Shown here in pieces: positions 1 to 64,000 of a stretch of DNA of 64,000 nucleotides. Origin of the DNA: Alkalimarinus alittae. Its GTDB lineage: Bacteria > Pseudomonadota > Gammaproteobacteria > Pseudomonadales > Oleiphilaceae. Made by a program: the position numbers and the translations under genes. The number at the start of each line of letters is the position of its first letter. Positions within the stretch are counted from its first letter, which is position 1. A model generated the notes under the pieces. That model searched no databases, was not told the DNA's origin, and was given only the letters and a program-made list of their open reading frames with translations. The DNA lies in NCBI RefSeq assembly GCF_026016465.1, contig NZ_CP100390.1, positions 2,270,001 through 2,334,000 of the forward strand, given 5' to 3'.

Positions 1-639
1 TCTAATGGTACAAAAGACCAAGTAGTCATCAATCGATTTGTTAATCTATTCATAGTTTTAGAGATTAATGATCTTAAAATCGAAAAAATTATTGATTGGA
101 TTGATGAAAATAATGAGGTCGATGGCGCTGAAGGCGCTGAAGACGGCGATTATTTGATAAAAGATAAGCCATACCGAACAGGGAATCAGCCGTTTGCATC
201 GATATCTGAACTCATGTTAATAGACGGTATGACTCCCGAGTATTATGCACTGTTGCTACCTCATGTATCGGCCTTACCCGTTGGGGTAAAATCCATTAAT
301 GTTAATACTTGTACAAAAGAGATTTATCGTTCGCTAGCGAAAGGAAAAATACTAACAGATGATGAGGGTCAGGCTATAATCGACTATAGGGTTGACACTC
401 CGTTTAAAACGTTAGATGAATTTAAAGTATTGCCTGAGTATGCAGGTTTAGAGTTGGAAGGCCGTTTTTCGGTTAACAGCGAATACTTTAGCGTGTCATC
501 TAAGGTCACGTTATCTGATCGTGTTAGTCGGTTGGTGTCTGTTCTTCATCGAGACGCTAGTGATGGAACGATATCACTACTAGCACGAGATCAAGGTCAA
601 AAATACATCATCACCAAAGATATGTTAGTGGTGGAATAA
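1..639 (+). CDS. gspK: GspK, type II secretion minor pseudopilin (3' part)
   Basis: The frame is open from the first base, so the gene starts upstream of the window and only about the last 212 codons are present. GspK is the large minor pseudopilin that caps the type II secretion pseudopilus with GspI and GspJ. The visible part contains the family's acidic DGAEDGDY stretch, followed by a region rich in YR, NQPF and SELM like the GspK core, and a long C-terminal domain. The gene is followed by gspL and gspM in the order usual for gsp operons. Recognition rests on these motifs and on the neighbours. Confidence 0.88.
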   Translation, partial: SNGTKDQVVINRFVNLFIVLEINDLKIEKIIDWIDENNEVDGAEGAEDGDYLIKDKPYRTGNQPFASISELMLIDGMTPEYYALLLPHVSALPVGVKSINVNTCTKEIYRSLAKGKILTDDEGQAIIDYRVDTPFKTLDEFKVLPEYAGLELEGRFSVNSEYFSVSSKVTLSDRVSRLVSVLHRDASDGTISLLARDQGQKYIITKDMLVVE

Positions 640-732
640 AACAAAATTATGGTTAGTCGATTTACACTGCTATGCCTGTAAGGTTAGAGTTAACAAACGC
701 TAAAGAATTTAAGGGACATAAAGAGAATAATA

Positions 733-2034
733 ATGCCAAATAAGTTGTTTATTCGTGCACTTTCGTTGCCCGAAAAGGAAGATGAAGGGCTGTCCAATTT
801 TGAGTGGGCTCTTTATGCTCGTGCTGGTCAAAAAATTGCAGGAGGGTTTGCCGAGCGATTTGAAGATGTCCAACAACTGCTTGATCAAAATGCTATTGAA
901 GATGTTCAAATTATCGGTTTGATTCCTGCCAATATTATAAATTCAACTCAGGTCACAATCCCGGGCAAGCAGTCACGGTATGTGCAGCAAGCTCTGCCAT
1001 TTGCGGTTGAAGATCAATTATCAGAAGACATAGATAGCGTACACATTGCATTGGGCGACAAGTTGAGCAATGGTAATTATTCTGTTGAGGTTATTAGCTA
1101 CGATTTCTTTAAACTGTATTTTGATGCGCTCGTGCATACCGGGTTTACTATACATGCGATCTACAGTGATGCCTCGTTACTCCCTATACAAGGGGTTGAC
1201 GCGGTCATTGGTTTTGAAAACGACTGGGCATTAGTCGACATCAAACCCGGTACGGTTAGTCGGGTTAAACGATTTAACCTGGTCAGTTATTTTGAGTCTG
1301 TACTGATCACAGAAGGTACCAGTGAAGGCACCGATAAAAAGAAGGTCAGTTGCTATATACCGCCTGAACAAGCAGATTCACTCAAAATAGTGCTGGCTGA
1401 ACTGCAGCAGACTGAAGGCTTTGAGTGGACTACTCACGACCTTAACGTTCCGATACTCGAGTTGCTATGTGAATCTTGGTTTCAACAAGGTACAAAAGGT
1501 ATAAACCTTTGTCAGGGCGACTTTAAAATTGCAAATGCTAGCGCGCCATCATTTAAAAAGTGGAAGGCCGTAGCTGCAGTTGCAGGCATCTGGTTTTGCC
1601 TTCAAGTGGGTGTCGACCTCGGCAAAGGGTACTACTACCAAGATGAGGCAGAGAATTATTCTCAAGCAGCATTAGACGTGTACAAATCTCTATTCCCTGC
1701 TGAAAGGCGTGTTTCTGTCAATAATTTAAGGCGTACACTTCAGGGTAAACTTAACTCTGCTAATGCCTCGCAAGGTAATACGGACTTCCTTAGTCTTCTG
1801 AGTGAAGCAGGTTATCAATACTCTAAAGTACCCAATAACCAAACCATTGAATTTAAAAGTGTTAACTACAGTGATCAGCGACAAGAGCTAACGATTGAGT
1901 TGAGAGCAGGGTCGTTCCAGCAACTCGATCAACTTAAAAACGGTCTTACCGATGCAGGGTTGGGTGCTAAAATAAGCTCTGCTATTAACGAGCAGAACAG
2001 TGTAAGAGGGCGCCTAAGCGTCACAGGTAGCTAA
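733..2034 (+). CDS. gspL: GspL, type II secretion inner-membrane platform protein
   Basis: A 433-residue protein of normal GspL length. The N-terminal two thirds are the cytoplasmic actin-like domain that binds the GspE ATPase. A single membrane segment follows at about residues 275-295 (AVAAVAGIWFCLQVGV), then a periplasmic ferredoxin-like domain that pairs with GspM. It starts about 95 bases after gspK and its stop overlaps the gspM start by one base, so translation is probably coupled. Together with gspK and gspM it shows that this is the 3' end of a gsp operon. The lipase encoded at 20.4-21.3 kb is a plausible substrate of such a system, which is an inference. Confidence 0.9.
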   Translation: MPNKLFIRALSLPEKEDEGLSNFEWALYARAGQKIAGGFAERFEDVQQLLDQNAIEDVQIIGLIPANIINSTQVTIPGKQSRYVQQALPFAVEDQLSEDIDSVHIALGDKLSNGNYSVEVISYDFFKLYFDALVHTGFTIHAIYSDASLLPIQGVDAVIGFENDWALVDIKPGTVSRVKRFNLVSYFESVLITEGTSEGTDKKKVSCYIPPEQADSLKIVLAELQQTEGFEWTTHDLNVPILELLCESWFQQGTKGINLCQGDFKIANASAPSFKKWKAVAAVAGIWFCLQVGVDLGKGYYYQDEAENYSQAALDVYKSLFPAERRVSVNNLRRTLQGKLNSANASQGNTDFLSLLSEAGYQYSKVPNNQTIEFKSVNYSDQRQELTIELRAGSFQQLDQLKNGLTDAGLGAKISSAINEQNSVRGRLSVTGS

Positions 2035-2561
2035 TGATGTCCATTATAACAAAGATTAAAAACTCACCCTCTGTTGTTTCGGCAATGCGTCAATTTGATT
2101 CATTACCTAAACGAGACCAGCAAGCTTTGTTGCTACTCTCGGGTGCCTTAGTGTTAGCCATATTATATTTTTTAGTGTGGTCTCCAGCCCATGAATTTTC
2201 AAAAAAGCAGGAGGCAAACCTTAAAAGTAGTCAAGAGCTGCTTAGTTGGGTTCGCGCCAATGAGGGTATTGCAAGGTCCCTCGTTGGCGATGCTGGCAGC
2301 CATTCATCTAAAATTATAGATAGCCAGTCTTTGGTCTCGACTGTGAGTTCAAATGCTCAAAAGCATAAGATAAACTTAAAACGATTCGAGCCATCGGGTG
2401 AACGTAAAGTGCGTGTATGGCTTGAAAAAGTCCCTTTTAATACCGTAATTTTATGGTTAAAAGATTTGAATTCATCCTATAACATCGAAGTGTCACAAGT
2501 TTCGATCGACAAAGATGAAAAAGGTGGGTTGGTTAACGTTCGCTTAACGTTGAAAGGTTAA
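2034..2561 (+). CDS. gspM: GspM, type II secretion inner-membrane protein
   Basis: A 175-residue protein with a short cytoplasmic N-terminus, one membrane helix at about residues 31-50 (leucine/alanine-rich, ending in YFLVW) and a periplasmic domain, which is the standard GspM plan. Two ATG codons lie in tandem at the start (2034 and 2037); either could be used. The overlap with the gspL stop indicates a coupled operon. No gspN follows: the next gene is an acetyltransferase, so the operon probably ends here. Confidence 0.88.
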   Translation: MMSIITKIKNSPSVVSAMRQFDSLPKRDQQALLLLSGALVLAILYFLVWSPAHEFSKKQEANLKSSQELLSWVRANEGIARSLVGDAGSHSSKIIDSQSLVSTVSSNAQKHKINLKRFEPSGERKVRVWLEKVPFNTVILWLKDLNSSYNIEVSQVSIDKDEKGGLVNVRLTLKG

Positions 2562-2596
2562 CCCAAACGACCTAAAGTCAGTGCAGGAGAAAAATA

Positions 2597-3238
2597 ATGA
2601 CAGATACTGCGGAATGTGACCAAGCTGAAATTGTAAGGCTTAACCCAGCCGCTACGGCTGAAGCAAAGAGTATTCTTTACCATGCTTACCGAGATGAGCC
2701 TACCTTTAAGTACTTATTTGATTCGTCACGTGCAGGGTATGACCAACGCGTTCGTGCAACCATTAGAGAGTTAATCGATCTTCACTTCGCTCATGGGCAA
2801 GATGTTATCGGATTAAGTATCAATAATGCGCTAGTAGGTATTGCGCTGGTCGGTAGCCCTACTGTAAGGCTAAACCTGGCTGAGCAGTTTAATTGGCGTA
2901 TCAGGATGATGCTCACCGCAGGGCTTAGTTCTACTCGACGATATATTGATTACCATATGCAAGTTAAGGCAACACTGCCAGGAAACGAGCATCATGAACT
3001 CCCATTGATGGGTATAAAAGCATCACATCAAAGACAAGGATACGGTCGTTTGCTGTTAGAAGCGGTTGAAAAGCTTTGTAGCGAAAATCCACGTTCATGT
3101 GGTATTGGGCTAGATACCGGTAATACACGATACATTAAATTTTATGAATCCTTGGGTTATGAAAAAGTAGGTGAGGTTAAACTGGAAAATTTTACAGAAA
3201 CGGTTTTATTTAAACCTAGAATACCTCAAACCGCTTAG
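2597..3238 (+). CDS. GNAT-family N-acetyltransferase
   Basis: A 213-residue protein with a C-terminal GNAT fold. The acetyl-CoA loop is visible as HQRQGYGRLLLEAV (about residues 142-155, R/Q-x-x-G-x-G/A pattern), followed by GLDTGNTRYIKFYESLGYEKV, the usual C-terminal motif with the FYE-x-x-GY signature. A purine-rich Shine-Dalgarno (aggaga) precedes the ATG. The substrate cannot be told from sequence. It sits between gspM and gor on the same strand and may be co-transcribed with gor, 36 bases downstream. Confidence 0.82.
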   Translation: MTDTAECDQAEIVRLNPAATAEAKSILYHAYRDEPTFKYLFDSSRAGYDQRVRATIRELIDLHFAHGQDVIGLSINNALVGIALVGSPTVRLNLAEQFNWRIRMMLTAGLSSTRRYIDYHMQVKATLPGNEHHELPLMGIKASHQRQGYGRLLLEAVEKLCSENPRSCGIGLDTGNTRYIKFYESLGYEKVGEVKLENFTETVLFKPRIPQTA

Positions 3239-3274
3239 CGTTTATTTCCCCTTCAAATTTAGGAAACCTATTCT

Positions 3275-4627
3275 ATGTCAGAGTACGATTACGATCTGTT
3301 TGTCATCGGTGCAGGCTCAGGCGGTGTTCGCCTGTCTCGTATTGCTTCAAGCCTTGGGGCTAAAGTTGCTGTTGCAGAAGATCGTTATATGGGGGGAACC
3401 TGTGTCAACGTAGGTTGTGTACCTAAAAAGCTATTTGTTTACGCTTCACATATTGCAGAAGACTTAGAAGACGGGGCGGGTTTTGGTTGGACAAATAACG
3501 GTAAACTGAACTTTAATTGGCATACGCTAAGAGATAACAAGACAAACGAAATCAGTCGTTTAAATGGTATTTATAATAATTTACTTGAAGGTGCTGGGGT
3601 GACTGTTCACACCGGTAGAGCACGCTTTATTGATCACCACACGGTTTCAGTTGGTGATCAAACCATCACGGCTAAATATATCGCTATCGCAACGGGTAGC
3701 TGGCCGTTTGTGCCTGAGTTTGAGGGTTCAGAACACGCTATTACTTCAAATGAGTTTTTCTTCTTACCAGACTTACCTAAATCAGCAATGGTCTTAGGTG
3801 GGGGTTACATTGCTGTTGAGCTTGCCGGTATTTTAAATGGCCTGGGTGTTGATACCACTTTGATTTATCGGGGTGATCTTTTCTTACGTGGTTTCGACGA
3901 AGATGTACGTCAGTTTGCTAAAACTGAAATAGAAAAGAAAGGCGTGAACTTATTGTTTAACAACAATATACAATCAGTATCTAAAGCGTCTGACGCTTAT
4001 AAAGTCACCCTGGAAGACGGCAGCATCGTTAATACAGGTTTGGTTTTAGCTGCAACGGGTCGCAAAGCACACATTCAAGATATCGGTATAGAAAACACCG
4101 ACATCACGTTAAACGACGCGGGCAACATTGTGGTAGATAGCCATTTTACGACCTCAGTCGATAATATTTTTGCAGTAGGTGATGTTAAAGGTGGCTACCA
4201 ACTTACACCTGTTGCACTGGCTGAAGGCATGGCGTTAGCTCGTCACTTATTTGCGGGTAAACCTATTAATATGGATTACGACAATATACCTACTGCTGTG
4301 TTTTGTCAGCCTACCATTGGTACGGTCGGTTTAACCGAGCAGCAAGCGCGTGAACGCTTTGGGGATATTGATGTGTATAAATCAGACTTTCGCCCAATGA
4401 AGCATACCATGTCGGGTAGAGATGAACGCACATTTATGAAGCTGCTCGTCGATGTTAAGACTGATCGCGTTGTCGGCGCACATATGGTAGGCCCTGAAGC
4501 TGGTGAGATTATGCAAGGCGTGGCTGTCGCGATGAAAGCAGGCGCAACGAAAGCCCACTTTGATGAGACTATAGGCATACACCCAACTGCAGCAGAAGAG
4601 TTTGTAACAATGAGAGAGCCTGTTTAA
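3275..4627 (+). CDS. gor: Glutathione-disulfide reductase
   Basis: A 450-residue class I flavoprotein disulfide reductase that reduces GSSG with NADPH in the cytoplasm. Visible motifs are the FAD dinucleotide fold GAGSGGV near residue 12, the redox-active disulfide in GGTCVNVGCVPKK near residue 42, a second dinucleotide fold (GGGYIAVELAG) near residue 175, and the C-terminal catalytic HPTAAEE. Length and motif order match bacterial Gor of about 450 residues. It is the last clearly chromosomal gene before the mobile-element debris and is followed by a hairpin. Relevant to metal tolerance, since glutathione buffers Cu(I), but nothing shows that it belongs to the island. Confidence 0.95.
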   Translation: MSEYDYDLFVIGAGSGGVRLSRIASSLGAKVAVAEDRYMGGTCVNVGCVPKKLFVYASHIAEDLEDGAGFGWTNNGKLNFNWHTLRDNKTNEISRLNGIYNNLLEGAGVTVHTGRARFIDHHTVSVGDQTITAKYIAIATGSWPFVPEFEGSEHAITSNEFFFLPDLPKSAMVLGGGYIAVELAGILNGLGVDTTLIYRGDLFLRGFDEDVRQFAKTEIEKKGVNLLFNNNIQSVSKASDAYKVTLEDGSIVNTGLVLAATGRKAHIQDIGIENTDITLNDAGNIVVDSHFTTSVDNIFAVGDVKGGYQLTPVALAEGMALARHLFAGKPINMDYDNIPTAVFCQPTIGTVGLTEQQARERFGDIDVYKSDFRPMKHTMSGRDERTFMKLLVDVKTDRVVGAHMVGPEAGEIMQGVAVAMKAGATKAHFDETIGIHPTAAEEFVTMREPV

Positions 4628-4643
4628 TAGGCTTATTATCACT

Positions 4644-4684
4644 ATTCAAAAGCAAACCCGTTACATCGTGCTTTGCTTTTGAAT
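4644..4684. terminator. Convergent hairpin after gor
   Basis: Perfect 13-base arms (4644-4656, attcaaaagcaaa; 4672-4684) around a 15-base loop, between the 3' ends of gor and the opposite-strand ExeA-like remnant. The position fits a bidirectional terminator. The stem is A/T-rich and there is no long T-run, so strength is uncertain. Confidence 0.5.
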
Positions 4685-5287
4685 CTGTTTTAACGTTGGT
4701 ATCTCCATACCTTTATCATGAAGAACCTCTTTAATTATACAGGGATAAATTTTATCCTTGAGCTGTGCTGAGTAGCCATAGACCAGCGATAAATCGCACA
4801 GCACATTAATTATTCTGGGTACTCCTCCGCTGTGCTCCCATATTAGGTGCATACCTTCTTCACAAAATAATGAAGGCGCGCCTCCGACGGTCATGAGTCG
4901 ATGGCGTATATAGCCGACAGTCTCATTATAACTCAGCGCTTTTAGGTGGTAGTCGACAATAACCCGCTGGGTAAATTGTTGAAATTCTGGTTTTATTAGC
5001 TGTTCTCTTAGCTCTGGTTGGCCGACAATTAAAAACTGTAACGCGGTGTGTTTACCTGAGTTAAGGTTCGACAATAGCCTGACTTGCTCTAATAATTTCA
5101 TACCTAAATGCTGTGCTTCATCGATAATAATCGCGACGTTTCTGCCTTCTGAATATTCTTTAATTAAAAACTTTGTGAACGTGTCATAAAGCCCTACGTG
5201 GCTTTTGTCTGAGTAGTCGAGGTTAAATGCAAATAGAATCCACTGCATTAACTCTAGGGCATCCGTACACTGAGAATTGACTCGAAT
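4661..5287 (-). pseudogene. ExeA/GspA-like AAA ATPase, 5'-truncated
   Basis: The reading frame can be followed upstream to about 5287, where a stop in frame marks the edge of homology. What remains is the C-terminal two thirds of an ExeA-type ATPase: Walker B as VAIIIDEAQHL, the sensor region QFLIVGQPELREQL, and the C-terminal GGVPRIINVLCDLSL that is typical of this family. The N-terminal Walker A region is absent. ExeA-like proteins accompany type II secretion and also some transposon operons (TniB-like). Loss of the 5' half next to a recombinase gene suggests that an element inserted here. Confidence 0.75.
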
Positions 5288-5294
5288 TCAGTAC
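5265..5294. repeat. Imperfect inverted repeat at the element boundary
   Basis: Arms gtacactgagaatt (5265-5278) and gaattcagtac (5284-5294) are inverted copies with small gaps around gactc. The site lies between the point where ExeA homology stops and the start of the recombinase gene. This is where a recombinase core site or an element end would be expected. The match is imperfect, so this is only a candidate. Confidence 0.3.
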
Positions 5295-5332
5295 GAATAA
5301 GTCTATTTTAAAGACTGCTGGGACAGGCTGCG

Positions 5333-6634
5333 ATGCACAAAGAAAATCAACCAATCACGCAACCAGTAAATAAGATCGAAAGATACTTGCATGCTGCGAC
5401 CCGAGATAATACGCGTCAAAGCTATCAATCAGCGATTGAGCATTTCGAAGTACGCTGGGGGGGATTTTTACCCGCAACAGCGGAACAGGTAGCCCGTTAC
5501 TTGGCTGACTTCGCAGAAAGCCTATCGCTAAACACTTTAAAACAGCGCTTGGTGGGTATTGCTCAGTGGCACGTACAGCAAGGTTTTCCTGATCCGACCA
5601 AGACACCGATCGTCAAGAAAATACTTAAAGGTATTGCAGAAGAACACCCTTATACAGAAAAACAGGCTAAACCATTACAGCTAGAAGAATTAAAGCAGGT
5701 TGTTGCCTGGTTAGACCAGAAATTACTTTCTGCACAAAGTGAAGGTAGCCCGCAGCAGCTTTTGCTATTAAAGCGCAATAAGGCACTTCTGCTACTAGGT
5801 TTTTGGCGCGGCTTTCGGAGTGATGAATTATCTGGACTACAGCTTGAGAATATATCCGTCAGCCCAGGTACTGGAATGGACATCAAAGTGCAGAAAAGTA
5901 AAACGGATCGTTCATCGCGTGGTCGCCACATGAGAGCACCAGCTTTAAGCCAGTTGTGCCCAGTTGATGCGTATCAAGATTGGTTGACTGTGCTAAATTG
6001 TCAACAAGGTCCTGTTTTCAGGGCTGTATCTCGTTGGGGTGTTGTTTGAGAGAAAGGCTTACACACTGATAGTATTGCCGTTATTCTAAAAAAGCTTCTA
6101 AAAGAAGCGGGGATTGAAAATCATCTTGATTATAGCAGCCACTCCTTACGCCGAGGATTTGCGACTTGGGCGAACAATCAGCAGTGGGATTTAAAATCAT
6201 TAATGGAGTACGTTGGTTGGAAAGATGTCAATTCTGCCATGCGTTATATCGAAGCCCCCGACTTATATGGCCAACAAAAAATTGAACAAGGCTTAAGCAA
6301 AATACGGCCACAGGCAGAAGAGAATAAAACAAAAATTCTGAAGCTACCTGTGGCTAAATTACAGGTACATTGTGCATTACAAAAATACCATAAAGGTGTA
6401 CGTAACTTAAAAGCAGTACGCGAAAATATTGAGCAGTTCTGCTTAAAACCGCTTGGCATGATCCAAGGAAATCAAACTGGATACTATTTTATTTATATGC
6501 CGTATCGAGATAATGATCACCTTAATGAGCTTGTTGACGATCTACTGCATGAACTCTATGAGTCAGCAGCGGATCAGCAATGTTTATTGGAAGCAAATAT
6601 CCAAGACATGAAAAGTAAAAAAATGTGGTCTTAA
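5333..6634 (+). pseudogene. Tyrosine recombinase (TnpS-like) split by one stop codon
   Basis: One frame, 434 codons including the stop, is interrupted only by a TGA at 6047-6049. Coding resumes immediately in the same frame (EKGLHTDSIAVIL) and includes the bases before the next start codon. All catalytic boxes are present: Arg-I in FWRGFRSDEL, His-x-x-Arg in HSLRRGFATWA, and the tyrosine in DVNSAMRYIE. The N-terminal SAM-like domain (ATRDNTRQSYQSAIEHFE) closely resembles that of the recombinase at 55.6-56.6 kb. About 130 residues follow the tyrosine and are unexplained. Its stop lies 41 bases before tnpA, as in recombinase-encoding Tn3-family elements. A recent nonsense mutation is the simplest reading. 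Confidence 0.8.
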
Positions 6635-6675
6635 TAATAAAAAATTTCATAACAATAAATAAGTGACTCAATCGC

Positions 6676-9669
6676 ATGATCGCACCGGATTCAGCTTATC
6701 CTTTATTACCAGCAGAGTTAACCCAACAAGAGCTTTCAACACATTTTTCACCCACGGTAACTGAGCTCACTCTAGCAAACCAAAAACGACAACCCCTTGC
6801 GCGATTGGCCTTTTTAGCGCACCTAAAATTAGCTCAGCGCTTAGGGTATTTCCTAGTGCTAACAGATATTCCCGATATATTATTAAAGCACCTAGCAGAC
6901 GCATTAAAACTGAAGAAATACCCTAAAAGGAAAGAAATTTCCGCATTTGAAGCTTCAGGTAGTCGTAGTCGGCAGTTAGTCATCATACGGAAATATCTAG
7001 GCATTAAGCCTTTTACCAACGAAAAATGGTCTTGGCTAGAGAAACTAAGCTATAAACATGCTCAATCCAAGGAAAGTGTCAACGACATCATCAAAGTCAT
7101 GTTAGAAGAGCTAGTCCACCATTGTTATGAGTTACCAGGTCTTTCTGGCTTACAATCCATGGCGCAACGTATTCGCACTCAAGTTAATGATAAGCACTTC
7201 CAATCCATCACTGAAAACTTATCTGAGGCCAATAAAGACCGCATCAAAGAGCTACTATCAAAGAAACAAAGTGAACCAAGTGTAGTGCAGCCTCTGGCAA
7301 GCCCTTAAACGAGAACCAAAGCAACCTACCAACAAGGAAGTTCGCAGCTATTTGCAGCATGTACATTGGTTACATGATCTTAGCGAATCTCTGCCAAAAC
7401 CTGATATTCCTAGCGCTAAACTGAAACAATTTACATTAGAAGCACGTGCACTCAATGCTCATGAAATGGCTAAACTTACTGAGAACAAACGTTATGCATT
7501 AGCCTGCATACTAATTCGTAGTCAGCATAGCAAGGCGCTGGATGATGTGGCGAATATCTTTATTAAATTAATTCGAAAACTACTCCGTAGTGGACAGGTT
7601 CAACTTGACCAATATTTGCTAAAACAAAGATCGGATGTAGAGAAGCTAATTGACTCTTTTAAAGGTGTATTAGAAGGCTATCAACAAGGCGCGGATGATA
7701 AATCACGCATTAAAGCGATTGAGGACGTGATTGGAGGCGATGCTGAGGATTTAATTGATCGGCTGTGAGCAACACATGGCATACGCGGGAAATAATTATA
7801 TCCCTTTCTTGTTAAAGCCTTATAAACAAAAGCGCAGTTTACTTATGAACTGCCTTAAAATATTAGACGTTAAAAGCACATCAAGTGATGAAAGTACGGT
7901 ATTACTCACCAGCCTTCTACGGTCTCTTTCCAAAAGCCACAAACTTAAATTAAGTCGTGAAGAGCTAGAAGCTATGATCGGGCAACCTTTCAAAGAAGAG
8001 TGGTTACCTGAGCGATGGCAAAAGATGGTTTTCGAACGACAGAAGCATGCAAGGTCTTATGATTCTGTGGATCGAAAGTATTTAGAGTTGGCAATCATTG
8101 TTTTAATCAAGCAAGAGCTGGGCTCGGCCGATTTACATATTCCTTATAGTGCAGAATATGACGATTACCGAGAGCAATTAGTGGGTGATGACGAACTTGC
8201 TAAAGAAATGCCTGTTTTTGAGGAACAAGTCGGACTTCCACTAAGTAATGCCAAGGTGTTCACTCAACATTTAAAAAGCTGGCTCACAGAAATGACGAAG
8301 CAGGCTGACGATAATTTTCCTGAAAATACGCACGCCACGATTCTCAATAATAGCATCTCGATAAAGAAAGTCGTGTCGAAAAAAACTGAAAGTAATATTG
8401 AGTTCCTGGATGATTGGCTGACAAAAAATCTACCTCCTGCCAGTATCGTTGATATTCTAACCGATGTTGAAAAATGGCTTAATTTACACAAAAAATTTGG
8501 CCCACTGTCTGGAAATCTGAGTCGTATTAGTAATCGGCAGAAACGCTTCATTGTGACGCTGTTCTGTTATGGGTGTAATTTGGGGCCAGTTCAAACAGCC
8601 AAATCGATAAAAGAGTTTAGTCGTCGTCAAGTATCGTGGTTGAATCTAAAGCACTCCTCTGAAGATAAACTTCAATCAGCTATCACCGAAGTGATTAATC
8701 GATACAAAAAGCTTGATTTACCAGGCTATTGGGGTAAAGGCAAATATGTATCCGCTGATGGCACTAAATTCGAGTTATTTGAGGAAAACTTAATATCGGA
8801 ATACCATATTCGTTATGGTGGGTATGGAGGTATTGGCTATTTTCATGTGGCTGATAGCTATATTGCCTTATTCAGTCGTTTTATTCCTTGGGGCTTATGA
8901 GGCGATTTATATTTTAGATGGTTTGATTAAAAACGAATCAGACATTCAACCAGATACCGTGCATGGTGATACACAAGCTCAAAGTTATACTGTATTTGGC
9001 CTATCTTATTTATTGGGTATTAATTTGATGCCTCGCATACGAGGCCTTTCAGACCTGCAATTATTTCGTCCCGACAAACGGAACAAATATAAAAATATTG
9101 ACGCACTATTTAAAGGCAACGCTATTGATTTCAAACTGATTGAGCGACACTTTATTGATATGATGCGCATTGTGATTTCTATCAAGAAAGGAAAAATATC
9201 ACCTTCTGCCATTCTTAGACGGCTTGGCACTCACAGTAAGAAAAACAAACTCTACCTCGCTTTTCGTGAACTGGGAAAAGTAGTGCGAACCGTGTTTTTA
9301 CTTCGATATATCAATGAAGTTGAGTTACGGCAAACCATTCAGGCAGCAACCAACAAAAGTAAAGAGTTTAATGGTTTTACTAAATGGCTATTTTTTGGAG
9401 GCGATGGGATTATTGCTGAAAACCTACGTCCAGAACAGCATAAAATAATCAAATACAATCACCTTGTCTCAAACATGGTCATTTTGTATAACGCTGAAAA
9501 CATGACGAGAGCACTAAAGAAATTTGTAGAAGAAGGGCATGAGCTTACACCTGAAATGCTGGCAGGTATTTCACCGTATAGGCGTGCTCATATCAATCGA
9601 TTTGGTAACTACAACATGGATATTAATCGGAATACCTCTCCGATTGGAACAACTCTAGCTTTTTCCTGA
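6676..9669 (+). pseudogene. tnpA: Tn3-family transposase TnpA with three frameshifts
   Basis: Four overlapping reading frames join into one protein of about 998 residues, the normal size for Tn3-family TnpA. The N-terminal part (6676-7308) matches the DUF4158-type domain (LARLAFLAHLKLAQRLGYF). The C-terminal part has the catalytic region, with YVSADGTKFE, DTVHGDTQAQSYTVFGLSYLLG and the ending HINRFGNYNMDINRN. Frame changes fall near 7290-7305, 7745-7765 and 8885-8900, each a one-base type shift. No GGGG-type 38-bp terminal repeat was found on either side. The transposase is therefore dead and the element has probably lost its ends. Confidence 0.88.
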
Positions 9670-9880
9670 GGCTATTAAATAAATTGCTAAATCAGTATGT
9701 TAATGGGCTTTTGGCGAAAATAAGGCATTTCCCTGCCAGACCTCAATTTGGTTAGATATAAAAATTTTACTAAAGAGGGTTCTGGACAATATTCGGTTCA
9801 TATAGGTCTTTAAGCACTCCTAACACATTGATTTATTTGTATTCAGTATGTGTTTTTTTGATAAGTAAGGACTTCTAAGG

Positions 9881-11143
9881 CTATAAGTTTTTTGATCGTT
9901 TATTTTTACCAGAGGCATGGCGCTCCCGTAAGTCAGACTCAATGTAGCGATCCGTTGTTTGCATTGATGCATGACCCGCATCATCCCTGACGTGTTCACG
10001 CGGTCTTGTTTTTACATCTTCTGAAATGCCTGTGTGTCTAAGCCAATGTACAGTGGCCACTTTTAGTTCTTGCGCGTCTTCTTCTAAACCATGTTCTTTC
10101 ATCTTGTTATATGCAACGTCGAAACAATCTTGTACAACTGACCTGACAATTCGGGTACTAGTAACCGGACCTTTACCGATTATTTTGGGGAGTATTGGTG
10201 CCATGTCATCAGTGATGGGCAAGGATGATTGACCAAGGAAACGTCGGTACCGCTTCAGTGATTCCAACATATCCTCGCTCACGGTAACGATACGACTTTT
10301 ATTTCCTTTACCTGTAACATGGAGCCACCAATTACCATCAACATCTTTTCTGAAATCACTCATGACCGGAATTGAACGTTCATCTGCTACGAGTTCTGAA
10401 ATCCTGAGATACATGGTAAAAAGACAGTTAATTATGAATAAGGATCTTTCATACTTTTCAGGAGCTTGGTTCGCTAGCTCTTCAATCGTTTCAATAACAT
10501 ATTCCCACTGCAAGTTACTGACACGCCGAACCGGAGATTTGTGTTGTTGTTTTTTCATGTATTTACTTTTTTGCCGAATCAAAGCAACAGGATTCATCGT
10601 ACAGATTTCTTCTTGTATCAAAAAATTAAAGAATGAAGATAAAATTGAAAACGTTGCCTGAATACCTGCGGGGGAAAAAATATAATCCTTTATAGCCGGT
10701 TTGATGCCTTTCCTAGCTTCATCTTTTTTAACGTGCACAACAAACGGTCGCCAATCTGGATTTTGAAGTCGCTCACCATTCATCAATTTAAAGCGTGCAA
10801 CATTCTTAATACCAATCCAATGCTTTGGAGGGCTAATACAGAACGCTATGTATTGTTCGATATCTTCTCTTTTTAATTCTAACACTGGACATTCATGTAT
10901 ATGCCACGACCAAAGTAAGATTCGTTCTATTTCACGGCGATATGAATTAAAGGTCGCAGAACTGCCATTGTAGCTGTACAAAAATTTCCAGGCGTATTCA
11001 TAATCGATTTCAGATTTGGATAGTATTTCCTCTTTGTTTTGAAAAAATACTGACGTATCAAATACCTTCTTATTGAAAGGATTATCTAGGTGTTCTAAAT
11101 TGTCGAAGACTACTTTTGGTATAATTTGTGAGGCAGTGGACAT
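9881..11143 (-). CDS. Tyrosine recombinase/phage-type integrase
   Basis: An intact 420-residue site-specific recombinase. A long N-terminal SAM-like core-binding domain (ATFNSYRREIERIL) is followed by a catalytic domain with Arg-I in FTMYLRISELVAD, Lys in TGKGNKSRIVTV, HWLRHTGISED as His-x-x-Arg, and the nucleophile in QTTDRYIESD. It is not closely similar to the recombinases at 5.3 and 55.6 kb. It is transcribed toward tnpA, and a 10-bp inverted repeat lies about 60 bases upstream of its start. It may belong to a separate integrative element whose cargo was the toxin-antitoxin remnants beside it. It is the only recombinase in this left zone that looks functional. Confidence 0.85.
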   Translation of the reverse strand: MSTASQIIPKVVFDNLEHLDNPFNKKVFDTSVFFQNKEEILSKSEIDYEYAWKFLYSYNGSSATFNSYRREIERILLWSWHIHECPVLELKREDIEQYIAFCISPPKHWIGIKNVARFKLMNGERLQNPDWRPFVVHVKKDEARKGIKPAIKDYIFSPAGIQATFSILSSFFNFLIQEEICTMNPVALIRQKSKYMKKQQHKSPVRRVSNLQWEYVIETIEELANQAPEKYERSLFIINCLFTMYLRISELVADERSIPVMSDFRKDVDGNWWLHVTGKGNKSRIVTVSEDMLESLKRYRRFLGQSSLPITDDMAPILPKIIGKGPVTSTRIVRSVVQDCFDVAYNKMKEHGLEEDAQELKVATVHWLRHTGISEDVKTRPREHVRDDAGHASMQTTDRYIESDLRERHASGKNKRSKNL

Positions 11144-11203
11144 GTCATTAGTAATTATTTGAAGAAGTTAACGCTAATAATAGAGGTAATTTCTAGTATG
11201 TCA

Positions 11204-11233
11204 ATATTCCGATAATAACAATAATCGGAATAT
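11204..11233. repeat. 10-bp inverted repeat upstream of recombinase
   Basis: Perfect arms atattccgat (11204-11213) and atcggaatat (11224-11233) flank a 10-base A/T-rich spacer. The site lies 61 bases upstream of the recombinase start at 11143. Arm length and spacing resemble a tyrosine-recombinase core site, or an operator for autoregulation. Confidence 0.4.
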
Positions 11234-11319
11234 ATGGCGTGATAGTCGAATAGACATAGTATTCATATCATCTCTCTCAAGTCTGCGATTCATTTTTGTT
11301 ATTCGATAAATAGGAATGA

Positions 11320-11755
11320 TTAAGCGAACACCCCGTGTTCTAGGCGCCCGATCAGGTCCAGCATTGCTCTTGTATTTGCAAAGGTAGCTATCATATCTAC
11401 TGGACGACTCCCTCCGACTCCTCTAATAGATTGATACAATCAAGTCCTTGCGGAATTAATATCGCCTTCGAAGAGGTCTATCGCTGCCTTCAACACTTTC
11501 GCAAAACGAAACAGGCGGTCACTCTCATCCCGATTGAAGCGGCCTGCCTGAAATCTTCGTTTCAGCGTTGCAGGAGTTATAACGGTGACTTTAGCCTGTT
11601 CCTTTTTATCAAGCCCCGACACATGTGTCAGTTTGCTGTATACGGTCTAAGAAAGTCCGCTGTGAACAGCTTCATGCAACCTGGCTTCCTACCGCAGCCC
11701 AAAAGTTAGTTTTGCTTTGTTGTTCTGGTCGGTATTCCTTAACCGAGGTTTTCAT
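11320..11755 (-). pseudogene. Xre/MbcA/ParS-type antitoxin, dead
   Basis: Reading leftward from an ATG at 11755 gives MKTSVKEYRPEQQSKTNFW, the usual N-terminus of antitoxins paired with RES toxins, then the frame is lost near 11680. The frame beginning near 11622 gives VITPATLKRRFQAGRFNRDE, the HTH-like core, and runs to a TGA at 11448-11450 exactly where the family has Trp. The same frame then continues as RGVGGSRPVDMIATFANTRA and ends LIGRLEHGVFA, the family's C-terminal toxin-binding domain, with a stop at 11320-11322. The gene thus carries one nonsense and at least one frameshift mutation. Downstream, IIPIYRITK could be the first residues of a RES toxin, but the rest is absent. Confidence 0.75.
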
Positions 11756-11894
11756 TTTATTATTCTACCTGCCATACTGGTAATGAATCTTTTTCTAATC
11801 CCCAATACTGTTCACCTTAAATCGCTATGTCTACAACTCTCTCGACGTATGGTAAACCATTAAAAGTTATTATTTTGGCTATTGATTCTGTTTA

Positions 11895-12140
11895 TCAAGG
11901 GAAATGCTGCAATCGCTGCTTCAAACCAAGCTTAAGCCTCTTTGCAAACACTGTAATTGTTTGAAGCATCGATTTGTCATGGATTGATAGATCAGGATCT
12001 GTCAGCGCAATGCCCTCAAGAAACCTAACCCAGAACTATCGATAGGTCGGCACTACTAAGCCTTCTCTTTTCAGATATTTAGTACGCTTTTTAGTAATTG
12101 ATAGTAAATCCCAATAAATTGGTGCTTGCTGCTCATATAT
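11895..12140 (-). pseudogene. Unrecognised coding remnant
   Basis: Eighty codons on the minus strand read as protein-like sequence (APIYWDLLSITKKRTKYL, then EGLVVPTYR, one TAG, then FWVRFLEGIALTDPDLSIHD, ending KQRLQHFP and a stop at 11895-11897). The composition is protein-like on both sides of the single TAG. A further stop lies just upstream of the visible part. The family is not recognised. It probably was a gene carried by the same decayed element as the two antitoxins beside it. Confidence 0.35.
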
Positions 12141-12504
12141 CTATGCATGTGGGTGCCGTCCTATCTTGCACTGACTGCTGAAGTACCCTATACACCAATG
12201 CTGAAAAAAAATGACCAGGCCGCTGGTTAACTTGAATTTTAAACCAATACGTCAAAATTTATTACTGTGACCGTTCGGCTCCATTGCATACCGTTATGCA
12301 ACACATGAATATGTAATGCCACTCCCCCTACCCTTTATTCCTAAATCGACAGGTGCAAATAGGAATTTTCTTTACTATCCTATGTTGAGTAAAAGAAAAA
12401 ATGGTTCTCACCAATCACTTTTGAAATTATTTTGACTGTACAAATATTAACCGCATCGTACTATTGGCAATATATATAGTGCAACGTTATATTTCCACAG
12501 AGTT
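12141..12504. other. Stretch without recognisable gene
   Basis: Nothing coding was recognised on either strand. Composition is A/T-rich, like the decayed DNA around it. Confidence 0.5.
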
Positions 12505-12583
12505 ATTCACACTTACTGTTGATAACAGTCGTTTATAATTTTGGCCAAAGAATGTCTAGACATAGAATGGCTATATATATAGC
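12505..12583. promoter_or_regulatory. Cluster of palindromes upstream of dead antitoxin
   Basis: Four small sites lie within 80 bases, about 100-180 bases upstream of the antitoxin start. They are a DnaA-box-like ttattcaca (12505-12513), the dyad actgtt-gat-aacagt (12517-12531), the palindrome atgtctagacat (12552-12563) and the palindrome gctatatatatagc (12570-12583). Antitoxins usually bind such dyads to repress their own operon. One DnaA-like box alone does not make an origin. Confidence 0.35.
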
Positions 12584-12680
12584 ACCTTGTTCTTTCGCTC
12601 TCAATTACACTGTAAGATAAATCTATCCCGATACCTAAGCATTAAACAGCGATTGATCAAACTATAGTAGTGAGTTCAAA

Positions 12681-13210
12681 ATGGTTAACGACGTTACAAA
12701 GTCTTTAAATCGAAAATGTGTAGGGCTAGTAGCGCTTAAAGGATTTTTTAGGATTACTGATGAGTGGGAATTAAAACCATCTCAGCAAAAGATATTATTA
12801 GGTAATATTCCCAGTAGCAGTTTTGCCCAGTATAAAGCTCTTTCAGAAGTTAACCTGACTAACGACGTGTTTGAGCGCATCTCTTACATATTCGGTATAT
12901 ATAAATACTTAGAATTCTATTTCCCTCTTTAGAGCAAGCGTCTTCCTGGATAAAAAAGAATAATTCTGCCGTTCCTTTTAACGGCAAAAGTGCTTTGGAC
13001 TATATGCTCGCTGGAAGAGTTAGTGATCTAGCCGAAGTTCGCTGCTACCTAGATTCCGCGTTAAATAGCCCTTGTGCTCTAGATAGTTACCAACTGCAAC
13101 TCATTTCTCAGTTGTATTACGCCAATCCAAGAAACAAACATTATAGCGACCTACTGTTGACAAAACTTTCAAGCTCTAGCAACGTGAACAGTAATAATCA
13201 TGGAGTTTAA
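12681..13210 (+). pseudogene. Second Xre/MbcA/ParS-type antitoxin, frameshifted
   Basis: The first frame (12681 to about 12928) encodes an HTH-like N-domain with ILLGNIPSSSFAQYKALSE and RISYIFGIYKYLEFYFP. The toxin-binding half continues in another frame as LEQASSWIKKNNSAVPFNGK and ALDYMLAGRVSDLAEVRCYL, to a stop at 13208-13210. Only a one-base shift near 12924-12930 separates the halves, giving an ancestral protein of about 176 residues. The N-terminal motifs place it in a different branch from the antitoxin at 11.3-11.8 kb. An ATG at 13200 overlaps the antitoxin end and opens MEFNLKGIV before a stop, which resembles the start of a RES toxin, but no toxin body is recognisable. Confidence 0.72.
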
Positions 13211-13742
13211 CCTAAAAGGTATAGTGTAGTTTGACCATGCCTCTTCGCCGAAAGCCATGATCAACAATCATCTTTGTGTAGTCGGCTTCAGACTCTAAGC
13301 GGACCCTTGAGATGGTCTAATAGCTAGGGTCCCCCTAATGCATTTATTTACCGGGTGAATTTGGCCTCTACAAAATTACCTTTGCTCTTAGAATTTATGA
13401 AGTCCACGTAACTACCTTTAAAGCTTGTTCTCTTATGGGTTGCAAAGATCTCCACAAAAATCAGATATTTCCTTTTGAGTATTGAAGTTGATAGACTGGG
13501 CTAATGAATTCTTTTCGGAAAATAAATCAACGGATACTGTTTTCCTAGACAATATTGCTTTCGCTGCTGATATTGTGCGCTCAGGGTGTGACTCTGCACG
13601 TCCATAGTTTTGACCATGCCCCTTGTTACGTCCCGCCTAAATTCAGAGCTTTCATCTCGACCTATTTAGCGTGAGATAAACAAGATCATCCCACACTACC
13701 TTAGGGATACACCCTCCCCAAAGCAGCATGAGATATAACTCG
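13211..13742. other. Decayed sequence with no intact gene
   Basis: About 530 bases lie between the antitoxin remnant and the minus-strand remnant. Short protein-like stretches occur (for example one reading FLDNIAFAADIVRSGCDSAR near 13540-13600), and may be toxin debris, but none can be assigned. Confidence 0.4.
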
Positions 13743-13898
13743 TCAAAAATCCAGATCATCCTCCCATAAATCCAGATTAGGATTTCTATCCGGCTGACAA
13801 TTTTGTAAGTGACGCCGGACCTGGTGGCGATACTTTTCTTCCGTCGCCATTAATACCCGCTCCAGCAGATCATATAATTCAAAAGCGGCTTCGGAGTT
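13743..13898 (-). pseudogene. C-terminal remnant of an unrecognised gene
   Basis: The minus strand encodes about 52 residues (EAAFELYDLLERVLMATEEK, then YRHQVRRHLQNCQPD, ending in an acidic WEDDLDF) with a proper stop at 13743-13745. A stop in frame precedes it, so only the 3' end survives. The acidic tail and the charged helical part look like genuine protein. It ends just before the copper-type promoter that begins at 13940 on the other strand, and may mark the edge of the inserted copper locus. Confidence 0.35.
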
Positions 13899-13939
13899 AA
13901 CTCCAGGTCAAGAAAAAAGAAAAAATATTAAAGTTGCTC

Positions 13940-13970
13940 TTGACCTGTGCCTTGCACACAGGTCTATATT
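13940..13970 (+). promoter_or_regulatory. MerR-type (CueR-like) promoter, copy 1
   Basis: The -35 box ttgacc (13940-13945) and -10 box tatatt (13965-13970) are separated by 19 bases. That over-long spacer is the hallmark of promoters remodelled by MerR-family activators. The spacer holds the dyad gacctgtg-ccttg-cacacaggtc. The gcacacaggtct half is shared with the promoter before the YHS gene. It drives the three-gene locus at 14.0-15.2 kb. Confidence 0.75.
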
Positions 13971-14048
13971 GATTAACAAGATACTTCTTCTGGTTGGTTT
14001 TTGTAGGTAGCAATTTGTATTTAAGATAAATACGAAGGCAAACATAAA

Positions 14049-14438
14049 ATGATTGAACGGCAAGCAAAACTTATTTTACACATACTGATACTAATGATGC
14101 TCTTAGCTTCATCTAGCCAGTTTGCTGTGGCTGAAAGTTTTGACTCAAGCAATCAAGTATTGGCTGCTGAAAATAGTTCAGGTACATTCAATCAGGCCTA
14201 TCACGACAGCCACCTTCAGAAGCAAAGTATTGACCAAAACAGCAATGTAAGTCCTTCATCAATAAATCATTGCCCAGACAACAAGTCACTTCTCCACTGT
14301 GGCGGTTGTATGTTATGTGCCGCCGTATTCACTCTGATGCCAGAGAAAATTGAAGTTGGTAGCATCTATCAATCCTATTACATTGACCGTTTTTTCTTCG
14401 CCTATCTCGACAAAGAGATCAGACCTCCTCGCATTTAA
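14049..14438 (+). CDS. Small secreted/membrane Cys-rich protein, DUF2946-like
   Basis: A 129-residue protein with a signal peptide or anchor (about residues 8-28, ILHILILMMLLASSSQFAVA). A low-complexity linker follows, then HCGGCMLCAAVF near residue 88, and the sequence ends in EIRPPRI. The order signal, Ser/His-rich linker, H-C-x-x-C-x-x-C cluster, hydrophobic stretch and terminal RPPR recurs in the genes at 25.7 and 54.4 kb. The shape resembles the DUF2946 family often found beside copper genes, but assignment is by pattern only. The MerR-type promoter 79 bases upstream indicates metal induction. A copper-binding role is likely but unproven. Confidence 0.65.
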   Translation: MIERQAKLILHILILMMLLASSSQFAVAESFDSSNQVLAAENSSGTFNQAYHDSHLQKQSIDQNSNVSPSSINHCPDNKSLLHCGGCMLCAAVFTLMPEKIEVGSIYQSYYIDRFFFAYLDKEIRPPRI

Positions 14439-14553
14439 AGCCACTCCCAAGTCAGAAGCTCTTAAACTGCTACCAATTGGGTAACACTTGAGCAGACACT
14501 TTAAAAAGTCAAAGAAATAACACTTGGTTATTGAATATCGTGAGGATATATCT

Positions 14554-14853
14554 ATGTCTAAATTAACGGCGATCACTAGCACCTTAGTTTTAACTTTCTC
14601 AATGTCATCATTTGCAGATGGTGGAAATCAGTGGGAGGAAAGAGTTTTAAAAGTGTCTTCTCCCCATTTACATCATGGCGCACCAGCGGCGAGTGAAATG
14701 AACCATACAGCCGTTCAGCATAAACGTTGGTTATTTGATGATGCCGATAACAGTCCTTTGAATGATGATGCCAGTCATCCCCCTGTTGCAATTCAGGCCC
14801 ATATGAATCACATGGGTTCTGACCATAAACGAATGAGTGTTGGAAGCAACTAA
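14554..14853 (+). CDS. Small secreted His/Met-rich protein, tandem copy 1
   Basis: A 99-residue protein. The ATG at 14554 is chosen because tgagga lies just upstream and a signal peptide begins there (cleavage after SFA, about residue 19). A TTG 30 bases earlier would be an alternative. The mature part has GGNQWE, then LHHGAPAASEMNHTA, QHKRWLFDDAD and a C-terminal MGSDHKRM. It is a paralogue of the next gene, 35 bases downstream. The regularly spaced His and Met residues suggest periplasmic Cu(I)/Cu(II) binding. No family name is recognised. Confidence 0.72.
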   Translation: MSKLTAITSTLVLTFSMSSFADGGNQWEERVLKVSSPHLHHGAPAASEMNHTAVQHKRWLFDDADNSPLNDDASHPPVAIQAHMNHMGSDHKRMSVGSN

Positions 14854-14888
14854 GCATCCACTAATATAAAATTATTGAGGTATATAAA

Positions 14889-15185
14889 ATGAAAACTTTT
14901 ACTGCGATTACAACAATACTTCTTCTTACTTTTTCAATGGGGGCGCTAGCAGAAGGCGGAAATCTCTGGGAAAAGAAAGCTGAAAAAATTCAAACAGTCT
15001 ATCTTCAACATGGAGACCCTAGAGCTGTTGATATGAATCATACAGCGGCAGAGCACAAGCGTTGGGTATTTGATGATGCCAAAAATAGTAATCTAGATAG
15101 TGATGTAAGTCATGCGCCCCATGCCATGCCTGCACACACTGAGCATATGGCTTCTGACCATAAGCGAATGGATGTAGGTAGGTAG
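14889..15185 (+). CDS. Small secreted His/Met-rich protein, tandem copy 2
   Basis: A 98-residue paralogue of the gene before it, about half identical by eye. It has the same signal peptide (ending GALA), GGNLWEKK, a LQHGDPRAVDMNHTA box, EHKRWVFDDAKNS, and a tail with HTEHMASDHKRMDVG. Nine or more His and several Met residues lie in conserved positions. A Shine-Dalgarno (ttgaggt) precedes the ATG. A strong terminator follows, so the three genes from 14049 form one unit. A third, more distant relative may be the truncated reading frame at 17.3-17.6 kb on the other strand. Confidence 0.72.
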   Translation: MKTFTAITTILLLTFSMGALAEGGNLWEKKAEKIQTVYLQHGDPRAVDMNHTAAEHKRWVFDDAKNSNLDSDVSHAPHAMPAHTEHMASDHKRMDVGR

Positions 15186-15205
15186 TAATTAATATTAAAT
15201 ATGAT

Positions 15206-15238
15206 AAAAAAGCCCTCAATTTACCAGGGCTTTTTTTT
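15206..15238 (+). terminator. Rho-independent terminator
   Basis: The stem aaaaaagccct / agggctttttt with an 11-base loop ends in a run of eight T. It closes the small copper-type operon on the plus strand. Confidence 0.88.
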
Positions 15239-15355
15239 CAACTATATTTACTGTTAGAAAGATAAGTTTTTTTACAATTACCAAATTAATACTGCTAAAT
15301 ATAATGTGGACAGCCTTGCCAATCTACCATCAATAGATCAGCTAAGAGAGAACAC

Positions 15356-15616
15356 ATGAAAGATCTTAATTACACATTTTTCGGAAATGCCAAAATCTCA
15401 AGACGTCGGTTTGTATCGGGTATTGCTGCAGGAGGGGCATTAATTGGCATGGGCGTAACTCCCAACAGTGCATCGTCGAAAATTTCACCTTCAAAAAATA
15501 ATCCTACCACACTAATTGGCAATCAGTTTAATCTTAATATCGGATACCTCCCCATAAACTTCACTGGCAGTGAACGAATAGCTACTTCAATAAATAATTC
15601 TGTTCCTGCGCCGTAA
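15356..15616 (+). pseudogene. copA: CopA multicopper oxidase, N-terminal fragment
   Basis: The 86 codons show a twin-arginine signal (SRRRFVSGIAAGGALIGMG) followed by NIGYLPINFTGSERIATSIN, the beginning of the first cupredoxin domain in the PcoA/CopA multicopper oxidase family. The normal protein is about 600 residues. Homology stops after NSVPAP, where the family has a Gly/Pro then LRW, and IS66-derived sequence follows. The copper sites are lost, so the product cannot oxidise Cu(I). It starts 118 bases after the terminator, so had its own promoter. Confidence 0.8.
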
Positions 15617-15668
15617 CCGGTCATTTTCAGGTGTCATTGCACTAACAGGAGTTTAATGCCCTTTAACC

Positions 15669-15962
15669 TTACGGCTCCAGCGACATGACGATTCTGACGA
15701 TCTCACGTAAGTCCTCTTCCTTAATGATCTGGTATTCATCATATGTGTTCAGCGTATACTGTGAGAGTATCCCGTTCATTTTAGAGAACCCGCCAAGGAT
15801 CTTATGCCGGTGCTTTGATTTCAACCCTTCTAGGGCTAAACCTGCATATGCACCTGCAACCAAGTGGCTCTTTTGCCAAAGCTCTAATGGGGAGTCAGAA
15901 GCAATCGCTCTGACTTTAGCCGCACTATCAGACCAGTCCTGGTAAACCTTTTTATCTGCCAT
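15669..15962 (-). CDS. Small protein linked to IS66 transposase fragment
   Basis: A 97-residue soluble protein with no recognisable motif beyond an amphipathic pattern (ELWQKSHLVAGAYAGLALEG). It overlaps the 3' end of the IS66 TnpC fragment by 11 bases and lies downstream on the same strand. It therefore looks like an accessory reading frame of that IS66 copy. It may be intact, but its partner transposase is not. Confidence 0.45.
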   Translation of the reverse strand: MADKKVYQDWSDSAAKVRAIASDSPLELWQKSHLVAGAYAGLALEGLKSKHRHKILGGFSKMNGILSQYTLNTYDEYQIIKEEDLREIVRIVMSLEP

Positions 15963-16506
15963 TAGTTAAATTCTCCACATCTGAGCGCATTGGATTCGCT
16001 GCAAATTTTTCTTTCCACACCCTAGGGGTTAGTTCTCCAACCTTACTGGCTGGATGACAACTAATACGCTGTAAAACATCAATTAAGTAGTCATAAGGGT
16101 TAACGCCATGTAACTTGCAAGTCACTAGCAGGCTTTGAATAACACCAACCTGTTCCGCGCCAAACTCCGTCCATGAGAACAACCAGTTCCGACGCCCCAT
16201 GGGGATCACCCGAAGCGCCCGTTCAAGGTGATTAGTATCCATTGGCACCTCAGGATCATTTAAGTAAACACGTAGCGCTGCCTCACGCTTCATTACATAA
16301 GCCAGGGCTTTGGATAGAGGGTTACTTTTCACCAGATCAATGCGTTGTCGCTGTTCGTGACACCAATTAAAAAACGCATCCACTACTGGTGTACTGTTTT
16401 GGTGACGATAATCCTGTTTTTCCTGGCCAGTTAATGACTGCTCACGAATGACTTTCTCATGCTCATACAGTCGGCCAATATAAGCTAAGGCAATCGCCCT
16501 TTTCCC
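15952..16506 (-). pseudogene. tnpC: IS66-family transposase TnpC, C-terminal part
   Basis: About 184 codons of the IS66 DDE transposase C-terminus, with EVPMDTNHLERALRVIPMGR, NWLFSWTEFGAEQVGVIQSL and HGVNPYDYLIDVLQRI, all typical of the family. The frame is open upstream of the first start-like codon and reads IALAYIGRLYEHEKVIREQS, until it abuts an EamA gene near 16505. The N-terminal half and middle, with the first catalytic Asp, are missing. A different IS66 copy, with the opposite half of TnpC, lies at 17.6-18.8 kb on the plus strand. Confidence 0.85.
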
Positions 16507-17217
16507 AATAATACGAAGGAATGGATTACTATTACTTTTGCTGGATTTACTGCTACTAGTATTGGCTTTTGGGGGATGTTTTATGCGGGAAGTTTGTTAT
16601 CGCCAGGTTTAGCGACCGTCATTACAAACACTCAACCATTGATTGCAAGCTTGCTTGGTTGGTACTTTCTTAGTGAACGTCCAAGTAAAAACTCAATGAT
16701 TGGTATAGGGCTAGGCTTTATTGGAATATTTATCATAAGCTCAGGGTCAATTACACTTAATAACCCAAATATGGTTCAAGGCATATTATTCGTTCTCATT
16801 GCGGCCATAGGCATTGCCGTTAGTAATATTTTACTTAAACGAATTGCTAACAAAGTGGATATCTACAACGCCATGGGGTTACAGCTCTGTATCGGAGCGA
16901 TTCCTTTAGGGGCCCTCAACCTTTATCAAGGTAACATACTGTCGTTACAACTTACTCTTGATTACATATTAATTCTATCAGTCCTGACATTATTCGGCAC
17001 TGCGTTACCTTTTGTTTTGTGGTTCTGGTTATTACGAAGAGCGCCACTCTTTAAACTAAATGTTTTTAGTTTCTTAACACCTGTTTTTGGATTATTAATA
17101 GGATATATATATTTCTTTGAGTTATTGTCTCCTATTCAATGGCTAGGTATATTTATTACTGGAATTGCTATTTTTATGGTAGGTAGATCTAACGAAGCAA
17201 TAGAGATAAGCTCATAA
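16507..17217 (+). pseudogene. EamA/DMT-family transporter, 5'-truncated
   Basis: Coding begins in frame before the first ATG (EWITITFAGFTATSIGFWGM) and continues for about 230 residues. About seven hydrophobic helices remain of the usual ten. Family features include ATVITNTQPLIASLLGWYFL at the end of the first EamA repeat and a second repeat ending in a conserved helix with FMVG. The N-terminal helices were lost where the IS66 fragment begins. The substrate of the original exporter is unknown, and the remnant is probably non-functional. Confidence 0.78.
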
Positions 17218-17341
17218 TTAGAACCGATAACTATCTCCAGTGTTAAATTACTTCCCATATACCTATATCCACCGAGCCTTGAGTTTAACCTCCAATTTCA
17301 CAAGGCAAGGTGGAAAGTAGTATAAGAAGACTGAATCTGAC

Positions 17342-17638
17342 TTAGTCAGTGCCAAACATTTCTCGTTTATAGTCACTGGCTCTCATGCCATGTCTTTCAG
17401 CTCCTTTAATCGTATGAGGATGTACTTTATGTCCATGAGGGTGCTCTTCCATCGCATCTTCATGGATTACATAAGACTCCCCTTCTGGCACTCCTGCAGC
17501 AGTTGGCTCAGTTAAGTTGTGTATATGGATAACTTCATCTTTGCTGAAATCTTCAGGAGGCTGAAGCTCTTCTTTCTTAGTCGCCTTTCCTTCAGCAAGC
17601 GAATACGTAGTTACTGCTGTAAAAAACAGTATAGATAA
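17342..17638 (-). pseudogene. His-rich secreted protein cut by IS66
   Basis: On the minus strand 98 codons are open up to the IS66 end at 17639. They begin inside a signal peptide (LSILFFTAVTTYSLA), followed by EGKATKKEELQPPEDF, DEVIHIHNLTEP, a His-rich HPHGHKVHPHTI, and the ending MRASDYKREMFGTD with a stop at 17342-17344. The start codon lies on the far side of the IS66 insertion and is not present in the window. The end (SDYKREM) resembles SDHKRM of the tandem proteins at 14.5-15.2 kb, so it may be a third, divergent relative. Confidence 0.6.
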
Positions 17639-17718
17639 GTAAGCGTCACGCGAAGCACACCTAATATGAATCTCAACAATTAATTACGCTAGTTCCAAAA
17701 TTCAAAAGGAACTAGCAC

Positions 17719-18027
17719 ATGACAAAAAAACGACCCAAACACGACTGGCCAGCCATCTTTGCCACTCAAAAAGAAAGCGGTTTAACCATTTCAGAGTTCT
17801 GCTCCAAACATAAAATCAGCAGCTCTGCTTTCTATCTTAATAAGCAGCGTCACTCGACGGGCAATAACTTTGTCGAAGCGAAAGTTGTTCGACAGATATC
17901 TGAAAAAGTCACGCAAGCGACACGCCCTAAACAAACCATCACGCTAATCACCCAAGCCGGTGAGCTGTCTTTTCCTGAGTCGATATCATCTGACTTTTTG
18001 GTCAGCGTGATAAAGGGCTTATCATGA
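17719..18027 (+). CDS. tnpA: IS66 accessory protein TnpA (helix-turn-helix)
   Basis: A 102-residue protein with an N-terminal helix-turn-helix (TISEFCSKHKISSSAFYLNK) typical of IS66 OrfA proteins. It overlaps tnpB by four bases (atga), so the pair is translationally coupled. It is needed with TnpB for transposition in characterised IS66 elements. Confidence 0.83.
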   Translation: MTKKRPKHDWPAIFATQKESGLTISEFCSKHKISSSAFYLNKQRHSTGNNFVEAKVVRQISEKVTQATRPKQTITLITQAGELSFPESISSDFLVSVIKGLS

Positions 18028-18371
18028 AGATGTTTGTTCAGCCTTCGCGCATTTATCTTCATCGGCAATTTGTCGATTTCAGAAAATCGATTAACGGCCT
18101 TTCTGTGATCATTGAGTCTGAGATGAATCTGCCAGCCATGAGCGGTGCTTTGTTTATTTTCTGCAACAAAGCCAAGGATAAATTGAAGATACTTTATTGG
18201 GATAAAACCGGCTTTGCCTTATGGTATAAACGACTTGAAAAAGATAAATTCAAATGGCCAAGCCGTATTGATGAAGCGTGTTTAGAGTTGAATGAACAGC
18301 AGTTGTCTTGGTTGCTGGAAGGCTATGATGTCATCGGTCATCAAGCTGTCAATTATCAAAATATTATGTAA
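18024..18371 (+). CDS. tnpB: IS66 accessory protein TnpB
   Basis: A 115-residue IS66 Orf2 protein, recognised by IYLHRQFVDFRKSINGLSVI near the N-terminus and KILYWDKTGFALWYKRLEK in the centre. Length matches the family. It appears intact although the element is not. Confidence 0.87.
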   Translation: MKMFVQPSRIYLHRQFVDFRKSINGLSVIIESEMNLPAMSGALFIFCNKAKDKLKILYWDKTGFALWYKRLEKDKFKWPSRIDEACLELNEQQLSWLLEGYDVIGHQAVNYQNIM

Positions 18372-18410
18372 TAAAATCAGACAAATAGTATAAATAAAAA
18401 CAGCAAGTTA

Positions 18411-18435
18411 GCGTGTGTTTTGTTAAAATACACGC
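18411..18435 (+). promoter_or_regulatory. Hairpin directly before tnpC start
   Basis: Arms gcgtgtgtttt (18411-18421) and aaaatacacgc (18425-18435) pair with one mismatch. The second arm ends at the base before the tnpC ATG. Such a hairpin could limit ribosome loading or stop read-through transcription. Confidence 0.4.
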
Positions 18436-18803
18436 ATGAAAACAGACATCGAATCACTCCCTGACGACCCTATTTTACTGAAGAAACTTCTCGCAGAAAG
18501 AGATGAGACTATCGCTTATCTTACTGAACAGTTTCGTTTAGCTCAGCATAAACAATTTGGTAAAAGCACTGAAGGCTACCCGGGTCAGGGTGAGTTATTT
18601 AATGAGGTGGAGCAATTAGCAGATGAGTCTGAAGCAGAGCCTACCGAAGCCGAAAAAGAGTCGATCACCTACGAGCGTAAAAAACCGGTTCGTAAACCTT
18701 TACCAAAAGACTTACCACGTGATGTCATCATTCACGACCTGGCAGACGAAGACAAAAGCTGTGATGACTGCGGTCATGAACTACATCGCATGGGTGAAAG
18801 AGC
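18436..18803 (+). pseudogene. tnpC: IS66 transposase TnpC, N-terminal part
   Basis: About 122 codons of TnpC: a coiled-coil N-terminus (LLKKLLAERDETIAYLTEQF), the QHKQFGKSTE box, and the zinc-finger-like DKSCDDCGHELHRMGE. The frame then enters the REP-like palindrome at 18804 and ends at 18839. The central catalytic region and C-terminus are absent. Confidence 0.85.
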
Positions 18804-18873
18804 AAAGGGGACGGAGGGATTTCTTTTTAACCAAATTTGATTTGATTAATATTTAATCCCTCCACCCCCCTTT
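18804..18873. repeat. REP/MITE-like imperfect palindrome
   Basis: Left arm aaaggggacggagggatt (18804-18821) and right arm aatccctccaccccccttt (18855-18873) are inverted, nearly identical copies around a 33-base A/T-rich centre. The ggggacggaggg core resembles palindromes mobilised by REP-associated tyrosine transposases. It sits exactly at the junction between tnpC and sbcC sequence. Confidence 0.55.
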
Positions 18874-18884
18874 TTCTCTTACTG

Positions 18885-19147
18885 TGCTATCTTTGGCACG
18901 TGATTTATCCGATGCGGTTCAGTCTTATGCGGGTGGAATTAAACTAGACACCCTATTTATCGACGAAGGCTTTAGCTGTCTCGATATAGAATCACTCGAC
19001 GCCGCAAAGAGTCTTAACAAACCTACAAGCTAGCGAACTTATGATAGGTCTCATTTCACACGTAACAGACTCAAAGAACAAATGGCAAATAGGATTGACG
19101 TTATTGGCAGCCGCACAGGAAGTGGTATAAGAATTATTTCGACATAG
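18885..19147 (+). pseudogene. sbcC: SbcC nuclease subunit, C-terminal remnant
   Basis: The sequence encodes LSLARDLSDAVQSYAGGIKL, then LFIDEGFSCLDIESLDAA, the Walker B and D-loop of the SbcC/Rad50 ABC ATPase. It then shifts frame to give GLISHVTDSK, and again to KEQMANRIDVIGSRTGSGIR with a stop at 19145-19147. That order and ending match the SbcC C-terminus. The first 90 percent of the gene and all of sbcD are missing. At least two frameshifts are present, so this is a relic of a host or element sbcCD operon cut by the IS66/REP rearrangement. Confidence 0.72.
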
Positions 19148-19267
19148 AGAGTACCTAATGCTTATCTCGTAACTACTTTAGTTAAGCCTAAATTTTATTT
19201 ATGTTTGCCAAAGAATAAACTTAATATGAGAAAGAAGTAAGGACTGAAATAAAGATAACAGCGGCTT

Positions 19268-20305
19268 CTACAAGCTACTATTTAGCGCCCTAACCCTGAG
19301 CCTTTCAGTACCCGAAAAATTCACGTCGATTATGTTATTGATCGCACGCAATTGATCTGCCTGACTAAGCCCGGAGTCAATAATCGCATCTCGTTGTTGT
19401 TTGTAGCCTGTTAAACGCTTCTGCCATTGCGCTCGGTCGTCGTCTAATTTTGCTAAGGCTTCTGCAGCCTCCGTTCCTAAAGACTCTTCTCTTATTTGAA
19501 AAACCGCTTCATTACTGAAACCTTCAGATTTCATTTTTTCTGCACGTGCATACAAGTTTCCATGCAATGAGACCTTTTTTCTAACAGACCTAATTTCTTC
19601 TGGAAGCGTTTGTTCTAGGGCATCTATATTTTGCCTCTTTGTTTCTTCATCCAATGCTTGGTCGCGGGTTATTTCTATGCGAGAGATCATGTAGTTATCA
19701 TAAAGCTCTTCTTGTTCGAAAAACTGCTGGTATTCGACCGGATCAAAGTAGCTTGACCTTAAAGCACTCAACTGAGATTTCTGATGCTTAATATTTTCAA
19801 TAGCTGAATTTGAGTGAACCAGTGGACTTGGTGCTTCTTGATCAATACTTACTAGTTCAATTTTATAGTCAACATAGCGTTTCAATAAGGATAAAGCCTG
19901 TTCTAGCGCAGGGGATTTCAATTGAGAGTCTAGTTCTGACTGAATTCTCTGAAGCACCTGCTCGAAAGGCTCTTCACCAATGGAAGATAAATAAAATTCA
20001 AACAATTCTTTTAAAGACTCATCTACCCGTAAATTGCCTTCACTATCTGTGAGAATATTTGTTTCATGCTCTATACCAGCTAATGACGGGACGTTATCTG
20101 AGTGAATTTTCACTATTTTATGATTAAGGGCATCATCAAGTAACCGCTGGTTTGTTGCTTTTGCAGATGTAATTGTTTCAGCGTTTCCTGCACCTACAGA
20201 AGTTACAGTGTCACCAAAGTGATTAGGTTTGCTAACAAGGTAGCTCGTTAACAAAACGACAGCTAGAAACAAGCTACTTGCGATGATCGTTTTTTTCGTG
20301 TTCAT
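19268..20305 (-). CDS. Lipase-specific foldase (Lif/LipB)
   Basis: A 345-residue membrane-anchored steric chaperone for secreted lipase. It has an N-terminal anchor (IIASSLFLAVVLLTSYLV), a variable linker, then the alpha-helical foldase domain. The motif region appears as ALSLLKRYVDYKIEL, SALRSSYFDPVEYQQFFEQE and the charged helices ending NFSGTERLRVRAL. The usual RxxFDY(F/C)LSALGE motif is seen only in part as LKELFEFYLSSIGEE at about residue 100. It lies 87 bases downstream of the lipase on the same strand, the usual lip-lif order. It acts in the periplasm before export by type II secretion. Confidence 0.9.
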   Translation of the reverse strand: MNTKKTIIASSLFLAVVLLTSYLVSKPNHFGDTVTSVGAGNAETITSAKATNQRLLDDALNHKIVKIHSDNVPSLAGIEHETNILTDSEGNLRVDESLKELFEFYLSSIGEEPFEQVLQRIQSELDSQLKSPALEQALSLLKRYVDYKIELVSIDQEAPSPLVHSNSAIENIKHQKSQLSALRSSYFDPVEYQQFFEQEELYDNYMISRIEITRDQALDEETKRQNIDALEQTLPEEIRSVRKKVSLHGNLYARAEKMKSEGFSNEAVFQIREESLGTEAAEALAKLDDDRAQWQKRLTGYKQQRDAIIDSGLSQADQLRAINNIIDVNFSGTERLRVRALNSSL

Positions 20306-20392
20306 AGTGTAAACCGCAGAGTTAGTTGAGATAAGTTTAATAAAGGATTGTTAGGGAGTAACAATCCTTCAATGTGCTAGCGGTAATTACAC

Positions 20393-21349
20393 TTACATAC
20401 CTGCCTTTTTTAGACGATTAGCATGGTTTTTGAAAACGGTTTTAGGGTTAGTTTCAAAAATAGAAACAAGGCCTAGAACGTGGTTATTAATATCAAGATG
20501 GTTCATGAAGTAATCATCACGCAATATTGAGCCGAAGTGACTGGAACAAATACCCGTAACACCATCGTTTGCTTCGTCAAATGCAAGACTGGTAATAGCA
20601 AATAATGCGTCTGAGATATCAAGACCACCGGTTAAATGCCCAGTACCGCCCCAAGAATATAACTTAATATTTTCACCGTTTATCGTAACATTCGATGGCC
20701 CAGCTCCACATTCTGATGCGGGTAAGCCAAGCGGAAAGTTAGCATTGAACTGTGCAGCACCAGCTTCATTAAATTCACCAAGCATTGCGTAAATATCAGA
20801 CTGATCTTTTTTATTATCAGAAAGTAAATTCACTAAATTACCAACCGTATTCGCAAATACTTCGAATAAAACGCCTTGCACAGATTCTGGCGGAGCAATA
20901 TCTGTTACCAAATCTGCAAGTGGTGAACCTGTATGTGGTGTCGCCATAGTCGTGACTGAAGCAACTAGGTCTGGACGAACATTCATAACGTAACGTGCCG
21001 TCATACCACCTTGGCTGTGGCCCATAAGATTAAACTTCTGAATACTACCACCAGACGCTGCCTGAATTTCTTCCAGTTGAGCAATAAGCGCCTCACCACG
21101 CATCGCAGAACTATCAAATGCATTAATCTTTGCTACATGAACTTCAGCACCTTTTGCTTCTAAACTAGCTGGAATTTGATACCAATAATCAATGCCTGCA
21201 ATCGTGTCGAAAGCAAAGATACCCGGTACTAGAACGATAGGGTGTTTTGTTTTTGTATAGCTAAAGAAATCGGAAAACCATCCGGCCTGTGCCTGAGATG
21301 AAAGCGCGATTGTTAATACCGTCGCTAAGGGAATTAATATTTTTTTCAT
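20393..21349 (-). CDS. Secreted triacylglycerol lipase
   Basis: A 318-residue family I lipase. A signal peptide (ILIPLATVLTIALSSQAQA) precedes KHPIVLVPGIFAFD (oxyanion-hole region). The nucleophile elbow is LMGHSQGGMTARYV at about residue 115. The C-terminal part includes DEANDGVTGICSSHFG (catalytic Asp region) and HLDINNHVLGL (catalytic His). Two Cys residues near the C-terminus could form the family disulfide. It hydrolyses long-chain triglycerides outside the cell after folding by the neighbouring Lif and export by type II secretion. An AraC regulator is divergent 291 bases away. Confidence 0.93.
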   Translation of the reverse strand: MKKILIPLATVLTIALSSQAQAGWFSDFFSYTKTKHPIVLVPGIFAFDTIAGIDYWYQIPASLEAKGAEVHVAKINAFDSSAMRGEALIAQLEEIQAASGGSIQKFNLMGHSQGGMTARYVMNVRPDLVASVTTMATPHTGSPLADLVTDIAPPESVQGVLFEVFANTVGNLVNLLSDNKKDQSDIYAMLGEFNEAGAAQFNANFPLGLPASECGAGPSNVTINGENIKLYSWGGTGHLTGGLDISDALFAITSLAFDEANDGVTGICSSHFGSILRDDYFMNHLDINNHVLGLVSIFETNPKTVFKNHANRLKKAGM

Positions 21350-21640
21350 AGTCTCGTCCTTAAAATATTATTTTTATTGCTGAAGGAATTTCAACATGGC
21401 AAGAATAGAATTTACGAAAAGGGCGACGCTTGTAAGATTTGATAATGTTTGTTTTTATCTGTTGAAATCGATAAACAGCTCACTAAAAGGGAATGATGTG
21501 GGTGAGCTTGAACTTTTTATCTTTTATAGTATACAGGTGTAAGCTGTATTGTGGTTTTTTATAGGGCCTTGTTTAGCGATAGCAGTAACCAACTTTAAGC
21601 TGCATAGCAACAAAAAAATGAGTCAATATCGAGTGATATT

Positions 21641-22441
21641 ATGGTGCATAACATTAACCCATCCTTGTTATATCTATGGGATAAGCGAACGCTATATATT
21701 GGCCCCTTGTTTGAAACTCTAGATCTATCACAAGGTGCAGCAGCCTTAGTGGTTGCCCTAGATAAACCTATAACCTTTCAAACAAAAGAACAATTAGAGC
21801 CAATAGAATGCTGGAGTTTGCTTTTACCAGCAGGTATGTCCGTTCGTGTAGAGACCCATAATGCGATTATTGTGAACTGCAATTTGGACCCGCTTGGCGT
21901 CGATTATTCTTCATTATCACGATTGATGCAGAAACATGAGAATGGGATAGGATATCAATTATTTTGTGAAGATGAGTTTATTGCTGACTTTTGGGAAATG
22001 TATCGATCACAATTAGAATCGAAGCCTGCATACGAATACATTGAGCACCTACTAACCAAGAATAATCAGGCTTGTATGGATTGCTACGACACTGATCCGC
22101 GCGTTGTGGAAGTAATAAAATTAATTAAACAAACAATAGGTGATAATTTATCACTTGATGACCTTGCGTTAGCTGTCAACCTATCAGCCTCACGCTTAGT
22201 TCAATTATTTAAGCAACAAACTGGTGTTCCAATTCGCCGCTATCGCCTATGGCATCGATTATATGTAACAGCTATTTTAGTCGGTCAGGGAGAAAATTTA
22301 ACAGAGGCGGCGGTTGCGGCTGGCTTTAATGACTCATCACACTATTGCCACACTTTCAGGTCAATGTTGGGCTTTACGCCATCCTTTCTCTTAGCTCAAC
22401 CGAATAAGCTTCGGATAATTATTCCTGACGAAACAAACTGA
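21641..22441 (+). CDS. AraC-family transcriptional regulator
   Basis: A 266-residue protein. The C-terminal AraC DNA-binding domain has two helix-turn-helices, LSLDDLALAVNLSASRLVQL and LTEAAVAAGFNDSSHYCHTF, with FRSMLGFTPS closing the domain. The N-terminal domain resembles ligand-sensing AraC halves but the ligand is not evident. It is divergent from the lipase operon, so lipase control is a reasonable guess. The A/T-rich region 21350-21640 carries both promoters, but no clear operator was identified. Confidence 0.88.
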   Translation: MVHNINPSLLYLWDKRTLYIGPLFETLDLSQGAAALVVALDKPITFQTKEQLEPIECWSLLLPAGMSVRVETHNAIIVNCNLDPLGVDYSSLSRLMQKHENGIGYQLFCEDEFIADFWEMYRSQLESKPAYEYIEHLLTKNNQACMDCYDTDPRVVEVIKLIKQTIGDNLSLDDLALAVNLSASRLVQLFKQQTGVPIRRYRLWHRLYVTAILVGQGENLTEAAVAAGFNDSSHYCHTFRSMLGFTPSFLLAQPNKLRIIIPDETN

Positions 22442-22671
22442 GACAAACCAACTATTAAAGAAAATAACTTGCTCTTCACCTTTTCAGATGAACTCGAACA
22501 TCCGCTGATATCCTAAAAAAATACATATGAAAAACAATTAATCAGATTTCAGACATTGAGATAAGCTGAGCCAAAGAAACGATCGCTAATGATAGCGGGC
22601 TTTTAAAGAATAATCTGGAGTTTTAAAGAGAGTGGATATGTAGCAACAAATGGCTGTGCAGAACAACATAT
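22442..22671. other. Intergenic region without features
   Basis: Between the convergent AraC and helicase genes. No gene was recognised. A terminator follows at 22672. Confidence 0.5.
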
Positions 22672-22697
22672 AAAGTGAGCAAAATTCTCACTTTTTA
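22672..22697 (+). terminator. Small hairpin terminator after AraC gene
   Basis: Stem aaagtgag (22672-22679) and ctcacttt (22687-22694) followed by TT, with the adjoining A/T sequence allowing use from both sides. It is placed between two convergent genes. Confidence 0.5.
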
Positions 22698-22792
22698 GTC
22701 GACCATTTTTATTTATTATTCTAAGTCATTGTTATTTATTGTTTTTATCAGGCATTAAGATTTTCTAGTAAATTTAGTACTTTCACATTGAT

Positions 22793-25159
22793 CTAGACCA
22801 ATGATCCCTGAATAAAACCATCCGATCCTGACTCGAAAACAGTATAACCTAAGGCTCTATAACCTTTCTGGCGACGCTGAAACATTCTTTGCAACATTGG
22901 AAGCTGATTATCCACATAGTCATAAATGACGACTTTTTCTTTCCCTTCCGCTGTACGATGAATACGACCAGCATATTGAGCTAACGACCCTTTCCAGGAA
23001 ATCGGAAGCGCTAGAAATAGTGTGTCGAGTTTTGGAAGGTCAAACCCTTCTCCAATGTATTTACCTGTCGCTATCAGCACTTGTGATTCATCCAAGGATG
23101 CCATTGCATCTTTGCGTTCTTTCACTTTCATTCCCCCACGAAGAACAGTGAATGAAATACTTTTATCTTTCAATAGATCACTGAGTAGCTCAACATGCTC
23201 GCGCCTTTCTGTTAGCAGGATTGGGTTACGACCTTCGTTGACAGAAAGCGCCACATCATTAATGATTTGTTGGTTTCTGCTCTCACTCTCCATTAACCAC
23301 CGATATACCTCAGCAATATGAGGTCGAGATTCAGGATTCAACATCTCTGTTGGCGGAATGCTAGAAATAAGTTTAGTAATAACCCTCTGATCAAACTGGT
23401 TTTGTTTTGATGAAGCAACAGCATGCCGAATAGGCCCTGCATGCATAAATATAATGGGTTGATGGCCATCCTGCCTTTGAGGTGTTGCGGTCACACCCAG
23501 AACATATTTCGCATGAATTTCATTAAGCAAACGCTCATAGTTGGGTGCAGAAATGTGGTGACATTCATCAATAATGACTTGGCCATACTCGAAAACCGCA
23601 GGGTCCACGGTATTGTCGGTTCGATTGATTAGGCTTTGGTACGTTGCCACATCAATCATCCCGGTAGCCTTTCGTTTACCTCCACCTATAACGCCAATCT
23701 CGGCATTATCTAAAAACATCGACAAGCGCTCCTTCCATTGGTCCAGCAGCTGTCGACTATGCACAAGTATCAGTGTGTTTACTTTACGTTTATGAATTAC
23801 ACCAATCGCAGTAATCGTTTTTCCAAAAGCTGTCGGTGCGTGCAACACCCCCACATCATGTTGACTTAGGGCCTTCACGGCAGATTTCTGGTCAGGCCTC
23901 AGTTCCCCTTTAAACTTGATGCCTTTCTGTTTTTGTCCTGTTTGTCTCTTTTCATCAATTTCTATCTGAATTTCTTGCTGGTTTAGGATTTCCGTAACCT
24001 CGTCAAAACAACCTCTTGGTAAACACAGATAGCCTTGTTCAATGGTCGCCAAACAAATGAAGCGAGGAATGCCGTTGGTTGAAAAACGCAGCGCTTGAGT
24101 TTTAAAGAACACAGGGTTGGAGAAACTGGCAACGCGCTTCATTCTCGCAATTAGAGCCTGGGGCATTCCTTCGATGGGGATGTAGATCTTGTTTGCCAAA
24201 ACAACGGCAACTTTGAGAGGGCAGCCTTCAATTTTATCCTTTTTAACAGGGAAAGATTTCTCCCAAGGTTTTAGGTCTAGACTATTGTCTGAGTTGTCTT
24301 CGAGTTGATCCAACAAATCATATAGCTCACGTCGACTTACCCTTTTTACTTTAGCTAACTCTGCCCATTGATCTGTATCAGCTTTAAACTGCTCATCAAT
24401 AAATACTGAATTTCCAACTTTTCTAGGTTCATTCTGTAAGGGCAGTGCAATAAGATTTCCTAAGCCGCCTTCAGGCATGGTGTCTTGATTAGGAAACAGT
24501 CGGTCATAAGACTCAAAGGATAAACCGGCATGTTTCTCCATTGCTTTATCTAATAGCGAAAAACCTAATCTTCGAGCATCTTTCGCAGGAACGGTTTCTT
24601 CAAAGAATACCCAAACATGCGCACCGTTACCGGATCGAGATCGCTCAACGAGAACTGGTAAAGAAAAGTCTAAACAAATTTCTCTATATGCAGTGATGGA
24701 TTGCTGCCAATCTGACTTATCGAAATCTACCGCTAATAACCAGCAATCATCACCCTGTAAAAGAGGGTATAAACCAACAGTATGTTTGCCGGCAAGGTGA
24801 TCATAGATAACCGCATAATCAATAGCACTTAATGCTCTATGCTGGCAGTCACCGCATTTTATACGAGGCTTGTGACAAATCCCTTGGCGCCATTCGTTGC
24901 TGCATGCAACGGCATAGCCACTTCGGCCCTGCTTGTTTTCCCATCGTCGAGAAAATATATCGGTTCGGCCTTTAAAGAGGCAGGAAAACAAAGCCACTTT
25001 GTCATCCACGCTGAGTGTTTCGATTTGAATAGCGGGTATCTGTTTTTCCGTAAATTGGTTCTGAAGAAGGTGCTTACGCTCGAGCAAGGCAGATTTTTCT
25101 TTTTCTATAGCTGCCAATTGAGTTTCTATATGTGCTAATTCTTGCTCTAGGGAGTCCAT
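22793..25159 (-). CDS. TOTE-type primase fused to superfamily 2 helicase
   Basis: A 788-residue protein with three parts. Residues 1-45 form a coiled coil. Residues about 55-260 match the archaeo-eukaryotic primase-like domain of TOTE conflict systems: a zinc cluster (CHKPRIKCGDCQ), the metal-binding LLAVDFDKSDW, and RSGNGAHVWVFF. Residues about 420-760 are an SF2 helicase with Walker A HAPTAFGKT, DECHH, TATPQR, and motif VI QYAGRIHRTAEG. TOTE proteins are predicted to act in conflict between mobile elements and hosts. It stands alone here, and the upstream exonuclease gene is only a fragment. The gene looks intact. Confidence 0.85.
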   Translation of the reverse strand: MDSLEQELAHIETQLAAIEKEKSALLERKHLLQNQFTEKQIPAIQIETLSVDDKVALFSCLFKGRTDIFSRRWENKQGRSGYAVACSNEWRQGICHKPRIKCGDCQHRALSAIDYAVIYDHLAGKHTVGLYPLLQGDDCWLLAVDFDKSDWQQSITAYREICLDFSLPVLVERSRSGNGAHVWVFFEETVPAKDARRLGFSLLDKAMEKHAGLSFESYDRLFPNQDTMPEGGLGNLIALPLQNEPRKVGNSVFIDEQFKADTDQWAELAKVKRVSRRELYDLLDQLEDNSDNSLDLKPWEKSFPVKKDKIEGCPLKVAVVLANKIYIPIEGMPQALIARMKRVASFSNPVFFKTQALRFSTNGIPRFICLATIEQGYLCLPRGCFDEVTEILNQQEIQIEIDEKRQTGQKQKGIKFKGELRPDQKSAVKALSQHDVGVLHAPTAFGKTITAIGVIHKRKVNTLILVHSRQLLDQWKERLSMFLDNAEIGVIGGGKRKATGMIDVATYQSLINRTDNTVDPAVFEYGQVIIDECHHISAPNYERLLNEIHAKYVLGVTATPQRQDGHQPIIFMHAGPIRHAVASSKQNQFDQRVITKLISSIPPTEMLNPESRPHIAEVYRWLMESESRNQQIINDVALSVNEGRNPILLTERREHVELLSDLLKDKSISFTVLRGGMKVKERKDAMASLDESQVLIATGKYIGEGFDLPKLDTLFLALPISWKGSLAQYAGRIHRTAEGKEKVVIYDYVDNQLPMLQRMFQRRQKGYRALGYTVFESGSDGFIQGSLV

Positions 25160-25228
25160 ATTTCATCCTGCAATAGCAGTCAGTCTAATCCATTTAGGTC
25201 ATTATGCTTGTCACCAATTCAATATGCC

Positions 25229-25277
25229 AAACTGAGACCTTTGCACGACGTCACGAGCGTAGCAAAGGTCTCAAACT
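25229..25277. repeat. Hairpin flanked by 5-bp direct repeats
   Basis: Perfect arms gagacctttgc (25234-25244) and gcaaaggtctc (25262-25272) surround a 17-base centre. The identical pentamer aaact lies immediately on each side (25229-25233, 25273-25277). The layout is that of a very short inverted-repeat element with a target-site duplication, or a solo IS hairpin. Confidence 0.5.
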
Positions 25278-25447
25278 ATATTGATACCAGAAAATAGTGC
25301 TCTACAATAGCTGGTCGTGAAAGTTATTATGCCGAAATTACTTGTCAAACCATGGAATTTTCCGGTTGTATCAGTTTTGATGGTAAAATATTAATACAGG
25401 TTTGTGTTCTAAATGTGATTTTTACTAACTGGAGCAAACTACCAAAA

Positions 25448-25672
25448 ATGATAATTTTTGATGTAGAAGCAAGCGGTTTATCAGACGATAGCTACCCAAT
25501 TGAAGTCGCTTGGCAAGATAGCAATGATCCAGAGTGCTTCGACAGTTTTCTGATTAATCCGAATGAAACCTGGAAGCATTGGGATGATTACGCAGAGATA
25601 GATAATGCACTAATGACTTTAGAGAATGACATTTCAAAATTCCTCATAACAATTCATGGTATAAGTCGATAA
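25448..25672 (+). pseudogene. Truncated DnaQ-like 3'-5' exonuclease
   Basis: Seventy-four codons. The start MIIFDVEASGLSDDSYPIEV is the Exo I motif (D-x-E) of a small DEDD exonuclease family. ATG at 25448 is chosen because the motif begins there; an earlier ATG would add an unrelated tail. After WDDYAE the sequence is altered, and IHGISR, a motif found in the centre of these proteins, is followed by a stop. Exo II and III motifs are absent. It lies upstream of and divergent to the TOTE gene. Confidence 0.65.
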
Positions 25673-25696
25673 CTAACCCGTTACCTGACGAAAAAA

Positions 25697-26077
25697 CTAA
25701 ACCTGAAAAGACTGAGGAATTAACTTTGGCGGCCGCTTTAGGCCAGTTAAAATACAGGAATTGTAATATTTATCGGCTCTATGAACCCATATATCATTAT
25801 GATGCACAAAATTTATTGCGCCATACGAAAACAAACAACAACCACTACATGAGGGACCAGAACTGTGATGACAATTCTGCGCTAAACTTTCGGTAAGATC
25901 TTCATCTACATGTACATGCGCAGTTGAAACCGAATGGTCAAAGTGCATATCAGTAGTTTTCTCGAAAGAAGAAATAATTTCAGAATCAATCACCCCCACA
26001 TCAGCCAATATACTACTGTACGCTAAACCAACAGTTATCAAGAGAGCTAGGGCAATGAACCTGAATATAAAAGCCAT
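25697..26077 (-). CDS. Small secreted His/Cys-rich protein, DUF2946-like
   Basis: A 126-residue protein with a signal peptide (FIALALLITVGLAYSSILA), a His/Ser-rich linker (FDHSVSTAHVHVDED), the cluster NCHHSSGPSCSGCCLFSYGA near residue 70, and a C-terminal LKRPPKLIP. It shares its layout with the genes at 14.0 and 54.4 kb but little direct identity. Metal binding by the Cys/His cluster is likely. No MerR-type promoter is visible upstream, unlike the other two. It could also be a monotopic membrane protein. Confidence 0.6.
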   Translation of the reverse strand: MAFIFRFIALALLITVGLAYSSILADVGVIDSEIISSFEKTTDMHFDHSVSTAHVHVDEDLTESLAQNCHHSSGPSCSGCCLFSYGAINFVHHNDIWVHRADKYYNSCILTGLKRPPKLIPQSFQV

Positions 26078-26215
26078 CTACCGATCCAATTTACAAACAC
26101 ATTAATAGAAACCTTTTGTCTATTAGGTTAGTACATTTCAATTAAGTTCACCATAAGTTGATATTAATTATCGTTCTTCCTTCTAACTAAATTTTAGCCA
26201 TAACCCTGCTGGATA

Positions 26216-26905
26216 TCACTTTTGTGAAAAAGTAATATCACCGTAGTAGGAAACTACCTTACCTTCACTATTATCAGTATCAGTCATCAAAGCGACCACA
26301 TGAATATATCGCACTTCTGAACCAAACAATTTTCTAAAATCTTCATAGACATTGCGTTTTTCTTCGTACCACGTTTCTAGCTGGTCATCGGAAGAACGTA
26401 TTGCATACATTCGTGCGCTACTTCCTGCAAAGGCATTCGGCCAGGATGTACCCTTTGGCAAATTACTCGACCAAACATAATTTATTGCTTTAGTATTCCA
26501 AAAAAATAGGCCTCCAGATACTACAACATATATCCTTGCTGCATAGTCATCACCAGATTTTTGTTTTTCATCCATTTGGCCTAATCTATTTGAAACGCGC
26601 CAACGCCAAGTCAGATAAGGGTATTTTTTAATATCTACAGTAATTTTTTTTACTAACCCTGATGCACTGGCTTTACTGTCAGCTTTAAGAGCAGTTGTGT
26701 CACCCAACTGAACAAAAACATAGCTTGTTTTACCATTAAAGAGCTTTTCCTCCCATCCTTCCAATCCTCCGCTCGAAAATTTTCCAACAGGAATGGTGCC
26801 ACCTGTTTCCGCCTGTGCGATACAAGCAAGTATTATTGAAAGAAAAAAATAAAATAATACTTTTAATGTAACCCTAGCTCTTATGTACCGGAACATTAGC
26901 TTCAT
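26216..26905 (-). CDS. DUF3047 family secreted protein
   Basis: A 229-residue protein. The ATG at 26905 is preferred because it overlaps the stop of the upstream gene (atga), and because a signal peptide (VLFYFFLSIILACIAQA) begins there. The mature part contains LTWRWRVSNRLGQ, DDYAARIYVVVSGGL, INYVWSSNLPKGTSWPNAF and YGDITF, the core of DUF3047. The function of DUF3047 is unknown. It is probably a periplasmic beta-rich protein and is co-transcribed with a phospholipase D-type enzyme and a hydrolase. Confidence 0.85.
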   Translation of the reverse strand: MKLMFRYIRARVTLKVLFYFFLSIILACIAQAETGGTIPVGKFSSGGLEGWEEKLFNGKTSYVFVQLGDTTALKADSKASASGLVKKITVDIKKYPYLTWRWRVSNRLGQMDEKQKSGDDYAARIYVVVSGGLFFWNTKAINYVWSSNLPKGTSWPNAFAGSSARMYAIRSSDDQLETWYEEKRNVYEDFRKLFGSEVRYIHVVALMTDTDNSEGKVVSYYGDITFSQK

Positions 26906-28059
26906 AACAGTCGTCTCAACCAATATCCCAATAAGGCCAATGGCCACCACCGCCATGCTATCCGTTTCCAATGAGCTGCTGAAATTGGGTGACACTCTGT
27001 TTTGGCCGCTGAATATAGCTTTCTAAATGAGGAAATAAGTGCGTTATTAGAAGTAATAAGTACCAGTTCAAAATTAACAAACAGGCTACGATAATCGACG
27101 TTGGCAGAACCGATCATTACTTTCACATCATCCACTATCATAAGCTTGGCATGGAGCATCCGAGGCTGATACTCATAAACCTCGATACCTGCCATCAATA
27201 ATTGCGTGTAGTAGTTTTTAACGGCCCAATCTACGCATTTGTTATCACTTAATCGGGGAACCATTAATTCGACTCGTACGCCACGGCTAGCCGTGGCTAT
27301 TAAGCGCTTAAGCAAAAAACTATCAGGTACAAAGTAAGGCGTTGCAACCCGTACGCTTTCCTTGGCAGACTTCAGCATATTGCCAATTTCACAACGCAGA
27401 CGAAAACGGCACTTTTTTGAGAAATTTGGTAATAGATAGATAGGTGAGTCACTGACCGGAAGGTGAAACTGCCTCGAACCATTCCAAAATTCCAAAAAAT
27501 AACGTTCTACCGCTTTAGCGGTTGGTTCGGACATAGCTACATGGCAGTCAAACCAACGCTGCACTCCAATCATTTTACGAGAGCTTTCATTATGAATATT
27601 GAACCCACCGATGAAGGCCTTCGTGCCATCCACTACTAATATTTTTCGATGATTTCGTACATTGAATTGAAGCGGATTTTTCCAGGCCCAACGATGAAAC
27701 CACTTGAGTTTCACGCCATATGGAATCATCTTTTTGAAAAAGGAACCATGTAACCAATTTCCACTGCCAGCAGCATCAATATGTATTCTTACATCAACCC
27801 CTTGCATGGCTTTTTCTTGGAGGGCCACAATAAAGCGTTGGCCGACCTCATCTGTTGCAAAAATGTATGATTCCAGATAAATACTTATTTCAGCGTTAGA
27901 AATCGCATCGAGCATTGCCGTAAATAGCTCATCGCCTTCACAATAGACACTAAAAGGATCTATGACTGTTGCGTCTTGCTCAACAGCACCATTGCTCTCC
28001 TCACAATGACATGAGGTGTTGTTATATCTGTTCGTTGCACCATCGATATTATTAAACAC
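26902..28059 (-). CDS. Phospholipase D-family enzyme, cardiolipin synthase-like
   Basis: A 385-residue protein with the two HKD motifs of the phospholipase D superfamily: NHRKILVVDGTKAFIGGFN in the first half and HAKLMIVDDVKVMIGSANVD in the second. The N-terminal LESYIFATDEVGQRF and the spacing resemble ClsB-type cardiolipin synthases, which join phosphatidyl groups in the membrane. The last helix (WWPLALLGYWL) may anchor it. It overlaps DUF3047 downstream and is 31 bases from the upstream hydrolase. Cardiolipin synthesis is the best guess, but transfer to other alcohols is possible. Confidence 0.85.
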   Translation of the reverse strand: MFNNIDGATNRYNNTSCHCEESNGAVEQDATVIDPFSVYCEGDELFTAMLDAISNAEISIYLESYIFATDEVGQRFIVALQEKAMQGVDVRIHIDAAGSGNWLHGSFFKKMIPYGVKLKWFHRWAWKNPLQFNVRNHRKILVVDGTKAFIGGFNIHNESSRKMIGVQRWFDCHVAMSEPTAKAVERYFLEFWNGSRQFHLPVSDSPIYLLPNFSKKCRFRLRCEIGNMLKSAKESVRVATPYFVPDSFLLKRLIATASRGVRVELMVPRLSDNKCVDWAVKNYYTQLLMAGIEVYEYQPRMLHAKLMIVDDVKVMIGSANVDYRSLFVNFELVLITSNNALISSFRKLYSAAKTECHPISAAHWKRIAWRWWPLALLGYWLRRLL

Positions 28060-28090
28060 CTAAGTATTCCTTTATTGAGCTAACGATTCG

Positions 28091-28948
28091 CTAAAACTCC
28101 GTTATAAAATTAGTGTGGGTCATCAATGGAACGCCAAGAATAATATCTGCACAGGATTTTGGTGCTCTTAGCCAGGGTTGATGACCAGTGCCATCCAACA
28201 GGATTAGCCGCCAGTTCGAATGCAGTCGTACCAGGCGTTTAATGCCCTCGACCGGTGCCGAAATATCATCTTCCGCATGGATACAAATGACAGGTAATGT
28301 TTTTGGAAGCTTCTTGGCATCATCATTAAGGTCATAACGATAAAGGACCTCCCAAAGAGACGTCGTAGATGACATTACATTGTGTTTAACGAGGTCGTCC
28401 ACGACTTCAGCAGGGTAATCCTTCAGTATATAAAGAAGAATTTGTCTTGTGATGCCCCTAGTTATCAGGCAAGTTAATGCGGTAGTCATCATATTAGTCA
28501 ATAACCAGCCACTGGGTTTATGCCTTAGCCACCGATAAGCGGTATGTTTATCACCGAAATATGGGCAGCTGATTAAGATCAGGCGATTAACCGTTTCCGG
28601 GTACCGTGCGGAATAGGCTAAGGCCAACGCTGCCCCGAGAGAATGTCCTACCAGAGTTAAATTTTTACGATCACCTAAAGCCTCTTTTAAGGCTTCTAAA
28701 TGTAAATCTACCGTATATCGGCAATACGGTTTAGGTGAGTCTCCAAAACCCAGTAAATCAACCATAATCAGGTGGGAATCGAAATTAACCTGATCCATGA
28801 CCGATAACCAATACCGGTGTGTACCACCAAGACCATGCAGCAAAACTATCGTCGGACCAGAACCTGGGCGCTCAACTACATGAAGCCCACTACCCTGTCG
28901 TTTCCGAAGATTACTGAGATAGGATGTCAACGTCTTTTTATCGGTCAC
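28091..28948 (-). CDS. Alpha/beta-fold hydrolase
   Basis: A 285-residue hydrolase. It has the oxyanion-hole motif LLHGLGGTHRYW, the nucleophile elbow VGHSLGAALALAYS, a catalytic Asp in HAEDDISAPVE, and His in DGTGHQPWL. The substrate is unknown. It heads a three-gene unit with the phospholipase D and DUF3047 genes, which suggests a lipid ester substrate. Confidence 0.87.
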   Translation of the reverse strand: MTDKKTLTSYLSNLRKRQGSGLHVVERPGSGPTIVLLHGLGGTHRYWLSVMDQVNFDSHLIMVDLLGFGDSPKPYCRYTVDLHLEALKEALGDRKNLTLVGHSLGAALALAYSARYPETVNRLILISCPYFGDKHTAYRWLRHKPSGWLLTNMMTTALTCLITRGITRQILLYILKDYPAEVVDDLVKHNVMSSTTSLWEVLYRYDLNDDAKKLPKTLPVICIHAEDDISAPVEGIKRLVRLHSNWRLILLDGTGHQPWLRAPKSCADIILGVPLMTHTNFITEF

Positions 28949-29033
28949 GATATATTCTTTCTTTTGTGCTTACACCAGGTACAGGTACATCCCTCTCGTA
29001 ACGTTAACAAGGAATCTCGCTTGTTCCAATTGG

Positions 29034-29126
29034 TCAAGTAATACCACTCGCTTTCACCAAAGCAATCGCCGCAGACAGTCCTGTGGGCCCCGCGCCTGCT
29101 ATTTCAACTAATCGACCACGGTCCAT
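29034..29126 (-). pseudogene. FAD-dependent oxidoreductase, N-terminal fragment
   Basis: Thirty codons from an ATG at 29126 encode LVEIAGAGPTGLSAAIALVK, the first beta-alpha-beta unit of a flavin-binding fold with its GAGPTG motif, then stop. Such enzymes include geranylgeranyl-reductase-like and monooxygenase-like proteins. Nothing of the remainder is present, so a deletion probably joined it to the hydrolase operon. Confidence 0.6.
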
Positions 29127-29149
29127 AGTGACCCCTTAATGTAGGCATC

Positions 29150-29467
29150 CTACGTTTGCTCTGTACCTGCACCGTGCTTACAACAACTGGATGGCTTCTT
29201 CTCAGCCGGTGTGTCACGAGACGCGATTACGTTATAAAGAGGAATCCAAATAAGCGTAACGTACCAGCCGTATCCGTAACTCTCTATAAGACCAATAAAA
29301 TAACTACGCCAACTGATCCATTCGAAACCCGGCAAGAGTGCTTGCCAGGTTTGATACATTGCCCGCTCAGGAAATACCAGATCAAACAGGACGCATAAAG
29401 TGAATGTAATTGCAGCGAACAGGCTACTCGCATGACCTGCCGCCTTTAGTGAAAGTCCTTGACTCAT
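29150..29467 (-). CDS. DUF5676 family membrane protein
   Basis: A 105-residue protein with two hydrophobic helices (SLFAAITFTLCVLFDLVF and YGWYVTLIWIPLYNVIA) and a C-terminal CCKHG. This matches the DUF5676 small membrane proteins often linked to copper genes and YHS proteins. It overlaps the YHS gene upstream by four bases. Function unknown; a role in metal handling is inferred from the partner and the terminal Cys/His residues. Confidence 0.72.
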   Translation of the reverse strand: MSQGLSLKAAGHASSLFAAITFTLCVLFDLVFPERAMYQTWQALLPGFEWISWRSYFIGLIESYGYGWYVTLIWIPLYNVIASRDTPAEKKPSSCCKHGAGTEQT

Positions 29468-29754
29468 GACGAGCCCCCGTCGACAGGATTGGGGTGCTGA
29501 ATATAATTCTCAAGATTGGTTTCAAATTTATCCAGGCACGCTCTTGAACAAAAGCGATAAAGAAGACCTTGGTACATTTTCCCGTACCCTTCGTCTACGT
29601 TAACGTATTGCCCGCAAACAGGATCAACATGATTGTCAGCAGTGCTTTTCTTATGATGTCCACCATGCCCATGCACGGAGTGAGAGCCACAACCATGACG
29701 CATCATAAAATAAAAAAGTGCTGCAAATAATAGAAAAGAAAATAGACCATCCAT
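29464..29754 (-). CDS. Membrane-anchored YHS-domain metal-binding protein
   Basis: A 96-residue protein. An N-terminal helix (LFSFLLFAALFYFMM) leads into a His/Gly-rich stretch (GCGSHSVHGHGGHH), then a YHS domain with DPVCGQYV, YRFCSRACLDKF. YHS domains bind metals and are found in copper chaperones and P-type ATPases. The upstream promoter at 29838-29868 is of the MerR type, so copper induction is likely. It is the first gene of a two-gene unit with DUF5676. Confidence 0.85.
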   Translation of the reverse strand: MDGLFSFLLFAALFYFMMRHGCGSHSVHGHGGHHKKSTADNHVDPVCGQYVNVDEGYGKMYQGLLYRFCSRACLDKFETNLENYIQHPNPVDGGSS

Positions 29755-29837
29755 TTTTCGTTACCTCTAATTGGATTAGACTTTATCTCGTGAAAAATCC
29801 AGTCAATGGTTAATGCTTGCTATGTTTATATATTAGT

Positions 29838-29868
29838 AGTCTAGACCTGTGTGCAGCGAATGAGTCAA
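29838..29868 (-). promoter_or_regulatory. MerR-type (CueR-like) promoter, copy 2
   Basis: On the minus strand, -35 ttgact (29863-29868) and -10 tagact (29838-29843) are exactly 19 bases apart. The spacer contains gcacacaggtc, identical to the operator half in the promoter at 13.9 kb. It precedes the YHS gene by 84 bases. Confidence 0.72.
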
Positions 29869-30032
29869 CATCGAAAGCTAAGTATTTCTATGTTTAATTT
29901 AGAAAATTGTATGACGGTAATTTGTTGCGTTACTGCTTTCTCGCCGGGATCATCTCTGAACTACTTATTACCTATAGCATCTATGAAAGCGTCCACCCTA
30001 TGATCAGGAATGTAGGCGAATATGATTAATCG

Positions 30033-30105
30033 AGGTGGCACACCACCTATCTTTGGTAGGCCGCTCTGGCAGCCCTCGCCACTTTTGTGTCTACATGGTA
30101 GACAC
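30033..30105. repeat. Cluster of three hairpins
   Basis: Three inverted repeats follow each other: aggtgg-caca-ccacct (30033-30048), cctatctttggtagg just after it, and gtgtctac-atg-gtagacac (30087-30105). They lie 60-130 bases past the mgtC stop and 165 bases upstream of the YHS-promoter -35 region. No T-run follows. Either a structured 3' end or operator sites. Confidence 0.4.
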
Positions 30106-30166
30106 TGCTCCTAGGTAATAAAAAGAGCCAACTTAAACGCCAAACGAAAGTTATAACCTCTGTTGT

Positions 30167-31432
30167 TCATGATAAAAAGAACCAAGCAAGCAATATCCCT
30201 ATTAGCGACAATAAAAACCCTCCCCCAATATGTAATTGGAGTTCCTTTGTACCTAGCGCAACGGTTAAACCATATTTGAAAATTAGGTTCGCGATATAGG
30301 CTACTAAGATTGCGTTGGTAGCGATCGACGCATCAATATTACCGGTAGAAACAAGCCTTAGGCTCGACAAGGTTATCGCGTCTACATCGGTTAACCCTGA
30401 GATAAACGCTGCAATGTACACGCCTTCGGCTTGAAACGTGTCGTTCATCCAGGCAACCAGAAGCAATACACCCGCAAATATTAACGCAAAGCTAATTGCA
30501 GCCTTTAGCTCTGTCGGGTTTTCAATTTTAAACTCAGGCGCTTCTTTGTCTTTGTTTGGTTTGAATCGTCTAAGTAGCCAAAAAATATAGGCTATTCCAA
30601 GCAGTAACCCGCCCAATAAACCCGGTGCGAGAGACGTTAAAACGGAGGATTCAAAGATGGCTGTTACCGCTACGATTCGTAAGAACAACACCAAGTTTGA
30701 AAGCATGATGATGACAACGGCTTCGGGCATGAACGATGGTTGTTTAGCCGTATGACGTGAATAAACCATCGTAGTGGCGGTTGTTGATACCAGTCCGCCA
30801 AAAAAACCAATAACAAGGATGCCCTTTTTCTTACCAAGCAACCTTATCGCGAGGTACCCGGCAAGGCTGATACCAGAAATTAATACGACCAGCCAACCTA
30901 TTTGGTAGGGATTAATAACGTTATAGGGCCCATAGGTAGTATTTGGTAAGACAGGCAATAGGACAAAGGCAATTGCTGCGAACAGGAAGAACGACGTAAT
31001 GTCTTGTCGGGATAACTTATTCGGTACGCTGTGCAGCTCAGCCCTAAAATAGAGAATAGCGGTTGTTGCTATGGCGATAGCGGCAACAAGAATATTATGA
31101 CCAAACCACAACATGAAACCCAAGCCAAAAGTGATGATGCCTGCGATAACCGACGTTGTGTTAGGGTCAGTTTGGCAGTGATTGGATTTCTGCCATTGCG
31201 CAACAATTAATGATGTTCCAATGACCAGCGCCATCACAATGGTTATAAAAGGATACTGACCCATTTTCAGCACGTAACCAGACAGCGTACCTGCAATTGA
31301 AATCAATGCAAAGGTACGAATTCCTGCAATGGCTTCCTTATGCTGCTCTCGTTCAACACCGATTAAGAAGCCGATCCCAATACTCTGGGCAAATATAATT
31401 ATGTGATCGAGTTGAACTGCATAGTCATTCAA
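30167..31432 (-). CDS. MgtC/SapB-DUF4010 membrane protein
   Basis: A 421-residue integral membrane protein. The N-terminal part is the MgtC-like domain (SIGIGFLIGVEREQHKE, the GxxRE-type motif). The C-terminal part is DUF4010 with GGLVSTTATTMVYSRH and AFISGLTDVDAITLSSLRLV. About 12 helices can be counted. MgtC proteins act in Mg2+ or acid stress; those with DUF4010 are poorly characterised. It ends the long co-directional run that begins with the copper ATPase, with a 92-base gap from the gene before it, so it may have its own promoter. Confidence 0.85.
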   Translation of the reverse strand: MNDYAVQLDHIIIFAQSIGIGFLIGVEREQHKEAIAGIRTFALISIAGTLSGYVLKMGQYPFITIVMALVIGTSLIVAQWQKSNHCQTDPNTTSVIAGIITFGLGFMLWFGHNILVAAIAIATTAILYFRAELHSVPNKLSRQDITSFFLFAAIAFVLLPVLPNTTYGPYNVINPYQIGWLVVLISGISLAGYLAIRLLGKKKGILVIGFFGGLVSTTATTMVYSRHTAKQPSFMPEAVVIIMLSNLVLFLRIVAVTAIFESSVLTSLAPGLLGGLLLGIAYIFWLLRRFKPNKDKEAPEFKIENPTELKAAISFALIFAGVLLLVAWMNDTFQAEGVYIAAFISGLTDVDAITLSSLRLVSTGNIDASIATNAILVAYIANLIFKYGLTVALGTKELQLHIGGGFLLSLIGILLAWFFLS

Positions 31433-31524
31433 TTAATAGCCTCCGAGCGTTAAAAAATATTTTAATTAAATAATAATCAAATATATGCAGAGCATATCTA
31501 GAATACGCTTAAACTTTATGAGTA

Positions 31525-32067
31525 TTAGCGTTTGATTTGACAAAACCCCTGTGGAGGAACATTTAAGGCCGCATTGAACTTACTAGACATATTCTGAAAG
31601 GCAATGAGCCCTGTAAGTTCAATAACGTCATCCTCCGAAAAATATTTTGCAAGCCACTCTCGATCTTTCTCGGTGACCTGTTTGTTCGAAAGTGTGACTG
31701 CCTCAGCATAATTTATGGCGGCCTTCTCGCGCTCAGTAAACAAATCACTGTCTTTATAGCTCTCCAGGTCGGAGAGTTTTTCTTCACTGTTTCCACGTTT
31801 CAAAACCATCATGGAATTAATATCAACACAAAATTCGCACCAGTTAATTTGTGAGACACGCACGGTGATTAACGACCTTAAGGAGGGTTCAATGGGTGAT
31901 TTTCTGCGATCGATGGCACCATAGAGTAGTGCCAAGGCCGCAAACACTTTTGGGGTTCTTCCCCATAGCTTGGCGGGCTCCAGCACCTGCCCATAACGTC
32001 TCATTTGGTTCCAGAAGAATATTTTCACGTACCAAGGGTATTTCTTAGCTACATTTGATTCTTTCAT
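31525..32067 (-). CDS. Carboxymuconolactone decarboxylase family protein
   Basis: A 180-residue protein of the AhpD/CMD fold. The family motif appears as NWCEFCVDINSM at about residue 95, with the C-x-x-C pair of AhpD-like peroxidase reductases. It contains EREKAAINYAEAVTLS, also typical. It may act as a redox-active disulfide carrier. It lies 12 bases after the cytochrome c gene in the long operon-like run. The exact substrate cannot be set from sequence. Confidence 0.82.
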   Translation of the reverse strand: MKESNVAKKYPWYVKIFFWNQMRRYGQVLEPAKLWGRTPKVFAALALLYGAIDRRKSPIEPSLRSLITVRVSQINWCEFCVDINSMMVLKRGNSEEKLSDLESYKDSDLFTEREKAAINYAEAVTLSNKQVTEKDREWLAKYFSEDDVIELTGLIAFQNMSSKFNAALNVPPQGFCQIKR

Positions 32068-32079
32068 CTCATAGAATTC

Positions 32080-32568
32080 CTAATGTTCATCTTGATGATC
32101 ACCTAAAAGAAAGTGAACCAGATCATTTGCATCCCTTTCTGACATTTGCCACCTAGGCATAAGGTCGTTAAGGTTTTCTCCCGCGGGGTTCACGCCCTCA
32201 ATGATTGCCCTTTTTAGTGAATTGGAATCATAAACAGCGTGATCATGACCTTTACTTTCATGATCACCAGTTAAAGCGGCGGGGGTGAGTGCAGGCGAGG
32301 TAACCCAAAACCAAGGCCACATTCGATTCCCCCCCTCCCTATTAATACCGTGGCATGTTACACAGCCACCACCGTGCATTTTCATATGATGATGCCCCCC
32401 TGATGTAGGCACAACTGAATTATCTTCTGTGACCCCAGTGAAATAGATTTTTTCTCCATTTCCAGAAAAGGGTCCTTTTGTGTACGTGGTATCAGAGTGC
32501 ATACCTTCAGAACATGAAACTAAAAACAGTAGTGCAGATAACATCATCACTCGTATTATTTTTTTCAT
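32080..32568 (-). CDS. Lipoprotein cytochrome c
   Basis: A 162-residue protein with a lipobox (LFLVSCSEG) giving a lipid anchor after residue 18. One haem site is CVTCHG near residue 72. The sequence is rich in His and Met (SGGHHHMKMHGG) just before the haem. Its class I-like C-terminus (MPRWQMSERDANDLVHFLLG) would supply the distal Met. It probably passes electrons in the periplasm. It is downstream of the antiporter in the same run. Confidence 0.85.
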   Translation of the reverse strand: MKKIIRVMMLSALLFLVSCSEGMHSDTTYTKGPFSGNGEKIYFTGVTEDNSVVPTSGGHHHMKMHGGGCVTCHGINREGGNRMWPWFWVTSPALTPAALTGDHESKGHDHAVYDSNSLKRAIIEGVNPAGENLNDLMPRWQMSERDANDLVHFLLGDHQDEH

Positions 32569-32595
32569 ATTTATCTCCTCTTTTTTTAGTCTGAT

Positions 32596-33771
32596 TTATC
32601 TCTGTTGAAGGGGGTAACTGGCAATTGCGATACCAACTGGGGCAATGAGTGCCGTTGCCAAAGTCATCGTAACCAGAGCGATCATTGTATGTTCACTCAC
32701 ATGGCCTTGTTGCAACCCCATGCTAGCGACGATCAGGCCAACTTCTCCCCTAGGGAGTAACGCGAACCCCAAAGTCCAACGTTCTCTGTTACTAAAGTGA
32801 TTTTTTATGCACCATGGGCTAAACAGCTTCCCAAGAATGGCAGCCAACAATAAGGCTCCAGTCAACATCAATAGATGCTTCCCACTTACCGGTATTTGAG
32901 CCACCCTTATACCTATAGATATAAAAAATACGGGGACCATCCAGTTAAACAGCCTTTCGAACTGAATATGTGTTTTACGATGACTACTCCTACCATGGCT
33001 GACAATGGTGAGCATAAGCCCCGCAATAAAGGCACCTAAAGCACCAGACAATCCGACGATACTAGTGATAAGCGCACTTACGCCAACAATAAGTAGATAA
33101 CAGGTTACTCTTAACGGCAACCGATCAAGCAATGTGTAACGATTGATACTGCGAGCAATAAAAAACAAAGCTGTGCCAAGTACAAGTAATGCTCCCAAAC
33201 TAACCAACATCGAATAACCTAAAGAAATAAAGCCGGTGTTACTTGAACTCAACGAGTGCAGTGACGACATCAAATACAAGGCAACTACATCATCAATAAC
33301 CGCCGCCGCCAGTAATACATTGCCAAGTGGTGTATTTTGCAATTTGTACTGTCGAAACGACTCAATACTAATGCCAATACTCGTGGCAGAAAGGGCTGCG
33401 GCAACATACATAGCCTCATCAAACCGGTTATCAATAGCATACGACGCAATAAACCCCAAAATGAGGCTGGCAACGATACCAACAATACCGAGTAAACATC
33501 CTTTGGCAATATTTTGTCTAAACGCTAACCAATGAACGCCTAGGCCAGAAGCAAACAATAAAGCGACAACCGCGACATCAGCAGCGATAGCGGCTATTTC
33601 ATCAAAGCTAACCCAGTTGAGAAAAAGAGGCCCGACTATTACACCTACAAGAATATTGATAGCTGAATCGGGCAACCGCTTCTTCGTCAACCACTTGTTG
33701 AAGGGTATACAAGCTAAAAACCACCATGAATAGAAAGAGACTATTAGCCACTGACTGCATGCCTGTCGCAC
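32596..33771 (-). CDS. Cation:proton antiporter, CPA2/KefB-like
   Basis: A 391-residue membrane protein with about 12 helices. It carries family features including ALSATSIGISIESFRQ, VIDDVVALYLMSSL (the conserved acidic pair of CPA2), ALGAFIAGLMLTIV and FFISIGIRVAQI. It lacks a C-terminal TrkA-N domain, so is shorter than KefB/KefC. It exchanges K+ or Na+ for H+ in the inner membrane. Its start overlaps the end of the upstream dehydrogenase by 28 bases. Confidence 0.87.
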   Translation of the reverse strand: MRQACSQWLIVSFYSWWFLACIPFNKWLTKKRLPDSAINILVGVIVGPLFLNWVSFDEIAAIAADVAVVALLFASGLGVHWLAFRQNIAKGCLLGIVGIVASLILGFIASYAIDNRFDEAMYVAAALSATSIGISIESFRQYKLQNTPLGNVLLAAAVIDDVVALYLMSSLHSLSSSNTGFISLGYSMLVSLGALLVLGTALFFIARSINRYTLLDRLPLRVTCYLLIVGVSALITSIVGLSGALGAFIAGLMLTIVSHGRSSHRKTHIQFERLFNWMVPVFFISIGIRVAQIPVSGKHLLMLTGALLLAAILGKLFSPWCIKNHFSNRERWTLGFALLPRGEVGLIVASMGLQQGHVSEHTMIALVTMTLATALIAPVGIAIASYPLQQR

Positions 33772-34784
33772 CCAGCTTTTACCTGTAGCTGAGTTGAGAT
33801 CTCATTGATGAGCGGGCTACCAACAGAATAGCTATCGAGGTTTTTGACGGTTGTTTGAGCGATATTGGTTAATGCTTCACGGGTCAGAAAACCTTGATGA
33901 GCGGTAACAATCACATTTGGAAACGTTAATAATCGTGCTAATACATCGTCTTGCACACCGATGTCCGAAAAGTCTTCAAAAAATATATCTGCTTCCTCTT
34001 CGTAAACATCTAGCCCGGCACCAGCAATTTTATTTAGCTTAAGCGCGTCTATTAAAGAAGACGCCTGGATTAGCTCTCCTCTACTCGTGTTCACCAATAA
34101 TGCATTAGATTTCATCAAAGAAAGCACGTTTTTATTAACCAGGTGGTGGGTGGACGGGGTCAACGGAAGGTGCAGTGATACAACATCCGAGCTCGCCATT
34201 AACTTCTCAAGCGAGCAGTACTCAACATTTCCAAGCGCTAGCAACGTGACATCAACAGATTGATCAAAAGCTAAAACACGGCAGCCAAATCCCCTTGCTA
34301 TATGAGCGAAAGCCGCACCGATTTTACCGGTTCCGACCACCCCCACGGTCTTTCCATGCATATCAAATCCAACTAGACCGTCTAATGAAAAATTAAGTTC
34401 CCTCACTCGCTGATGGGCACGATGTATTTTCCTGTTGAGACAAAGAACCAACCCCATTGCGTGTTCTGCAACGGCATGCGGGGAATAACCGGGCACTCTC
34501 ACGACTTTGATTCCATGTACTGCCGCAGCATGCAGGTCAACATTGTTAAACCCTGCACACCTCAATGCGATTAGCTGAGTCCCCCTGCACGCCAGCTGAC
34601 AAATAACATCTTCATTAATTTGGTCATTCACAAAACAACAGACCGCTATATAACCTTTAGCCAGCTCCCAAGTGCGTTCGCTCAGCTGTTGGTCAATATA
34701 AACAGGTTGATGCTTGCTATTAGCGAAAGCCTCTTCGATATAAGTTTTTTCAAAAGGGTGGATATCAAATATGGCTACTTTCAT
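33744..34784 (-). CDS. D-2-hydroxyacid dehydrogenase, D-lactate-type
   Basis: A 346-residue NAD-dependent dehydrogenase. The Rossmann motif is GVVGTGKIGAAFAHIARGFG. The catalytic Arg is in LVNTSRGELI, Glu in DVYEEEAD, and His in VIVTAHQGFLT. The overall order and length fit fermentative D-lactate dehydrogenase (LdhA-like), which reduces pyruvate to D-lactate and reoxidises NADH. Its position beside phosphoketolase and nucleotide phosphorylase suggests that it disposes of reducing power from that pathway, which is an inference. Confidence 0.87.
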   Translation of the reverse strand: MKVAIFDIHPFEKTYIEEAFANSKHQPVYIDQQLSERTWELAKGYIAVCCFVNDQINEDVICQLACRGTQLIALRCAGFNNVDLHAAAVHGIKVVRVPGYSPHAVAEHAMGLVLCLNRKIHRAHQRVRELNFSLDGLVGFDMHGKTVGVVGTGKIGAAFAHIARGFGCRVLAFDQSVDVTLLALGNVEYCSLEKLMASSDVVSLHLPLTPSTHHLVNKNVLSLMKSNALLVNTSRGELIQASSLIDALKLNKIAGAGLDVYEEEADIFFEDFSDIGVQDDVLARLLTFPNVIVTAHQGFLTREALTNIAQTTVKNLDSYSVGSPLINEISTQLQVKAGCDRHAVSG

Positions 34785-34826
34785 TTCTGCACCTTCGTAA
34801 GAAAAACGTCTTTAGATAATTTTAAA

Positions 34827-35786
34827 TTAGGAAACCAATTCATTCTCCGATGCAAGACAACGTCTTAACTCTTGAGCGATTAGATTCGACACATCAATTT
34901 GAGCGTGAGGCTGTGCAATACTGTTGGTGGTGATTAATCGATCTGCCCCTGCGGCGAGTAAGTGAGAATCCGCGTTTTCTGCAAAAATCCCATGTACCGC
35001 AACACACCATACCGGATTTATAAACTGTTGCTTGAGCTGCAGTACAGACTCAATCATGGTATGACCACTTGAAATGATGTCATCAACCAGAATAATAGGT
35101 TGATCATCCAAAATATTCAGCGGCGGGAAATGCACGGTTACACTTCGATCACCGTGTCTTTCTTTTCGCGATACGCCACAAGGCACACCCGCTTGTTGAG
35201 CTACATCGCTAACCCACTGCTCACTCTCCTCATCAGGTCCCAACAAGAAGGCATTATTCGTATTTTCTTTTATCCACGTTGAAAGCAGTGTAGCCGCATG
35301 AAGTGACTTTGCAGGTATGCTGTAAATTTCAGACAATGAATGGTAACGGTGTAAGTGAGGGTCTACCGTCACCAACCAGTCAAACCTTTCATTAAGAAGT
35401 GACGCAAACGTTTTAGATGTTAACGCTTCGCCTTTATTAAATTTTGTATCCTGGCGCATATAAGCAAGATAGGGTGATACCAGGCCGACACTTTTAGCGC
35501 CTAAATCACGCAGGTCATCGGCAAGAAACAGTAATTTGAGTATTTTGTTGTCCGGTTGGTTTAACGAGCAAAGCAAAACAACATCCTGTCCATTTACATC
35601 GCTGTTAACATTGACATAACTCTCACCATCAGGAAATTGCCGCATAGCCAAACTGCCCGATGTTAAGTCGAGTTGACTTGCCAGTGTTTGAAATAATGTT
35701 TGATTACCATCAACTGAGAACAGTGTTCCTCTGGAAGCTTTCTTGTCATTAGTTCGATTAATCTTAGCAGCGCTAGTCATTATCAC
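34827..35786 (-). CDS. Ribose-phosphate pyrophosphokinase-like protein
   Basis: A 319-residue protein of PRPP synthetase type. It has VSPYLAYMRQDTKFNKGEAL (ATP/ribose-5-phosphate region), TVDPHLHRYHSL, and the PRPP-binding loop ILVDDIISSGHTM. It is diverged from housekeeping PrsA, as are relatives found beside AMP phosphorylases. Its start overlaps the phosphorylase stop by four bases, so the two proteins are made in step. PRPP synthesis from ribose 5-phosphate and ATP, or the reverse, is expected. Confidence 0.87.
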   Translation of the reverse strand: MIMTSAAKINRTNDKKASRGTLFSVDGNQTLFQTLASQLDLTSGSLAMRQFPDGESYVNVNSDVNGQDVVLLCSLNQPDNKILKLLFLADDLRDLGAKSVGLVSPYLAYMRQDTKFNKGEALTSKTFASLLNERFDWLVTVDPHLHRYHSLSEIYSIPAKSLHAATLLSTWIKENTNNAFLLGPDEESEQWVSDVAQQAGVPCGVSRKERHGDRSVTVHFPPLNILDDQPIILVDDIISSGHTMIESVLQLKQQFINPVWCVAVHGIFAENADSHLLAAGADRLITTNSIAQPHAQIDVSNLIAQELRRCLASENELVS

Positions 35787-37294
35787 TCTCCAATTATTAC
35801 AATATCTTCATTTGCTACCAAATATTCGTAGGCATAATTTAGTTCGCCCTTTGTTTCAGCATGAATATCCAATATGGACTGACCTTTCTCTACTGTCTGC
35901 CCTAAACGAACTTTCCAGTCTACCCCTGCAACAGATGACGCTGGTGCTCCGGCCAACTTGGCCAATCTAGCGAGTTTTCGATTGTCTACTTGTTTAATAA
36001 CACCTTTGTATTGTGCTTCGAATGAATAAGTATGAGCGGTATTATCCAGTTGTTTTAGCCCACCCTGAGATAGGCAAATTTCCATGAATTTTTGCCAGGC
36101 TTTACCAGTGTCTAAGGTGTTTGTGGCTAATATTTTGCCCTGTCCTTTGTCTGCTTTATTTCCCATTTCCAACAATAAACCCGCCAAGGTCAACGCGCGT
36201 TCTTTAAGGTTTTCTGGCGCATCGCCTTCACCTTTAAGCACTTTGAGTACGTCTCTCGCCTCAAGTCCTGCCCCAATCCCTTGCCCCACTGGTTCGTTTC
36301 CATCTGTAATGATGGTTTCAACCTTTAAATTAAGACGTTTTCCCACTTCAATAAGTTGTCGACTTAGATTCTCTGCTGCGTCTACCGTCCGCACTTTCGC
36401 AGATGCTCCTGTAGGGATGTCAATAAGAACGTGAGTGGACCCAGCCGCTATTTTTTTTGACAATACAGATGCTATCAACTGCCCTTCACTATCTAGATCA
36501 AGCACTTTTTCAACACGAATAAGCACATCATCAACCGGACTTAACTTTACACTTCCTCCCCACGCAAGCGAGGCACCGGTGCTCTTCACGACCTGTCTTA
36601 ATCGGCAGAGATCAAGATCAACACGCGTAAGTATCTCCATTGTGTCGGCGGTGCCAGCCGGAGAAGTAATGGCACGGGAAGATGTTTTCGGAATAAGCAG
36701 ACCGTTGGCCGCCACTATCGAGACAACGATAGGTGTCGTTCGATTGCCCGGTAGGCCCCCCACACAATGTTTATCTAATACAGGCGTTGTACCCCAGTCG
36801 AGCTGCTCACCTACTTTAACCATGGCATTGGTAAGCCAAGTGATTTCGTCAATACTTAATCGGTCACCGCCACATGCAGTGACAAAACTGGAAATTTCGA
36901 TGTCGTTATAGTGCCCTTTGGCAATATCACCGACAATTTCTATCAGATCTATTTCAGAGAAGGGTTGATTGAAAATCTTCGCTCTTAAGCTGGATAAAGA
37001 ATTAACAACAGGGGCGTGGGTTACCTTAACGCTCTCCCCACCTTTTAATTTCAACTTCGCGAACGCCGCATGGGAAAGTCCTACGGTGTCTGCATCCAAC
37101 TGATCAATATCAACCACGTAGAGTTTGGCAATTATGGTATGTTCACCGTGCCCCAATTGGATGCTGGCGAGTGCTTCAAACCCCTCTGAGCGACAAACAT
37201 GGCAATCTGAACGCATAAACGCCACCAGTTCATGGTGGCTATTAACCCCCATAGATTTAGCCATTAGCGTATGGGTTATATTCATACTACTCAT
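35783..37294 (-). CDS. AMP phosphorylase/thymidine phosphorylase family enzyme
   Basis: A 503-residue protein, longer than the about 440-residue DeoA and of the size of archaeal AMP phosphorylases. It has the extra N-terminal domain of the latter. The phosphate and base sites appear as KHCVGGLPGNRTTPIVVSIV and TSSRAITSPAGTADTMEIL. C-terminally GQGIGAGLEARDVLKVL and the terminal domain AGVDWKVRLGQTVEKGQSIL complete it. The archaeal-type enzyme cleaves nucleoside monophosphates with phosphate, giving base and ribose 1,5-bisphosphate. Activity on AMP or CMP rather than thymidine is inferred from the domain plan. Confidence 0.87.
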   Translation of the reverse strand: MSSMNITHTLMAKSMGVNSHHELVAFMRSDCHVCRSEGFEALASIQLGHGEHTIIAKLYVVDIDQLDADTVGLSHAAFAKLKLKGGESVKVTHAPVVNSLSSLRAKIFNQPFSEIDLIEIVGDIAKGHYNDIEISSFVTACGGDRLSIDEITWLTNAMVKVGEQLDWGTTPVLDKHCVGGLPGNRTTPIVVSIVAANGLLIPKTSSRAITSPAGTADTMEILTRVDLDLCRLRQVVKSTGASLAWGGSVKLSPVDDVLIRVEKVLDLDSEGQLIASVLSKKIAAGSTHVLIDIPTGASAKVRTVDAAENLSRQLIEVGKRLNLKVETIITDGNEPVGQGIGAGLEARDVLKVLKGEGDAPENLKERALTLAGLLLEMGNKADKGQGKILATNTLDTGKAWQKFMEICLSQGGLKQLDNTAHTYSFEAQYKGVIKQVDNRKLARLAKLAGAPASSVAGVDWKVRLGQTVEKGQSILDIHAETKGELNYAYEYLVANEDIVIIGE

Positions 37295-37303
37295 GATTAT
37301 TTC

Positions 37304-38659
37304 TTACCTCAGTTCAATGGTTTCGCCCATTTCGGGAATGACCGCGTTCAGACTTAATGTTTCGGTGAGCACTCTCCTAAGATTATCCGAAGCGGCAGGT
37401 TCCCCGTGGGTTATAATGACCTTGGTAGGGCTATTTTCAGAGGATTGTAGCCATTCGACCAGTTCGTTGTAATCAGCATGTGCTGAGAGCCCAGAGATCT
37501 GCCTTACTCCACACGTTATATTGGTGTATTTTCCGTAGGCTTTGATCTGTTTGGCCCCATCCAGAAGTGCTCTACCTCGCGTTCCATTTGCCTGGTACCC
37601 AGTAACTAAGAGCGTGTTACGGTGGTTCCCTCCAAATGCAATCAAATGATGTAAAATACGCCCGCCATTTAACATACCGGCCCCTGCAATAATAATTTTG
37701 GGGTGCGGGTTCATCGTAAGTTTCTCAGACTCCTGGGGCGTTTTTACAAATGTTATCCCCTTGCACATACGATGGCACTGCTCCTTACTCAATCTATGTT
37801 CAGAGTTGAAATCACAATATAACTTGGTCACATCAATTCCCATCGGACTATCAAGGTAAACCGGAATATCGGGAATCAGGCCTTTTTCCTTCAGCTCACT
37901 TATTGCGTATGACAAACCCTGGACACGACCAACAGAAAAAGCAGGTACCATTAGGGTTCCTCCCTTTTTAGCGGTTTGGAGAATGACCGTTTGTAACTCA
38001 GAGACCGGGTCGTTGCTTGCATGTAATCGATCACCATAGGTGGATTCAACAACAAGATAATCTGATGGCACTAACTGGTGTGGCGGCTTCATAGTTAAGT
38101 CATTAGGCCTGCCAACATCACCGCTGAACACAACGGAGCATTCGCCTAGCTGCAACTTAATAAATGCAGAACCAAGAATATGTCCTGCAGGATAGAAAGT
38201 TATCGCACCCTCGTTAATAGTGAGTGGCTGACTGAAGCTCACAGTTTTAAATTGGGCAATTGTTTTTTTTGCATCATTGATCGTATATAAAGGTTCCGCA
38301 GGAGTATGTTTGGAATAGCCATATTTGTTGGCACGCCGTGCGTCTTCTTCTTGAATATGCGCTGAATCCTTGAGAAGAATTTCTGCCAGGGCTTTAGTCG
38401 CTTCTGTACAGTAAATCGATCCTTTAAATCCTTCATTTACCAATCTAGGTAGATAACCAATATGATCAAGATGAGCATGAGTAAGAACGACAGCATCAAT
38501 CTCTACAGGTGGAAATGGAAAGCGGGTCCAGTTTCGGTTTCTCAGTGCTTTTACCCCCTGAAATAGACCGCAATCAATTAATAGCGTTGTTCCATTATGA
38601 CGGACAAGGTAACGGGAGCCAGTGACGGTTCCCGCGGCTCCTAGAAATTGAATATTCAT
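37304..38659 (-). CDS. Metallo-beta-lactamase/beta-CASP ribonuclease
   Basis: A 451-residue protein of the CPSF/beta-CASP RNA-processing family. Zinc ligands appear in LTHAHLDHIGYLPRLV and VFSGDVGRPNDL. The beta-CASP part has PAFSVGRVQGLSYAI, IIIAGAGMLNGGRI and the terminal QISGLSAHADYNELVEWL. Such proteins cut RNA as endo- or 5'-3' exonucleases. In this operon it lies between the phosphorylase (9 bases) and phosphoketolase (overlap of four bases). It could supply nucleotides from RNA, which is an inference. Confidence 0.9.
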   Translation of the reverse strand: MNIQFLGAAGTVTGSRYLVRHNGTTLLIDCGLFQGVKALRNRNWTRFPFPPVEIDAVVLTHAHLDHIGYLPRLVNEGFKGSIYCTEATKALAEILLKDSAHIQEEDARRANKYGYSKHTPAEPLYTINDAKKTIAQFKTVSFSQPLTINEGAITFYPAGHILGSAFIKLQLGECSVVFSGDVGRPNDLTMKPPHQLVPSDYLVVESTYGDRLHASNDPVSELQTVILQTAKKGGTLMVPAFSVGRVQGLSYAISELKEKGLIPDIPVYLDSPMGIDVTKLYCDFNSEHRLSKEQCHRMCKGITFVKTPQESEKLTMNPHPKIIIAGAGMLNGGRILHHLIAFGGNHRNTLLVTGYQANGTRGRALLDGAKQIKAYGKYTNITCGVRQISGLSAHADYNELVEWLQSSENSPTKVIITHGEPAASDNLRRVLTETLSLNAVIPEMGETIELR

Positions 38660-41115
38660 GCTTCTCTTTCCCTAATGAAGGTCATCACTTTTCTTGGGTT
38701 ACTTTTAAACTCGATAGCGTCAATTTCGTGAGAAGAGAGATAATCGGGAAGCGACAACTCAGATAATTCAACCGCGTTTTTTACGATATGGGCCCAACTG
38801 CATTGGTTTATAAATAGCATACCTGCCGTATCAAATGTGCCTCCTCGATTCAGATAACCTAAGAACCGAGAGCTAACAGATGACTCCTTCATCAGTACCT
38901 GACTGAGGAGTCCTTTCAATGCTTGAGGGCGCGTGTGTGTAACGAAAACCCTTACTTTCATATGGATAGGAAACAAGGTTGTGCAAACATCTTCAGTTTG
39001 ACAAAACGTGTTTTCAATAACGTCTCGAGGATCACGAAAGCGAGTGGGTTCTAAAATATAGACGACACGACTGTAAAGCCCGCAATCGTCAAGCCGAGCA
39101 GCAGCCTTAAGTACTTCCTGCAACTGGAAAGCACCTATAGCGGTCAATATCACCTCAGCTTTTGGGTGGTCTTTAACAATGCTACCACCCCGCTCAACCA
39201 GCTGCTGAGAGTCTTCTGGAGTAAATTGGCTCTGCATTTCAGTCTTGGGCGTTACCAGTGCAGCAATATTTCCTTGCGTTTGATATACGGAACGTAATGT
39301 TGCAACGGCTGAGTTAGCGTCGGCAGGAAATAGCACTCGGGCAGTATCGCTCATCTCCCCCCATAGAGTCTCACTTAAAGACGGGTCTTGATGAGATTGT
39401 TCATTTTTACCATTTTCCCATGCATGTGAGGTCAATAGTACAGGTACGGATAACCAACCTGGTGCCCGTTGGTGCTCTTTCTGATGGCGCGAAAATATAA
39501 TTTCCTGCCTTAATGCACCCAGCATTTTCATTGCAAATGCTTCATAGGTGACGACCAGATTGAGTCCACCCTTATTCCCGGAGGCAGCACTGATAACCAC
39601 CTCCTCGTTAAGCGCAGTAATAACGGCACCATTAACTGACTCAGCAACCCCCTCTTCAGGTAGCGTAACGCGATGTTTCAGCTTATCCAATGTCGCGCCC
39701 ATGCGATTACTACGCAATTCGTCAGGGTTACCCACTCTGACGCGGAGATTAGGGTTCGCATCGACTAGATTACAGAAATACTCATCAAGGGCTGCCATCG
39801 GAGAAACCATACTTCCCTCCGCATAGGAGGTATGATTATTCGGCTCTTTAATCACCACCTCTCGATGGCTTAAAGGGTGATCTTTTTCTTTAATCCGAAA
39901 GGGGCTCTCGTGATTATTAAATGTGTTTACGGAAGCCTCAATTTCTTCAGTCTTTACAAACAGGTTACCCGCATGTTCATTAAACAACGCACGAGAGTCT
40001 ATATCGTATTTTGGATTTCCGGGTAGTGGCGCTCCATGAGCTGCATTGGTGGCTGCTCCGTAAAAACCGTAACCTTTATCTGTTTCAGCAATCAAATACG
40101 GTATTTTTATTGGATATTGCATATGGCCTTGGGAAACCTGTTCGCTACAAGCTCGAAGCCTGGCTTCCGCTTCAAAAACCCCCCAGATGAATGCCGCCGG
40201 ATCACGTCCATCAATAGTGATCGGATGAAAACCGTTGAGTTGCAAGTGTTGATAGAACCACTCGTCCCCTCCTTGCTGATACATGCTTGAGCGCTGGTCG
40301 ATGCGCCGACCATTAGCAATCATTATTGGTGTAACTAAGCCACTGTCTTCTGCTCGCCACCAACGGCTAGCCCAATCGCTTCCACGTTGCTCTTCAAATG
40401 CACCATCACTGAGAAAGGCTACCAGACGCTCTCCAGGTAACGGCATGTGGACATACTGTAATTCTGCAAACCCTAAATAGCCGCCTTCAATCACACCACC
40501 TGCAGTATTCGCATTCACATGGCTTCCAAGCGGAACACCCGAAGAACCATCACTAGCAACCTTATAGCTATAAAAATCGGATACTAATGTTGATAAGCCG
40601 CTATCATTAAAACTGTATCTTTGTTTTTGCTCAGCGTACAGATTGCTAAGGAGAACATTGGTACTGTCAATGGCCGCAACACAATGCCCCTGCCCCATTA
40701 ACCAACTTCGGGTAAACCCTTCCAGATTGTTAGCCGCGAGATAACCAACATAAGCAGGGACCATATTCAACGAGCCACCGGTATGGCCTTGTGGGTTTTC
40801 TTTGAAATCAACATTTGAAAGTGGGCGGCCATCAAGGTAAACGCTGTTGGCATAGGTCATATGTACCACAAGCCACATCGCCGCGCTGGTAATTCGGTCG
40901 GCTGCTTCAAACACTGCCAACACATCCTCTAGTCGCTCATAACGCCCAGAGCAAATTAACTGTTGGCAAAGGTCAAACACCCGAACCTGGGTTATATCGC
41001 TGTGGCAAATAACTCCATAACCCTTAGCCCAACGAGCAAATACCGCATTACTGTTTCTATAAAGCGCGGCCCGTTGTTGTAACCGATGTAAATCTTCCTC
41101 GTTAACTGGAAACAT
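38656..41115 (-). CDS. Phosphoketolase
   Basis: An 819-residue thiamine-diphosphate enzyme of the Xfp family. It has NPQGHTGGSLNMVPAYVGYL, the family signature, LMGQGHCVAAIDSTNVLL, IPYLIAETDKGYGFYGAATN and the C-terminal STRTRPQ-like FVTHTRPQALKGLL. It splits xylulose 5-phosphate (and perhaps fructose 6-phosphate) with phosphate into acetyl phosphate and a sugar phosphate. The family's usual GDGE-x-E-TGPLA motif reads SDGAFEEQRGSDWASRWWRA here, so this is a divergent branch. It begins 42 bases after a small HMA-like gene and overlaps the next gene. Confidence 0.9.
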   Translation of the reverse strand: MFPVNEEDLHRLQQRAALYRNSNAVFARWAKGYGVICHSDITQVRVFDLCQQLICSGRYERLEDVLAVFEAADRITSAAMWLVVHMTYANSVYLDGRPLSNVDFKENPQGHTGGSLNMVPAYVGYLAANNLEGFTRSWLMGQGHCVAAIDSTNVLLSNLYAEQKQRYSFNDSGLSTLVSDFYSYKVASDGSSGVPLGSHVNANTAGGVIEGGYLGFAELQYVHMPLPGERLVAFLSDGAFEEQRGSDWASRWWRAEDSGLVTPIMIANGRRIDQRSSMYQQGGDEWFYQHLQLNGFHPITIDGRDPAAFIWGVFEAEARLRACSEQVSQGHMQYPIKIPYLIAETDKGYGFYGAATNAAHGAPLPGNPKYDIDSRALFNEHAGNLFVKTEEIEASVNTFNNHESPFRIKEKDHPLSHREVVIKEPNNHTSYAEGSMVSPMAALDEYFCNLVDANPNLRVRVGNPDELRSNRMGATLDKLKHRVTLPEEGVAESVNGAVITALNEEVVISAASGNKGGLNLVVTYEAFAMKMLGALRQEIIFSRHQKEHQRAPGWLSVPVLLTSHAWENGKNEQSHQDPSLSETLWGEMSDTARVLFPADANSAVATLRSVYQTQGNIAALVTPKTEMQSQFTPEDSQQLVERGGSIVKDHPKAEVILTAIGAFQLQEVLKAAARLDDCGLYSRVVYILEPTRFRDPRDVIENTFCQTEDVCTTLFPIHMKVRVFVTHTRPQALKGLLSQVLMKESSVSSRFLGYLNRGGTFDTAGMLFINQCSWAHIVKNAVELSELSLPDYLSSHEIDAIEFKSNPRKVMTFIREREA

Positions 41116-41157
41116 GGTGTTTGTCCTTTTAAAGCGTTCTTATTTAATCTGTTACCA

Positions 41158-41526
41158 CTATTTTTTCGTTTTATCTGATGACCCACTCGAATGGCATGAC
41201 CATGCTTTGTGTTTAACGTTGTCCTTAATGTTGTTGTCAGTGTACTCATACCAGCTTTTTTTGGTTCGGGTCCACCAGTCTTCCGCTGTATGAATAAAAT
41301 GGGTATCGAGAATTTTCTCAATATCTTCCAGGCTCTTGTACGAAGCATCGTATGCCACGCTGATTGTATGTTTTTCTTTAACCAAATGAATTTCATCAAT
41401 TCCCATTAATTGATCTATCTCTTTTTCAATTTGATCCCAAGGAATATCACCTTCGCCATCCAGTTTCAGGTGACGCTTTACGAGATAAGTTGTGTCTACA
41501 CTGGCTTTGTGCTCTTTTTTGCTCAT
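41158..41526 (-). CDS. Small protein with HMA-like half-domain
   Basis: A 122-residue protein. The ATG at 41526 is chosen because ggagg lies eight bases upstream; a start 15 bases earlier has no such site. Residues 10-70 have a beta-alpha-beta pattern like a heavy-metal-associated domain (TYLVKRHLKLDGEGDIPWDQ, then DEIHLVKEKHTISVAYDA), but lack the C-x-x-C pair. The basic tail is WTRTKKSWYEYTDNNI. A metal-free HMA-like fold is a guess. It lies between the cytochrome c and phosphoketolase genes in the run. Confidence 0.65.
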   Translation of the reverse strand: MSKKEHKASVDTTYLVKRHLKLDGEGDIPWDQIEKEIDQLMGIDEIHLVKEKHTISVAYDASYKSLEDIEKILDTHFIHTAEDWWTRTKKSWYEYTDNNIKDNVKHKAWSCHSSGSSDKTKK

Positions 41527-41571
41527 AGCAAATACCTCCAAGGCTTGTTACATTTCAAAAATATTGATTTT

Positions 41572-42042
41572 CTATTTCGATTGGTTCCTTTGCAGCCAAC
41601 GGCTATATATTTCATCGTTCCAGAAACTCTGGAAATAGGCGATCACCGCAATTTTTTCATCGTCTTTCAATACCTCTCTAAAGGGCGGCATTTTCCCTCC
41701 CATTTGAATGCCTCCATCATTAATTGTTTTCAACAAAACAGATATGGGGTGATGCCAGGCATGGGCCGACCCATTAAGTGGTGGCGGTGGGTAGCTACCG
41801 TCCTCCAAGGGTTGATTCCACCTAAAAATGCCGCGGGCTTTGGGGTTGTGGCAATCAATGCAGTTTGCGTCATAGATCTGGTTTCCCAATAACACCTGTT
41901 GCTCTGAGTACCATCTACCAGTTATTTCATCAGGCGCAGAAGTAGAAGAAGGTGCCTGGTCAGAACAAGCAGTTATTAATACGCTTGTAACGACGACAAA
42001 CGTAGCCAGCGACTTGGATTTACGAATAGTGCTACGCATCAT
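41572..42042 (-). CDS. Lipoprotein cytochrome c
   Basis: A 156-residue protein with a lipobox (LITACSDQ) and one haem motif CIDCHNPKARG near residue 61. It ends in a class I-type region with MGGKMPPFREVLKDDEKIAV (axial Met candidate) and IAYFQSFWNDEIYSRW. It is a periplasmic electron carrier. It overlaps the ICMT gene by 11 bases. Genes of this type often accompany DUF2933 and ICMT genes in copper clusters. Confidence 0.85.
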   Translation of the reverse strand: MMRSTIRKSKSLATFVVVTSVLITACSDQAPSSTSAPDEITGRWYSEQQVLLGNQIYDANCIDCHNPKARGIFRWNQPLEDGSYPPPPLNGSAHAWHHPISVLLKTINDGGIQMGGKMPPFREVLKDDEKIAVIAYFQSFWNDEIYSRWLQRNQSK

Positions 42043-42703
42043 AGACTCCTTTTTTGGAGTTTACGTTAAAGCGCTTTGGAATAAACCGTGGTGTATTTTT
42101 CGCGTATTCGCGGTATTCATCTCCAAACTCTTGGAGTGCCATCCGCTCTTCCCGTAAGGCCAGTCTGATATAAACCACTACCAAAATTGGAAACATCACT
42201 ACTGTGGGTATAGTGGGCCACTGCAACAGAAAGCCAAACATGATCATGATGAATGCGAGATACTGGGGGTGCCGACACCGCGCATACCACCCGGTTTTGG
42301 CTAGAGTAAATGACTGCTGCGCGTGATGAAGTACGTTCCACGCACTGGATAACAAAAAGAACCCAAGTACGATTACAACATTACTCAAAATATGAAGCGG
42401 GTCAAAATGAGCATTCCCCTCAAAGCCAAAAATAGTGTGTAGTAAATGACCATTCTCATGGTTTAGAAAATCAACACCGGGGTATTTTTCCGTTAACCAT
42501 CCAGACAAAAAATAAATGGTGAGCGGAAAGCCATACATCTCTGTAAATAATGCCACCACAAAGGCTGAAAATACCCCAAGGCTTCGCCAGTCCATTTTTG
42601 TTTTCGGCTTTACAAAGCTAAACGCAAAAAAGATAAAAATGGCTGAGTTTAGTACCACTAACATCCACAGCCCATAACCACTTTCACCGTGCATTGTTGT
42701 CAC
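42032..42703 (-). CDS. Isoprenylcysteine carboxyl methyltransferase-like membrane protein
   Basis: A 223-residue membrane protein with five or six helices. The SAM-binding signature of the ICMT/PEMT family appears as GWYARCRHPQYLAFIMIMFG, followed by LREERMALQEFGDEYREYAK. In bacteria the substrate of such proteins is unknown. It overlaps DUF2933 upstream by 20 bases. The neighbours (copper ATPase, cupredoxin, DUF2933, cytochrome c) suggest a role in metal or membrane stress. Confidence 0.83.
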   Translation of the reverse strand: MTTMHGESGYGLWMLVVLNSAIFIFFAFSFVKPKTKMDWRSLGVFSAFVVALFTEMYGFPLTIYFLSGWLTEKYPGVDFLNHENGHLLHTIFGFEGNAHFDPLHILSNVVIVLGFFLLSSAWNVLHHAQQSFTLAKTGWYARCRHPQYLAFIMIMFGFLLQWPTIPTVVMFPILVVVYIRLALREERMALQEFGDEYREYAKNTPRFIPKRFNVNSKKGVYDA

Positions 42704-43010
42704 CCTTATCTGTTCGTTGCTCTTTTTTGTCTTTCAGCGCGTCTTCATAACCGCGCAGATAATCGTCCATATCAACACTATCTTTTGCATGAGTCTGTTC
42801 CTCCCCTCCATGCCCTCCATGCCCTCCATGCCCTCCATGCCCTCCATGCATGAATATATGCATTAATGGGCAAAGCAGTATTATCAAAAAAGGTAAGATG
42901 GCGAACAGGTGCTGACGATGTTCCATTAAAAGGAAATAGCTCGTCGCAGCAATGAGGCCTAGTGCGGCAATACCCTTTGGGGTAAACCAAAACGATGGTT
43001 TTGAAGACAT
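42684..43010 (-). CDS. DUF2933 membrane protein with HGG repeats
   Basis: A 108-residue protein. ATG at 43010 is preferred because aggagg stands just upstream; an ATG 30 bases earlier lacks that. It has two hydrophobic helices (GIAALGLIAATSYFLL and LFAILPFLIILLCPLMHIFM) followed directly by five HGG repeats. The tail is hydrophilic (DDYLRGYEDALKDKKEQ). This is the plan of DUF2933, commonly found with copper resistance genes. Histidines at the membrane border could bind metal. Confidence 0.83.
   Translation of the reverse strand: MSSKPSFWFTPKGIAALGLIAATSYFLLMEHRQHLFAILPFLIILLCPLMHIFMHGGHGGHGGHGGHGGEEQTHAKDSVDMDDYLRGYEDALKDKKEQRTDKGDNNAR
42804..42848. repeat. Five tandem 9-bp repeats
   Basis: Five exact copies of ccctccatg run from 42804 to 42848 and encode the five HGG units of the DUF2933 protein. 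Exact copies suggest slippage-prone length variation. Confidence 0.88.
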
Positions 43011-43026
43011 TGGTTGATCCTCCTTA

Positions 43027-43389
43027 TTACGGTTTGTCACTAACGATTAATTCACCGCGGTACATTTGCATCTGGCAAGTAAAACTATACGTACCCGGCG
43101 TTAACGCTGGTAGGTTAATAGTCTTTTGTTTGTTAAGAGGCAATTCTTCGCTAATATCTAGGTCGGAAAAGACGACGGTGCCAGCACAAGGTGACGCTTC
43201 TTCCCGCAGAAACTTTATCGAGGCTGCCTCGCCTGCCGGAATTTTCAGGCGAGCCGGTTGGTAGACACCATTTTTGACAGTCACAAGAAGATCACTTGAA
43301 TTTTCGCTAACATCAGCAGGTTTATAAAGCCAAAACCACCAAACGATACCCGCAATAAGCAGAATCCCTAAGATATTTATTATCAACAT
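43027..43389 (-). CDS. Membrane-anchored cupredoxin
   Basis: A 120-residue protein. An N-terminal anchor (MLIINILGILLIAGIVWWFW) leads to a cupredoxin domain with PARLKIPAGEAASIKFLREE, SPCAGTVVFSDLDI and the copper-loop region YSFTCQMQMYRGELIV. The Cys in FTCQMQM and the Cys in SPCAG are possible ligands; the usual His pair is not seen. It begins two bases after the ATPase stop, so it is coupled to it. A role as periplasmic copper acceptor is likely. Confidence 0.82.
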   Translation of the reverse strand: MLIINILGILLIAGIVWWFWLYKPADVSENSSDLLVTVKNGVYQPARLKIPAGEAASIKFLREEASPCAGTVVFSDLDISEELPLNKQKTINLPALTPGTYSFTCQMQMYRGELIVSDKP

Positions 43390-43391
43390 AA

Positions 43392-45632
43392 TCAGTGCTC
43401 CTGCGCTTTGAATAAACGAAGCCGGTTAGCGTTAGTCACAACGGTGACAGAAGAAAAGGCCATAGCGGCCCCGGCAATAACCGGACTCAGTAAAAGACCG
43501 AAAAAGGGATACAGTACACCCGCCGCAAACGGAACGCCCGCTACGTTATAAATGAACGCGCCAAACAAGTTCTGTTTAATATTACGTAAGGTTGCTTTGC
43601 TCACTGCTATGGCATCTGCCAAGCCGTGAAGTGAACCGCGCATAAGCGTTATATCTGCACTCTCGATCGCTACGTCAGTTCCGGTGCCAATCGCAAAACC
43701 GACATTAGCTAATGCTAAAGCGGGCGCGTCATTGATCCCATCTCCCGTCATGCCAACGATCTCACCTTGCATTTGCAATTCGGCAACTTTATTCGATTTT
43801 TCTTCCGGTAATACTTCTGCGAAAAATTCAGTGATTCCCACTTTATTGGCTACTGCTTTGGCTGTTGCTCTATTGTCACCCGTCAGCATGACAACCCTGA
43901 TGCCGTTTTTCTGAAGACGTCTGATTGCCTCGATGGAATCTTCTTTGATGGGGTCAGACACTGCGATAATGGCAGCCAGCTGTCCTCCAACGGCAAAATA
44001 CATAGGTGTTTGTGCCTCAGCGGCCATTTGCTGAGCAGCATCGATTGCACCGTTAACGTTAATACGGCGATCACGCATCAGCTTTTCATTACCAAACAGC
44101 AGCTCTTTTCCTTCAACGACGCCTTCCACCCCATGCCCGGCGATAGCCTTAAATTTCTCAACGCCAGACGGAGACAAGCCTCGATCTTGGGCAGACTCAA
44201 CAATAGACATGGCCAAAGGATGTTCAGATCCGGCCTCGAGGCTTGCGGCTAGATGAAGCACGCCATCTTCATCTTTTGCATTAACTAGATGGATGTTTGT
44301 TACCTTAGGCGCCCCCAAAGTTATCGTGCCAGTTTTGTCGAGAATCATGGCGGTAATTTTGGATGCTGTTTGTAGTGCTTCACCATTACGTATCAATACT
44401 CCTGCTTCGGCGGCTTTCCCCACGCCAACCATAACAGACATCGGTGTAGCGAGCCCTAAAGCACAAGGGCAAGCAATAATGAGAACCGTCGTCGCCGACA
44501 CAATCGCAAATGCAACCGCTGGTTCAGGTCCAAAATTTAGCCACACCAAAGCACTAACCACGGCAATAATCATGACTACCGGTACGAAATAGGCCGAAAT
44601 GATATCGGCTAGTCTGCTAATGGGAGGCTTGGAGTTTTGTGCCCGTTTAACCATATTGATAATTTGTGCAAGTGCGGTATCTTTACCTACACGCGTTGCT
44701 TTAAATACAACCGAACCGGTTTTGTTCAGCGTACCGGCAACCACTTCATCGGACTCTTTTTTCTCTACTGGCATGGGCTCACCAGTCAGCATTGATTCGT
44801 CTATCGCTGTGTGCCCTTCAACAACAATGCCATCAACAGGAATTTTTTCACCCGGACGAACACGCACATGGTCGTTTAACAGCACCTTCTCTATTGGGAT
44901 ATCGATCTCTTTGTCATCACGTATCACTCTAGCGGTCTTTGCTTGGAGACCAATTAATCGTTTGATAGCCTGTGATGTTCGCCCTCTTGCCTTAAGTTCT
45001 AGAGCCAGCCCCAGATCAATAAGGCCAATTATCATGGCAGTTGCTTCAAAATAGACGTGCCGCGCCATATCTGGCACCACTGTTGGGAAGAAAACGACAA
45101 CCATGGAATAAATCCACGCAGTCCCTGTCCCCAGTGCAATCAGGGTATCCATGTTAGCGCTATGGTTCAAAAATGATTTCCAAGCGCCGACATAGAAGTG
45201 CTTACCTGAGAAATACATGACTCCTGCCGTGAGCAAGCCGATGATCAACCAGACTATACGTTCTGTTGTGGTCGTGACGGTCATCTCGCCCACAATAAGA
45301 CTGTAAGCCATCAACGGTATACCCAGCGTCAGAGCAATCGTCACTTCTCGCATCAGTCGCTTGTAATAGGCAAGGTCAGTCGCTTCTTTTTCATCCATTA
45401 AATCGTCTTCAGAAACGCCCTCCGTACCTTTTGCGTTATAACCGACGCTTTCAACTGCTTTAATCAAATCATCAATGGGTACCGAACCGTCTACAGAGAC
45501 AGTACGTTCGGCAAAGTTCATCTCGGCACCAACAACCCCCGAAACACCTTTCAACGCCCCTTCAATTTTGCCAACACAACTGGCACATCCAGCCCCTTCG
45601 ATGATCAGCTCAACTCTCTGTTCGTGATCCAT
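43392..45632 (-). CDS. copA: Cu(I)-exporting P1B-type ATPase
   Basis: A 746-residue transporter with one N-terminal HMA domain ([15 protein letters not shown]). Key motifs are the transmembrane [12 protein letters not shown], the phosphorylation site [17 protein letters not shown], the HP motif GSEHPLAMS, and the hinge [12 protein letters not shown]. The last two helices have FIYNVAG and [15 protein letters not shown], the residues that mark P1B-1 (Cu+/Ag+) pumps. It uses ATP to move Cu(I) from the cytoplasm to the periplasm. It heads a long gene run and follows a 19-base-spacer MerR-type promoter. It is separate from the multicopper oxidase also called copA. Confidence 0.95.
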
Positions 45633-45668
45633 CTGAAATCTCCCGTAGTAGATGAACTTTACTGAACA

Positions 45669-45699
45669 AGGTTACACCTGTGTCCAAGACCCGAGTCAA
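45669..45699 (-). promoter_or_regulatory. MerR-type (CueR-like) promoter, copy 3
   Basis: On the minus strand -35 ttgact (45694-45699) and -10 taacct (45669-45674) are 19 bases apart. The spacer has cgggtcttggacacaggtg, which shares acacaggt with copies 1 and 2. It precedes the copper ATPase start by 37 bases and lies just after the regulator gene. Confidence 0.72.
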
Positions 45700-45722
45700 T
45701 GTTTTTAATGGTCAATTCGTGT

Positions 45723-46175
45723 CTAACTAGTTGTTTCTGTGAATTTTTTCAATGAGAGATGATCCAACTCAATATCGTCCCACATCTCGATTAGGCTACA
45801 CACAGAATCACCCGTCGGCTGACCGTCAGGAAGGTCCTTCCAGGTATCTGCCGCCTTTTGCATTCGCTCGGCTAGTTGCTGTAGTTCGTCAATGGTACGA
45901 AGCGCTTCGTTGAGGCGATCTTTTACGATAGATCTGACTCTACAACAAGGTGAGTCTCCCTGATTGGACATTCCGATCACTTCTTGAATTTCGCTTACAG
46001 AAAATCCTAAATGTCTTGACTTAACTATAAACACAAGGCGTTTCTGGTCGGCAAGTCCATAGTTTTTATAGCCGTTATCTAGATTCTTAGATGGGTTCAA
46101 TAACCCGACTCTGGTGTAGAAACGAACTGTATCTGGGGTTACTCCGACCTTAGTCGCTAGCTCATTCACTTTCAT
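45723..46175 (-). CDS. MerR-family metal-responsive regulator
   Basis: A 150-residue MerR protein. The winged helix-turn-helix is MKVNELATKVGVTPDTVRFY followed by NGYKNYG. A dimerisation helix runs over residues 82-110. Metal-ligand candidates are Cys77, Cys78 (SPCCRVR) and Cys126 (DSVCSLIEMW). In CueR the residue aligned to 77 is Ser and ligands are Cys112 and Cys120; here only the second loop Cys has a counterpart. The gene is immediately upstream of the copper ATPase and is the best candidate for the sensor of the four related promoters. Whether it reads Cu(I) or a divalent ion is open. Confidence 0.88.
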   Translation of the reverse strand: MKVNELATKVGVTPDTVRFYTRVGLLNPSKNLDNGYKNYGLADQKRLVFIVKSRHLGFSVSEIQEVIGMSNQGDSPCCRVRSIVKDRLNEALRTIDELQQLAERMQKAADTWKDLPDGQPTGDSVCSLIEMWDDIELDHLSLKKFTETTS

Positions 46176-46192
46176 AACTATCTCCTACTGAA

Positions 46193-46226
46193 GCCATCAC
46201 TGGCTTGGAATTAACCAAGTGATGGC
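46193..46226. terminator. Hairpin between cupredoxin and merR genes
   Basis: Arms gccatcac (46193-46200) and gtgatggc (46219-46226), extended by cttgg/ccaag, make a strong hairpin in the 64-base gap after the cupredoxin gene. There is no long T-run, so it may be an attenuator rather than a full terminator. Confidence 0.45.
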
Positions 46227-46239
46227 CTTTACTTATCTA

Positions 46240-46842
46240 TTATTCCTTTATTGTCACAGGGCTGTGCATTCCTGCTTGGTAGTGCCCAGGGATATTACAA
46301 GCTGCTTCAACTTGCCAGGCACTCTCAAACTTCCAAATAAGCACCTTTGATTCACCCGGTTTGATTGTGATAGCGTTACCGCCAGGTCCATGATGCATGT
46401 TCGGATTGTTCATCATCATTTGGCCATGCTCGGTGTGTTCGTCTTTAGTACCAATCGCGAATTCATGGGGAATCACCCCATTATTTGTAACTACAAATTT
46501 GATGGTTTCTCCATCTTTTATATTGAAAGGCTCATGTGAGAAACGCATAGTATCGTCAGCAGCGACTTTAATAACCCTGGTGACATCAACCTCTTTTCCA
46601 GGTTCACCGGCTAGTGAACCTTCAGAGCCGTGGGCATGTCCCATGCCTTCCATGCCCTCATGCCCCTCCATCATTTTTCCCTTATCATGCCCCTCCATCA
46701 TCTCTTCGTGGTGACCTTCCATCATAGAATGATGGCCTTCTGAGCTGGATCCTCCAGCTGAGTCATGATCATGTTTATCGCTTGCACAACCTGCGGTTAT
46801 CAATACCGCACCGACAGCAGCAGCTAATAGCATCTTATTCAT
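46240..46842 (-). CDS. His/Met-rich cupredoxin lipoprotein
   Basis: A 200-residue protein. A lipobox (VLITAGCAS) anchors it. Residues 25-75 hold repeated MMEGHHEEM-type units, very rich in His, Met and Glu, likely to bind copper loosely. The C-terminal cupredoxin has VIPHEFAIG (His), WQVEAACNIPGHYQAGM (Cys, His, Met), the type 1 copper-site order. It would be a periplasmic copper store or carrier. It lies 33 bases after the PII-like gene and ends the cus operon. Confidence 0.87.
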   Translation of the reverse strand: MNKMLLAAAVGAVLITAGCASDKHDHDSAGGSSSEGHHSMMEGHHEEMMEGHDKGKMMEGHEGMEGMGHAHGSEGSLAGEPGKEVDVTRVIKVAADDTMRFSHEPFNIKDGETIKFVVTNNGVIPHEFAIGTKDEHTEHGQMMMNNPNMHHGPGGNAITIKPGESKVLIWKFESAWQVEAACNIPGHYQAGMHSPVTIKE

Positions 46843-46875
46843 ATAATTTCTCCTAAACTTCGTATTTATAGGGTT

Positions 46876-47178
46876 TTATAAATCTTTAATAGATTTCATT
46901 TCAGCTAAGTCTGTAATGGCGATCATGCCATCATCCTCTGCCCCAGTTTGACAAACACTTTTAATCGCTTCTTTAACAATATTCAGATGATCCTCTTTAA
47001 TAATTAGTTCGAATTTCGCTATTTCGATTGACCAATCCCTAGCGTAAAAATTTGGATTGCAGCCATAACCACGTACTTTAAGAAAATGCATACACGACAT
47101 CTCAACCTTTTTTAACGCCTCTTCAAGCACCGTTTCTTTATCTATCGGTATAAGCACCATAACCCGCAAATAACTCAT
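46876..47178 (-). CDS. PII-like protein in cus operon
   Basis: A 100-residue protein of ferredoxin-like PII plan (VMVLIPIDKETVLEEALKKV, then FELIIKEDHLNIVKEAIKSV, then DGMIAITDLAEMKSI). Proteins of this type (DUF3240-like) are often encoded after heavy-metal RND pumps. Its start overlaps the cusA stop by one base, so it is coupled to cusA. A Cys/His pair (MSCMHFLK) lies in the middle. It may sense metal or nucleotides, but the role is not known. Confidence 0.72.
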   Translation of the reverse strand: MSYLRVMVLIPIDKETVLEEALKKVEMSCMHFLKVRGYGCNPNFYARDWSIEIAKFELIIKEDHLNIVKEAIKSVCQTGAEDDGMIAITDLAEMKSIKDL

Positions 47179-50100
47179 TATTTACCTCCGTTTATCTTGC
47201 TTTCTTTTACTCTTGGCTGCTTCCATACGAAATATATAGCGGGGATTACCAATAACGTTAGCAGTACTGTGCTGAGCATGCCTCCAATCATAGGGCCTGC
47301 AATTCGTTGCATTACCTCAGATCCCGTGCCACTCCCAATCATGATAGGAACCAATCCAATCACGATGGCAAACACGGTCATCATGATTGGGCGAACGCGT
47401 AATCCGGCCCCTTGCAAAACAGCTTGACGGACATCTTCTCGAGTCATGTCTCTCCCCTCTTTAGTGACATCAGATCTGACCTTTTCTAACGCTTGATTCA
47501 GATAAACCAACATCAGCACACCTATCTCCACTGTGACTCCAGCCAGCGCTATAAAACCTACCGCAACCGCAATAGACATGTTGTAACCAGACAGGTACAT
47601 CAACCACAAACCACCTATCAGAGCGAATGGTAAGGTTCCCATAATCAATAGAACTTCATTAAAGTTTCTAAAGTTTATGTAGAGCAGGATCATGATGATG
47701 GCTAGCGTCAGCGGTACCACCACCGATAGCCGCTCTTGGGCGCGAACCATGTACTCGTACTGGCCTGACCAAGAAATAGAGTAGCCTGCTGGTATCTCTA
47801 CCTTCTCAGCAACTACGCGCTGCGCCTCGTTAACGTAAGAACCAAGGTCACGTCCCTCGATATCGACTAATGTCCAACCATTCAGTCGAGCATTCTCGCT
47901 CTTAATTGCTGGCGGGCCGTCAGTTACATAAACCTCCGCTACATCTGCTAGTGCGATACGTTCGTTTGAAGCAGTAACTACGGGGAGCAGTTTTAGCTGC
48001 TCTAAGGAGTCACGATAATTCTGAGGGTAACGCAGGTTCACGGGATAGCGTTCCAACCCTTCTACCGTTTCAGCGATATTCATACCCCCTATCGCAGTGC
48101 GTATGACATCTTGAATATCAGCTATGTTAAGTCCAAAGCGTGCTGCAGCTTCGCGATCAATATCGACTTTCACATAACGCCCACCTGCAACACGCTCTGA
48201 ATAAACGGATGCGGTTCCTTGAACCTCTGGTAACACCTCTTCAAGGCGCTTACCGATCTTTTCAATCTCCGCTAGGCTGGGTCCCGCAACTTTGATACCT
48301 ACTGGCGTTTTGATACCCGTCGATAACATGTCTATACGTGTTTTAATGGGCATCACCCATGCGTTAGTGAGGCCTGGGAAATTGATTAATGAATCCATCT
48401 CTTTCCGTATACCCTCTGACGTCATACCTTCCCGCCACTCGCTTTTGGGCTTCAACTGAATGAATGTCTCAATCATAATGAGTGGTGCTGGGTCAGTAGC
48501 ACTATCTGCCCGACCTACCTTACCGAATACAGATTTTACTTCAGGGACAGTTTTGATGAGTTTATCCGTCTGTTGCAAAATCTCCCTTGCCTTACCGATG
48601 GATACCCCTGCATAAGTCGTTGGCATGTACATCAGGTCACCCTCGTCCAAAGGTGGCATAAATTCACTGCCTATTTTGGTTGCTGGCCATAAACCAATGA
48701 CTAAAATAATCAACGATAGCGTAAGCACAGTTTTAGGAAACTTTAGTACGCCAGTAAGAACAGGACGATAAACGGCGATCATCATACGGTTAAAGGGGTT
48801 TTTGTGCTCTGGAGTCACTTTACCTCGAATAAAATAGCCCATTAAAACTGGCACTAGGGTAATAGCCAATATTGCTGAGGCAGCCATTGCGTATGTTTTT
48901 GTGAATGCTAAGGGCGCAAATAACTTACCTTCCTGAGCCTCAAGAGTGAATACAGGTAAAAAGCTCATTGTTATGATGAGAAGAGAGAAAAACAATGGAG
49001 GCCCGACTTCACAAGCCGCCTGACTGATAACGCTCCAGCGGTTTTCATCAGTAAGCTCAGTCTTTTCCATATGTTTGTGGACGTTTTCTATCATCACTAT
49101 GGCACCATCAACCATAGCACCTATGGCAATCGCAATCCCTCCTAACGACATGATATTCGCGTTCAAACCTTGGTTATACATCACAATGAATGCGGCAAGA
49201 ATGCCGATAGGCAAGCTGATAATAATGACCAGAGACGAACGTAGATGAAATAGAAATAGGGCACAGATTAAGGTAACTACAATAAATTCCTCTAACAGCT
49301 TTTCGTAGAGGTTTTCGATAGCGCTTCCTATTAGTCCAGAGCGATCATAAGTAGGAATTATTTCAACACCTTCTGGTAGACCTTTTTTTAGTTCTTCTAA
49401 CTTGGTTTTTACACCTTCGATGGTTGTTTGTGCATTTTCACCAAAACGCATAACAACAATTCCACCAACGACCTCACCCTCTCCGTTAAGCTCTGCAACA
49501 CCTCTGCGCATTTGAGGACCCATCTTTATGTCTGCAACATCGCGCAACAAAAGAGGCGTTCCATTTTTATTAAGTCCTAAAGGAACTTGTTCTATATCTT
49601 CTATCTTTTGTAGGTAACCCGAAACACGAACCATATATTCTGCTTCCGCCATTTCAATGACGGACGCTCCAGACTCCTGATTTGCTCTCTTTATTGCCAT
49701 TTTTATATGTGAAAGTGGAATGCTGTATGCGCGTAACTTATTAGGATCAACAACAACTTGGTATTGGCGAACCATCCCCCCCACTGTTGCCACTTCAGAT
49801 ACGCCAGGCACCGTTTGTAGCTCGTATTTTAAAAACCAATCCTGAATACTACGAAGCTGGGACAGATCATTATTTCCTGATTTGTCGACCAATGCATAGG
49901 TATAGACCCAACCAACACCTGTTGCATCAGGGCCAAGTTGAGGCTTGGCTGCATCTGGTAAATCACCAGCAACTTGATTCAAATACTCCAAAACACGGGA
50001 TCTTGCCCAATAAAGGTCGGTGCCATCTTCAAATATGACATATACAAAAGAGTCTCCGAAAAATGAATACCCTCTTACGGTCAATGCACCTGGTACTGAC

Positions 50101-50321
50101 AACATCGCGGTTGTGAGCGGATAGGTTACCTGATCCTCTACAACCTGTGGCGACTGCCCTGGGTAATTTGTTTTAATTATGACCTGAACATCTGATAGGT
50201 CTGGGAGTGCATCAACAGGCGTATTTCGCACTGCGAAAAGACCAGCTCCCAAAAATATAAACGTCGCTAGAATCACAAAAAAGCGATTGGCTATCGACCA
50301 TCTAATAACTGCAGCAATCAT
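47178..50321 (-). CDS. cusA: CusA, heavy-metal RND efflux pump
   Basis: A 1047-residue inner-membrane RND transporter. The tandem ATG codons at 50324 and 50321 lie behind ggag; the second has better spacing, while a TTG at 50333 is less likely. Features are VDALPDLSDVQVIIKTNYPG and YSFFGDSFVYVIFEDGTDLY near the start, the helix with AIGAMVDGAIVMIENVHKH, and RIDMLSTGIKTPVGIKVAG in the periplasmic pore region with its Met. This is the monovalent-cation (Cu/Ag) branch of HME-RND pumps. With CusB and CusC it spans both membranes. Confidence 0.95.
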   Translation of the reverse strand: MIAAVIRWSIANRFFVILATFIFLGAGLFAVRNTPVDALPDLSDVQVIIKTNYPGQSPQVVEDQVTYPLTTAMLSVPGALTVRGYSFFGDSFVYVIFEDGTDLYWARSRVLEYLNQVAGDLPDAAKPQLGPDATGVGWVYTYALVDKSGNNDLSQLRSIQDWFLKYELQTVPGVSEVATVGGMVRQYQVVVDPNKLRAYSIPLSHIKMAIKRANQESGASVIEMAEAEYMVRVSGYLQKIEDIEQVPLGLNKNGTPLLLRDVADIKMGPQMRRGVAELNGEGEVVGGIVVMRFGENAQTTIEGVKTKLEELKKGLPEGVEIIPTYDRSGLIGSAIENLYEKLLEEFIVVTLICALFLFHLRSSLVIIISLPIGILAAFIVMYNQGLNANIMSLGGIAIAIGAMVDGAIVMIENVHKHMEKTELTDENRWSVISQAACEVGPPLFFSLLIITMSFLPVFTLEAQEGKLFAPLAFTKTYAMAASAILAITLVPVLMGYFIRGKVTPEHKNPFNRMMIAVYRPVLTGVLKFPKTVLTLSLIILVIGLWPATKIGSEFMPPLDEGDLMYMPTTYAGVSIGKAREILQQTDKLIKTVPEVKSVFGKVGRADSATDPAPLIMIETFIQLKPKSEWREGMTSEGIRKEMDSLINFPGLTNAWVMPIKTRIDMLSTGIKTPVGIKVAGPSLAEIEKIGKRLEEVLPEVQGTASVYSERVAGGRYVKVDIDREAAARFGLNIADIQDVIRTAIGGMNIAETVEGLERYPVNLRYPQNYRDSLEQLKLLPVVTASNERIALADVAEVYVTDGPPAIKSENARLNGWTLVDIEGRDLGSYVNEAQRVVAEKVEIPAGYSISWSGQYEYMVRAQERLSVVVPLTLAIIMILLYINFRNFNEVLLIMGTLPFALIGGLWLMYLSGYNMSIAVAVGFIALAGVTVEIGVLMLVYLNQALEKVRSDVTKEGRDMTREDVRQAVLQGAGLRVRPIMMTVFAIVIGLVPIMIGSGTGSEVMQRIAGPMIGGMLSTVLLTLLVIPAIYFVWKQPRVKESKINGGK

Positions 50322-50399
50322 CATTAACTCCAAACTAATGCAACAACTGAATATTGCGCTTATGCCTGCCCATAAATACTGGGGCAGGCACCATTCTCA

Positions 50400-50801
50400 T
50401 TATTTGACGATGTGTATTTCGTTGATCAAATAATTATTGTCCTGGTCCACCTGTAGCTTGAATTGAACTTTTTGCCCCGGCTTTAATTCTCCAAGGTTCA
50501 CCTTGTCGCTGGTTTTAAAGTTCATACGCATCTTAGGCCAGTTCAGTTCGCTAATAGGTTCATGTGATATATTAACCATATGGCCTTTTGCCATTACCTT
50601 GTTGATTCTTCCGTTGCCCATTACATGAGTCATTTTCTGTTCTTTGTTCATATGCTCGCCCTGCTTACTGCTCTCCATATGCCCACCTCCTTCATGCCCG
50701 TGACCGGCTCCTGCGGAAACCAATCCAGGTGCAAAAAAGACGCCGGCGATAATTGCTGCTGCGGCCAATTTAGATTTTTTGGTGGTGTTAAACTTTTCCA
50801 T
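50400..50801 (-). CDS. cusF: CusF-like periplasmic copper chaperone
   Basis: A 133-residue protein. The ATG at 50801 is chosen because gagga lies just upstream and a signal peptide (AAAAIIAGVFFAPGLVSA) starts there. After a His/Met-rich stretch (GHGHEGGGHMES) comes the CusF fold with GRINKVMAKGHMVNISHEPI and LNWPKMRMNFK. The His, Trp and two Met residues correspond to the Cu(I) site of CusF, in which Trp caps the metal. It delivers Cu(I) to CusB/CusA. It lies between cusB and cusA. Confidence 0.9.
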   Translation of the reverse strand: MEKFNTTKKSKLAAAAIIAGVFFAPGLVSAGAGHGHEGGGHMESSKQGEHMNKEQKMTHVMGNGRINKVMAKGHMVNISHEPISELNWPKMRMNFKTSDKVNLGELKPGQKVQFKLQVDQDNNYLINEIHIVK

Positions 50802-50851
50802 TGATAAATCCTCATTTATTACTGTATTGATCATCTAGTTTGATGTTGCTG

Positions 50852-52642
50852 CTATTGAGTTTTGTTGCCAGTCGCGTGCTTAGGAGTTAATCGTTTAATT
50901 CCGGATACCTGGTAATCCCCATCATCCATCTCGTGTAATTGAAACTTGATTCTGTCACCATTGCTGATTTCTGGAATCTTATCTGGTTCTGCCAATGTGA
51001 AAGACATACTCATCATGGGCCATTGCCACTCTTCAATAGGATCATGTACTACCGTGATCATCGCCATTTCTGTCATGAGCTCTTTAATTGTGCCAGTCGC
51101 TACAACAGTTTTGGATTTACTATCTGCTGAACCGCTATCGCTTTTTGTAGTTTGTGATCCCTCAATTCTGCTGATCATGTAATCCCATTCACCCTGCTTT
51201 TGTAGATCAAACGTGATACTCTGCCCACTTGATAAGCCGTCAAGACTTATGCCTTCAGCGACGGGAAAGTCCATTTTCATGGTCGGCCACCCCCAAGTAT
51301 CAATAGGGTCGTGAGTGATTGATAACATGGCCATATCAGTCATCACTTCGTTCACTTTTCCTGTTGCGGTAACTGTATCCGAAGCCATACTCGCTTCGTC
51401 ACCATCAGTAGATTGACGCTCTTCCATCCGAGCAATTTCGGCGTCAATATTAGATTCCGAGTCAATCAAGAATTGTGCAGATGTTACGACGTTATCCCCC
51501 TCATTCAGCCCTTTAATAATCTGAACTCGCTTACCAGCCTCAATACCTGCTTCTACCAACACTGATTTAAATTTTCCATCTCCCTGAGCCAGTACCACCC
51601 GGTTGTAGCGTCCACCTCGAATCAGTGCTTCTTTAGGAATACTGAGGGTGTCATCACCTACCGGAGCCATTAAGCTTAGGTTTGCAAACATGTTGGGCTT
51701 AAGCACATGATCTGGGTTCTCGACACGAATACGAACTTGTAACGTACGGGTTTTGCTATCAAGCACTGGGTAAAGATAATCAACCGTGCCATCCCACGTC
51801 TTGCCAGGTATGGCCTCGTTAGTCATTTCTACTTTCTGCCCAGATTTAACCCAGTTTGCTTGGCGCTCAAATACTTCTGCAATTACCCAGACTGTATCGA
51901 GAGTTCCTATCGACATGACTTCAGTGGATGGTTTAATGAACATGCCTTCGCGTACATTCAATTGCTTAACAAAGCCACTTCGTTCCGCTGATACCCGAAT
52001 ACGCTGCTCGACCTTACGGCGCTTTTCCAACCGGTTAATTTGGGGTGGAGTGAGGCCTAGTGATAAAAGCCTGGAACGAGACGCTTTTGCCAGCATTCGG
52101 TTGCCACTTCTTTGGGCGGCTAAAAACTCTTCTTGGGCATTAACTAATGAAGGTGAATACAACTCGTAAAGCGTGTCCCCTTTCTTAACGAGATCCCCAG
52201 CACTAGTAACATTCAAAACCTCAATCCAACCGTCAACTCTGCTATGAACATGTGTCAGTTGATCTTCATCAAAACCGACATAACCAACAGTATTAATGGG
52301 TAGATCGAAAGGCCCTCTTTGTACTGTGGAGGTTCTTACTCCCAGGTTATTTTCGACTGCCGGAGAAATACTTACACTCCCTTCTTCAGCACCCTGAGAG
52401 TCTTCTTCATAAACCGGGACCAAATCCATCCCCATAGGTGATTGACCTGGTTTATCTCGACGATAGTTCTTGTCCATCGGCGCAACCCAATACAAAGGTT
52501 TTTTCTCCCCTGACCCTGCCCTTCCTGCAGGTTTGTTTCCTGTTATAACAGTCAGAAAACCTGTATCTAACACCGCTGGCTGGATCACTATACCGCCAAC
52601 AAAAGCAGCAATTAATAGAATGATTACCCCTATCTGTTTCAT
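50852..52642 (-). CDS. cusB: CusB adaptor with two fused CusF domains
   Basis: A 596-residue protein, much longer than the about 400-residue CusB. An N-terminal helix precedes a metal-binding-like region (YWVAPMDKNYRRDKPGQSPM, with Met residues). The adaptor body has VGYVGFDEDQLTHVHSRVDG and the alpha-hairpin. After a linker near residue 430 there are two CusF domains in tandem: MAMLSITHDPIDTWGWPTMK with MDF, and MAMITVVHDPIEEWQWPMMS with MSF. Each has the His-Trp-Met set. It starts one base into the cusC stop. Three CusF domains are therefore encoded in this operon. Confidence 0.92.
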   Translation of the reverse strand: MKQIGVIILLIAAFVGGIVIQPAVLDTGFLTVITGNKPAGRAGSGEKKPLYWVAPMDKNYRRDKPGQSPMGMDLVPVYEEDSQGAEEGSVSISPAVENNLGVRTSTVQRGPFDLPINTVGYVGFDEDQLTHVHSRVDGWIEVLNVTSAGDLVKKGDTLYELYSPSLVNAQEEFLAAQRSGNRMLAKASRSRLLSLGLTPPQINRLEKRRKVEQRIRVSAERSGFVKQLNVREGMFIKPSTEVMSIGTLDTVWVIAEVFERQANWVKSGQKVEMTNEAIPGKTWDGTVDYLYPVLDSKTRTLQVRIRVENPDHVLKPNMFANLSLMAPVGDDTLSIPKEALIRGGRYNRVVLAQGDGKFKSVLVEAGIEAGKRVQIIKGLNEGDNVVTSAQFLIDSESNIDAEIARMEERQSTDGDEASMASDTVTATGKVNEVMTDMAMLSITHDPIDTWGWPTMKMDFPVAEGISLDGLSSGQSITFDLQKQGEWDYMISRIEGSQTTKSDSGSADSKSKTVVATGTIKELMTEMAMITVVHDPIEEWQWPMMSMSFTLAEPDKIPEISNGDRIKFQLHEMDDGDYQVSGIKRLTPKHATGNKTQ

Positions 52643-54081
52643 TATCGGGATTCTCCTTGTGAGGACATTAAGTTGGACTGGATTAAATAAGAATCTGAAT
52701 GATGCAATTGTGACAAGTCAGCTAACGAAGTCGGAAAGTAGAAACGAAGCGCTGATATTAGTTGTAGACGGGTTGTCTGTAGTCGAGCATAGTCAAGCCT
52801 ATCGCCTTGCTCACTAATAAAAGCTCTCATAACTTCTGAGAAATCGGCCGCGTCTGCTTGATATGCGTTTAACGATGCTTCTGCGTGTAGACTGGCCTTG
52901 GTGAGGATTTCTTCATCGAATAATGCCAGTTGTTCTTCTGTTTGCTGTAACCGACGCAAAATTGTTTGAACCTCACCCACCATTTTACGAAGCATGTCTT
53001 GATGAATATTTTTTTGAGCTTCCTTCCTATGCACTGCGCTTTGTACGGATTTATCCTGCCGTGTATTTGCAAACAAAGGCAAAGAAACGTTAACCATGGC
53101 GCTGACAAAATCGGAACGATCTGAGCCGTCATTATTTTCACCGTCTCGATAGCCATAATTAAGTTCTACACCCCATGTAGGCTTATAACGTTGTTCTGAA
53201 ATCCTTATTTCGTGATCAGCGACATTAACTTGCTTTTCAAGATCGATAAGGGTCGGATGCGTTTGCAAAAACTTGGCTATTTCTTGCTGGGCTTGTTGTG
53301 GGCTAAATTTACCCCCTTCCCGTTTAGCCTTTGCAAAATCAAGAATGTTTACCGAGTCTAGTTTTGGCGTGCGTAAAATAGGCAGTGATTGTGACCATGG
53401 TTCATCAATCGCGACACCGCCTACCCACCGTGAAAGCAATGCACGCTGTGTTTCGCTTCGACGATTGGCTTTAATCACCCTTTCATGCAAGCGGCTCAAC
53501 TCCAATTCGGCACGCAACACATCTTGTTGTTTTACATTTCCTACGCTGTATAGCGAACGTGTCACTTCTAATAATTGTTGAAATAGCGCCTGATCTTGGT
53601 TAAGGATCTGTGAAGCCTGCTCCCAATAGAATATTTCAAGCCAGATATTTCTTACTTGTCTTGAAATCGTCAAATAACGTGCCTGTGCTTTATCTTCTAG
53701 CGAGGAAGCTTGAGTATTAAGTTTATTTTCTCTCAGAGATAAGGTGTCTCCCTGCGGAAACATTTGTTTTATGCCGACCTTTATCTGACTCATCGGTTCC
53801 TGGTCAAATTGAAAGGTATCCGTAGGTATATTTTGAGCACCAACGATTAAAATGGGATCCGGTAATTGACCCATGGCGACAGCTTCATAACTTGCTGCTT
53901 TTGACTTATCTTGAAACTGAGCAATTCCAGAATCATTTGAAACTGCCATCAATTGCGCTTGCTCAATGGTTATTGCCGCCGACGAGAGCGCTGAGTGTAC
54001 AGCGAATGTAATCGTCGCAACGGCTTTTCCAACCGACACAGAAAAATGCGAAGAGTGTAATTTGCCTTTCATGGTATTCAT
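52642..54081 (-). CDS. cusC: CusC/TolC-type outer-membrane channel
   Basis: A 479-residue outer-membrane efflux protein. A signal peptide ends near residue 35. Two OEP repeats are visible, with ILIVGAQNIPTDTFQFDQEP, the coiled-coil regions KARYLTISRQVRNIWLEIF and a second helical repeat with VELNYGYRDGENNDG between. It forms the exit duct of the Cus system. It starts the cusCBFA operon; the 293 bases upstream (54082-54374) contain no gene and no clear MerR-type promoter. Confidence 0.88.
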   Translation of the reverse strand: MNTMKGKLHSSHFSVSVGKAVATITFAVHSALSSAAITIEQAQLMAVSNDSGIAQFQDKSKAASYEAVAMGQLPDPILIVGAQNIPTDTFQFDQEPMSQIKVGIKQMFPQGDTLSLRENKLNTQASSLEDKAQARYLTISRQVRNIWLEIFYWEQASQILNQDQALFQQLLEVTRSLYSVGNVKQQDVLRAELELSRLHERVIKANRRSETQRALLSRWVGGVAIDEPWSQSLPILRTPKLDSVNILDFAKAKREGGKFSPQQAQQEIAKFLQTHPTLIDLEKQVNVADHEIRISEQRYKPTWGVELNYGYRDGENNDGSDRSDFVSAMVNVSLPLFANTRQDKSVQSAVHRKEAQKNIHQDMLRKMVGEVQTILRRLQQTEEQLALFDEEILTKASLHAEASLNAYQADAADFSEVMRAFISEQGDRLDYARLQTTRLQLISALRFYFPTSLADLSQLHHSDSYLIQSNLMSSQGESR

Positions 54082-54374
54082 CTCAATTAAACAGTATTTC
54101 CGCCATCGTATGAGGGCGTTTAAAACAGTCTATTTGAGGCTAAATCGATGTTAAGAGGTTTAGGGCTGAATGTGGTTAACTGATTCTAAAAACGATTACT
54201 CGGCATTGTTAACAGCAAAACAGTAGCGGCACAATAATTGGTGCTGATACATATTACTTGTACGAAAAACGTACCCTGTAAACAATAGCTAGTTTTTAGT
54301 TCAGTAACGAGCTTAAGATCACTCCATTCAGGCTTAACGTTTTACACGACACAAGCCCCGAGAGAGATGAGCGA

Positions 54375-54851
54375 CTAATCTAGAAAGGTACAGTTAACTA
54401 GGTGGCTACGGGGATAATTGAAACGCGGAGGTGGTTCTCTTAAATAATTGAACCACTTAGATTTAGAACGTGACAGGCATACAACTAAGAAAAGGACAAA
54501 AGATAATAGCAGTGGTACGAAGAAACTGTATGTAGTGCTGGTAAGATAATTGTCTTGTTTATCACAGCAGGTATCTTGAGATATGTTAGCCCCACTATGG
54601 TCCATAGCATGGGTATGAGGGAGTTGGGGTGCTTCATTATGTCCATTTATATGAGCAGATTTTCCAACTGACATTCCCTGCATCAAGGAGTCACTGGTAA
54701 CACCATTACCTAATGATGCTACAGGCAACATAACACTACTTAGTAGTGCAGCACAGAAAAGCATACTTTGGAAAAAGACCCAAAATACGATTAGCGGTAC
54801 ACCGAAGCGCCGACCTAATTTCTGTGATGTGATGATAGACATACTTGACAA
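54375..54851 (-). CDS. Membrane protein with His/Cys linker, DUF2946-like
   Basis: A 158-residue protein. A hydrophobic segment (VFWVFFQSMLFCAALLSSVM) is followed by a Met/His-rich linker (HTHAMDHSGANISQDTCCDK) and a second helix (FFVPLLLSFVLFLVVCL). It ends in REPPPRFNYPR. The linker-helix-proline order recalls the genes at 14.0 and 25.7 kb. A MerR-type promoter lies 40 bases upstream, so it is probably part of the copper regulon. It may hold copper in the periplasm or at the membrane. Confidence 0.65.
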   Translation of the reverse strand: MSSMSIITSQKLGRRFGVPLIVFWVFFQSMLFCAALLSSVMLPVASLGNGVTSDSLMQGMSVGKSAHINGHNEAPQLPHTHAMDHSGANISQDTCCDKQDNYLTSTTYSFFVPLLLSFVLFLVVCLSRSKSKWFNYLREPPPRFNYPRSHLVNCTFLD

Positions 54852-54890
54852 ACAACTATCTAAAAGTATTTGAAATCTTAGTTTAGGCTG

Positions 54891-54921
54891 AGTATAAACT
54901 TGTGTCCAGCACCAAGGTCAA
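54891..54921 (-). promoter_or_regulatory. MerR-type (CueR-like) promoter, copy 4
   Basis: On the minus strand -35 ttgacc (54916-54921) and -10 tatact (54891-54896) are 19 bases apart. The spacer ttggtgctggacacaagtt shares ggacaca with copy 3. It drives the gene at 54375-54851. Confidence 0.7.
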
Positions 54922-55168
54922 GGGTTTTATATAATTTTTGAATATAGACGGTAAGCACTTAGACTTTTTTAATTATATTTGGCAGCCTTTAACAATGAAG
55001 TACAGGGCAATGACTGGGACTCAATTTAAATTTACCAAACACGGTTAAATAATAGAGGGGATGACCCGAACTTATAAATGGAGACGCTCTTTTTATCGGA
55101 AACTTCTAACTCAAATTAATTAACCCTATCTCGTCATTCAAGCTCACATCAAATCGAACTATCAAAAG
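54922..55168. other. Intergenic region
   Basis: A/T-rich sequence upstream of the promoter and behind the small zinc-ribbon gene. No further gene was recognised. Confidence 0.5.
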
Positions 55169-55369
55169 TTAAGGTTCTCTATCGCAGCCAGTCTTATGGG
55201 TGGCCCACCTAACTTGGTCCCGCTGACAAATTAGAAGCTTGTCGCATTGAAGGCAACTCACGGGAAAGCCGTCAATGCTAAGCAACATTTTTTCGCTAAA
55301 TAAGATAGGCAGAGGAAACCAGATACCGCAATGAGGGCAACCCACTTCCAGAGGGCGTTTAGTTGACAT
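55169..55369 (-). CDS. Small zinc-ribbon-like protein
   Basis: A 66-residue protein with two C-x-x-C pairs (VGCPHCGIWF and VSCLQCDKLL) and a third Cys near the end (KTGCDREP), suggesting a single zinc ribbon. It has no signal peptide. No homologue is recognised, and being short it could be spurious, although the paired cysteines argue against that. It lies between the copper genes and the recombinase pair. Confidence 0.5.
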   Translation of the reverse strand: MSTKRPLEVGCPHCGIWFPLPILFSEKMLLSIDGFPVSCLQCDKLLICQRDQVRWATHKTGCDREP

Positions 55370-55615
55370 GTAGATCCTTACGCGTTTGCTTACAGTTAAG
55401 TTTCAGCCATGTTACAAATATGTCCTACATTGGTTAATTTAGCAGTGGGCTTGTCAGATTTCACACGAATATTTTAAAATTTTACATTTTAGTCATATTT
55501 GATGGGCGTACCAAATTCATAGATTGCTTGTTACGTGGTTGTGTTACACAGAAAGAAACAGTGAATTTTCAACAGCCACTTAACAACTCGAAAAGCAAAA
55601 TATCCGTATTGTTAA

Positions 55616-56632
55616 TTACTTCTGGCGCCCAATAAGTTCGGATATTCGGTCTATTAGCGTATGCGTCACGTTGTCAGTAAATAACCGTCCTTCATCAATA
55701 TACCCCCAAACCGTTGCATCACTTTTCCAGCCACCTTGTTTTTTGATCGTCTCAAAATCCACATTTTCACGTGCAGAAGTAGTGGCCAACCCCCTTCGTA
55801 AGCTATGGCTACTTAAGTCCGGTACGAAGTCAAAGTTGCATGCTTTGCCTATCGTTTTTAACAAGTCATTAATGGAGCCAGGACTCATCGCTTTCGGTTG
55901 CAACTGCCCCCAGCGATTTACAGGTCTAAATACGGGGCCTTCTGAAATATCAGAATCAGCAAGCCACTCCTTTAGTGAAGTGACCGGACAGACAGTTTTA
56001 CTTCCATAAGGAATAGCCCTTAGCATGCCCTTTCCTTCTTGATCCGTTTTGGATTTTGGCAGTTCAATAATGAGCCCTTCAGGCTCCCAGCTAAGGTGCC
56101 CTGCTTCAATCATTACTAATTCACTGCGACGAAAGCCGCCGAAGTAAGCAATGAGCAAAAGCGCCTTGTCGCGTGTTCTTTTTAATGATGGAGCTTGTTG
56201 GTTCAAGTGGGTAAGCATGGTGACCATGTCTTGCAAGCGTAGCGCTTGTGCTTTCTTTTTGGGCTTACCGTGAGTTCTGCCAATGCCCTTTAGTGTTTTT
56301 CTTACTGTTGGATCTTGGGCTGGATCATTAAACCCTTGAAACCGATGCCATTGGCTGAGCGCTGTTAATCTCACCTCTAATGTTCGTGTATTTAAACTTT
56401 CAGCATGATCAACCAAATAGCGGATTAAGGTTTCATTGTCTGTGGGGAGCCTCCCGCCCCACCGTTCAAAGTGGCGAATGGCTGAGCGGTAGGTTTTACG
56501 AGTATTGTCTGACGTTGCCGCCTGCAGGTACTGCTGATGTTTTGCTTCCAGCGCTGGCAACGACGAAGCCTCACCAAGTAACAAATCATTTTTACTTGCT
56601 AATGATACTGGGTTGCTATCTATTTCTTTCAT
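55616..56632 (-). CDS. Tyrosine recombinase, TnpS-like resolvase
   Basis: A 338-residue recombinase. The SAM-like domain reads YLQAATSDNTRKTYRSAIRH and the catalytic boxes are YFGGFRRSELVMI, LSSHSLRRGLATT, and GWKSDATVWGYIDEG. It is homologous to the damaged recombinase at 5.3-6.6 kb. It diverges from a KfrA-like coiled-coil gene with 191 bases between them, the layout of tnpS/tnpT in Tn4651-type Tn3-family transposons. There such a pair resolves cointegrates at a site between the genes. The family call is by architecture and not by sequence search. Confidence 0.8.
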   Translation of the reverse strand: MKEIDSNPVSLASKNDLLLGEASSLPALEAKHQQYLQAATSDNTRKTYRSAIRHFERWGGRLPTDNETLIRYLVDHAESLNTRTLEVRLTALSQWHRFQGFNDPAQDPTVRKTLKGIGRTHGKPKKKAQALRLQDMVTMLTHLNQQAPSLKRTRDKALLLIAYFGGFRRSELVMIEAGHLSWEPEGLIIELPKSKTDQEGKGMLRAIPYGSKTVCPVTSLKEWLADSDISEGPVFRPVNRWGQLQPKAMSPGSINDLLKTIGKACNFDFVPDLSSHSLRRGLATTSARENVDFETIKKQGGWKSDATVWGYIDEGRLFTDNVTHTLIDRISELIGRQK

Positions 56633-56823
56633 CGCGCTTAGTCGCTCGTATTGTACCTTTGTAATGTCGATACAGTTTAGCTATTAATGAATAGCAAGTA
56701 CAACCCACGATAAATAGCTTTATCGTGGGTTAGTATTGAGTCATCATTATCATACTTAATGCATAATTATTATGTTACATTACATATTACGTAATACATT
56801 ACTTTAAATCACTGGAGCTCAAA
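56633..56823. promoter_or_regulatory. Candidate resolution site with palindromes
   Basis: The 191-base gap holds a perfect 13-base inverted repeat, aacccacgataaa (56702-56714) and tttatcgtgggtt (56719-56731), separated by tagc. About 50 bases further on is the palindrome tattacgtaata (56785-56796), embedded in repeats of ttac/attac. The first fits a recombinase core site; the second fits an operator for the KfrA-like protein. Confidence 0.6.
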
Positions 56824-57873
56824 ATGGCACGTGGTGGCGTAACCTATACTGATATCGCAAACGCAGCAGAAACGATCAAAAACGCGGGCAAAAACCCAAC
56901 GGTCGATCGTGTTTTAAGTCATTTGGGAACCGGCAGTAAAAGCACCATAGGGCCTCACCTGAAAAACTGGAAACTACAGCACACAGAAGTAAGAGAATCC
57001 AACGACCTCCCCCTTGATATTCTTAATGTAGTTCGCGAATTACACCAACGATTACAGCTACAGGCCGATGATAAAGTACAACAGACCGAACAACGGATAG
57101 CTGACCTAAGCGCTGAACGAGACGAGGAAGTAAAAGCACTAGAAAACCAAATAGCGTCTCTGAAGCAAGCGCTCAATGACACAACAGAACAACGGGACGC
57201 CCTCGCAGCGGAAAACAAAAAACTACTCAAAGCACTGAATGAGGCTGACTTAAATGCAGTAAAGCTAGAATCTAAGGTCAAATCAGACGCCCAGCTAATT
57301 TCTGAACTAACCACCTCAAAAAATGAAGGCATACATCAGATTAAATTGATGCATGAGCAGCAAGAACACTATCAATTAAAAATGGCAGAAGAGCGTACAC
57401 GGGAACGCGCTGAAAGCCATGCAATCAAAACCCAGTTGAATACACAAATTACCGAACAATCACGCCAACTAGCCGCTGCGGATGAGCGATATAAAGATAC
57501 CCGTAACGAATACAAAGAGCTCTTAAGTGTAAAAGCAGAGACGGACAAAACCCTGCAGACACTTCAGTGTGAATACGCAAAACAAGAAACACAAATTACA
57601 GAGATATCCGCACAATTGGAGCAAAGTAAAAATGAGAATCAACTGCTTCAGAGTGAGGGCAGCAAACTGAATAAATTAAGTATCACACAATCTAACCAAT
57701 TAGCGGCATTAAGCAGCGAGCTATCACTATTAAACGAGGCTCTGAATATGGCGAAACTGGATGCTGAAAAAATTCAAGACAGGTTCATGCTACAGACCGA
57801 TGAGTATCAAATTGTATGTCAGGAAAAATCTGTATTACAAGCTCAACTTAAGCTGTTGCAGGAATCGTTATAA
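56824..57873 (+). CDS. KfrA-like DNA-binding coiled-coil protein, TnpT-like
   Basis: A 349-residue protein. Residues 1-50 match the KfrA N-terminal DNA-binding domain (MARGGVTYTDIANAAETIKN, then GTGSKSTIGPHLKNWK). The rest is a nearly continuous coiled coil rich in Glu, Gln, Lys and Leu to the end. In Tn4651-type elements TnpT is an accessory factor that helps TnpS recombine at the resolution site; in plasmids KfrA proteins aid segregation. The divergent recombinase partner favours the former. Its stop lies about nine bases before the truncated dsbD. Confidence 0.8.
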   Translation: MARGGVTYTDIANAAETIKNAGKNPTVDRVLSHLGTGSKSTIGPHLKNWKLQHTEVRESNDLPLDILNVVRELHQRLQLQADDKVQQTEQRIADLSAERDEEVKALENQIASLKQALNDTTEQRDALAAENKKLLKALNEADLNAVKLESKVKSDAQLISELTTSKNEGIHQIKLMHEQQEHYQLKMAEERTRERAESHAIKTQLNTQITEQSRQLAAADERYKDTRNEYKELLSVKAETDKTLQTLQCEYAKQETQITEISAQLEQSKNENQLLQSEGSKLNKLSITQSNQLAALSSELSLLNEALNMAKLDAEKIQDRFMLQTDEYQIVCQEKSVLQAQLKLLQESL

Positions 57874-57881
57874 AGTGAAGT

Positions 57882-58453
57882 GGCATTAAGTTTAGAATAA
57901 GCCCGCCAAGGAAAGCGAAGAGAAGACTAGCCACGAAACCTATTGAATCACTGCCATCAGTTAAAGAGGAAATTCGATGGTCATCCAGCGCCGAATTTTT
58001 TAGAAAAAAAGCATCTTTAGTTTGAGGAGGGTAACAAAGTCCAGCTTCTGCACAGCCTTGGTAAGTAACTCTCACTAGACTTTCTGTTACGCCCTTATCT
58101 AGAAGGGGTAATCGAATGCTTGCCTGGTTATAAAATACAGTCACGTCACCAAAAATAGGGTCTGTTTTAGCCACGCCCTTATCTTCAAATATAGGATTAC
58201 CAAACACACCTTCGTCGTAGGAGAATTTAAATCTCTCCTTGTACAAATAATAACCGTCAGTAATTTTCCACTGAATCAGCAGATTGTCACCATCAATAGA
58301 TGAGCTCATGACATAAGCCTCATCTACTGGTAATAGCTCAGCTTGCTCCACTGCGAAAGCGTTGCTGTTAGCGAATATCGATGCGTGTGTTACGCTGTTT
58401 AGAGTTATAAGAATAATAGATAACACTAACCGCATGTGAATAGAGCTATTCAT
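57882..58453 (-). pseudogene. DsbD-type protein, cut after N-terminal domain
   Basis: About 190 codons. A signal peptide, then the DsbD-alpha domain (LIQWKITDGYYLYKERFKFS, VTYQGCAEAGLCYPPQTKDA with its two Cys) and the start of the first membrane helix (FAFLGGLILNLMP). Homology stops exactly where the essential C-x-F-P of that helix should come, and the frame runs on into the 3' end of the KfrA-like gene. The transmembrane and thioredoxin domains are gone, so electrons cannot be passed. The junction near 57882 probably marks an element end or deletion. Confidence 0.8.
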
Positions 58454-58540
58454 GCTATCGTTTCATCCTGTAAGTCATAGTTGCGATTGTGAATTCGGAT
58501 TTTTAGTTCGACAATTTTTTCTTATAGAATGCTTCGAGAT

Positions 58541-58981
58541 TCAGTGTTCAACAAATACTTCAATATTTCCTTCTTCATCGAAACTCATCACATTATAGGA
58601 TTCAATCGTATCACCTCTTTCCATACCAGGTGTTCCAATCGGCATTCCTGGCACTGCGATACCTTTTACCTCGGGTCGGAACAATAGCAGTCTGCGGATA
58701 TCCCGCTCAGTAACATGGCCTTCTATAATGTAGCCATCAATCATCGCGGTATGACATGCTGCAAGTTGTTCCGGTATCTTATGCTTTGCTTTAATTGACA
58801 GTACATCACGCGTATTAATGACATTGACGTTGTAGTCATATCCCTTCAAATAATCGACCCATTTGACACAACATCCACATTCAGGATTTTTGTAAACTGT
58901 AATATCTCTTGAAAGTAAGTCATCAGCAAACACCAGTGGCGTGACGAGGAGCATGACGAAGAATTGAAATAGTATTTTCAT
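58541..58981 (-). CDS. DUF411 metal-binding periplasmic protein
   Basis: A 146-residue protein. The ATG at 58981 is chosen because a signal peptide (ILFQFFVMLLVTPLVFA) begins there. The mature part has ITVYKNPECGCCVKWVDYL, the CGCC motif of DUF411, followed by LAACHTAMIDGYIIEGHV and KGIAVPGMPIGTPGME. This thioredoxin-like family is common in metal-resistance loci and thought to bind copper or related ions. It is in one run with the CDF and lspA genes. Confidence 0.88.
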   Translation of the reverse strand: MKILFQFFVMLLVTPLVFADDLLSRDITVYKNPECGCCVKWVDYLKGYDYNVNVINTRDVLSIKAKHKIPEQLAACHTAMIDGYIIEGHVTERDIRRLLLFRPEVKGIAVPGMPIGTPGMERGDTIESYNVMSFDEEGNIEVFVEH

Positions 58982-59013
58982 AGTAAGAACCCCTGGCTTT
59001 GGATAAGTCTGCG

Positions 59014-59523
59014 TTACCGTGATTTTTGAGTTGAGTCTCTTTGTATTCCGCTCCACAGCATGAAGCAAACACCGATAACAATTGACATGTCAGCAAAGTT
59101 GAATGCTGGCCAATGCATTCCTTGCCAATGTATGTCAAGAAAATCAACAACGGCTCCACGAACTATTCGATCTGTCATATTGGCGAGTGCGCCGCCGAGT
59201 ATAAGAGCGTAGCCTATCGCTTCCTTGCGATGCGGTTTCTGCATTAAGCTCCAGATCAGCCAACAAGAAACAACGAAAGCAATGGACACAAAAAAGTACC
59301 GTTGCCACCCTCCTGCCTCAGACAAAAAGCTAAATGCAGCGCCTTCGTTCTTTAAATGCACCACATTAAAAAAGCTAGTGATCTCTATACCGCTTCCATA
59401 CACGATCTCTATTTCAATAATAAACTTACTGAGTTGATCAATTGATAAAACCATAAACGCAGCGATTAAAAATACACTCACTTTTTGGATTGGTTTATCT
59501 GTTAAGAACACATGTTTAAGCAT
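59014..59523 (-). CDS. lspA: Signal peptidase II (lipoprotein signal peptidase)
   Basis: A 169-residue membrane enzyme. The start at 59523 (MLKHVFL) gives a normal N-terminus. Conserved blocks are SIDQLSKFIIE, LKNEGAAFSFLSEAGGWQR, ALANMTDRIVRGAVVDFLDI and WPAFNFADMSIVIG, with the two catalytic Asp in the last two. It removes signal peptides from prolipoproteins. An extra lspA commonly travels with CDF or Pb/Cd resistance genes (pbrC type), so this is probably the accessory copy and not the housekeeping one. Confidence 0.92.
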   Translation of the reverse strand: MLKHVFLTDKPIQKVSVFLIAAFMVLSIDQLSKFIIEIEIVYGSGIEITSFFNVVHLKNEGAAFSFLSEAGGWQRYFFVSIAFVVSCWLIWSLMQKPHRKEAIGYALILGGALANMTDRIVRGAVVDFLDIHWQGMHWPAFNFADMSIVIGVCFMLWSGIQRDSTQKSR

Positions 59524-59563
59524 TACTGCTCCTTGCCTTGTCACTGTTACATTATCCACCGCG

Positions 59564-60472
59564 CTAGTTATGTTTCAGCTTTAAAATTTTGCGGGCACCA
59601 TTTAAAACAACCAATCCTATTAGCAAACCAATGACTAAATCGGGGTATCTTGACCCGGTAAATGCCACCAATGCACCTGCCAAGATAACCCCTAGATTCG
59701 CAATGACATCATTGGCTGAAAAGATCCAGCTTGCTTTCATATGTGCACCACTGTCTTTCTTCTTTGCAATCAGCAATAAACAAGCGGTATTGGCAACCAA
59801 TGCAACCACACCAAAACCAATCATCAACGTTGAGACAGGCTCGCTAGCGTACAAGAAGCGTCTACCGACTTCGAACAATGCCCCGAATGCTAGAATCAAC
59901 TGCAACCAACCCGCGAAATGAGCTGCTCGAACTTTCATTCGGATACTATGACCCACTGCGTACAACGCTACGCCATAAACAGCGGCATCCGCGAACATGT
60001 CTAGAGAGTCAGCGATCAACCCAGTAGACTGAGCCCACCAACCAACGACTATCTCAATCAAGAACATCACGGCGTTAATGGCTAGTAATTGTTTGAGTAC
60101 TCGCGACTCTGAGGCGTCTGCCTCGATAGCTGATATCGAGGCTCTACTCAGCTCGTCTTCCTTAGTAAGTCGCGTGCTATTCAAGCGGGCACCCAAACCA
60201 AGGGATGCTAGACGTGACTCCACTTCTTGTAAATTATCAGAATGATAAACTTTCAGATAGCGATTGGGTGTATCAAAGTCTAGGATGACTGTTGGCTGAA
60301 TAGGTTCAAGCGCAATTCGGATCATGTTCTCTTCAGCAGGGCAGTCCATCTTTGGTACCGTAAATTCACTGATGTGGCTAATATCCTGACTCAATTCAGT
60401 CAAATCAGGTGTGTAACTTTCTTCATCAGGGGGATTTTGGCTTTGGCAGCCGCCGCAACATTTATCAGTCAT
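59564..60472 (-). CDS. CDF metal exporter with N-terminal HMA-like domain
   Basis: A 302-residue cation diffusion facilitator. Residues 1-100 carry a Cys-rich start (KCCGGCQSQ) and an HMA-like domain with VPKMDCPAEENMIRIALEPI, the C-P-x-E-E form associated with Zn/Cd/Pb. The transporter part has five to six helices including IADSLDMFADAAVYGVALYA and ANDVIANLGVILAGALVAF, with the paired Asp residues of the metal site. It would export divalent metal to the periplasm. It is divergent from a CadR-type regulator and downstream of the promoter at 60501-60531. Confidence 0.9.
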   Translation of the reverse strand: MTDKCCGGCQSQNPPDEESYTPDLTELSQDISHISEFTVPKMDCPAEENMIRIALEPIQPTVILDFDTPNRYLKVYHSDNLQEVESRLASLGLGARLNSTRLTKEDELSRASISAIEADASESRVLKQLLAINAVMFLIEIVVGWWAQSTGLIADSLDMFADAAVYGVALYAVGHSIRMKVRAAHFAGWLQLILAFGALFEVGRRFLYASEPVSTLMIGFGVVALVANTACLLLIAKKKDSGAHMKASWIFSANDVIANLGVILAGALVAFTGSRYPDLVIGLLIGLVVLNGARKILKLKHN

Positions 60473-60500
60473 AATTTATCCTTGTACCAAAATTTTCATC

Positions 60501-60531
60501 AGTTTAAACTCTATACTAACAATAGAGTCAA
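60501..60531 (-). promoter_or_regulatory. CadR/PbrR-type promoter
   Basis: On the minus strand -35 ttgact (60526-60531) and -10 taaact (60501-60506) are 19 bases apart. The spacer holds the perfect dyad actctat-tgttag-tatagagt, as in Pb/Cd regulators of the MerR family. It drives the CDF-lspA-DUF411 genes and overlaps the region before the regulator. Confidence 0.83.
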
Positions 60532-60547
60532 GTGGGTGAGAATAAAT

Positions 60548-60949
60548 TTGAAAATTGGAGAGCTTGCGAAACAAACTAACTGTACAGTCCAATCCATTCG
60601 CCACTATGATAAAGAAGGGCTTATCTGTGCTTCGGCACGGAGTGAAGGTAACTTTCGCCTTTATGATAAGAGCACGGTCGAAAGACTCATGTTTATCAAG
60701 CATTGTCGTAGCCTTGACCTTTCTATTATTGAGATTCGACAGCTGTTGCAGCTAAGTGACTCACCTGATGAACGCTGTGATGATATTAATAGAATGATTG
60801 ATAGTCATGTAATCGAAGTGGAGCAGCGTATCAGCGACTTGCAAAGCCTTCGAAAGCAACTCAAGTCGTTACGCAATAGCTGCTCTGACCAGAGAACGGT
60901 CAAACAATGTGGCATTCTTTCTAACCTGAGCAGTCATGATTGTACTTGA
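60548..60949 (+). CDS. CadR/PbrR-like MerR regulator
   Basis: A 133-residue MerR protein. The start is a TTG at 60548, which yields MKIGELAKQTNC, the usual CadR N-terminus; a GTG nine bases before would add three residues. Ligand Cys are at 77 (DERCDDI), 112 (SCSDQ) and 121 (KQCGILS), close to the Cys77/112/119 set of CadR, and an extra Cys at 132. It is expected to activate the divergent CDF operon in response to Cd, Pb or Zn. Confidence 0.9.
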   Translation: MKIGELAKQTNCTVQSIRHYDKEGLICASARSEGNFRLYDKSTVERLMFIKHCRSLDLSIIEIRQLLQLSDSPDERCDDINRMIDSHVIEVEQRISDLQSLRKQLKSLRNSCSDQRTVKQCGILSNLSSHDCT

Positions 60950-60988
60950 GTGCACTAATCAATTAATCACTTGAGGCGGAGTGAGAAC

Positions 60989-61051
60989 TGTTGATTTGCA
61001 CCCAAAACTGACCCATTAACCCCCCATATTTGCATCGAATATTGACCCACC
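60989..61051 (+). mobile_element. IS21-family left end
   Basis: tgttgatttgcacccaaaa begins the element, with imperfect direct repeats of the form tgca-x-c-aa-a-tgaccca (about 60998-61016 and 61031-61049). Multiple inner repeats like these are usual at IS21 ends. The right end was not found. Confidence 0.65.
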
Positions 61052-61105
61052 TCTATCACTCCTTTTCTCCTGCTTCAATAAAAGCAGGAGAAAAGGAGTG
61101 ATAGA
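61052..61105. promoter_or_regulatory. Long hairpin over the istA start
   Basis: Perfect 22-base arms (61052-61073 and 61084-61105) with a 10-base loop. The right arm contains the ggag ribosome site and the GTG start of istA at 61098, so the folded transcript would hide them. Confidence 0.75.
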
Positions 61106-61994
61106 CGTGGCTCTACTAAGTGTGATTCGACGCTGGCATTTCCGTGAAGGAATGCCGATTAGAGAAATAGCTCGACGAACGGGCCTATCTCGAAATACCG
61201 TTCGTAAGTACATCAACAACAAAGAGATTGATCCCAGATATCCTGCCCGCAAGTCACCAAGTAAATTGGATGACTATGAGAAGACCTTAACCAGCTGGCT
61301 TCATCGCGAAACCAAAAAACATCGCAAGCAACGTAAATCCGTTAAGCAGCTTTATCAGGACTTAGTGAAGGTCGGCTATACCGGCTCATATGATCGTGTT
61401 GCCGCGTTCTCACGGCAATGGCGACAAGGCCAGCATGAAGCGAAACAAACAGCTGCCAAGCATGTATACGTCCCGCTAACGTTTGCACCCGGAGAAGCCT
61501 TTCAGTTTGACTGGGGCGAAGACTTTGCCACGATCAATGGTAGGAAGAGGTGTTTGCAAGTGGCTTACTTCAAGCTAAGCCATAGTCGCGCGTTCTTCCT
61601 TCGAGCGTACTACAAGCAAAAGCACGAGATGCTGTTTGACGCACACAATCATGCCTTTCGCGTATTTGGCGGCGTGCCTGAACGAGGCATCTACGACAAC
61701 ATGAAAACGGCGGTGGATAAGGTAAGGCGTGGAAAGCAGCGGGACGTCAATCGTCGCTTCCAAAGCATGGTCAGCCACTTCCTGTTTGAAGCGGAGTTCT
61801 GTAATCCCGCAGCGGGTTGGGAAAAAGGCCAAGTCGAGAAGAAGGTGCGCGATGCTCGATATCAGTTATGGCATACCGCACCGAAGTTTAAGTCCCTAGA
61901 AGCATTGAATGAGTGGCTGGAACGGGAGTGCCTAGAACTCTAGCACCGACAAAAACACCCTGAACAACCACATCTATCAGTGGCCGAAAACTAA
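61098..61994 (+). pseudogene. istA: IS21 transposase IstA, truncated
   Basis: The gene starts with GTG at 61098. It has the helix-turn-helix (MPIREIARRTGLSRNTVRKY) and DDE integrase core (PGEAFQFDWGEDFATINGRK, GVPERGIYDNMKTAVDKVRR, CNPAAGWEKGQVEKKVRDAR). A TAG at 61941-61943 occurs where the family has Trp, after which the frame continues for 16 codons (HRQKHPEQPHLSVAEN) and ends. IstB is absent. IS481-derived sequence follows. Confidence 0.83.
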
Positions 61995-62012
61995 AGCGAT
62001 GACACTCAAACA

Positions 62013-62246
62013 AATGGTATCTGCGAACGCTTTCATAAGACTATTCTGAATGAGTTTTACCAGATCACATTCAGGAAAAAACTATACTCAACCATGGAGG
62101 ATTTACAAAAAGATCTGGACGAATGGATGGAATATTATAACAATGATCGAACTCATCAGGGAAAAATGTGCTGTGGACGCACACCAAAGGAAACAATGCT
62201 TGATGGGAAAACGATCTGGGCTGAAAAGAATTTAGCTCAAATCTAA
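62013..62246 (+). pseudogene. IS481/IS3-type transposase, C-terminal fragment
   Basis: Seventy-seven codons begin inside the integrase core: NGICERFHKTILNEFYQITF, then DEWMEYYNNDRTHQGKMC and TPKETMLDG. The catalytic Glu is in GICERFH. A stop is at 62244-62246, followed by an inverted-repeat-like ctgacagacacc...ggtaactgtcag. The upstream two thirds of the transposase are absent. Confidence 0.75.
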
Positions 62247-62368
62247 ACTGACAGACACCGGTAAAAAACGGGTAACTGTCAGATCAAGTCTGAGCTACTA
62301 GAACTAAGGAGTAGAAATACGTTGCCAATGACATTTTAAACGCATTTTATAAGCCACTCTTCCTACTA

Positions 62369-63178
62369 CTAATCCCGATGAAACTTCAGATCACAATCAT
62401 TACAACTTATATTGAGCTTTTCTTTCCCATATACTTTAGTTCCGCAACCTGAACATATAAACCTAAACCGAGTCTGACGTTTTGCTGCTTCATGTATCAA
62501 AAAGTCATTTGGTAACTGATTTAAATAAGGAGTTTCGGGGGATATAGATTTTACTGTTTGAACATTTGAGTCTGTAGAGGTGCTAGTATTTGGTAAGGAA
62601 AATCCCTTAACTACAGATGATTCTTCCTTTGTACTTTGCTCACCTATAACTAATGCAGAGCTTCCAATAACTGGATCAAAAAGCCTTGGCAATGACATTC
62701 TATCAATCCAGTTCAATTGGAATGATTGATCACTTTGTAATATTTTACATGAAACAATAAATTTACCGCCTTCTATTATGTAATCCCCCATAACCTGACC
62801 AGTAATTTGACCACCAACCTCTCCTGTTGACGAGGGCATTAACCCAACCTGCATCATTTTCTCTGCCCACTCACGGTTATGATAGTAATCACGACCAGGT
62901 GTACCAAAACAATGTTGCCAACAATGAACCATTTCATGAACGAGAGTTTGCATGACCTCAATAAGTCTTGAGTTAGCAAAGTAAGAAGGGTTTATTGCAA
63001 TTTCATTACATTTATCACCATCAAGATTTCCCCAGCGTTCAGCTGCAAAATATCCCATAACACCTTTTTTACGCTGCATTGTAAAAATAACTTGAGGTAG
63101 GCTATTTTCAAAAAGAGCTTCATTAAAATGGTCATAAGCCAATAATAATGATTTGTATAGTTCACTGGTGGGATTCAT
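62369..63178 (-). CDS. SprT-like zinc metallopeptidase
   Basis: A 269-residue protein (start at 63178; another ATG lies 12 bases earlier). The zinc motif is VHEMVHCWQH near residue 90, with the preceding DKCNEIAINPSYFANSRLIE of the SprT-like family. A C-terminal zinc ribbon holds FICSGCGTKVYG and ISCNDCDLKFH. SprT/Spartan-like proteases cleave DNA-crosslinked proteins, and such genes are common on conjugative elements. The central 70 residues are low-complexity. It is probably carried by the mobile element to its right. Confidence 0.82.
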   Translation of the reverse strand: MNPTSELYKSLLLAYDHFNEALFENSLPQVIFTMQRKKGVMGYFAAERWGNLDGDKCNEIAINPSYFANSRLIEVMQTLVHEMVHCWQHCFGTPGRDYYHNREWAEKMMQVGLMPSSTGEVGGQITGQVMGDYIIEGGKFIVSCKILQSDQSFQLNWIDRMSLPRLFDPVIGSSALVIGEQSTKEESSVVKGFSLPNTSTSTDSNVQTVKSISPETPYLNQLPNDFLIHEAAKRQTRFRFICSGCGTKVYGKEKLNISCNDCDLKFHRD

Positions 63179-63294
63179 AAGAAAGAACATTAGTTAGCTG
63201 TAAGACAACATATAGTACTACATATTTGATGATGAGAGTGATGTGTTCTCATATCTGAATATATATTCTATTAGGATATATCTAGTATATTTAT

Positions 63295-63354
63295 TATAAC
63301 CAAATATTCAAAAACCTGTAGTGTACACTACAGGTTTTTGAATATTTGGTTATA
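63295..63354. repeat. Perfect 60-bp palindrome
   Basis: Sixty bases are their own reverse complement without a gap, centred between 63324 and 63325 (gtgt|acac). Arms are 30 bases each. The palindrome lies between the divergent SprT and tnpA starts, and could form a large cruciform. Function unknown. Confidence 0.95.
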
Positions 63355-63456
63355 TATATAGATCAATATGGAATTGCATATTTAATAAACGATGTCGTAG
63401 TCTTATCTTTGAATAACAAAATTGTAACATTATGAATTATTCTCAGAGCTATTTAT

Positions 63457-64000
63457 ATGTCGAAAATACAGATACTAACAAGAAGCAGAAGACGAGCTTT
63501 CGAAGGAATACCACAACTTAATTTAAATGAACGTATTTGTTTTTTTAACATAGACACTAACACTCGAAAAATATTACGCAGTTTTCGTACACCTGAAAAT
63601 CGTTTGGGTTATATTCTTCAACGGGCATATTTTCAAGCGAAAGGACGTTTCTTTGAAATCAAAAAGTTTAAACAAAAAGATATTAATCATGCAAAAAAAG
63701 AATTGGGTCTAAAGGGTTCTTTAGATTTATCCCGCTATTCCTCGAAGTCTGCTGAACGTCATAAAGCATTAATTCTAGAGTCCTATGGCTGGAAATCTTA
63801 CAATGAAAGTGCTCGGCTAGAACTAGAGCAGCATTCATTGTTGCTAGTTGATAAACAAAAACGAAGCGAAGATGTATTGTTTGGGTTGTTAGCATTTTGT
63901 TGGAAAAATAGAACTGAAATTCCTAGTTATGCTGAGCTGTCTGATATTGTTTCTCGTAGTTATACTGATTACGAGTCATCTATACTAGTTAAGGTCAAAA
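63457..64000 (+). CDS. tnpA: Tn3-family transposase TnpA (5' part, runs off the window)
   Basis: The frame opens at an ATG at 63457 and is still open at the last base. The N-terminal 181 codons show a DUF4158-type domain: RRAFEGIPQLNLNERICFFN, then RSFRTPENRLGYILQRAYFQ and AKGRFFE. This is a Tn3-family transposase, and the sequence is different from the dead copy at 6.7-9.7 kb. It is apparently intact so far. With the KfrA-like/recombinase pair it could be the transposase of one large element. A promoter was not picked out. Confidence 0.82.
   Translation, partial: MSKIQILTRSRRRAFEGIPQLNLNERICFFNIDTNTRKILRSFRTPENRLGYILQRAYFQAKGRFFEIKKFKQKDINHAKKELGLKGSLDLSRYSSKSAERHKALILESYGWKSYNESARLELEQHSLLLVDKQKRSEDVLFGLLAFCWKNRTEIPSYAELSDIVSRSYTDYESSILVKVK

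Follow-up and report, generated by a model that had tools for sequence, protein, structure and literature searches.

A Putative Energy-Salvage Gene Cassette behind a MerR-Type copA Promoter in Alkalimarinus alittae

Organization of the copA Gene Run

The window analysed here is a 64,000-nucleotide stretch of the A. alittae genome (contig NZ_CP100390.1). From position 45632 to 30167, fifteen open reading frames were identified, all on the minus strand, with intergenic gaps of −28 to +92 bases. This bears out an earlier note on the same DNA, which had claimed fifteen tightly spaced genes pointing the same way. The features are as follows, beginning upstream of copA:

45723..46175, minus strand: MerR-family regulator, upstream of copA (Pfam MerR_1 and MerR-DNA-bind)
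45669..45699, minus strand: MerR-type copA promoter (TTGACT, 19-base spacer, TAACCT)
43392..45632, minus strand: CopA-like copper P1B ATPase (Pfam HMA and E1-E2_ATPase)
43027..43389, minus strand: cupredoxin (PF13473, 97.9 bits)
42684..43040, minus strand: DUF2933 His-rich protein (PF11666, 75.8 bits)
42032..42703, minus strand: ICMT/PEMT-like methyltransferase (PF04140, 26.4 bits, cut-off 24)
41572..42042, minus strand: cytochrome c (PF13442)
41158..41541, minus strand: 127-aa HMA-like protein without CxxC (HMA 13.8 bits, below the cut-off of 24.8)
38656..41115, minus strand: XFP2, a diverged phosphoketolase-family enzyme (Pfam XFP, XFP_N and XFP_C)
37304..38659, minus strand: beta-CASP ribonuclease, TTHA0252-like (PF10996, PF07521; 2dkf, 240.8 bits)
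35783..37294, minus strand: NMP/AMP phosphorylase-family enzyme, TP (TIGR02645, 567 bits)
34827..35786, minus strand: PRPP-synthetase-like enzyme (PRPS) of the TP-linked subfamily (motif GPDEESEQW)
33744..34784, minus strand: LdhA-type D-lactate dehydrogenase homologue (5z20, 360 bits)
32596..33771, minus strand: CPA2 cation/proton antiporter (PF00999, 186 bits)
32080..32568, minus strand: cytochrome c (PF00034)
31525..32067, minus strand: AhpD/CMD-like protein (PF02627)
30167..31432, minus strand: MgtC/DUF4010 membrane protein (PF13194 and PF02308)

The co-directional run was longer than these fifteen genes. Seven more, encoding CusC, CusB, a 144-aa protein, CusA, a P-II-like protein, a cupredoxin and the MerR regulator, reached position 54081, no gap exceeding 90 bases. 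In a related genome, G371, all 18 genes from the one encoding the P-II-like protein (100 aa) to mgtC were found in the same order with 82–97% identity; loci L013 and L064 are one and the same stretch of this single relative. Because G371 retains this order, the gene run goes beyond chance. Co-transcription from copA to mgtC is a prediction.

The copA promoter pattern was the sole copy within the window at up to three mismatches. In L013, 30 of its 31 bases were identical, the one change lying in the −10 element (TAGCCT). A 19-base spacer is a sign of MerR control, and the MerR gene together with this promoter 5′ of copA predicts a copper-activated operon of the MerR/CueR type. Copper control of the cassette copy in the window is plausible. 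FNR/FixK-like boxes were not in excess in the window (17 versus 11.1 expected; 9 of 100 shuffles had as many).

The CopA-like ATPase had four matches in its own genome at E ≤ 1e-50. The ICMT-like gene accompanied DUF2933 in L006, L065, L074, L104, L105 and L110. The predicted model of the 127-aa protein was weak (pLDDT 49.8), with a β-α-β-β-α arrangement, and its homologues adjoined TP in L006, L065, L074 and L143. L107, L108, L148 and L152 also have MgtC-like genes in the vicinity of the cassette or TP.

Enzymes Encoded in the Middle of the Run

All of the enzyme families named in the earlier note were found, but the names "phosphoketolase" and "AMP phosphorylase" proved too tight, as the corresponding NCBIfam cut-offs were missed. 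TP passed TIGR02645 (cut-off 434.6 bits) and PRK04350 (640 bits, cut-off 434), which places it in the archaeal-type phosphorylase family, and fell below the AMP_phos equivalog TIGR03327 (485.2 versus 535 bits). The closest solved structure was archaeal 4ga5 (346 bits), and TP was much nearer to archaeal AMP phosphorylase than to pyrimidine phosphorylases. The segment SSRAITSxAGTAD, a motif of our own choosing, is shared by the window TP and 4ga5; among 94 TP rows, 82 had the strict pattern and the others were near-variants (e.g., RSITSPAG) or fragments. The neighbouring beta-CASP gene encodes MBL, Beta-Casp and RMMBL domains, as in TTHA0252-like proteins, and is predicted to specify a ribonuclease. 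Against the Type VII CRISPR Cas14 model (NF045584) it scored 398 bits, under the cut-off of 800.

XFP2 scored above the Pfam gathering thresholds for XFP, XFP_N and XFP_C (146 versus 22, 49.8 versus 23.7, and 23.7 versus 23.4, respectively) and far under every NCBIfam phosphoketolase cut-off (best 146 bits versus 777 or more). Identity to the canonical phosphoketolases listed was about 22–28%. The motifs GDGEAETG and DHNGFSHQ, both present in the two canonical enzymes compared, were absent from 23/23 XFP2 rows, all of which carried six motifs of their own. Aligned His 111, 144, 199, 360 and 575 and Glu 504 were conserved in both canonical references, and His 564 in one of the two. Among the plasmid records listed, 14 of 15 XFP2 entries were named xylulose 5-phosphate 3-epimerase and the remaining one phosphoketolase; the epimerase name in public plasmid records appears to be a misnaming.

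The PRPS-like protein was over the TIGR01251 family cut-off (208.9 versus 113 bits) and lacked the PDxG(G/A) segment that the three aligned PRPP synthetases of solved structure carry. In 73/73 rows of TP-linked PRPS this segment was replaced by GPDxE[SA]x[QP]W, while the other Prs copies in eight genomes retained PDxGG (9/9). By these sequence signatures, the TP-adjoining PRPS is a distinct subfamily. It is the best candidate for the ribose-1,5-bisphosphate step. The earlier note had assigned that step to ribose-1,5-bisphosphate (R15P) isomerase, which was not supported: TIGR00511 was over its cut-off in none of the eight genomes (weaker matches in four), and RuBisCO, a possible exit, had no match in any of the eight. 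PhnN was over the cut-off in two of the eight, including the genome of the window. The route of the earlier note is thus broken at ribose-1,5-bisphosphate, because the isomerase was under its cut-off and RuBisCO unmatched.

The closest solved relatives of the LdhA homologue were D-lactate dehydrogenases, of which 5z20 is fermentative; the activity of the homologue itself is a prediction, and no NCBIfam cut-off was reached by this member of the D-2-hydroxyacid dehydrogenase family. The lactate step had been placed within the core, but an LdhA homologue gene lay within 10 kb of TP in only 3 of 19 class loci (window excluded; one at 24% identity) and in none of 14 additional phylum loci. The lactate part of the cassette is optional. 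Acetate kinase was found outside the run, elsewhere in the genome (484 bits), in agreement with its noted absence from the run.

Recurrence of the Cassette and Its Copper Link

XFP2, the beta-CASP RNase, TP and PRPS co-occurred repeatedly in Proteobacteria, in shuffled gene order and often with acetate kinase, supporting the earlier view that these enzymes belong together. TP was within 10 kb of XFP2 in 5 of 11 class-sample loci and 5 of 14 phylum-sample loci (four of the latter five being class-sample loci too), leaving 6 and 9 loci, respectively, without TP, and in 12 of the 15 plasmid records listed, several of which are near copies. Acetate kinase was within 10 kb of XFP2 in 7 of 11 class loci, at 6 to 52 bases in five. 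Taken together, 17 of 20 distinct XFP2 loci (11 class and 9 further phylum loci) had at least one of acetate kinase, TP and beta-CASP genes no more than 10 kb away; 7 of the 17 come from one family, in which the beta-CASP match has 29–39% identity.

A CopA-like pump was located within 10 kb of TP in 11 of 34 related loci. In the class sample this was 6 of 20 loci versus 0.36 expected (P about 8e-7), and in the further phylum sample 5 of 14; no pump was found within 10 kb in the 14 sister-clade TP loci fetched. On a quick TP tree, the copper label required at least nine changes. The copper link of the cassette is repeated, not general: 23 of 34 TP loci lacked a CopA-like pump within 10 kb, as did 7 of the 11 XFP2 loci of the class sample, so copper is not supported as the general purpose of the block. 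Occurrence without copper genes in the majority of copies is the outcome that the earlier note had named as refuting a copper-specific block.

The same majority would be expected if a general low-oxygen or stress module had been inserted by chance in a mobile copper island, with shared mobility as the only connection. Other loci pair the cassette with genes for universal stress proteins, HflK/C-like proteins, FtsH, LemA, GAPDH or N-ATPase, and by our reading integrase- and IS-like ORFs occur elsewhere in the window. We nevertheless consider such chance insertion unlikely, given the CopA proximity well over chance, the repeated label changes on the TP tree, and the one-direction run behind the copA promoter, which a second species keeps unaltered. 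The full copper-specific route of the earlier note, which would start from nucleotides, pass through R15P isomerase and pentose phosphates and yield both acetyl phosphate and lactate, agrees with the gene content of the run, but is highly improbable in view of the isomerase result, the lactate gene lying outside the recurring core, and the majority of copies without copper linkage.

Comparison with Known Systems

In Bradyrhizobium diazoefficiens, the MBL, PRPS, TP and phosphoketolase genes were microoxia-induced (PMC6515984, available in part), and deletion of fixK2 lowered bll3115, bll3117, bll2518 (phosphoketolase) and bll2517 (acetate kinase) (PMC9104804, available in part). In the available portion of PMC6515984 these genes are not marked as FixK2 targets, unlike in the later PMC9104804. 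The enzyme families of bll3117–bll3115 (TP, PRPS, MBL) and bll2518–bll2517 are those of the cassette, the likeness of bll2518 being at the family level, since it may be canonical or XFP2. However, they form two separate operons under oxygen control, and the predicted operons carry no copper pump. Pseudomonas aeruginosa PA3613/PA3614 (phosphoketolase and MBL), adjacent by locus number, are among anaerobiosis-linked genes in the portion of PMC8575079 available. At L068 and L156–L161, XFP2 was 180–553 bases from the beta-CASP gene and no TP was seen. PA3613 is presumably an XFP2.

The archaeal pentose bisphosphate pathway (AMP phosphorylase, R15P isomerase, form III RuBisCO) has a homologous entry phosphorylase, but the eight genomes tested had no over-cut-off R15P isomerase and no RuBisCO match. 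The phosphoketolase pathway with acetate kinase uses a homologous enzyme, with acetate kinase often adjacent, but XFP2 has its own motif set in place of the canonical motifs and low identity.

The RNase, TP and PRPS could instead regain bases and PRPP from stress-damaged RNA, with XFP2 and LdhA in separate roles. In the sister clade, PRPS was within 3 kb of TP in 13 of 14 fetched loci, XFP2 in none, and a beta-CASP gene was within 10 kb in only 3 of 14 (36–38% identity); PhnN, a possible maker of PRPP from ribose-1,5-bisphosphate, is over its cut-off in the window's genome. The repeated adjacency of XFP2 to TP and to acetate kinase, and the FixK2 dependence common to both Bradyrhizobium operons (PMC9104804, in its available part), make nucleotide recycling quite improbable.

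Proposed Role of the Cassette

We consider it somewhat probable that the genes in the middle of the run, for XFP2, the beta-CASP RNase, TP and the PRPS-like enzyme, make up a mobile energy-salvage cassette captured behind the MerR-type copA promoter. The RNase would release 5′-mononucleotides, which TP would phosphorolyse to base and ribose-1,5-bisphosphate. The ribose would enter the pentose-phosphate pool by way of the TP-linked PRPS-like enzyme, possibly aided by others, and XFP2 would split a pentulose phosphate, giving glyceraldehyde 3-phosphate as well as acetyl phosphate. ATP would then be made by acetate kinase, and LdhA could reoxidise NADH. The gain would be ATP and carbon upon failure of respiration, through low oxygen where measured and probably through copper here. 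For A. alittae, every one of these reactions, like the copper response of the run, is a prediction.

The G371 gene order, the proximity of XFP2 to TP and acetate kinase, the CopA proximity, the acetate kinase gene elsewhere in the genome and the archaeal-like TP support this salvage cassette. ATP salvage under failing respiration, as the earlier note had proposed, fits because the Bradyrhizobium equivalents are under one low-oxygen regulator, as far as the available text of those papers goes; copper as its general purpose is not supported. Counting against the cassette are TP and XFP2 scoring under the specific cut-offs, which bears on their substrates, and the R15P isomerase, RuBisCO and PhnN counts. 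The TP loci without copper genes, XFP2 often occurring without TP, the FNR/FixK-like box count and the lack of FixK2 marking in the available part of PMC6515984 also count against it.

Tentatively, and with rather more doubt than confidence, the PRPS-like protein may be a new enzyme acting directly on ribose-1,5-bisphosphate and XFP2 a new phosphoketolase class. With TP they would allow bacteria to convert nucleotides to acetyl phosphate without R15P isomerase, PhnN or RuBisCO, and copper islands would repeatedly have recruited this route as a source of ATP in emergencies.

Accounts of metal resistance usually centre on export and binding. Should copper islands also carry an ATP supply drawn from the cell's own RNA, resistance would be partly metabolic. 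The questions posed are the role of a PRPP-synthetase relative beside an NMP phosphorylase where no R15P isomerase is over its cut-off, and the substrate of XFP2; the PRPS and XFP2 signature subfamilies are direct biochemical targets.

Gene Run Downstream of copA

Fifteen genes lie between 45632 and 30167, all on the minus strand with intergenic gaps of −28 to +92 bases; the earlier note had described this run, starting at the copper P1B ATPase gene copA, with overlaps or gaps of about 90 bases at most. Seven upstream genes, encoding CusC, CusB, a 144-aa protein, CusA, a P-II-like protein, a cupredoxin and a MerR regulator, share this orientation and are separated by no more than 90 bases, which brings the co-directional run to 22 genes, from 54081 to 30167. 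In its genome, a single contig of 4.25 Mb, the window occupies 2270001-2334000. The promoter of copA was located as follows:

45699-45669, minus strand: copA promoter, TTGACT, 19-base spacer, TAACCT

Spacers of 19 bases are characteristic of MerR-type promoters. The promoter was identical at 30 of 31 bases in the related locus L013, the single change being in the −10 element. L013 and L064 are one stretch of G371, an uncultured Oleiphilaceae genome of the same genus, where gene order is intact from the P-II-like gene through MgtC, at 82-97% identity. Among five same-genus genomes (the own genome, G000, and G369-G372), the diverged phosphoketolase-like gene of the run, XFP2, was present in G000 and G371 only, and this part of the run is therefore accessory.

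Promoter-like sites in the run numbered 19, fewer than the 31.2 in shuffled sequences, and none was trusted as an internal promoter. Terminator-like sites numbered 23 versus 16.2 (sd 4.2) in shuffles, and none of these was trusted. No structured RNA matched at gathering scores across 26000-55000. Oxygen-type control of the window copy by FNR/FixK was rejected, as the boxes were not in excess. Compared with plasmids at the DNA level, the run matched solely in a 4% stretch over DUF2933-ICMT, and a scan of viral_contigs, which picks up close relatives only, returned no relative. XFP2 at 53.9% identity is contained in MT836048.1, an unannotated 13.5 kb record named 'Bacteriophage sp.'.

Reading of translations placed integrase-like, IS66-like and IS21-like pieces around the copper genes (4661-63190) and a truncated DsbD-like gene near them (57848-58453). 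The P-II-like protein (100 aa, 46876-47178), encoded between CusA and the cupredoxin and retained in L013, scored 25.6 bits for PF00543 against a cut-off of 25. A 127-aa protein (41158-41541) showed a weak HMA-like fold without CxxC in a weak structure model, and its homologues adjoin the phosphorylase gene described below in L006, L065, L074 and L143.

Enzymes of the Middle Block

The middle of the run carries XFP2, a beta-CASP ribonuclease (RNase), an NMP/AMP phosphorylase-family enzyme (TP; NMP, 5'-mononucleotide) and a PRPP-synthetase-like protein (PRPS). The closest solved relative of the beta-CASP protein was the Thermus ribonuclease TTHA0252; its score was under the Cas14 cut-off. TP was over the TIGR02645 cut-off and under the AMP phosphorylase equivalog cut-off. 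Its closest solved structure was archaeal 4ga5 (346 bits, versus 134 for the best pyrimidine phosphorylase), and an archaeal enzyme of this kind is described as converting NMPs to ribose-1,5-bisphosphate (R15P) (PMC8376864). The dehydrogenase of the run was nearest to fermentative LdhA.

XFP2 is a phosphoketolase homologue (91 bits to 9cd3). Six motifs were common to 23/23 aligned XFP2 rows and absent from the two canonical phosphoketolases compared, and two canonical motifs were missing from all 23 rows. Structure prediction gave no usable model of XFP2 (pLDDT 32.6). XFP2 was found at 48-56% identity in 15 of 40 plasmid records listed (177 matched), the next match falling to 25-26%. Plasmid copies (e.g., L104, L105 and L107-L112) are annotated 'xylulose 5-phosphate 3-epimerase', which is probably a misnomer.

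Each of the 73 distinct PRPS rows taken from TP-bearing loci had the motif GPDxE[SA]x[QP]W; in three aligned solved PRPP synthetases, the matching segment reads PDxGG or PDxGA. Eight genomes held 23 PRPS-family members, 14 with the motif and 9 with PDxGG. TP lay within the fetched stretch or adjoined it by coordinates for 13 of the 14 motif-bearing copies, and the fourteenth (G367:C12:17280-18140) was 3.8 kb from TP with XFP2 in between. Since the motif-bearing copies all lie near TP, the motif tracks partnership with TP, which suggests an altered or specialised PRPS reaction.

Recurrence of the Cassette

TP was found in 83 of 369 class-sample genomes, ordinary thymidine phosphorylases (28-32% identity) included, with 20 loci above 480 bits; XFP2 was found in 10 of the 369, at 11 loci. 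The phylum sample, which overlaps the class sample in some genomes, gave TP in 40/398 genomes and XFP2 in 13/398 (14 loci). Related TP loci were defined as the 20 class loci plus 14 further phylum loci above 470 bits, the latter assigned by score and not by tree. Fragments in G105 and G186, ordinary thymidine phosphorylases and the duplicates L001, L002 and L013 were left out of the counts. Fourteen fetched loci, a subset of those found in the class search, represent the sister clade of related TP on the tree.

PRPS lay within 3 kb of TP at 17/19 class loci besides the window, 11/14 further phylum loci and 13/14 sister-clade loci. In all such counts, short contigs (e.g., L079, L081, L088 and L090) may conceal neighbours. 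A beta-CASP gene lay within 10 kb of TP at 14/19, 8/14 and 3/14 loci, respectively; the three sister-clade genes had 36-38% identity, so that this count is 3/14 without an identity limit and 0/14 under a limit of 40%. XFP2 lay within 10 kb of TP at 5/11 class and 5/14 phylum loci, four loci being in both. Of the 15 XFP2-bearing plasmid records, 12 had TP within 10 kb, several being near copies; the remaining three comprised one with RNase nearby and TP not listed, one with TP 58 kb off and one showing no TP.

Acetate kinase (AckA) was encoded within 10 kb of 7/11 class XFP2 loci. When 11 class and 9 further phylum loci of XFP2 were pooled as 20 distinct loci, 17 had at least one of acetate kinase, TP and a beta-CASP gene within 10 kb. 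Seven of these 17 are loci of one family, f3 (L068, L156-L161); of the three kinds of neighbour they have just the beta-CASP gene, 29-39% identical to the window RNase or its paralogue, and they are thus neither independent nor close copies of the window RNase. At the f3 loci XFP2 is divergent from the beta-CASP gene, 180-553 bases apart, and no TP was seen.

Gene order in the cassette was shuffled between loci, for example:

L074: CopA-DUF2933-ICMT-127aa-TP-PRPS-RNase-AckA-XFP2
L109, L110: ATPase-PRPS-XFP2-RNase-TP

At L066, L067, L070, L071 and L138, a P-type ATPase related to the Criblamydia 'cation-translocating' one lies 56 to 1289 bases from XFP2. Translations showed HflK/C-like genes beside the cassette in L065 and L074. 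L065 also carries LemA-, TPM- and GAPDH-like genes and L074 an FtsH-like start; these neighbours suggest broad stress islands. The own genome holds a second MBL-TP-PRPS set (L010:6276-12404; G000:C1 about 3065275-3071403), with TP 53% identical, without copper genes and adjoining polysaccharide genes and another MBL-fold gene.

Copper Linkage

A CopA-like pump was encoded within 10 kb of 6/20 class TP loci (the window and 5/19 others), where random placement expects 0.36 (P(≥6) about 8e-7), of 5/14 further phylum loci and of 0/14 fetched sister-clade loci. On a quick TP tree, every copper- or XFP2-labelled row fell in one 36-row clade (20/36 labelled); neither the 40-row sister clade nor the 15 archaeal and CPR rows carried such a label. 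Minimum label changes were 9 for copper and 6 for XFP2; as the rows include plasmids chosen for XFP2, these show repeated change and not frequency. Because the tree was made by a quick method, with plasmid rows hand-picked as top hits and XFP2 carriers and the L065 copper label set by hand, frequencies were taken from the class and phylum samples only. With too few pairs available on the tree, a sign test relating XFP2 to copper gave no signal. In the comparison of gene order that the earlier note proposed, the arrangement with copA is kept in G371, and 11 of 34 related TP loci have such a pump within 10 kb. A copper-specific purpose is plausible for the window copy and is not general across copies.

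Proposed Route

Going by enzyme families, RNA would be degraded to NMPs and these cleaved to base and R15P. R15P isomerase was over its cut-off in 0/8 genomes, with weaker matches in 4/8 that may be methylthioribose-1-phosphate isomerase, and RuBisCO matched in 0/8. The archaeal path past R15P through isomerase and RuBisCO was not found in the eight genomes tested, and this route was rejected. PhnN was over its cut-off only in the own genome and G371 (2/8), which rules it out as a general exit for R15P; its presence here means that in the own genome R15P could exit as PRPP via PhnN. Outside the PhnN genomes, the TP-linked PRPS is the best candidate for the R15P step, being the most constant partner of TP. 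Late in the route, acetyl phosphate would yield ATP by acetate kinase. Among the late steps this is the best supported, given the acetate kinase adjacency and the acetate kinase gene of the own genome, and the lactate step is optional.

Relation to Published Physiology

By their matching arrangement, PA3613 and PA3614 of P. aeruginosa are putatively XFP2 and its RNase neighbour. Both are reported as anaerobiosis-linked (PMC8575079). In Bradyrhizobium diazoefficiens, 62 proteins are reported to be induced at 0.5% oxygen; they include MBL, PRPS, TP and a phosphoketolase, which the table of that study does not flag as FixK2 targets (PMC6515984). In a later study, deletion of fixK2 is reported to lower bll3115, bll3117, bll2518 (phosphoketolase) and bll2517 (acetate kinase), and a FixK2 box precedes each of two predicted operons; bll3116 is named there as an operon member (PMC9104804). 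No description of the copper-linked cassette, the XFP2 subfamily or the PRPS motif was found in searches of open-licence papers. The cassette is best read as low-oxygen salvage chemistry of a known kind, newly arranged, with two signature subfamilies.
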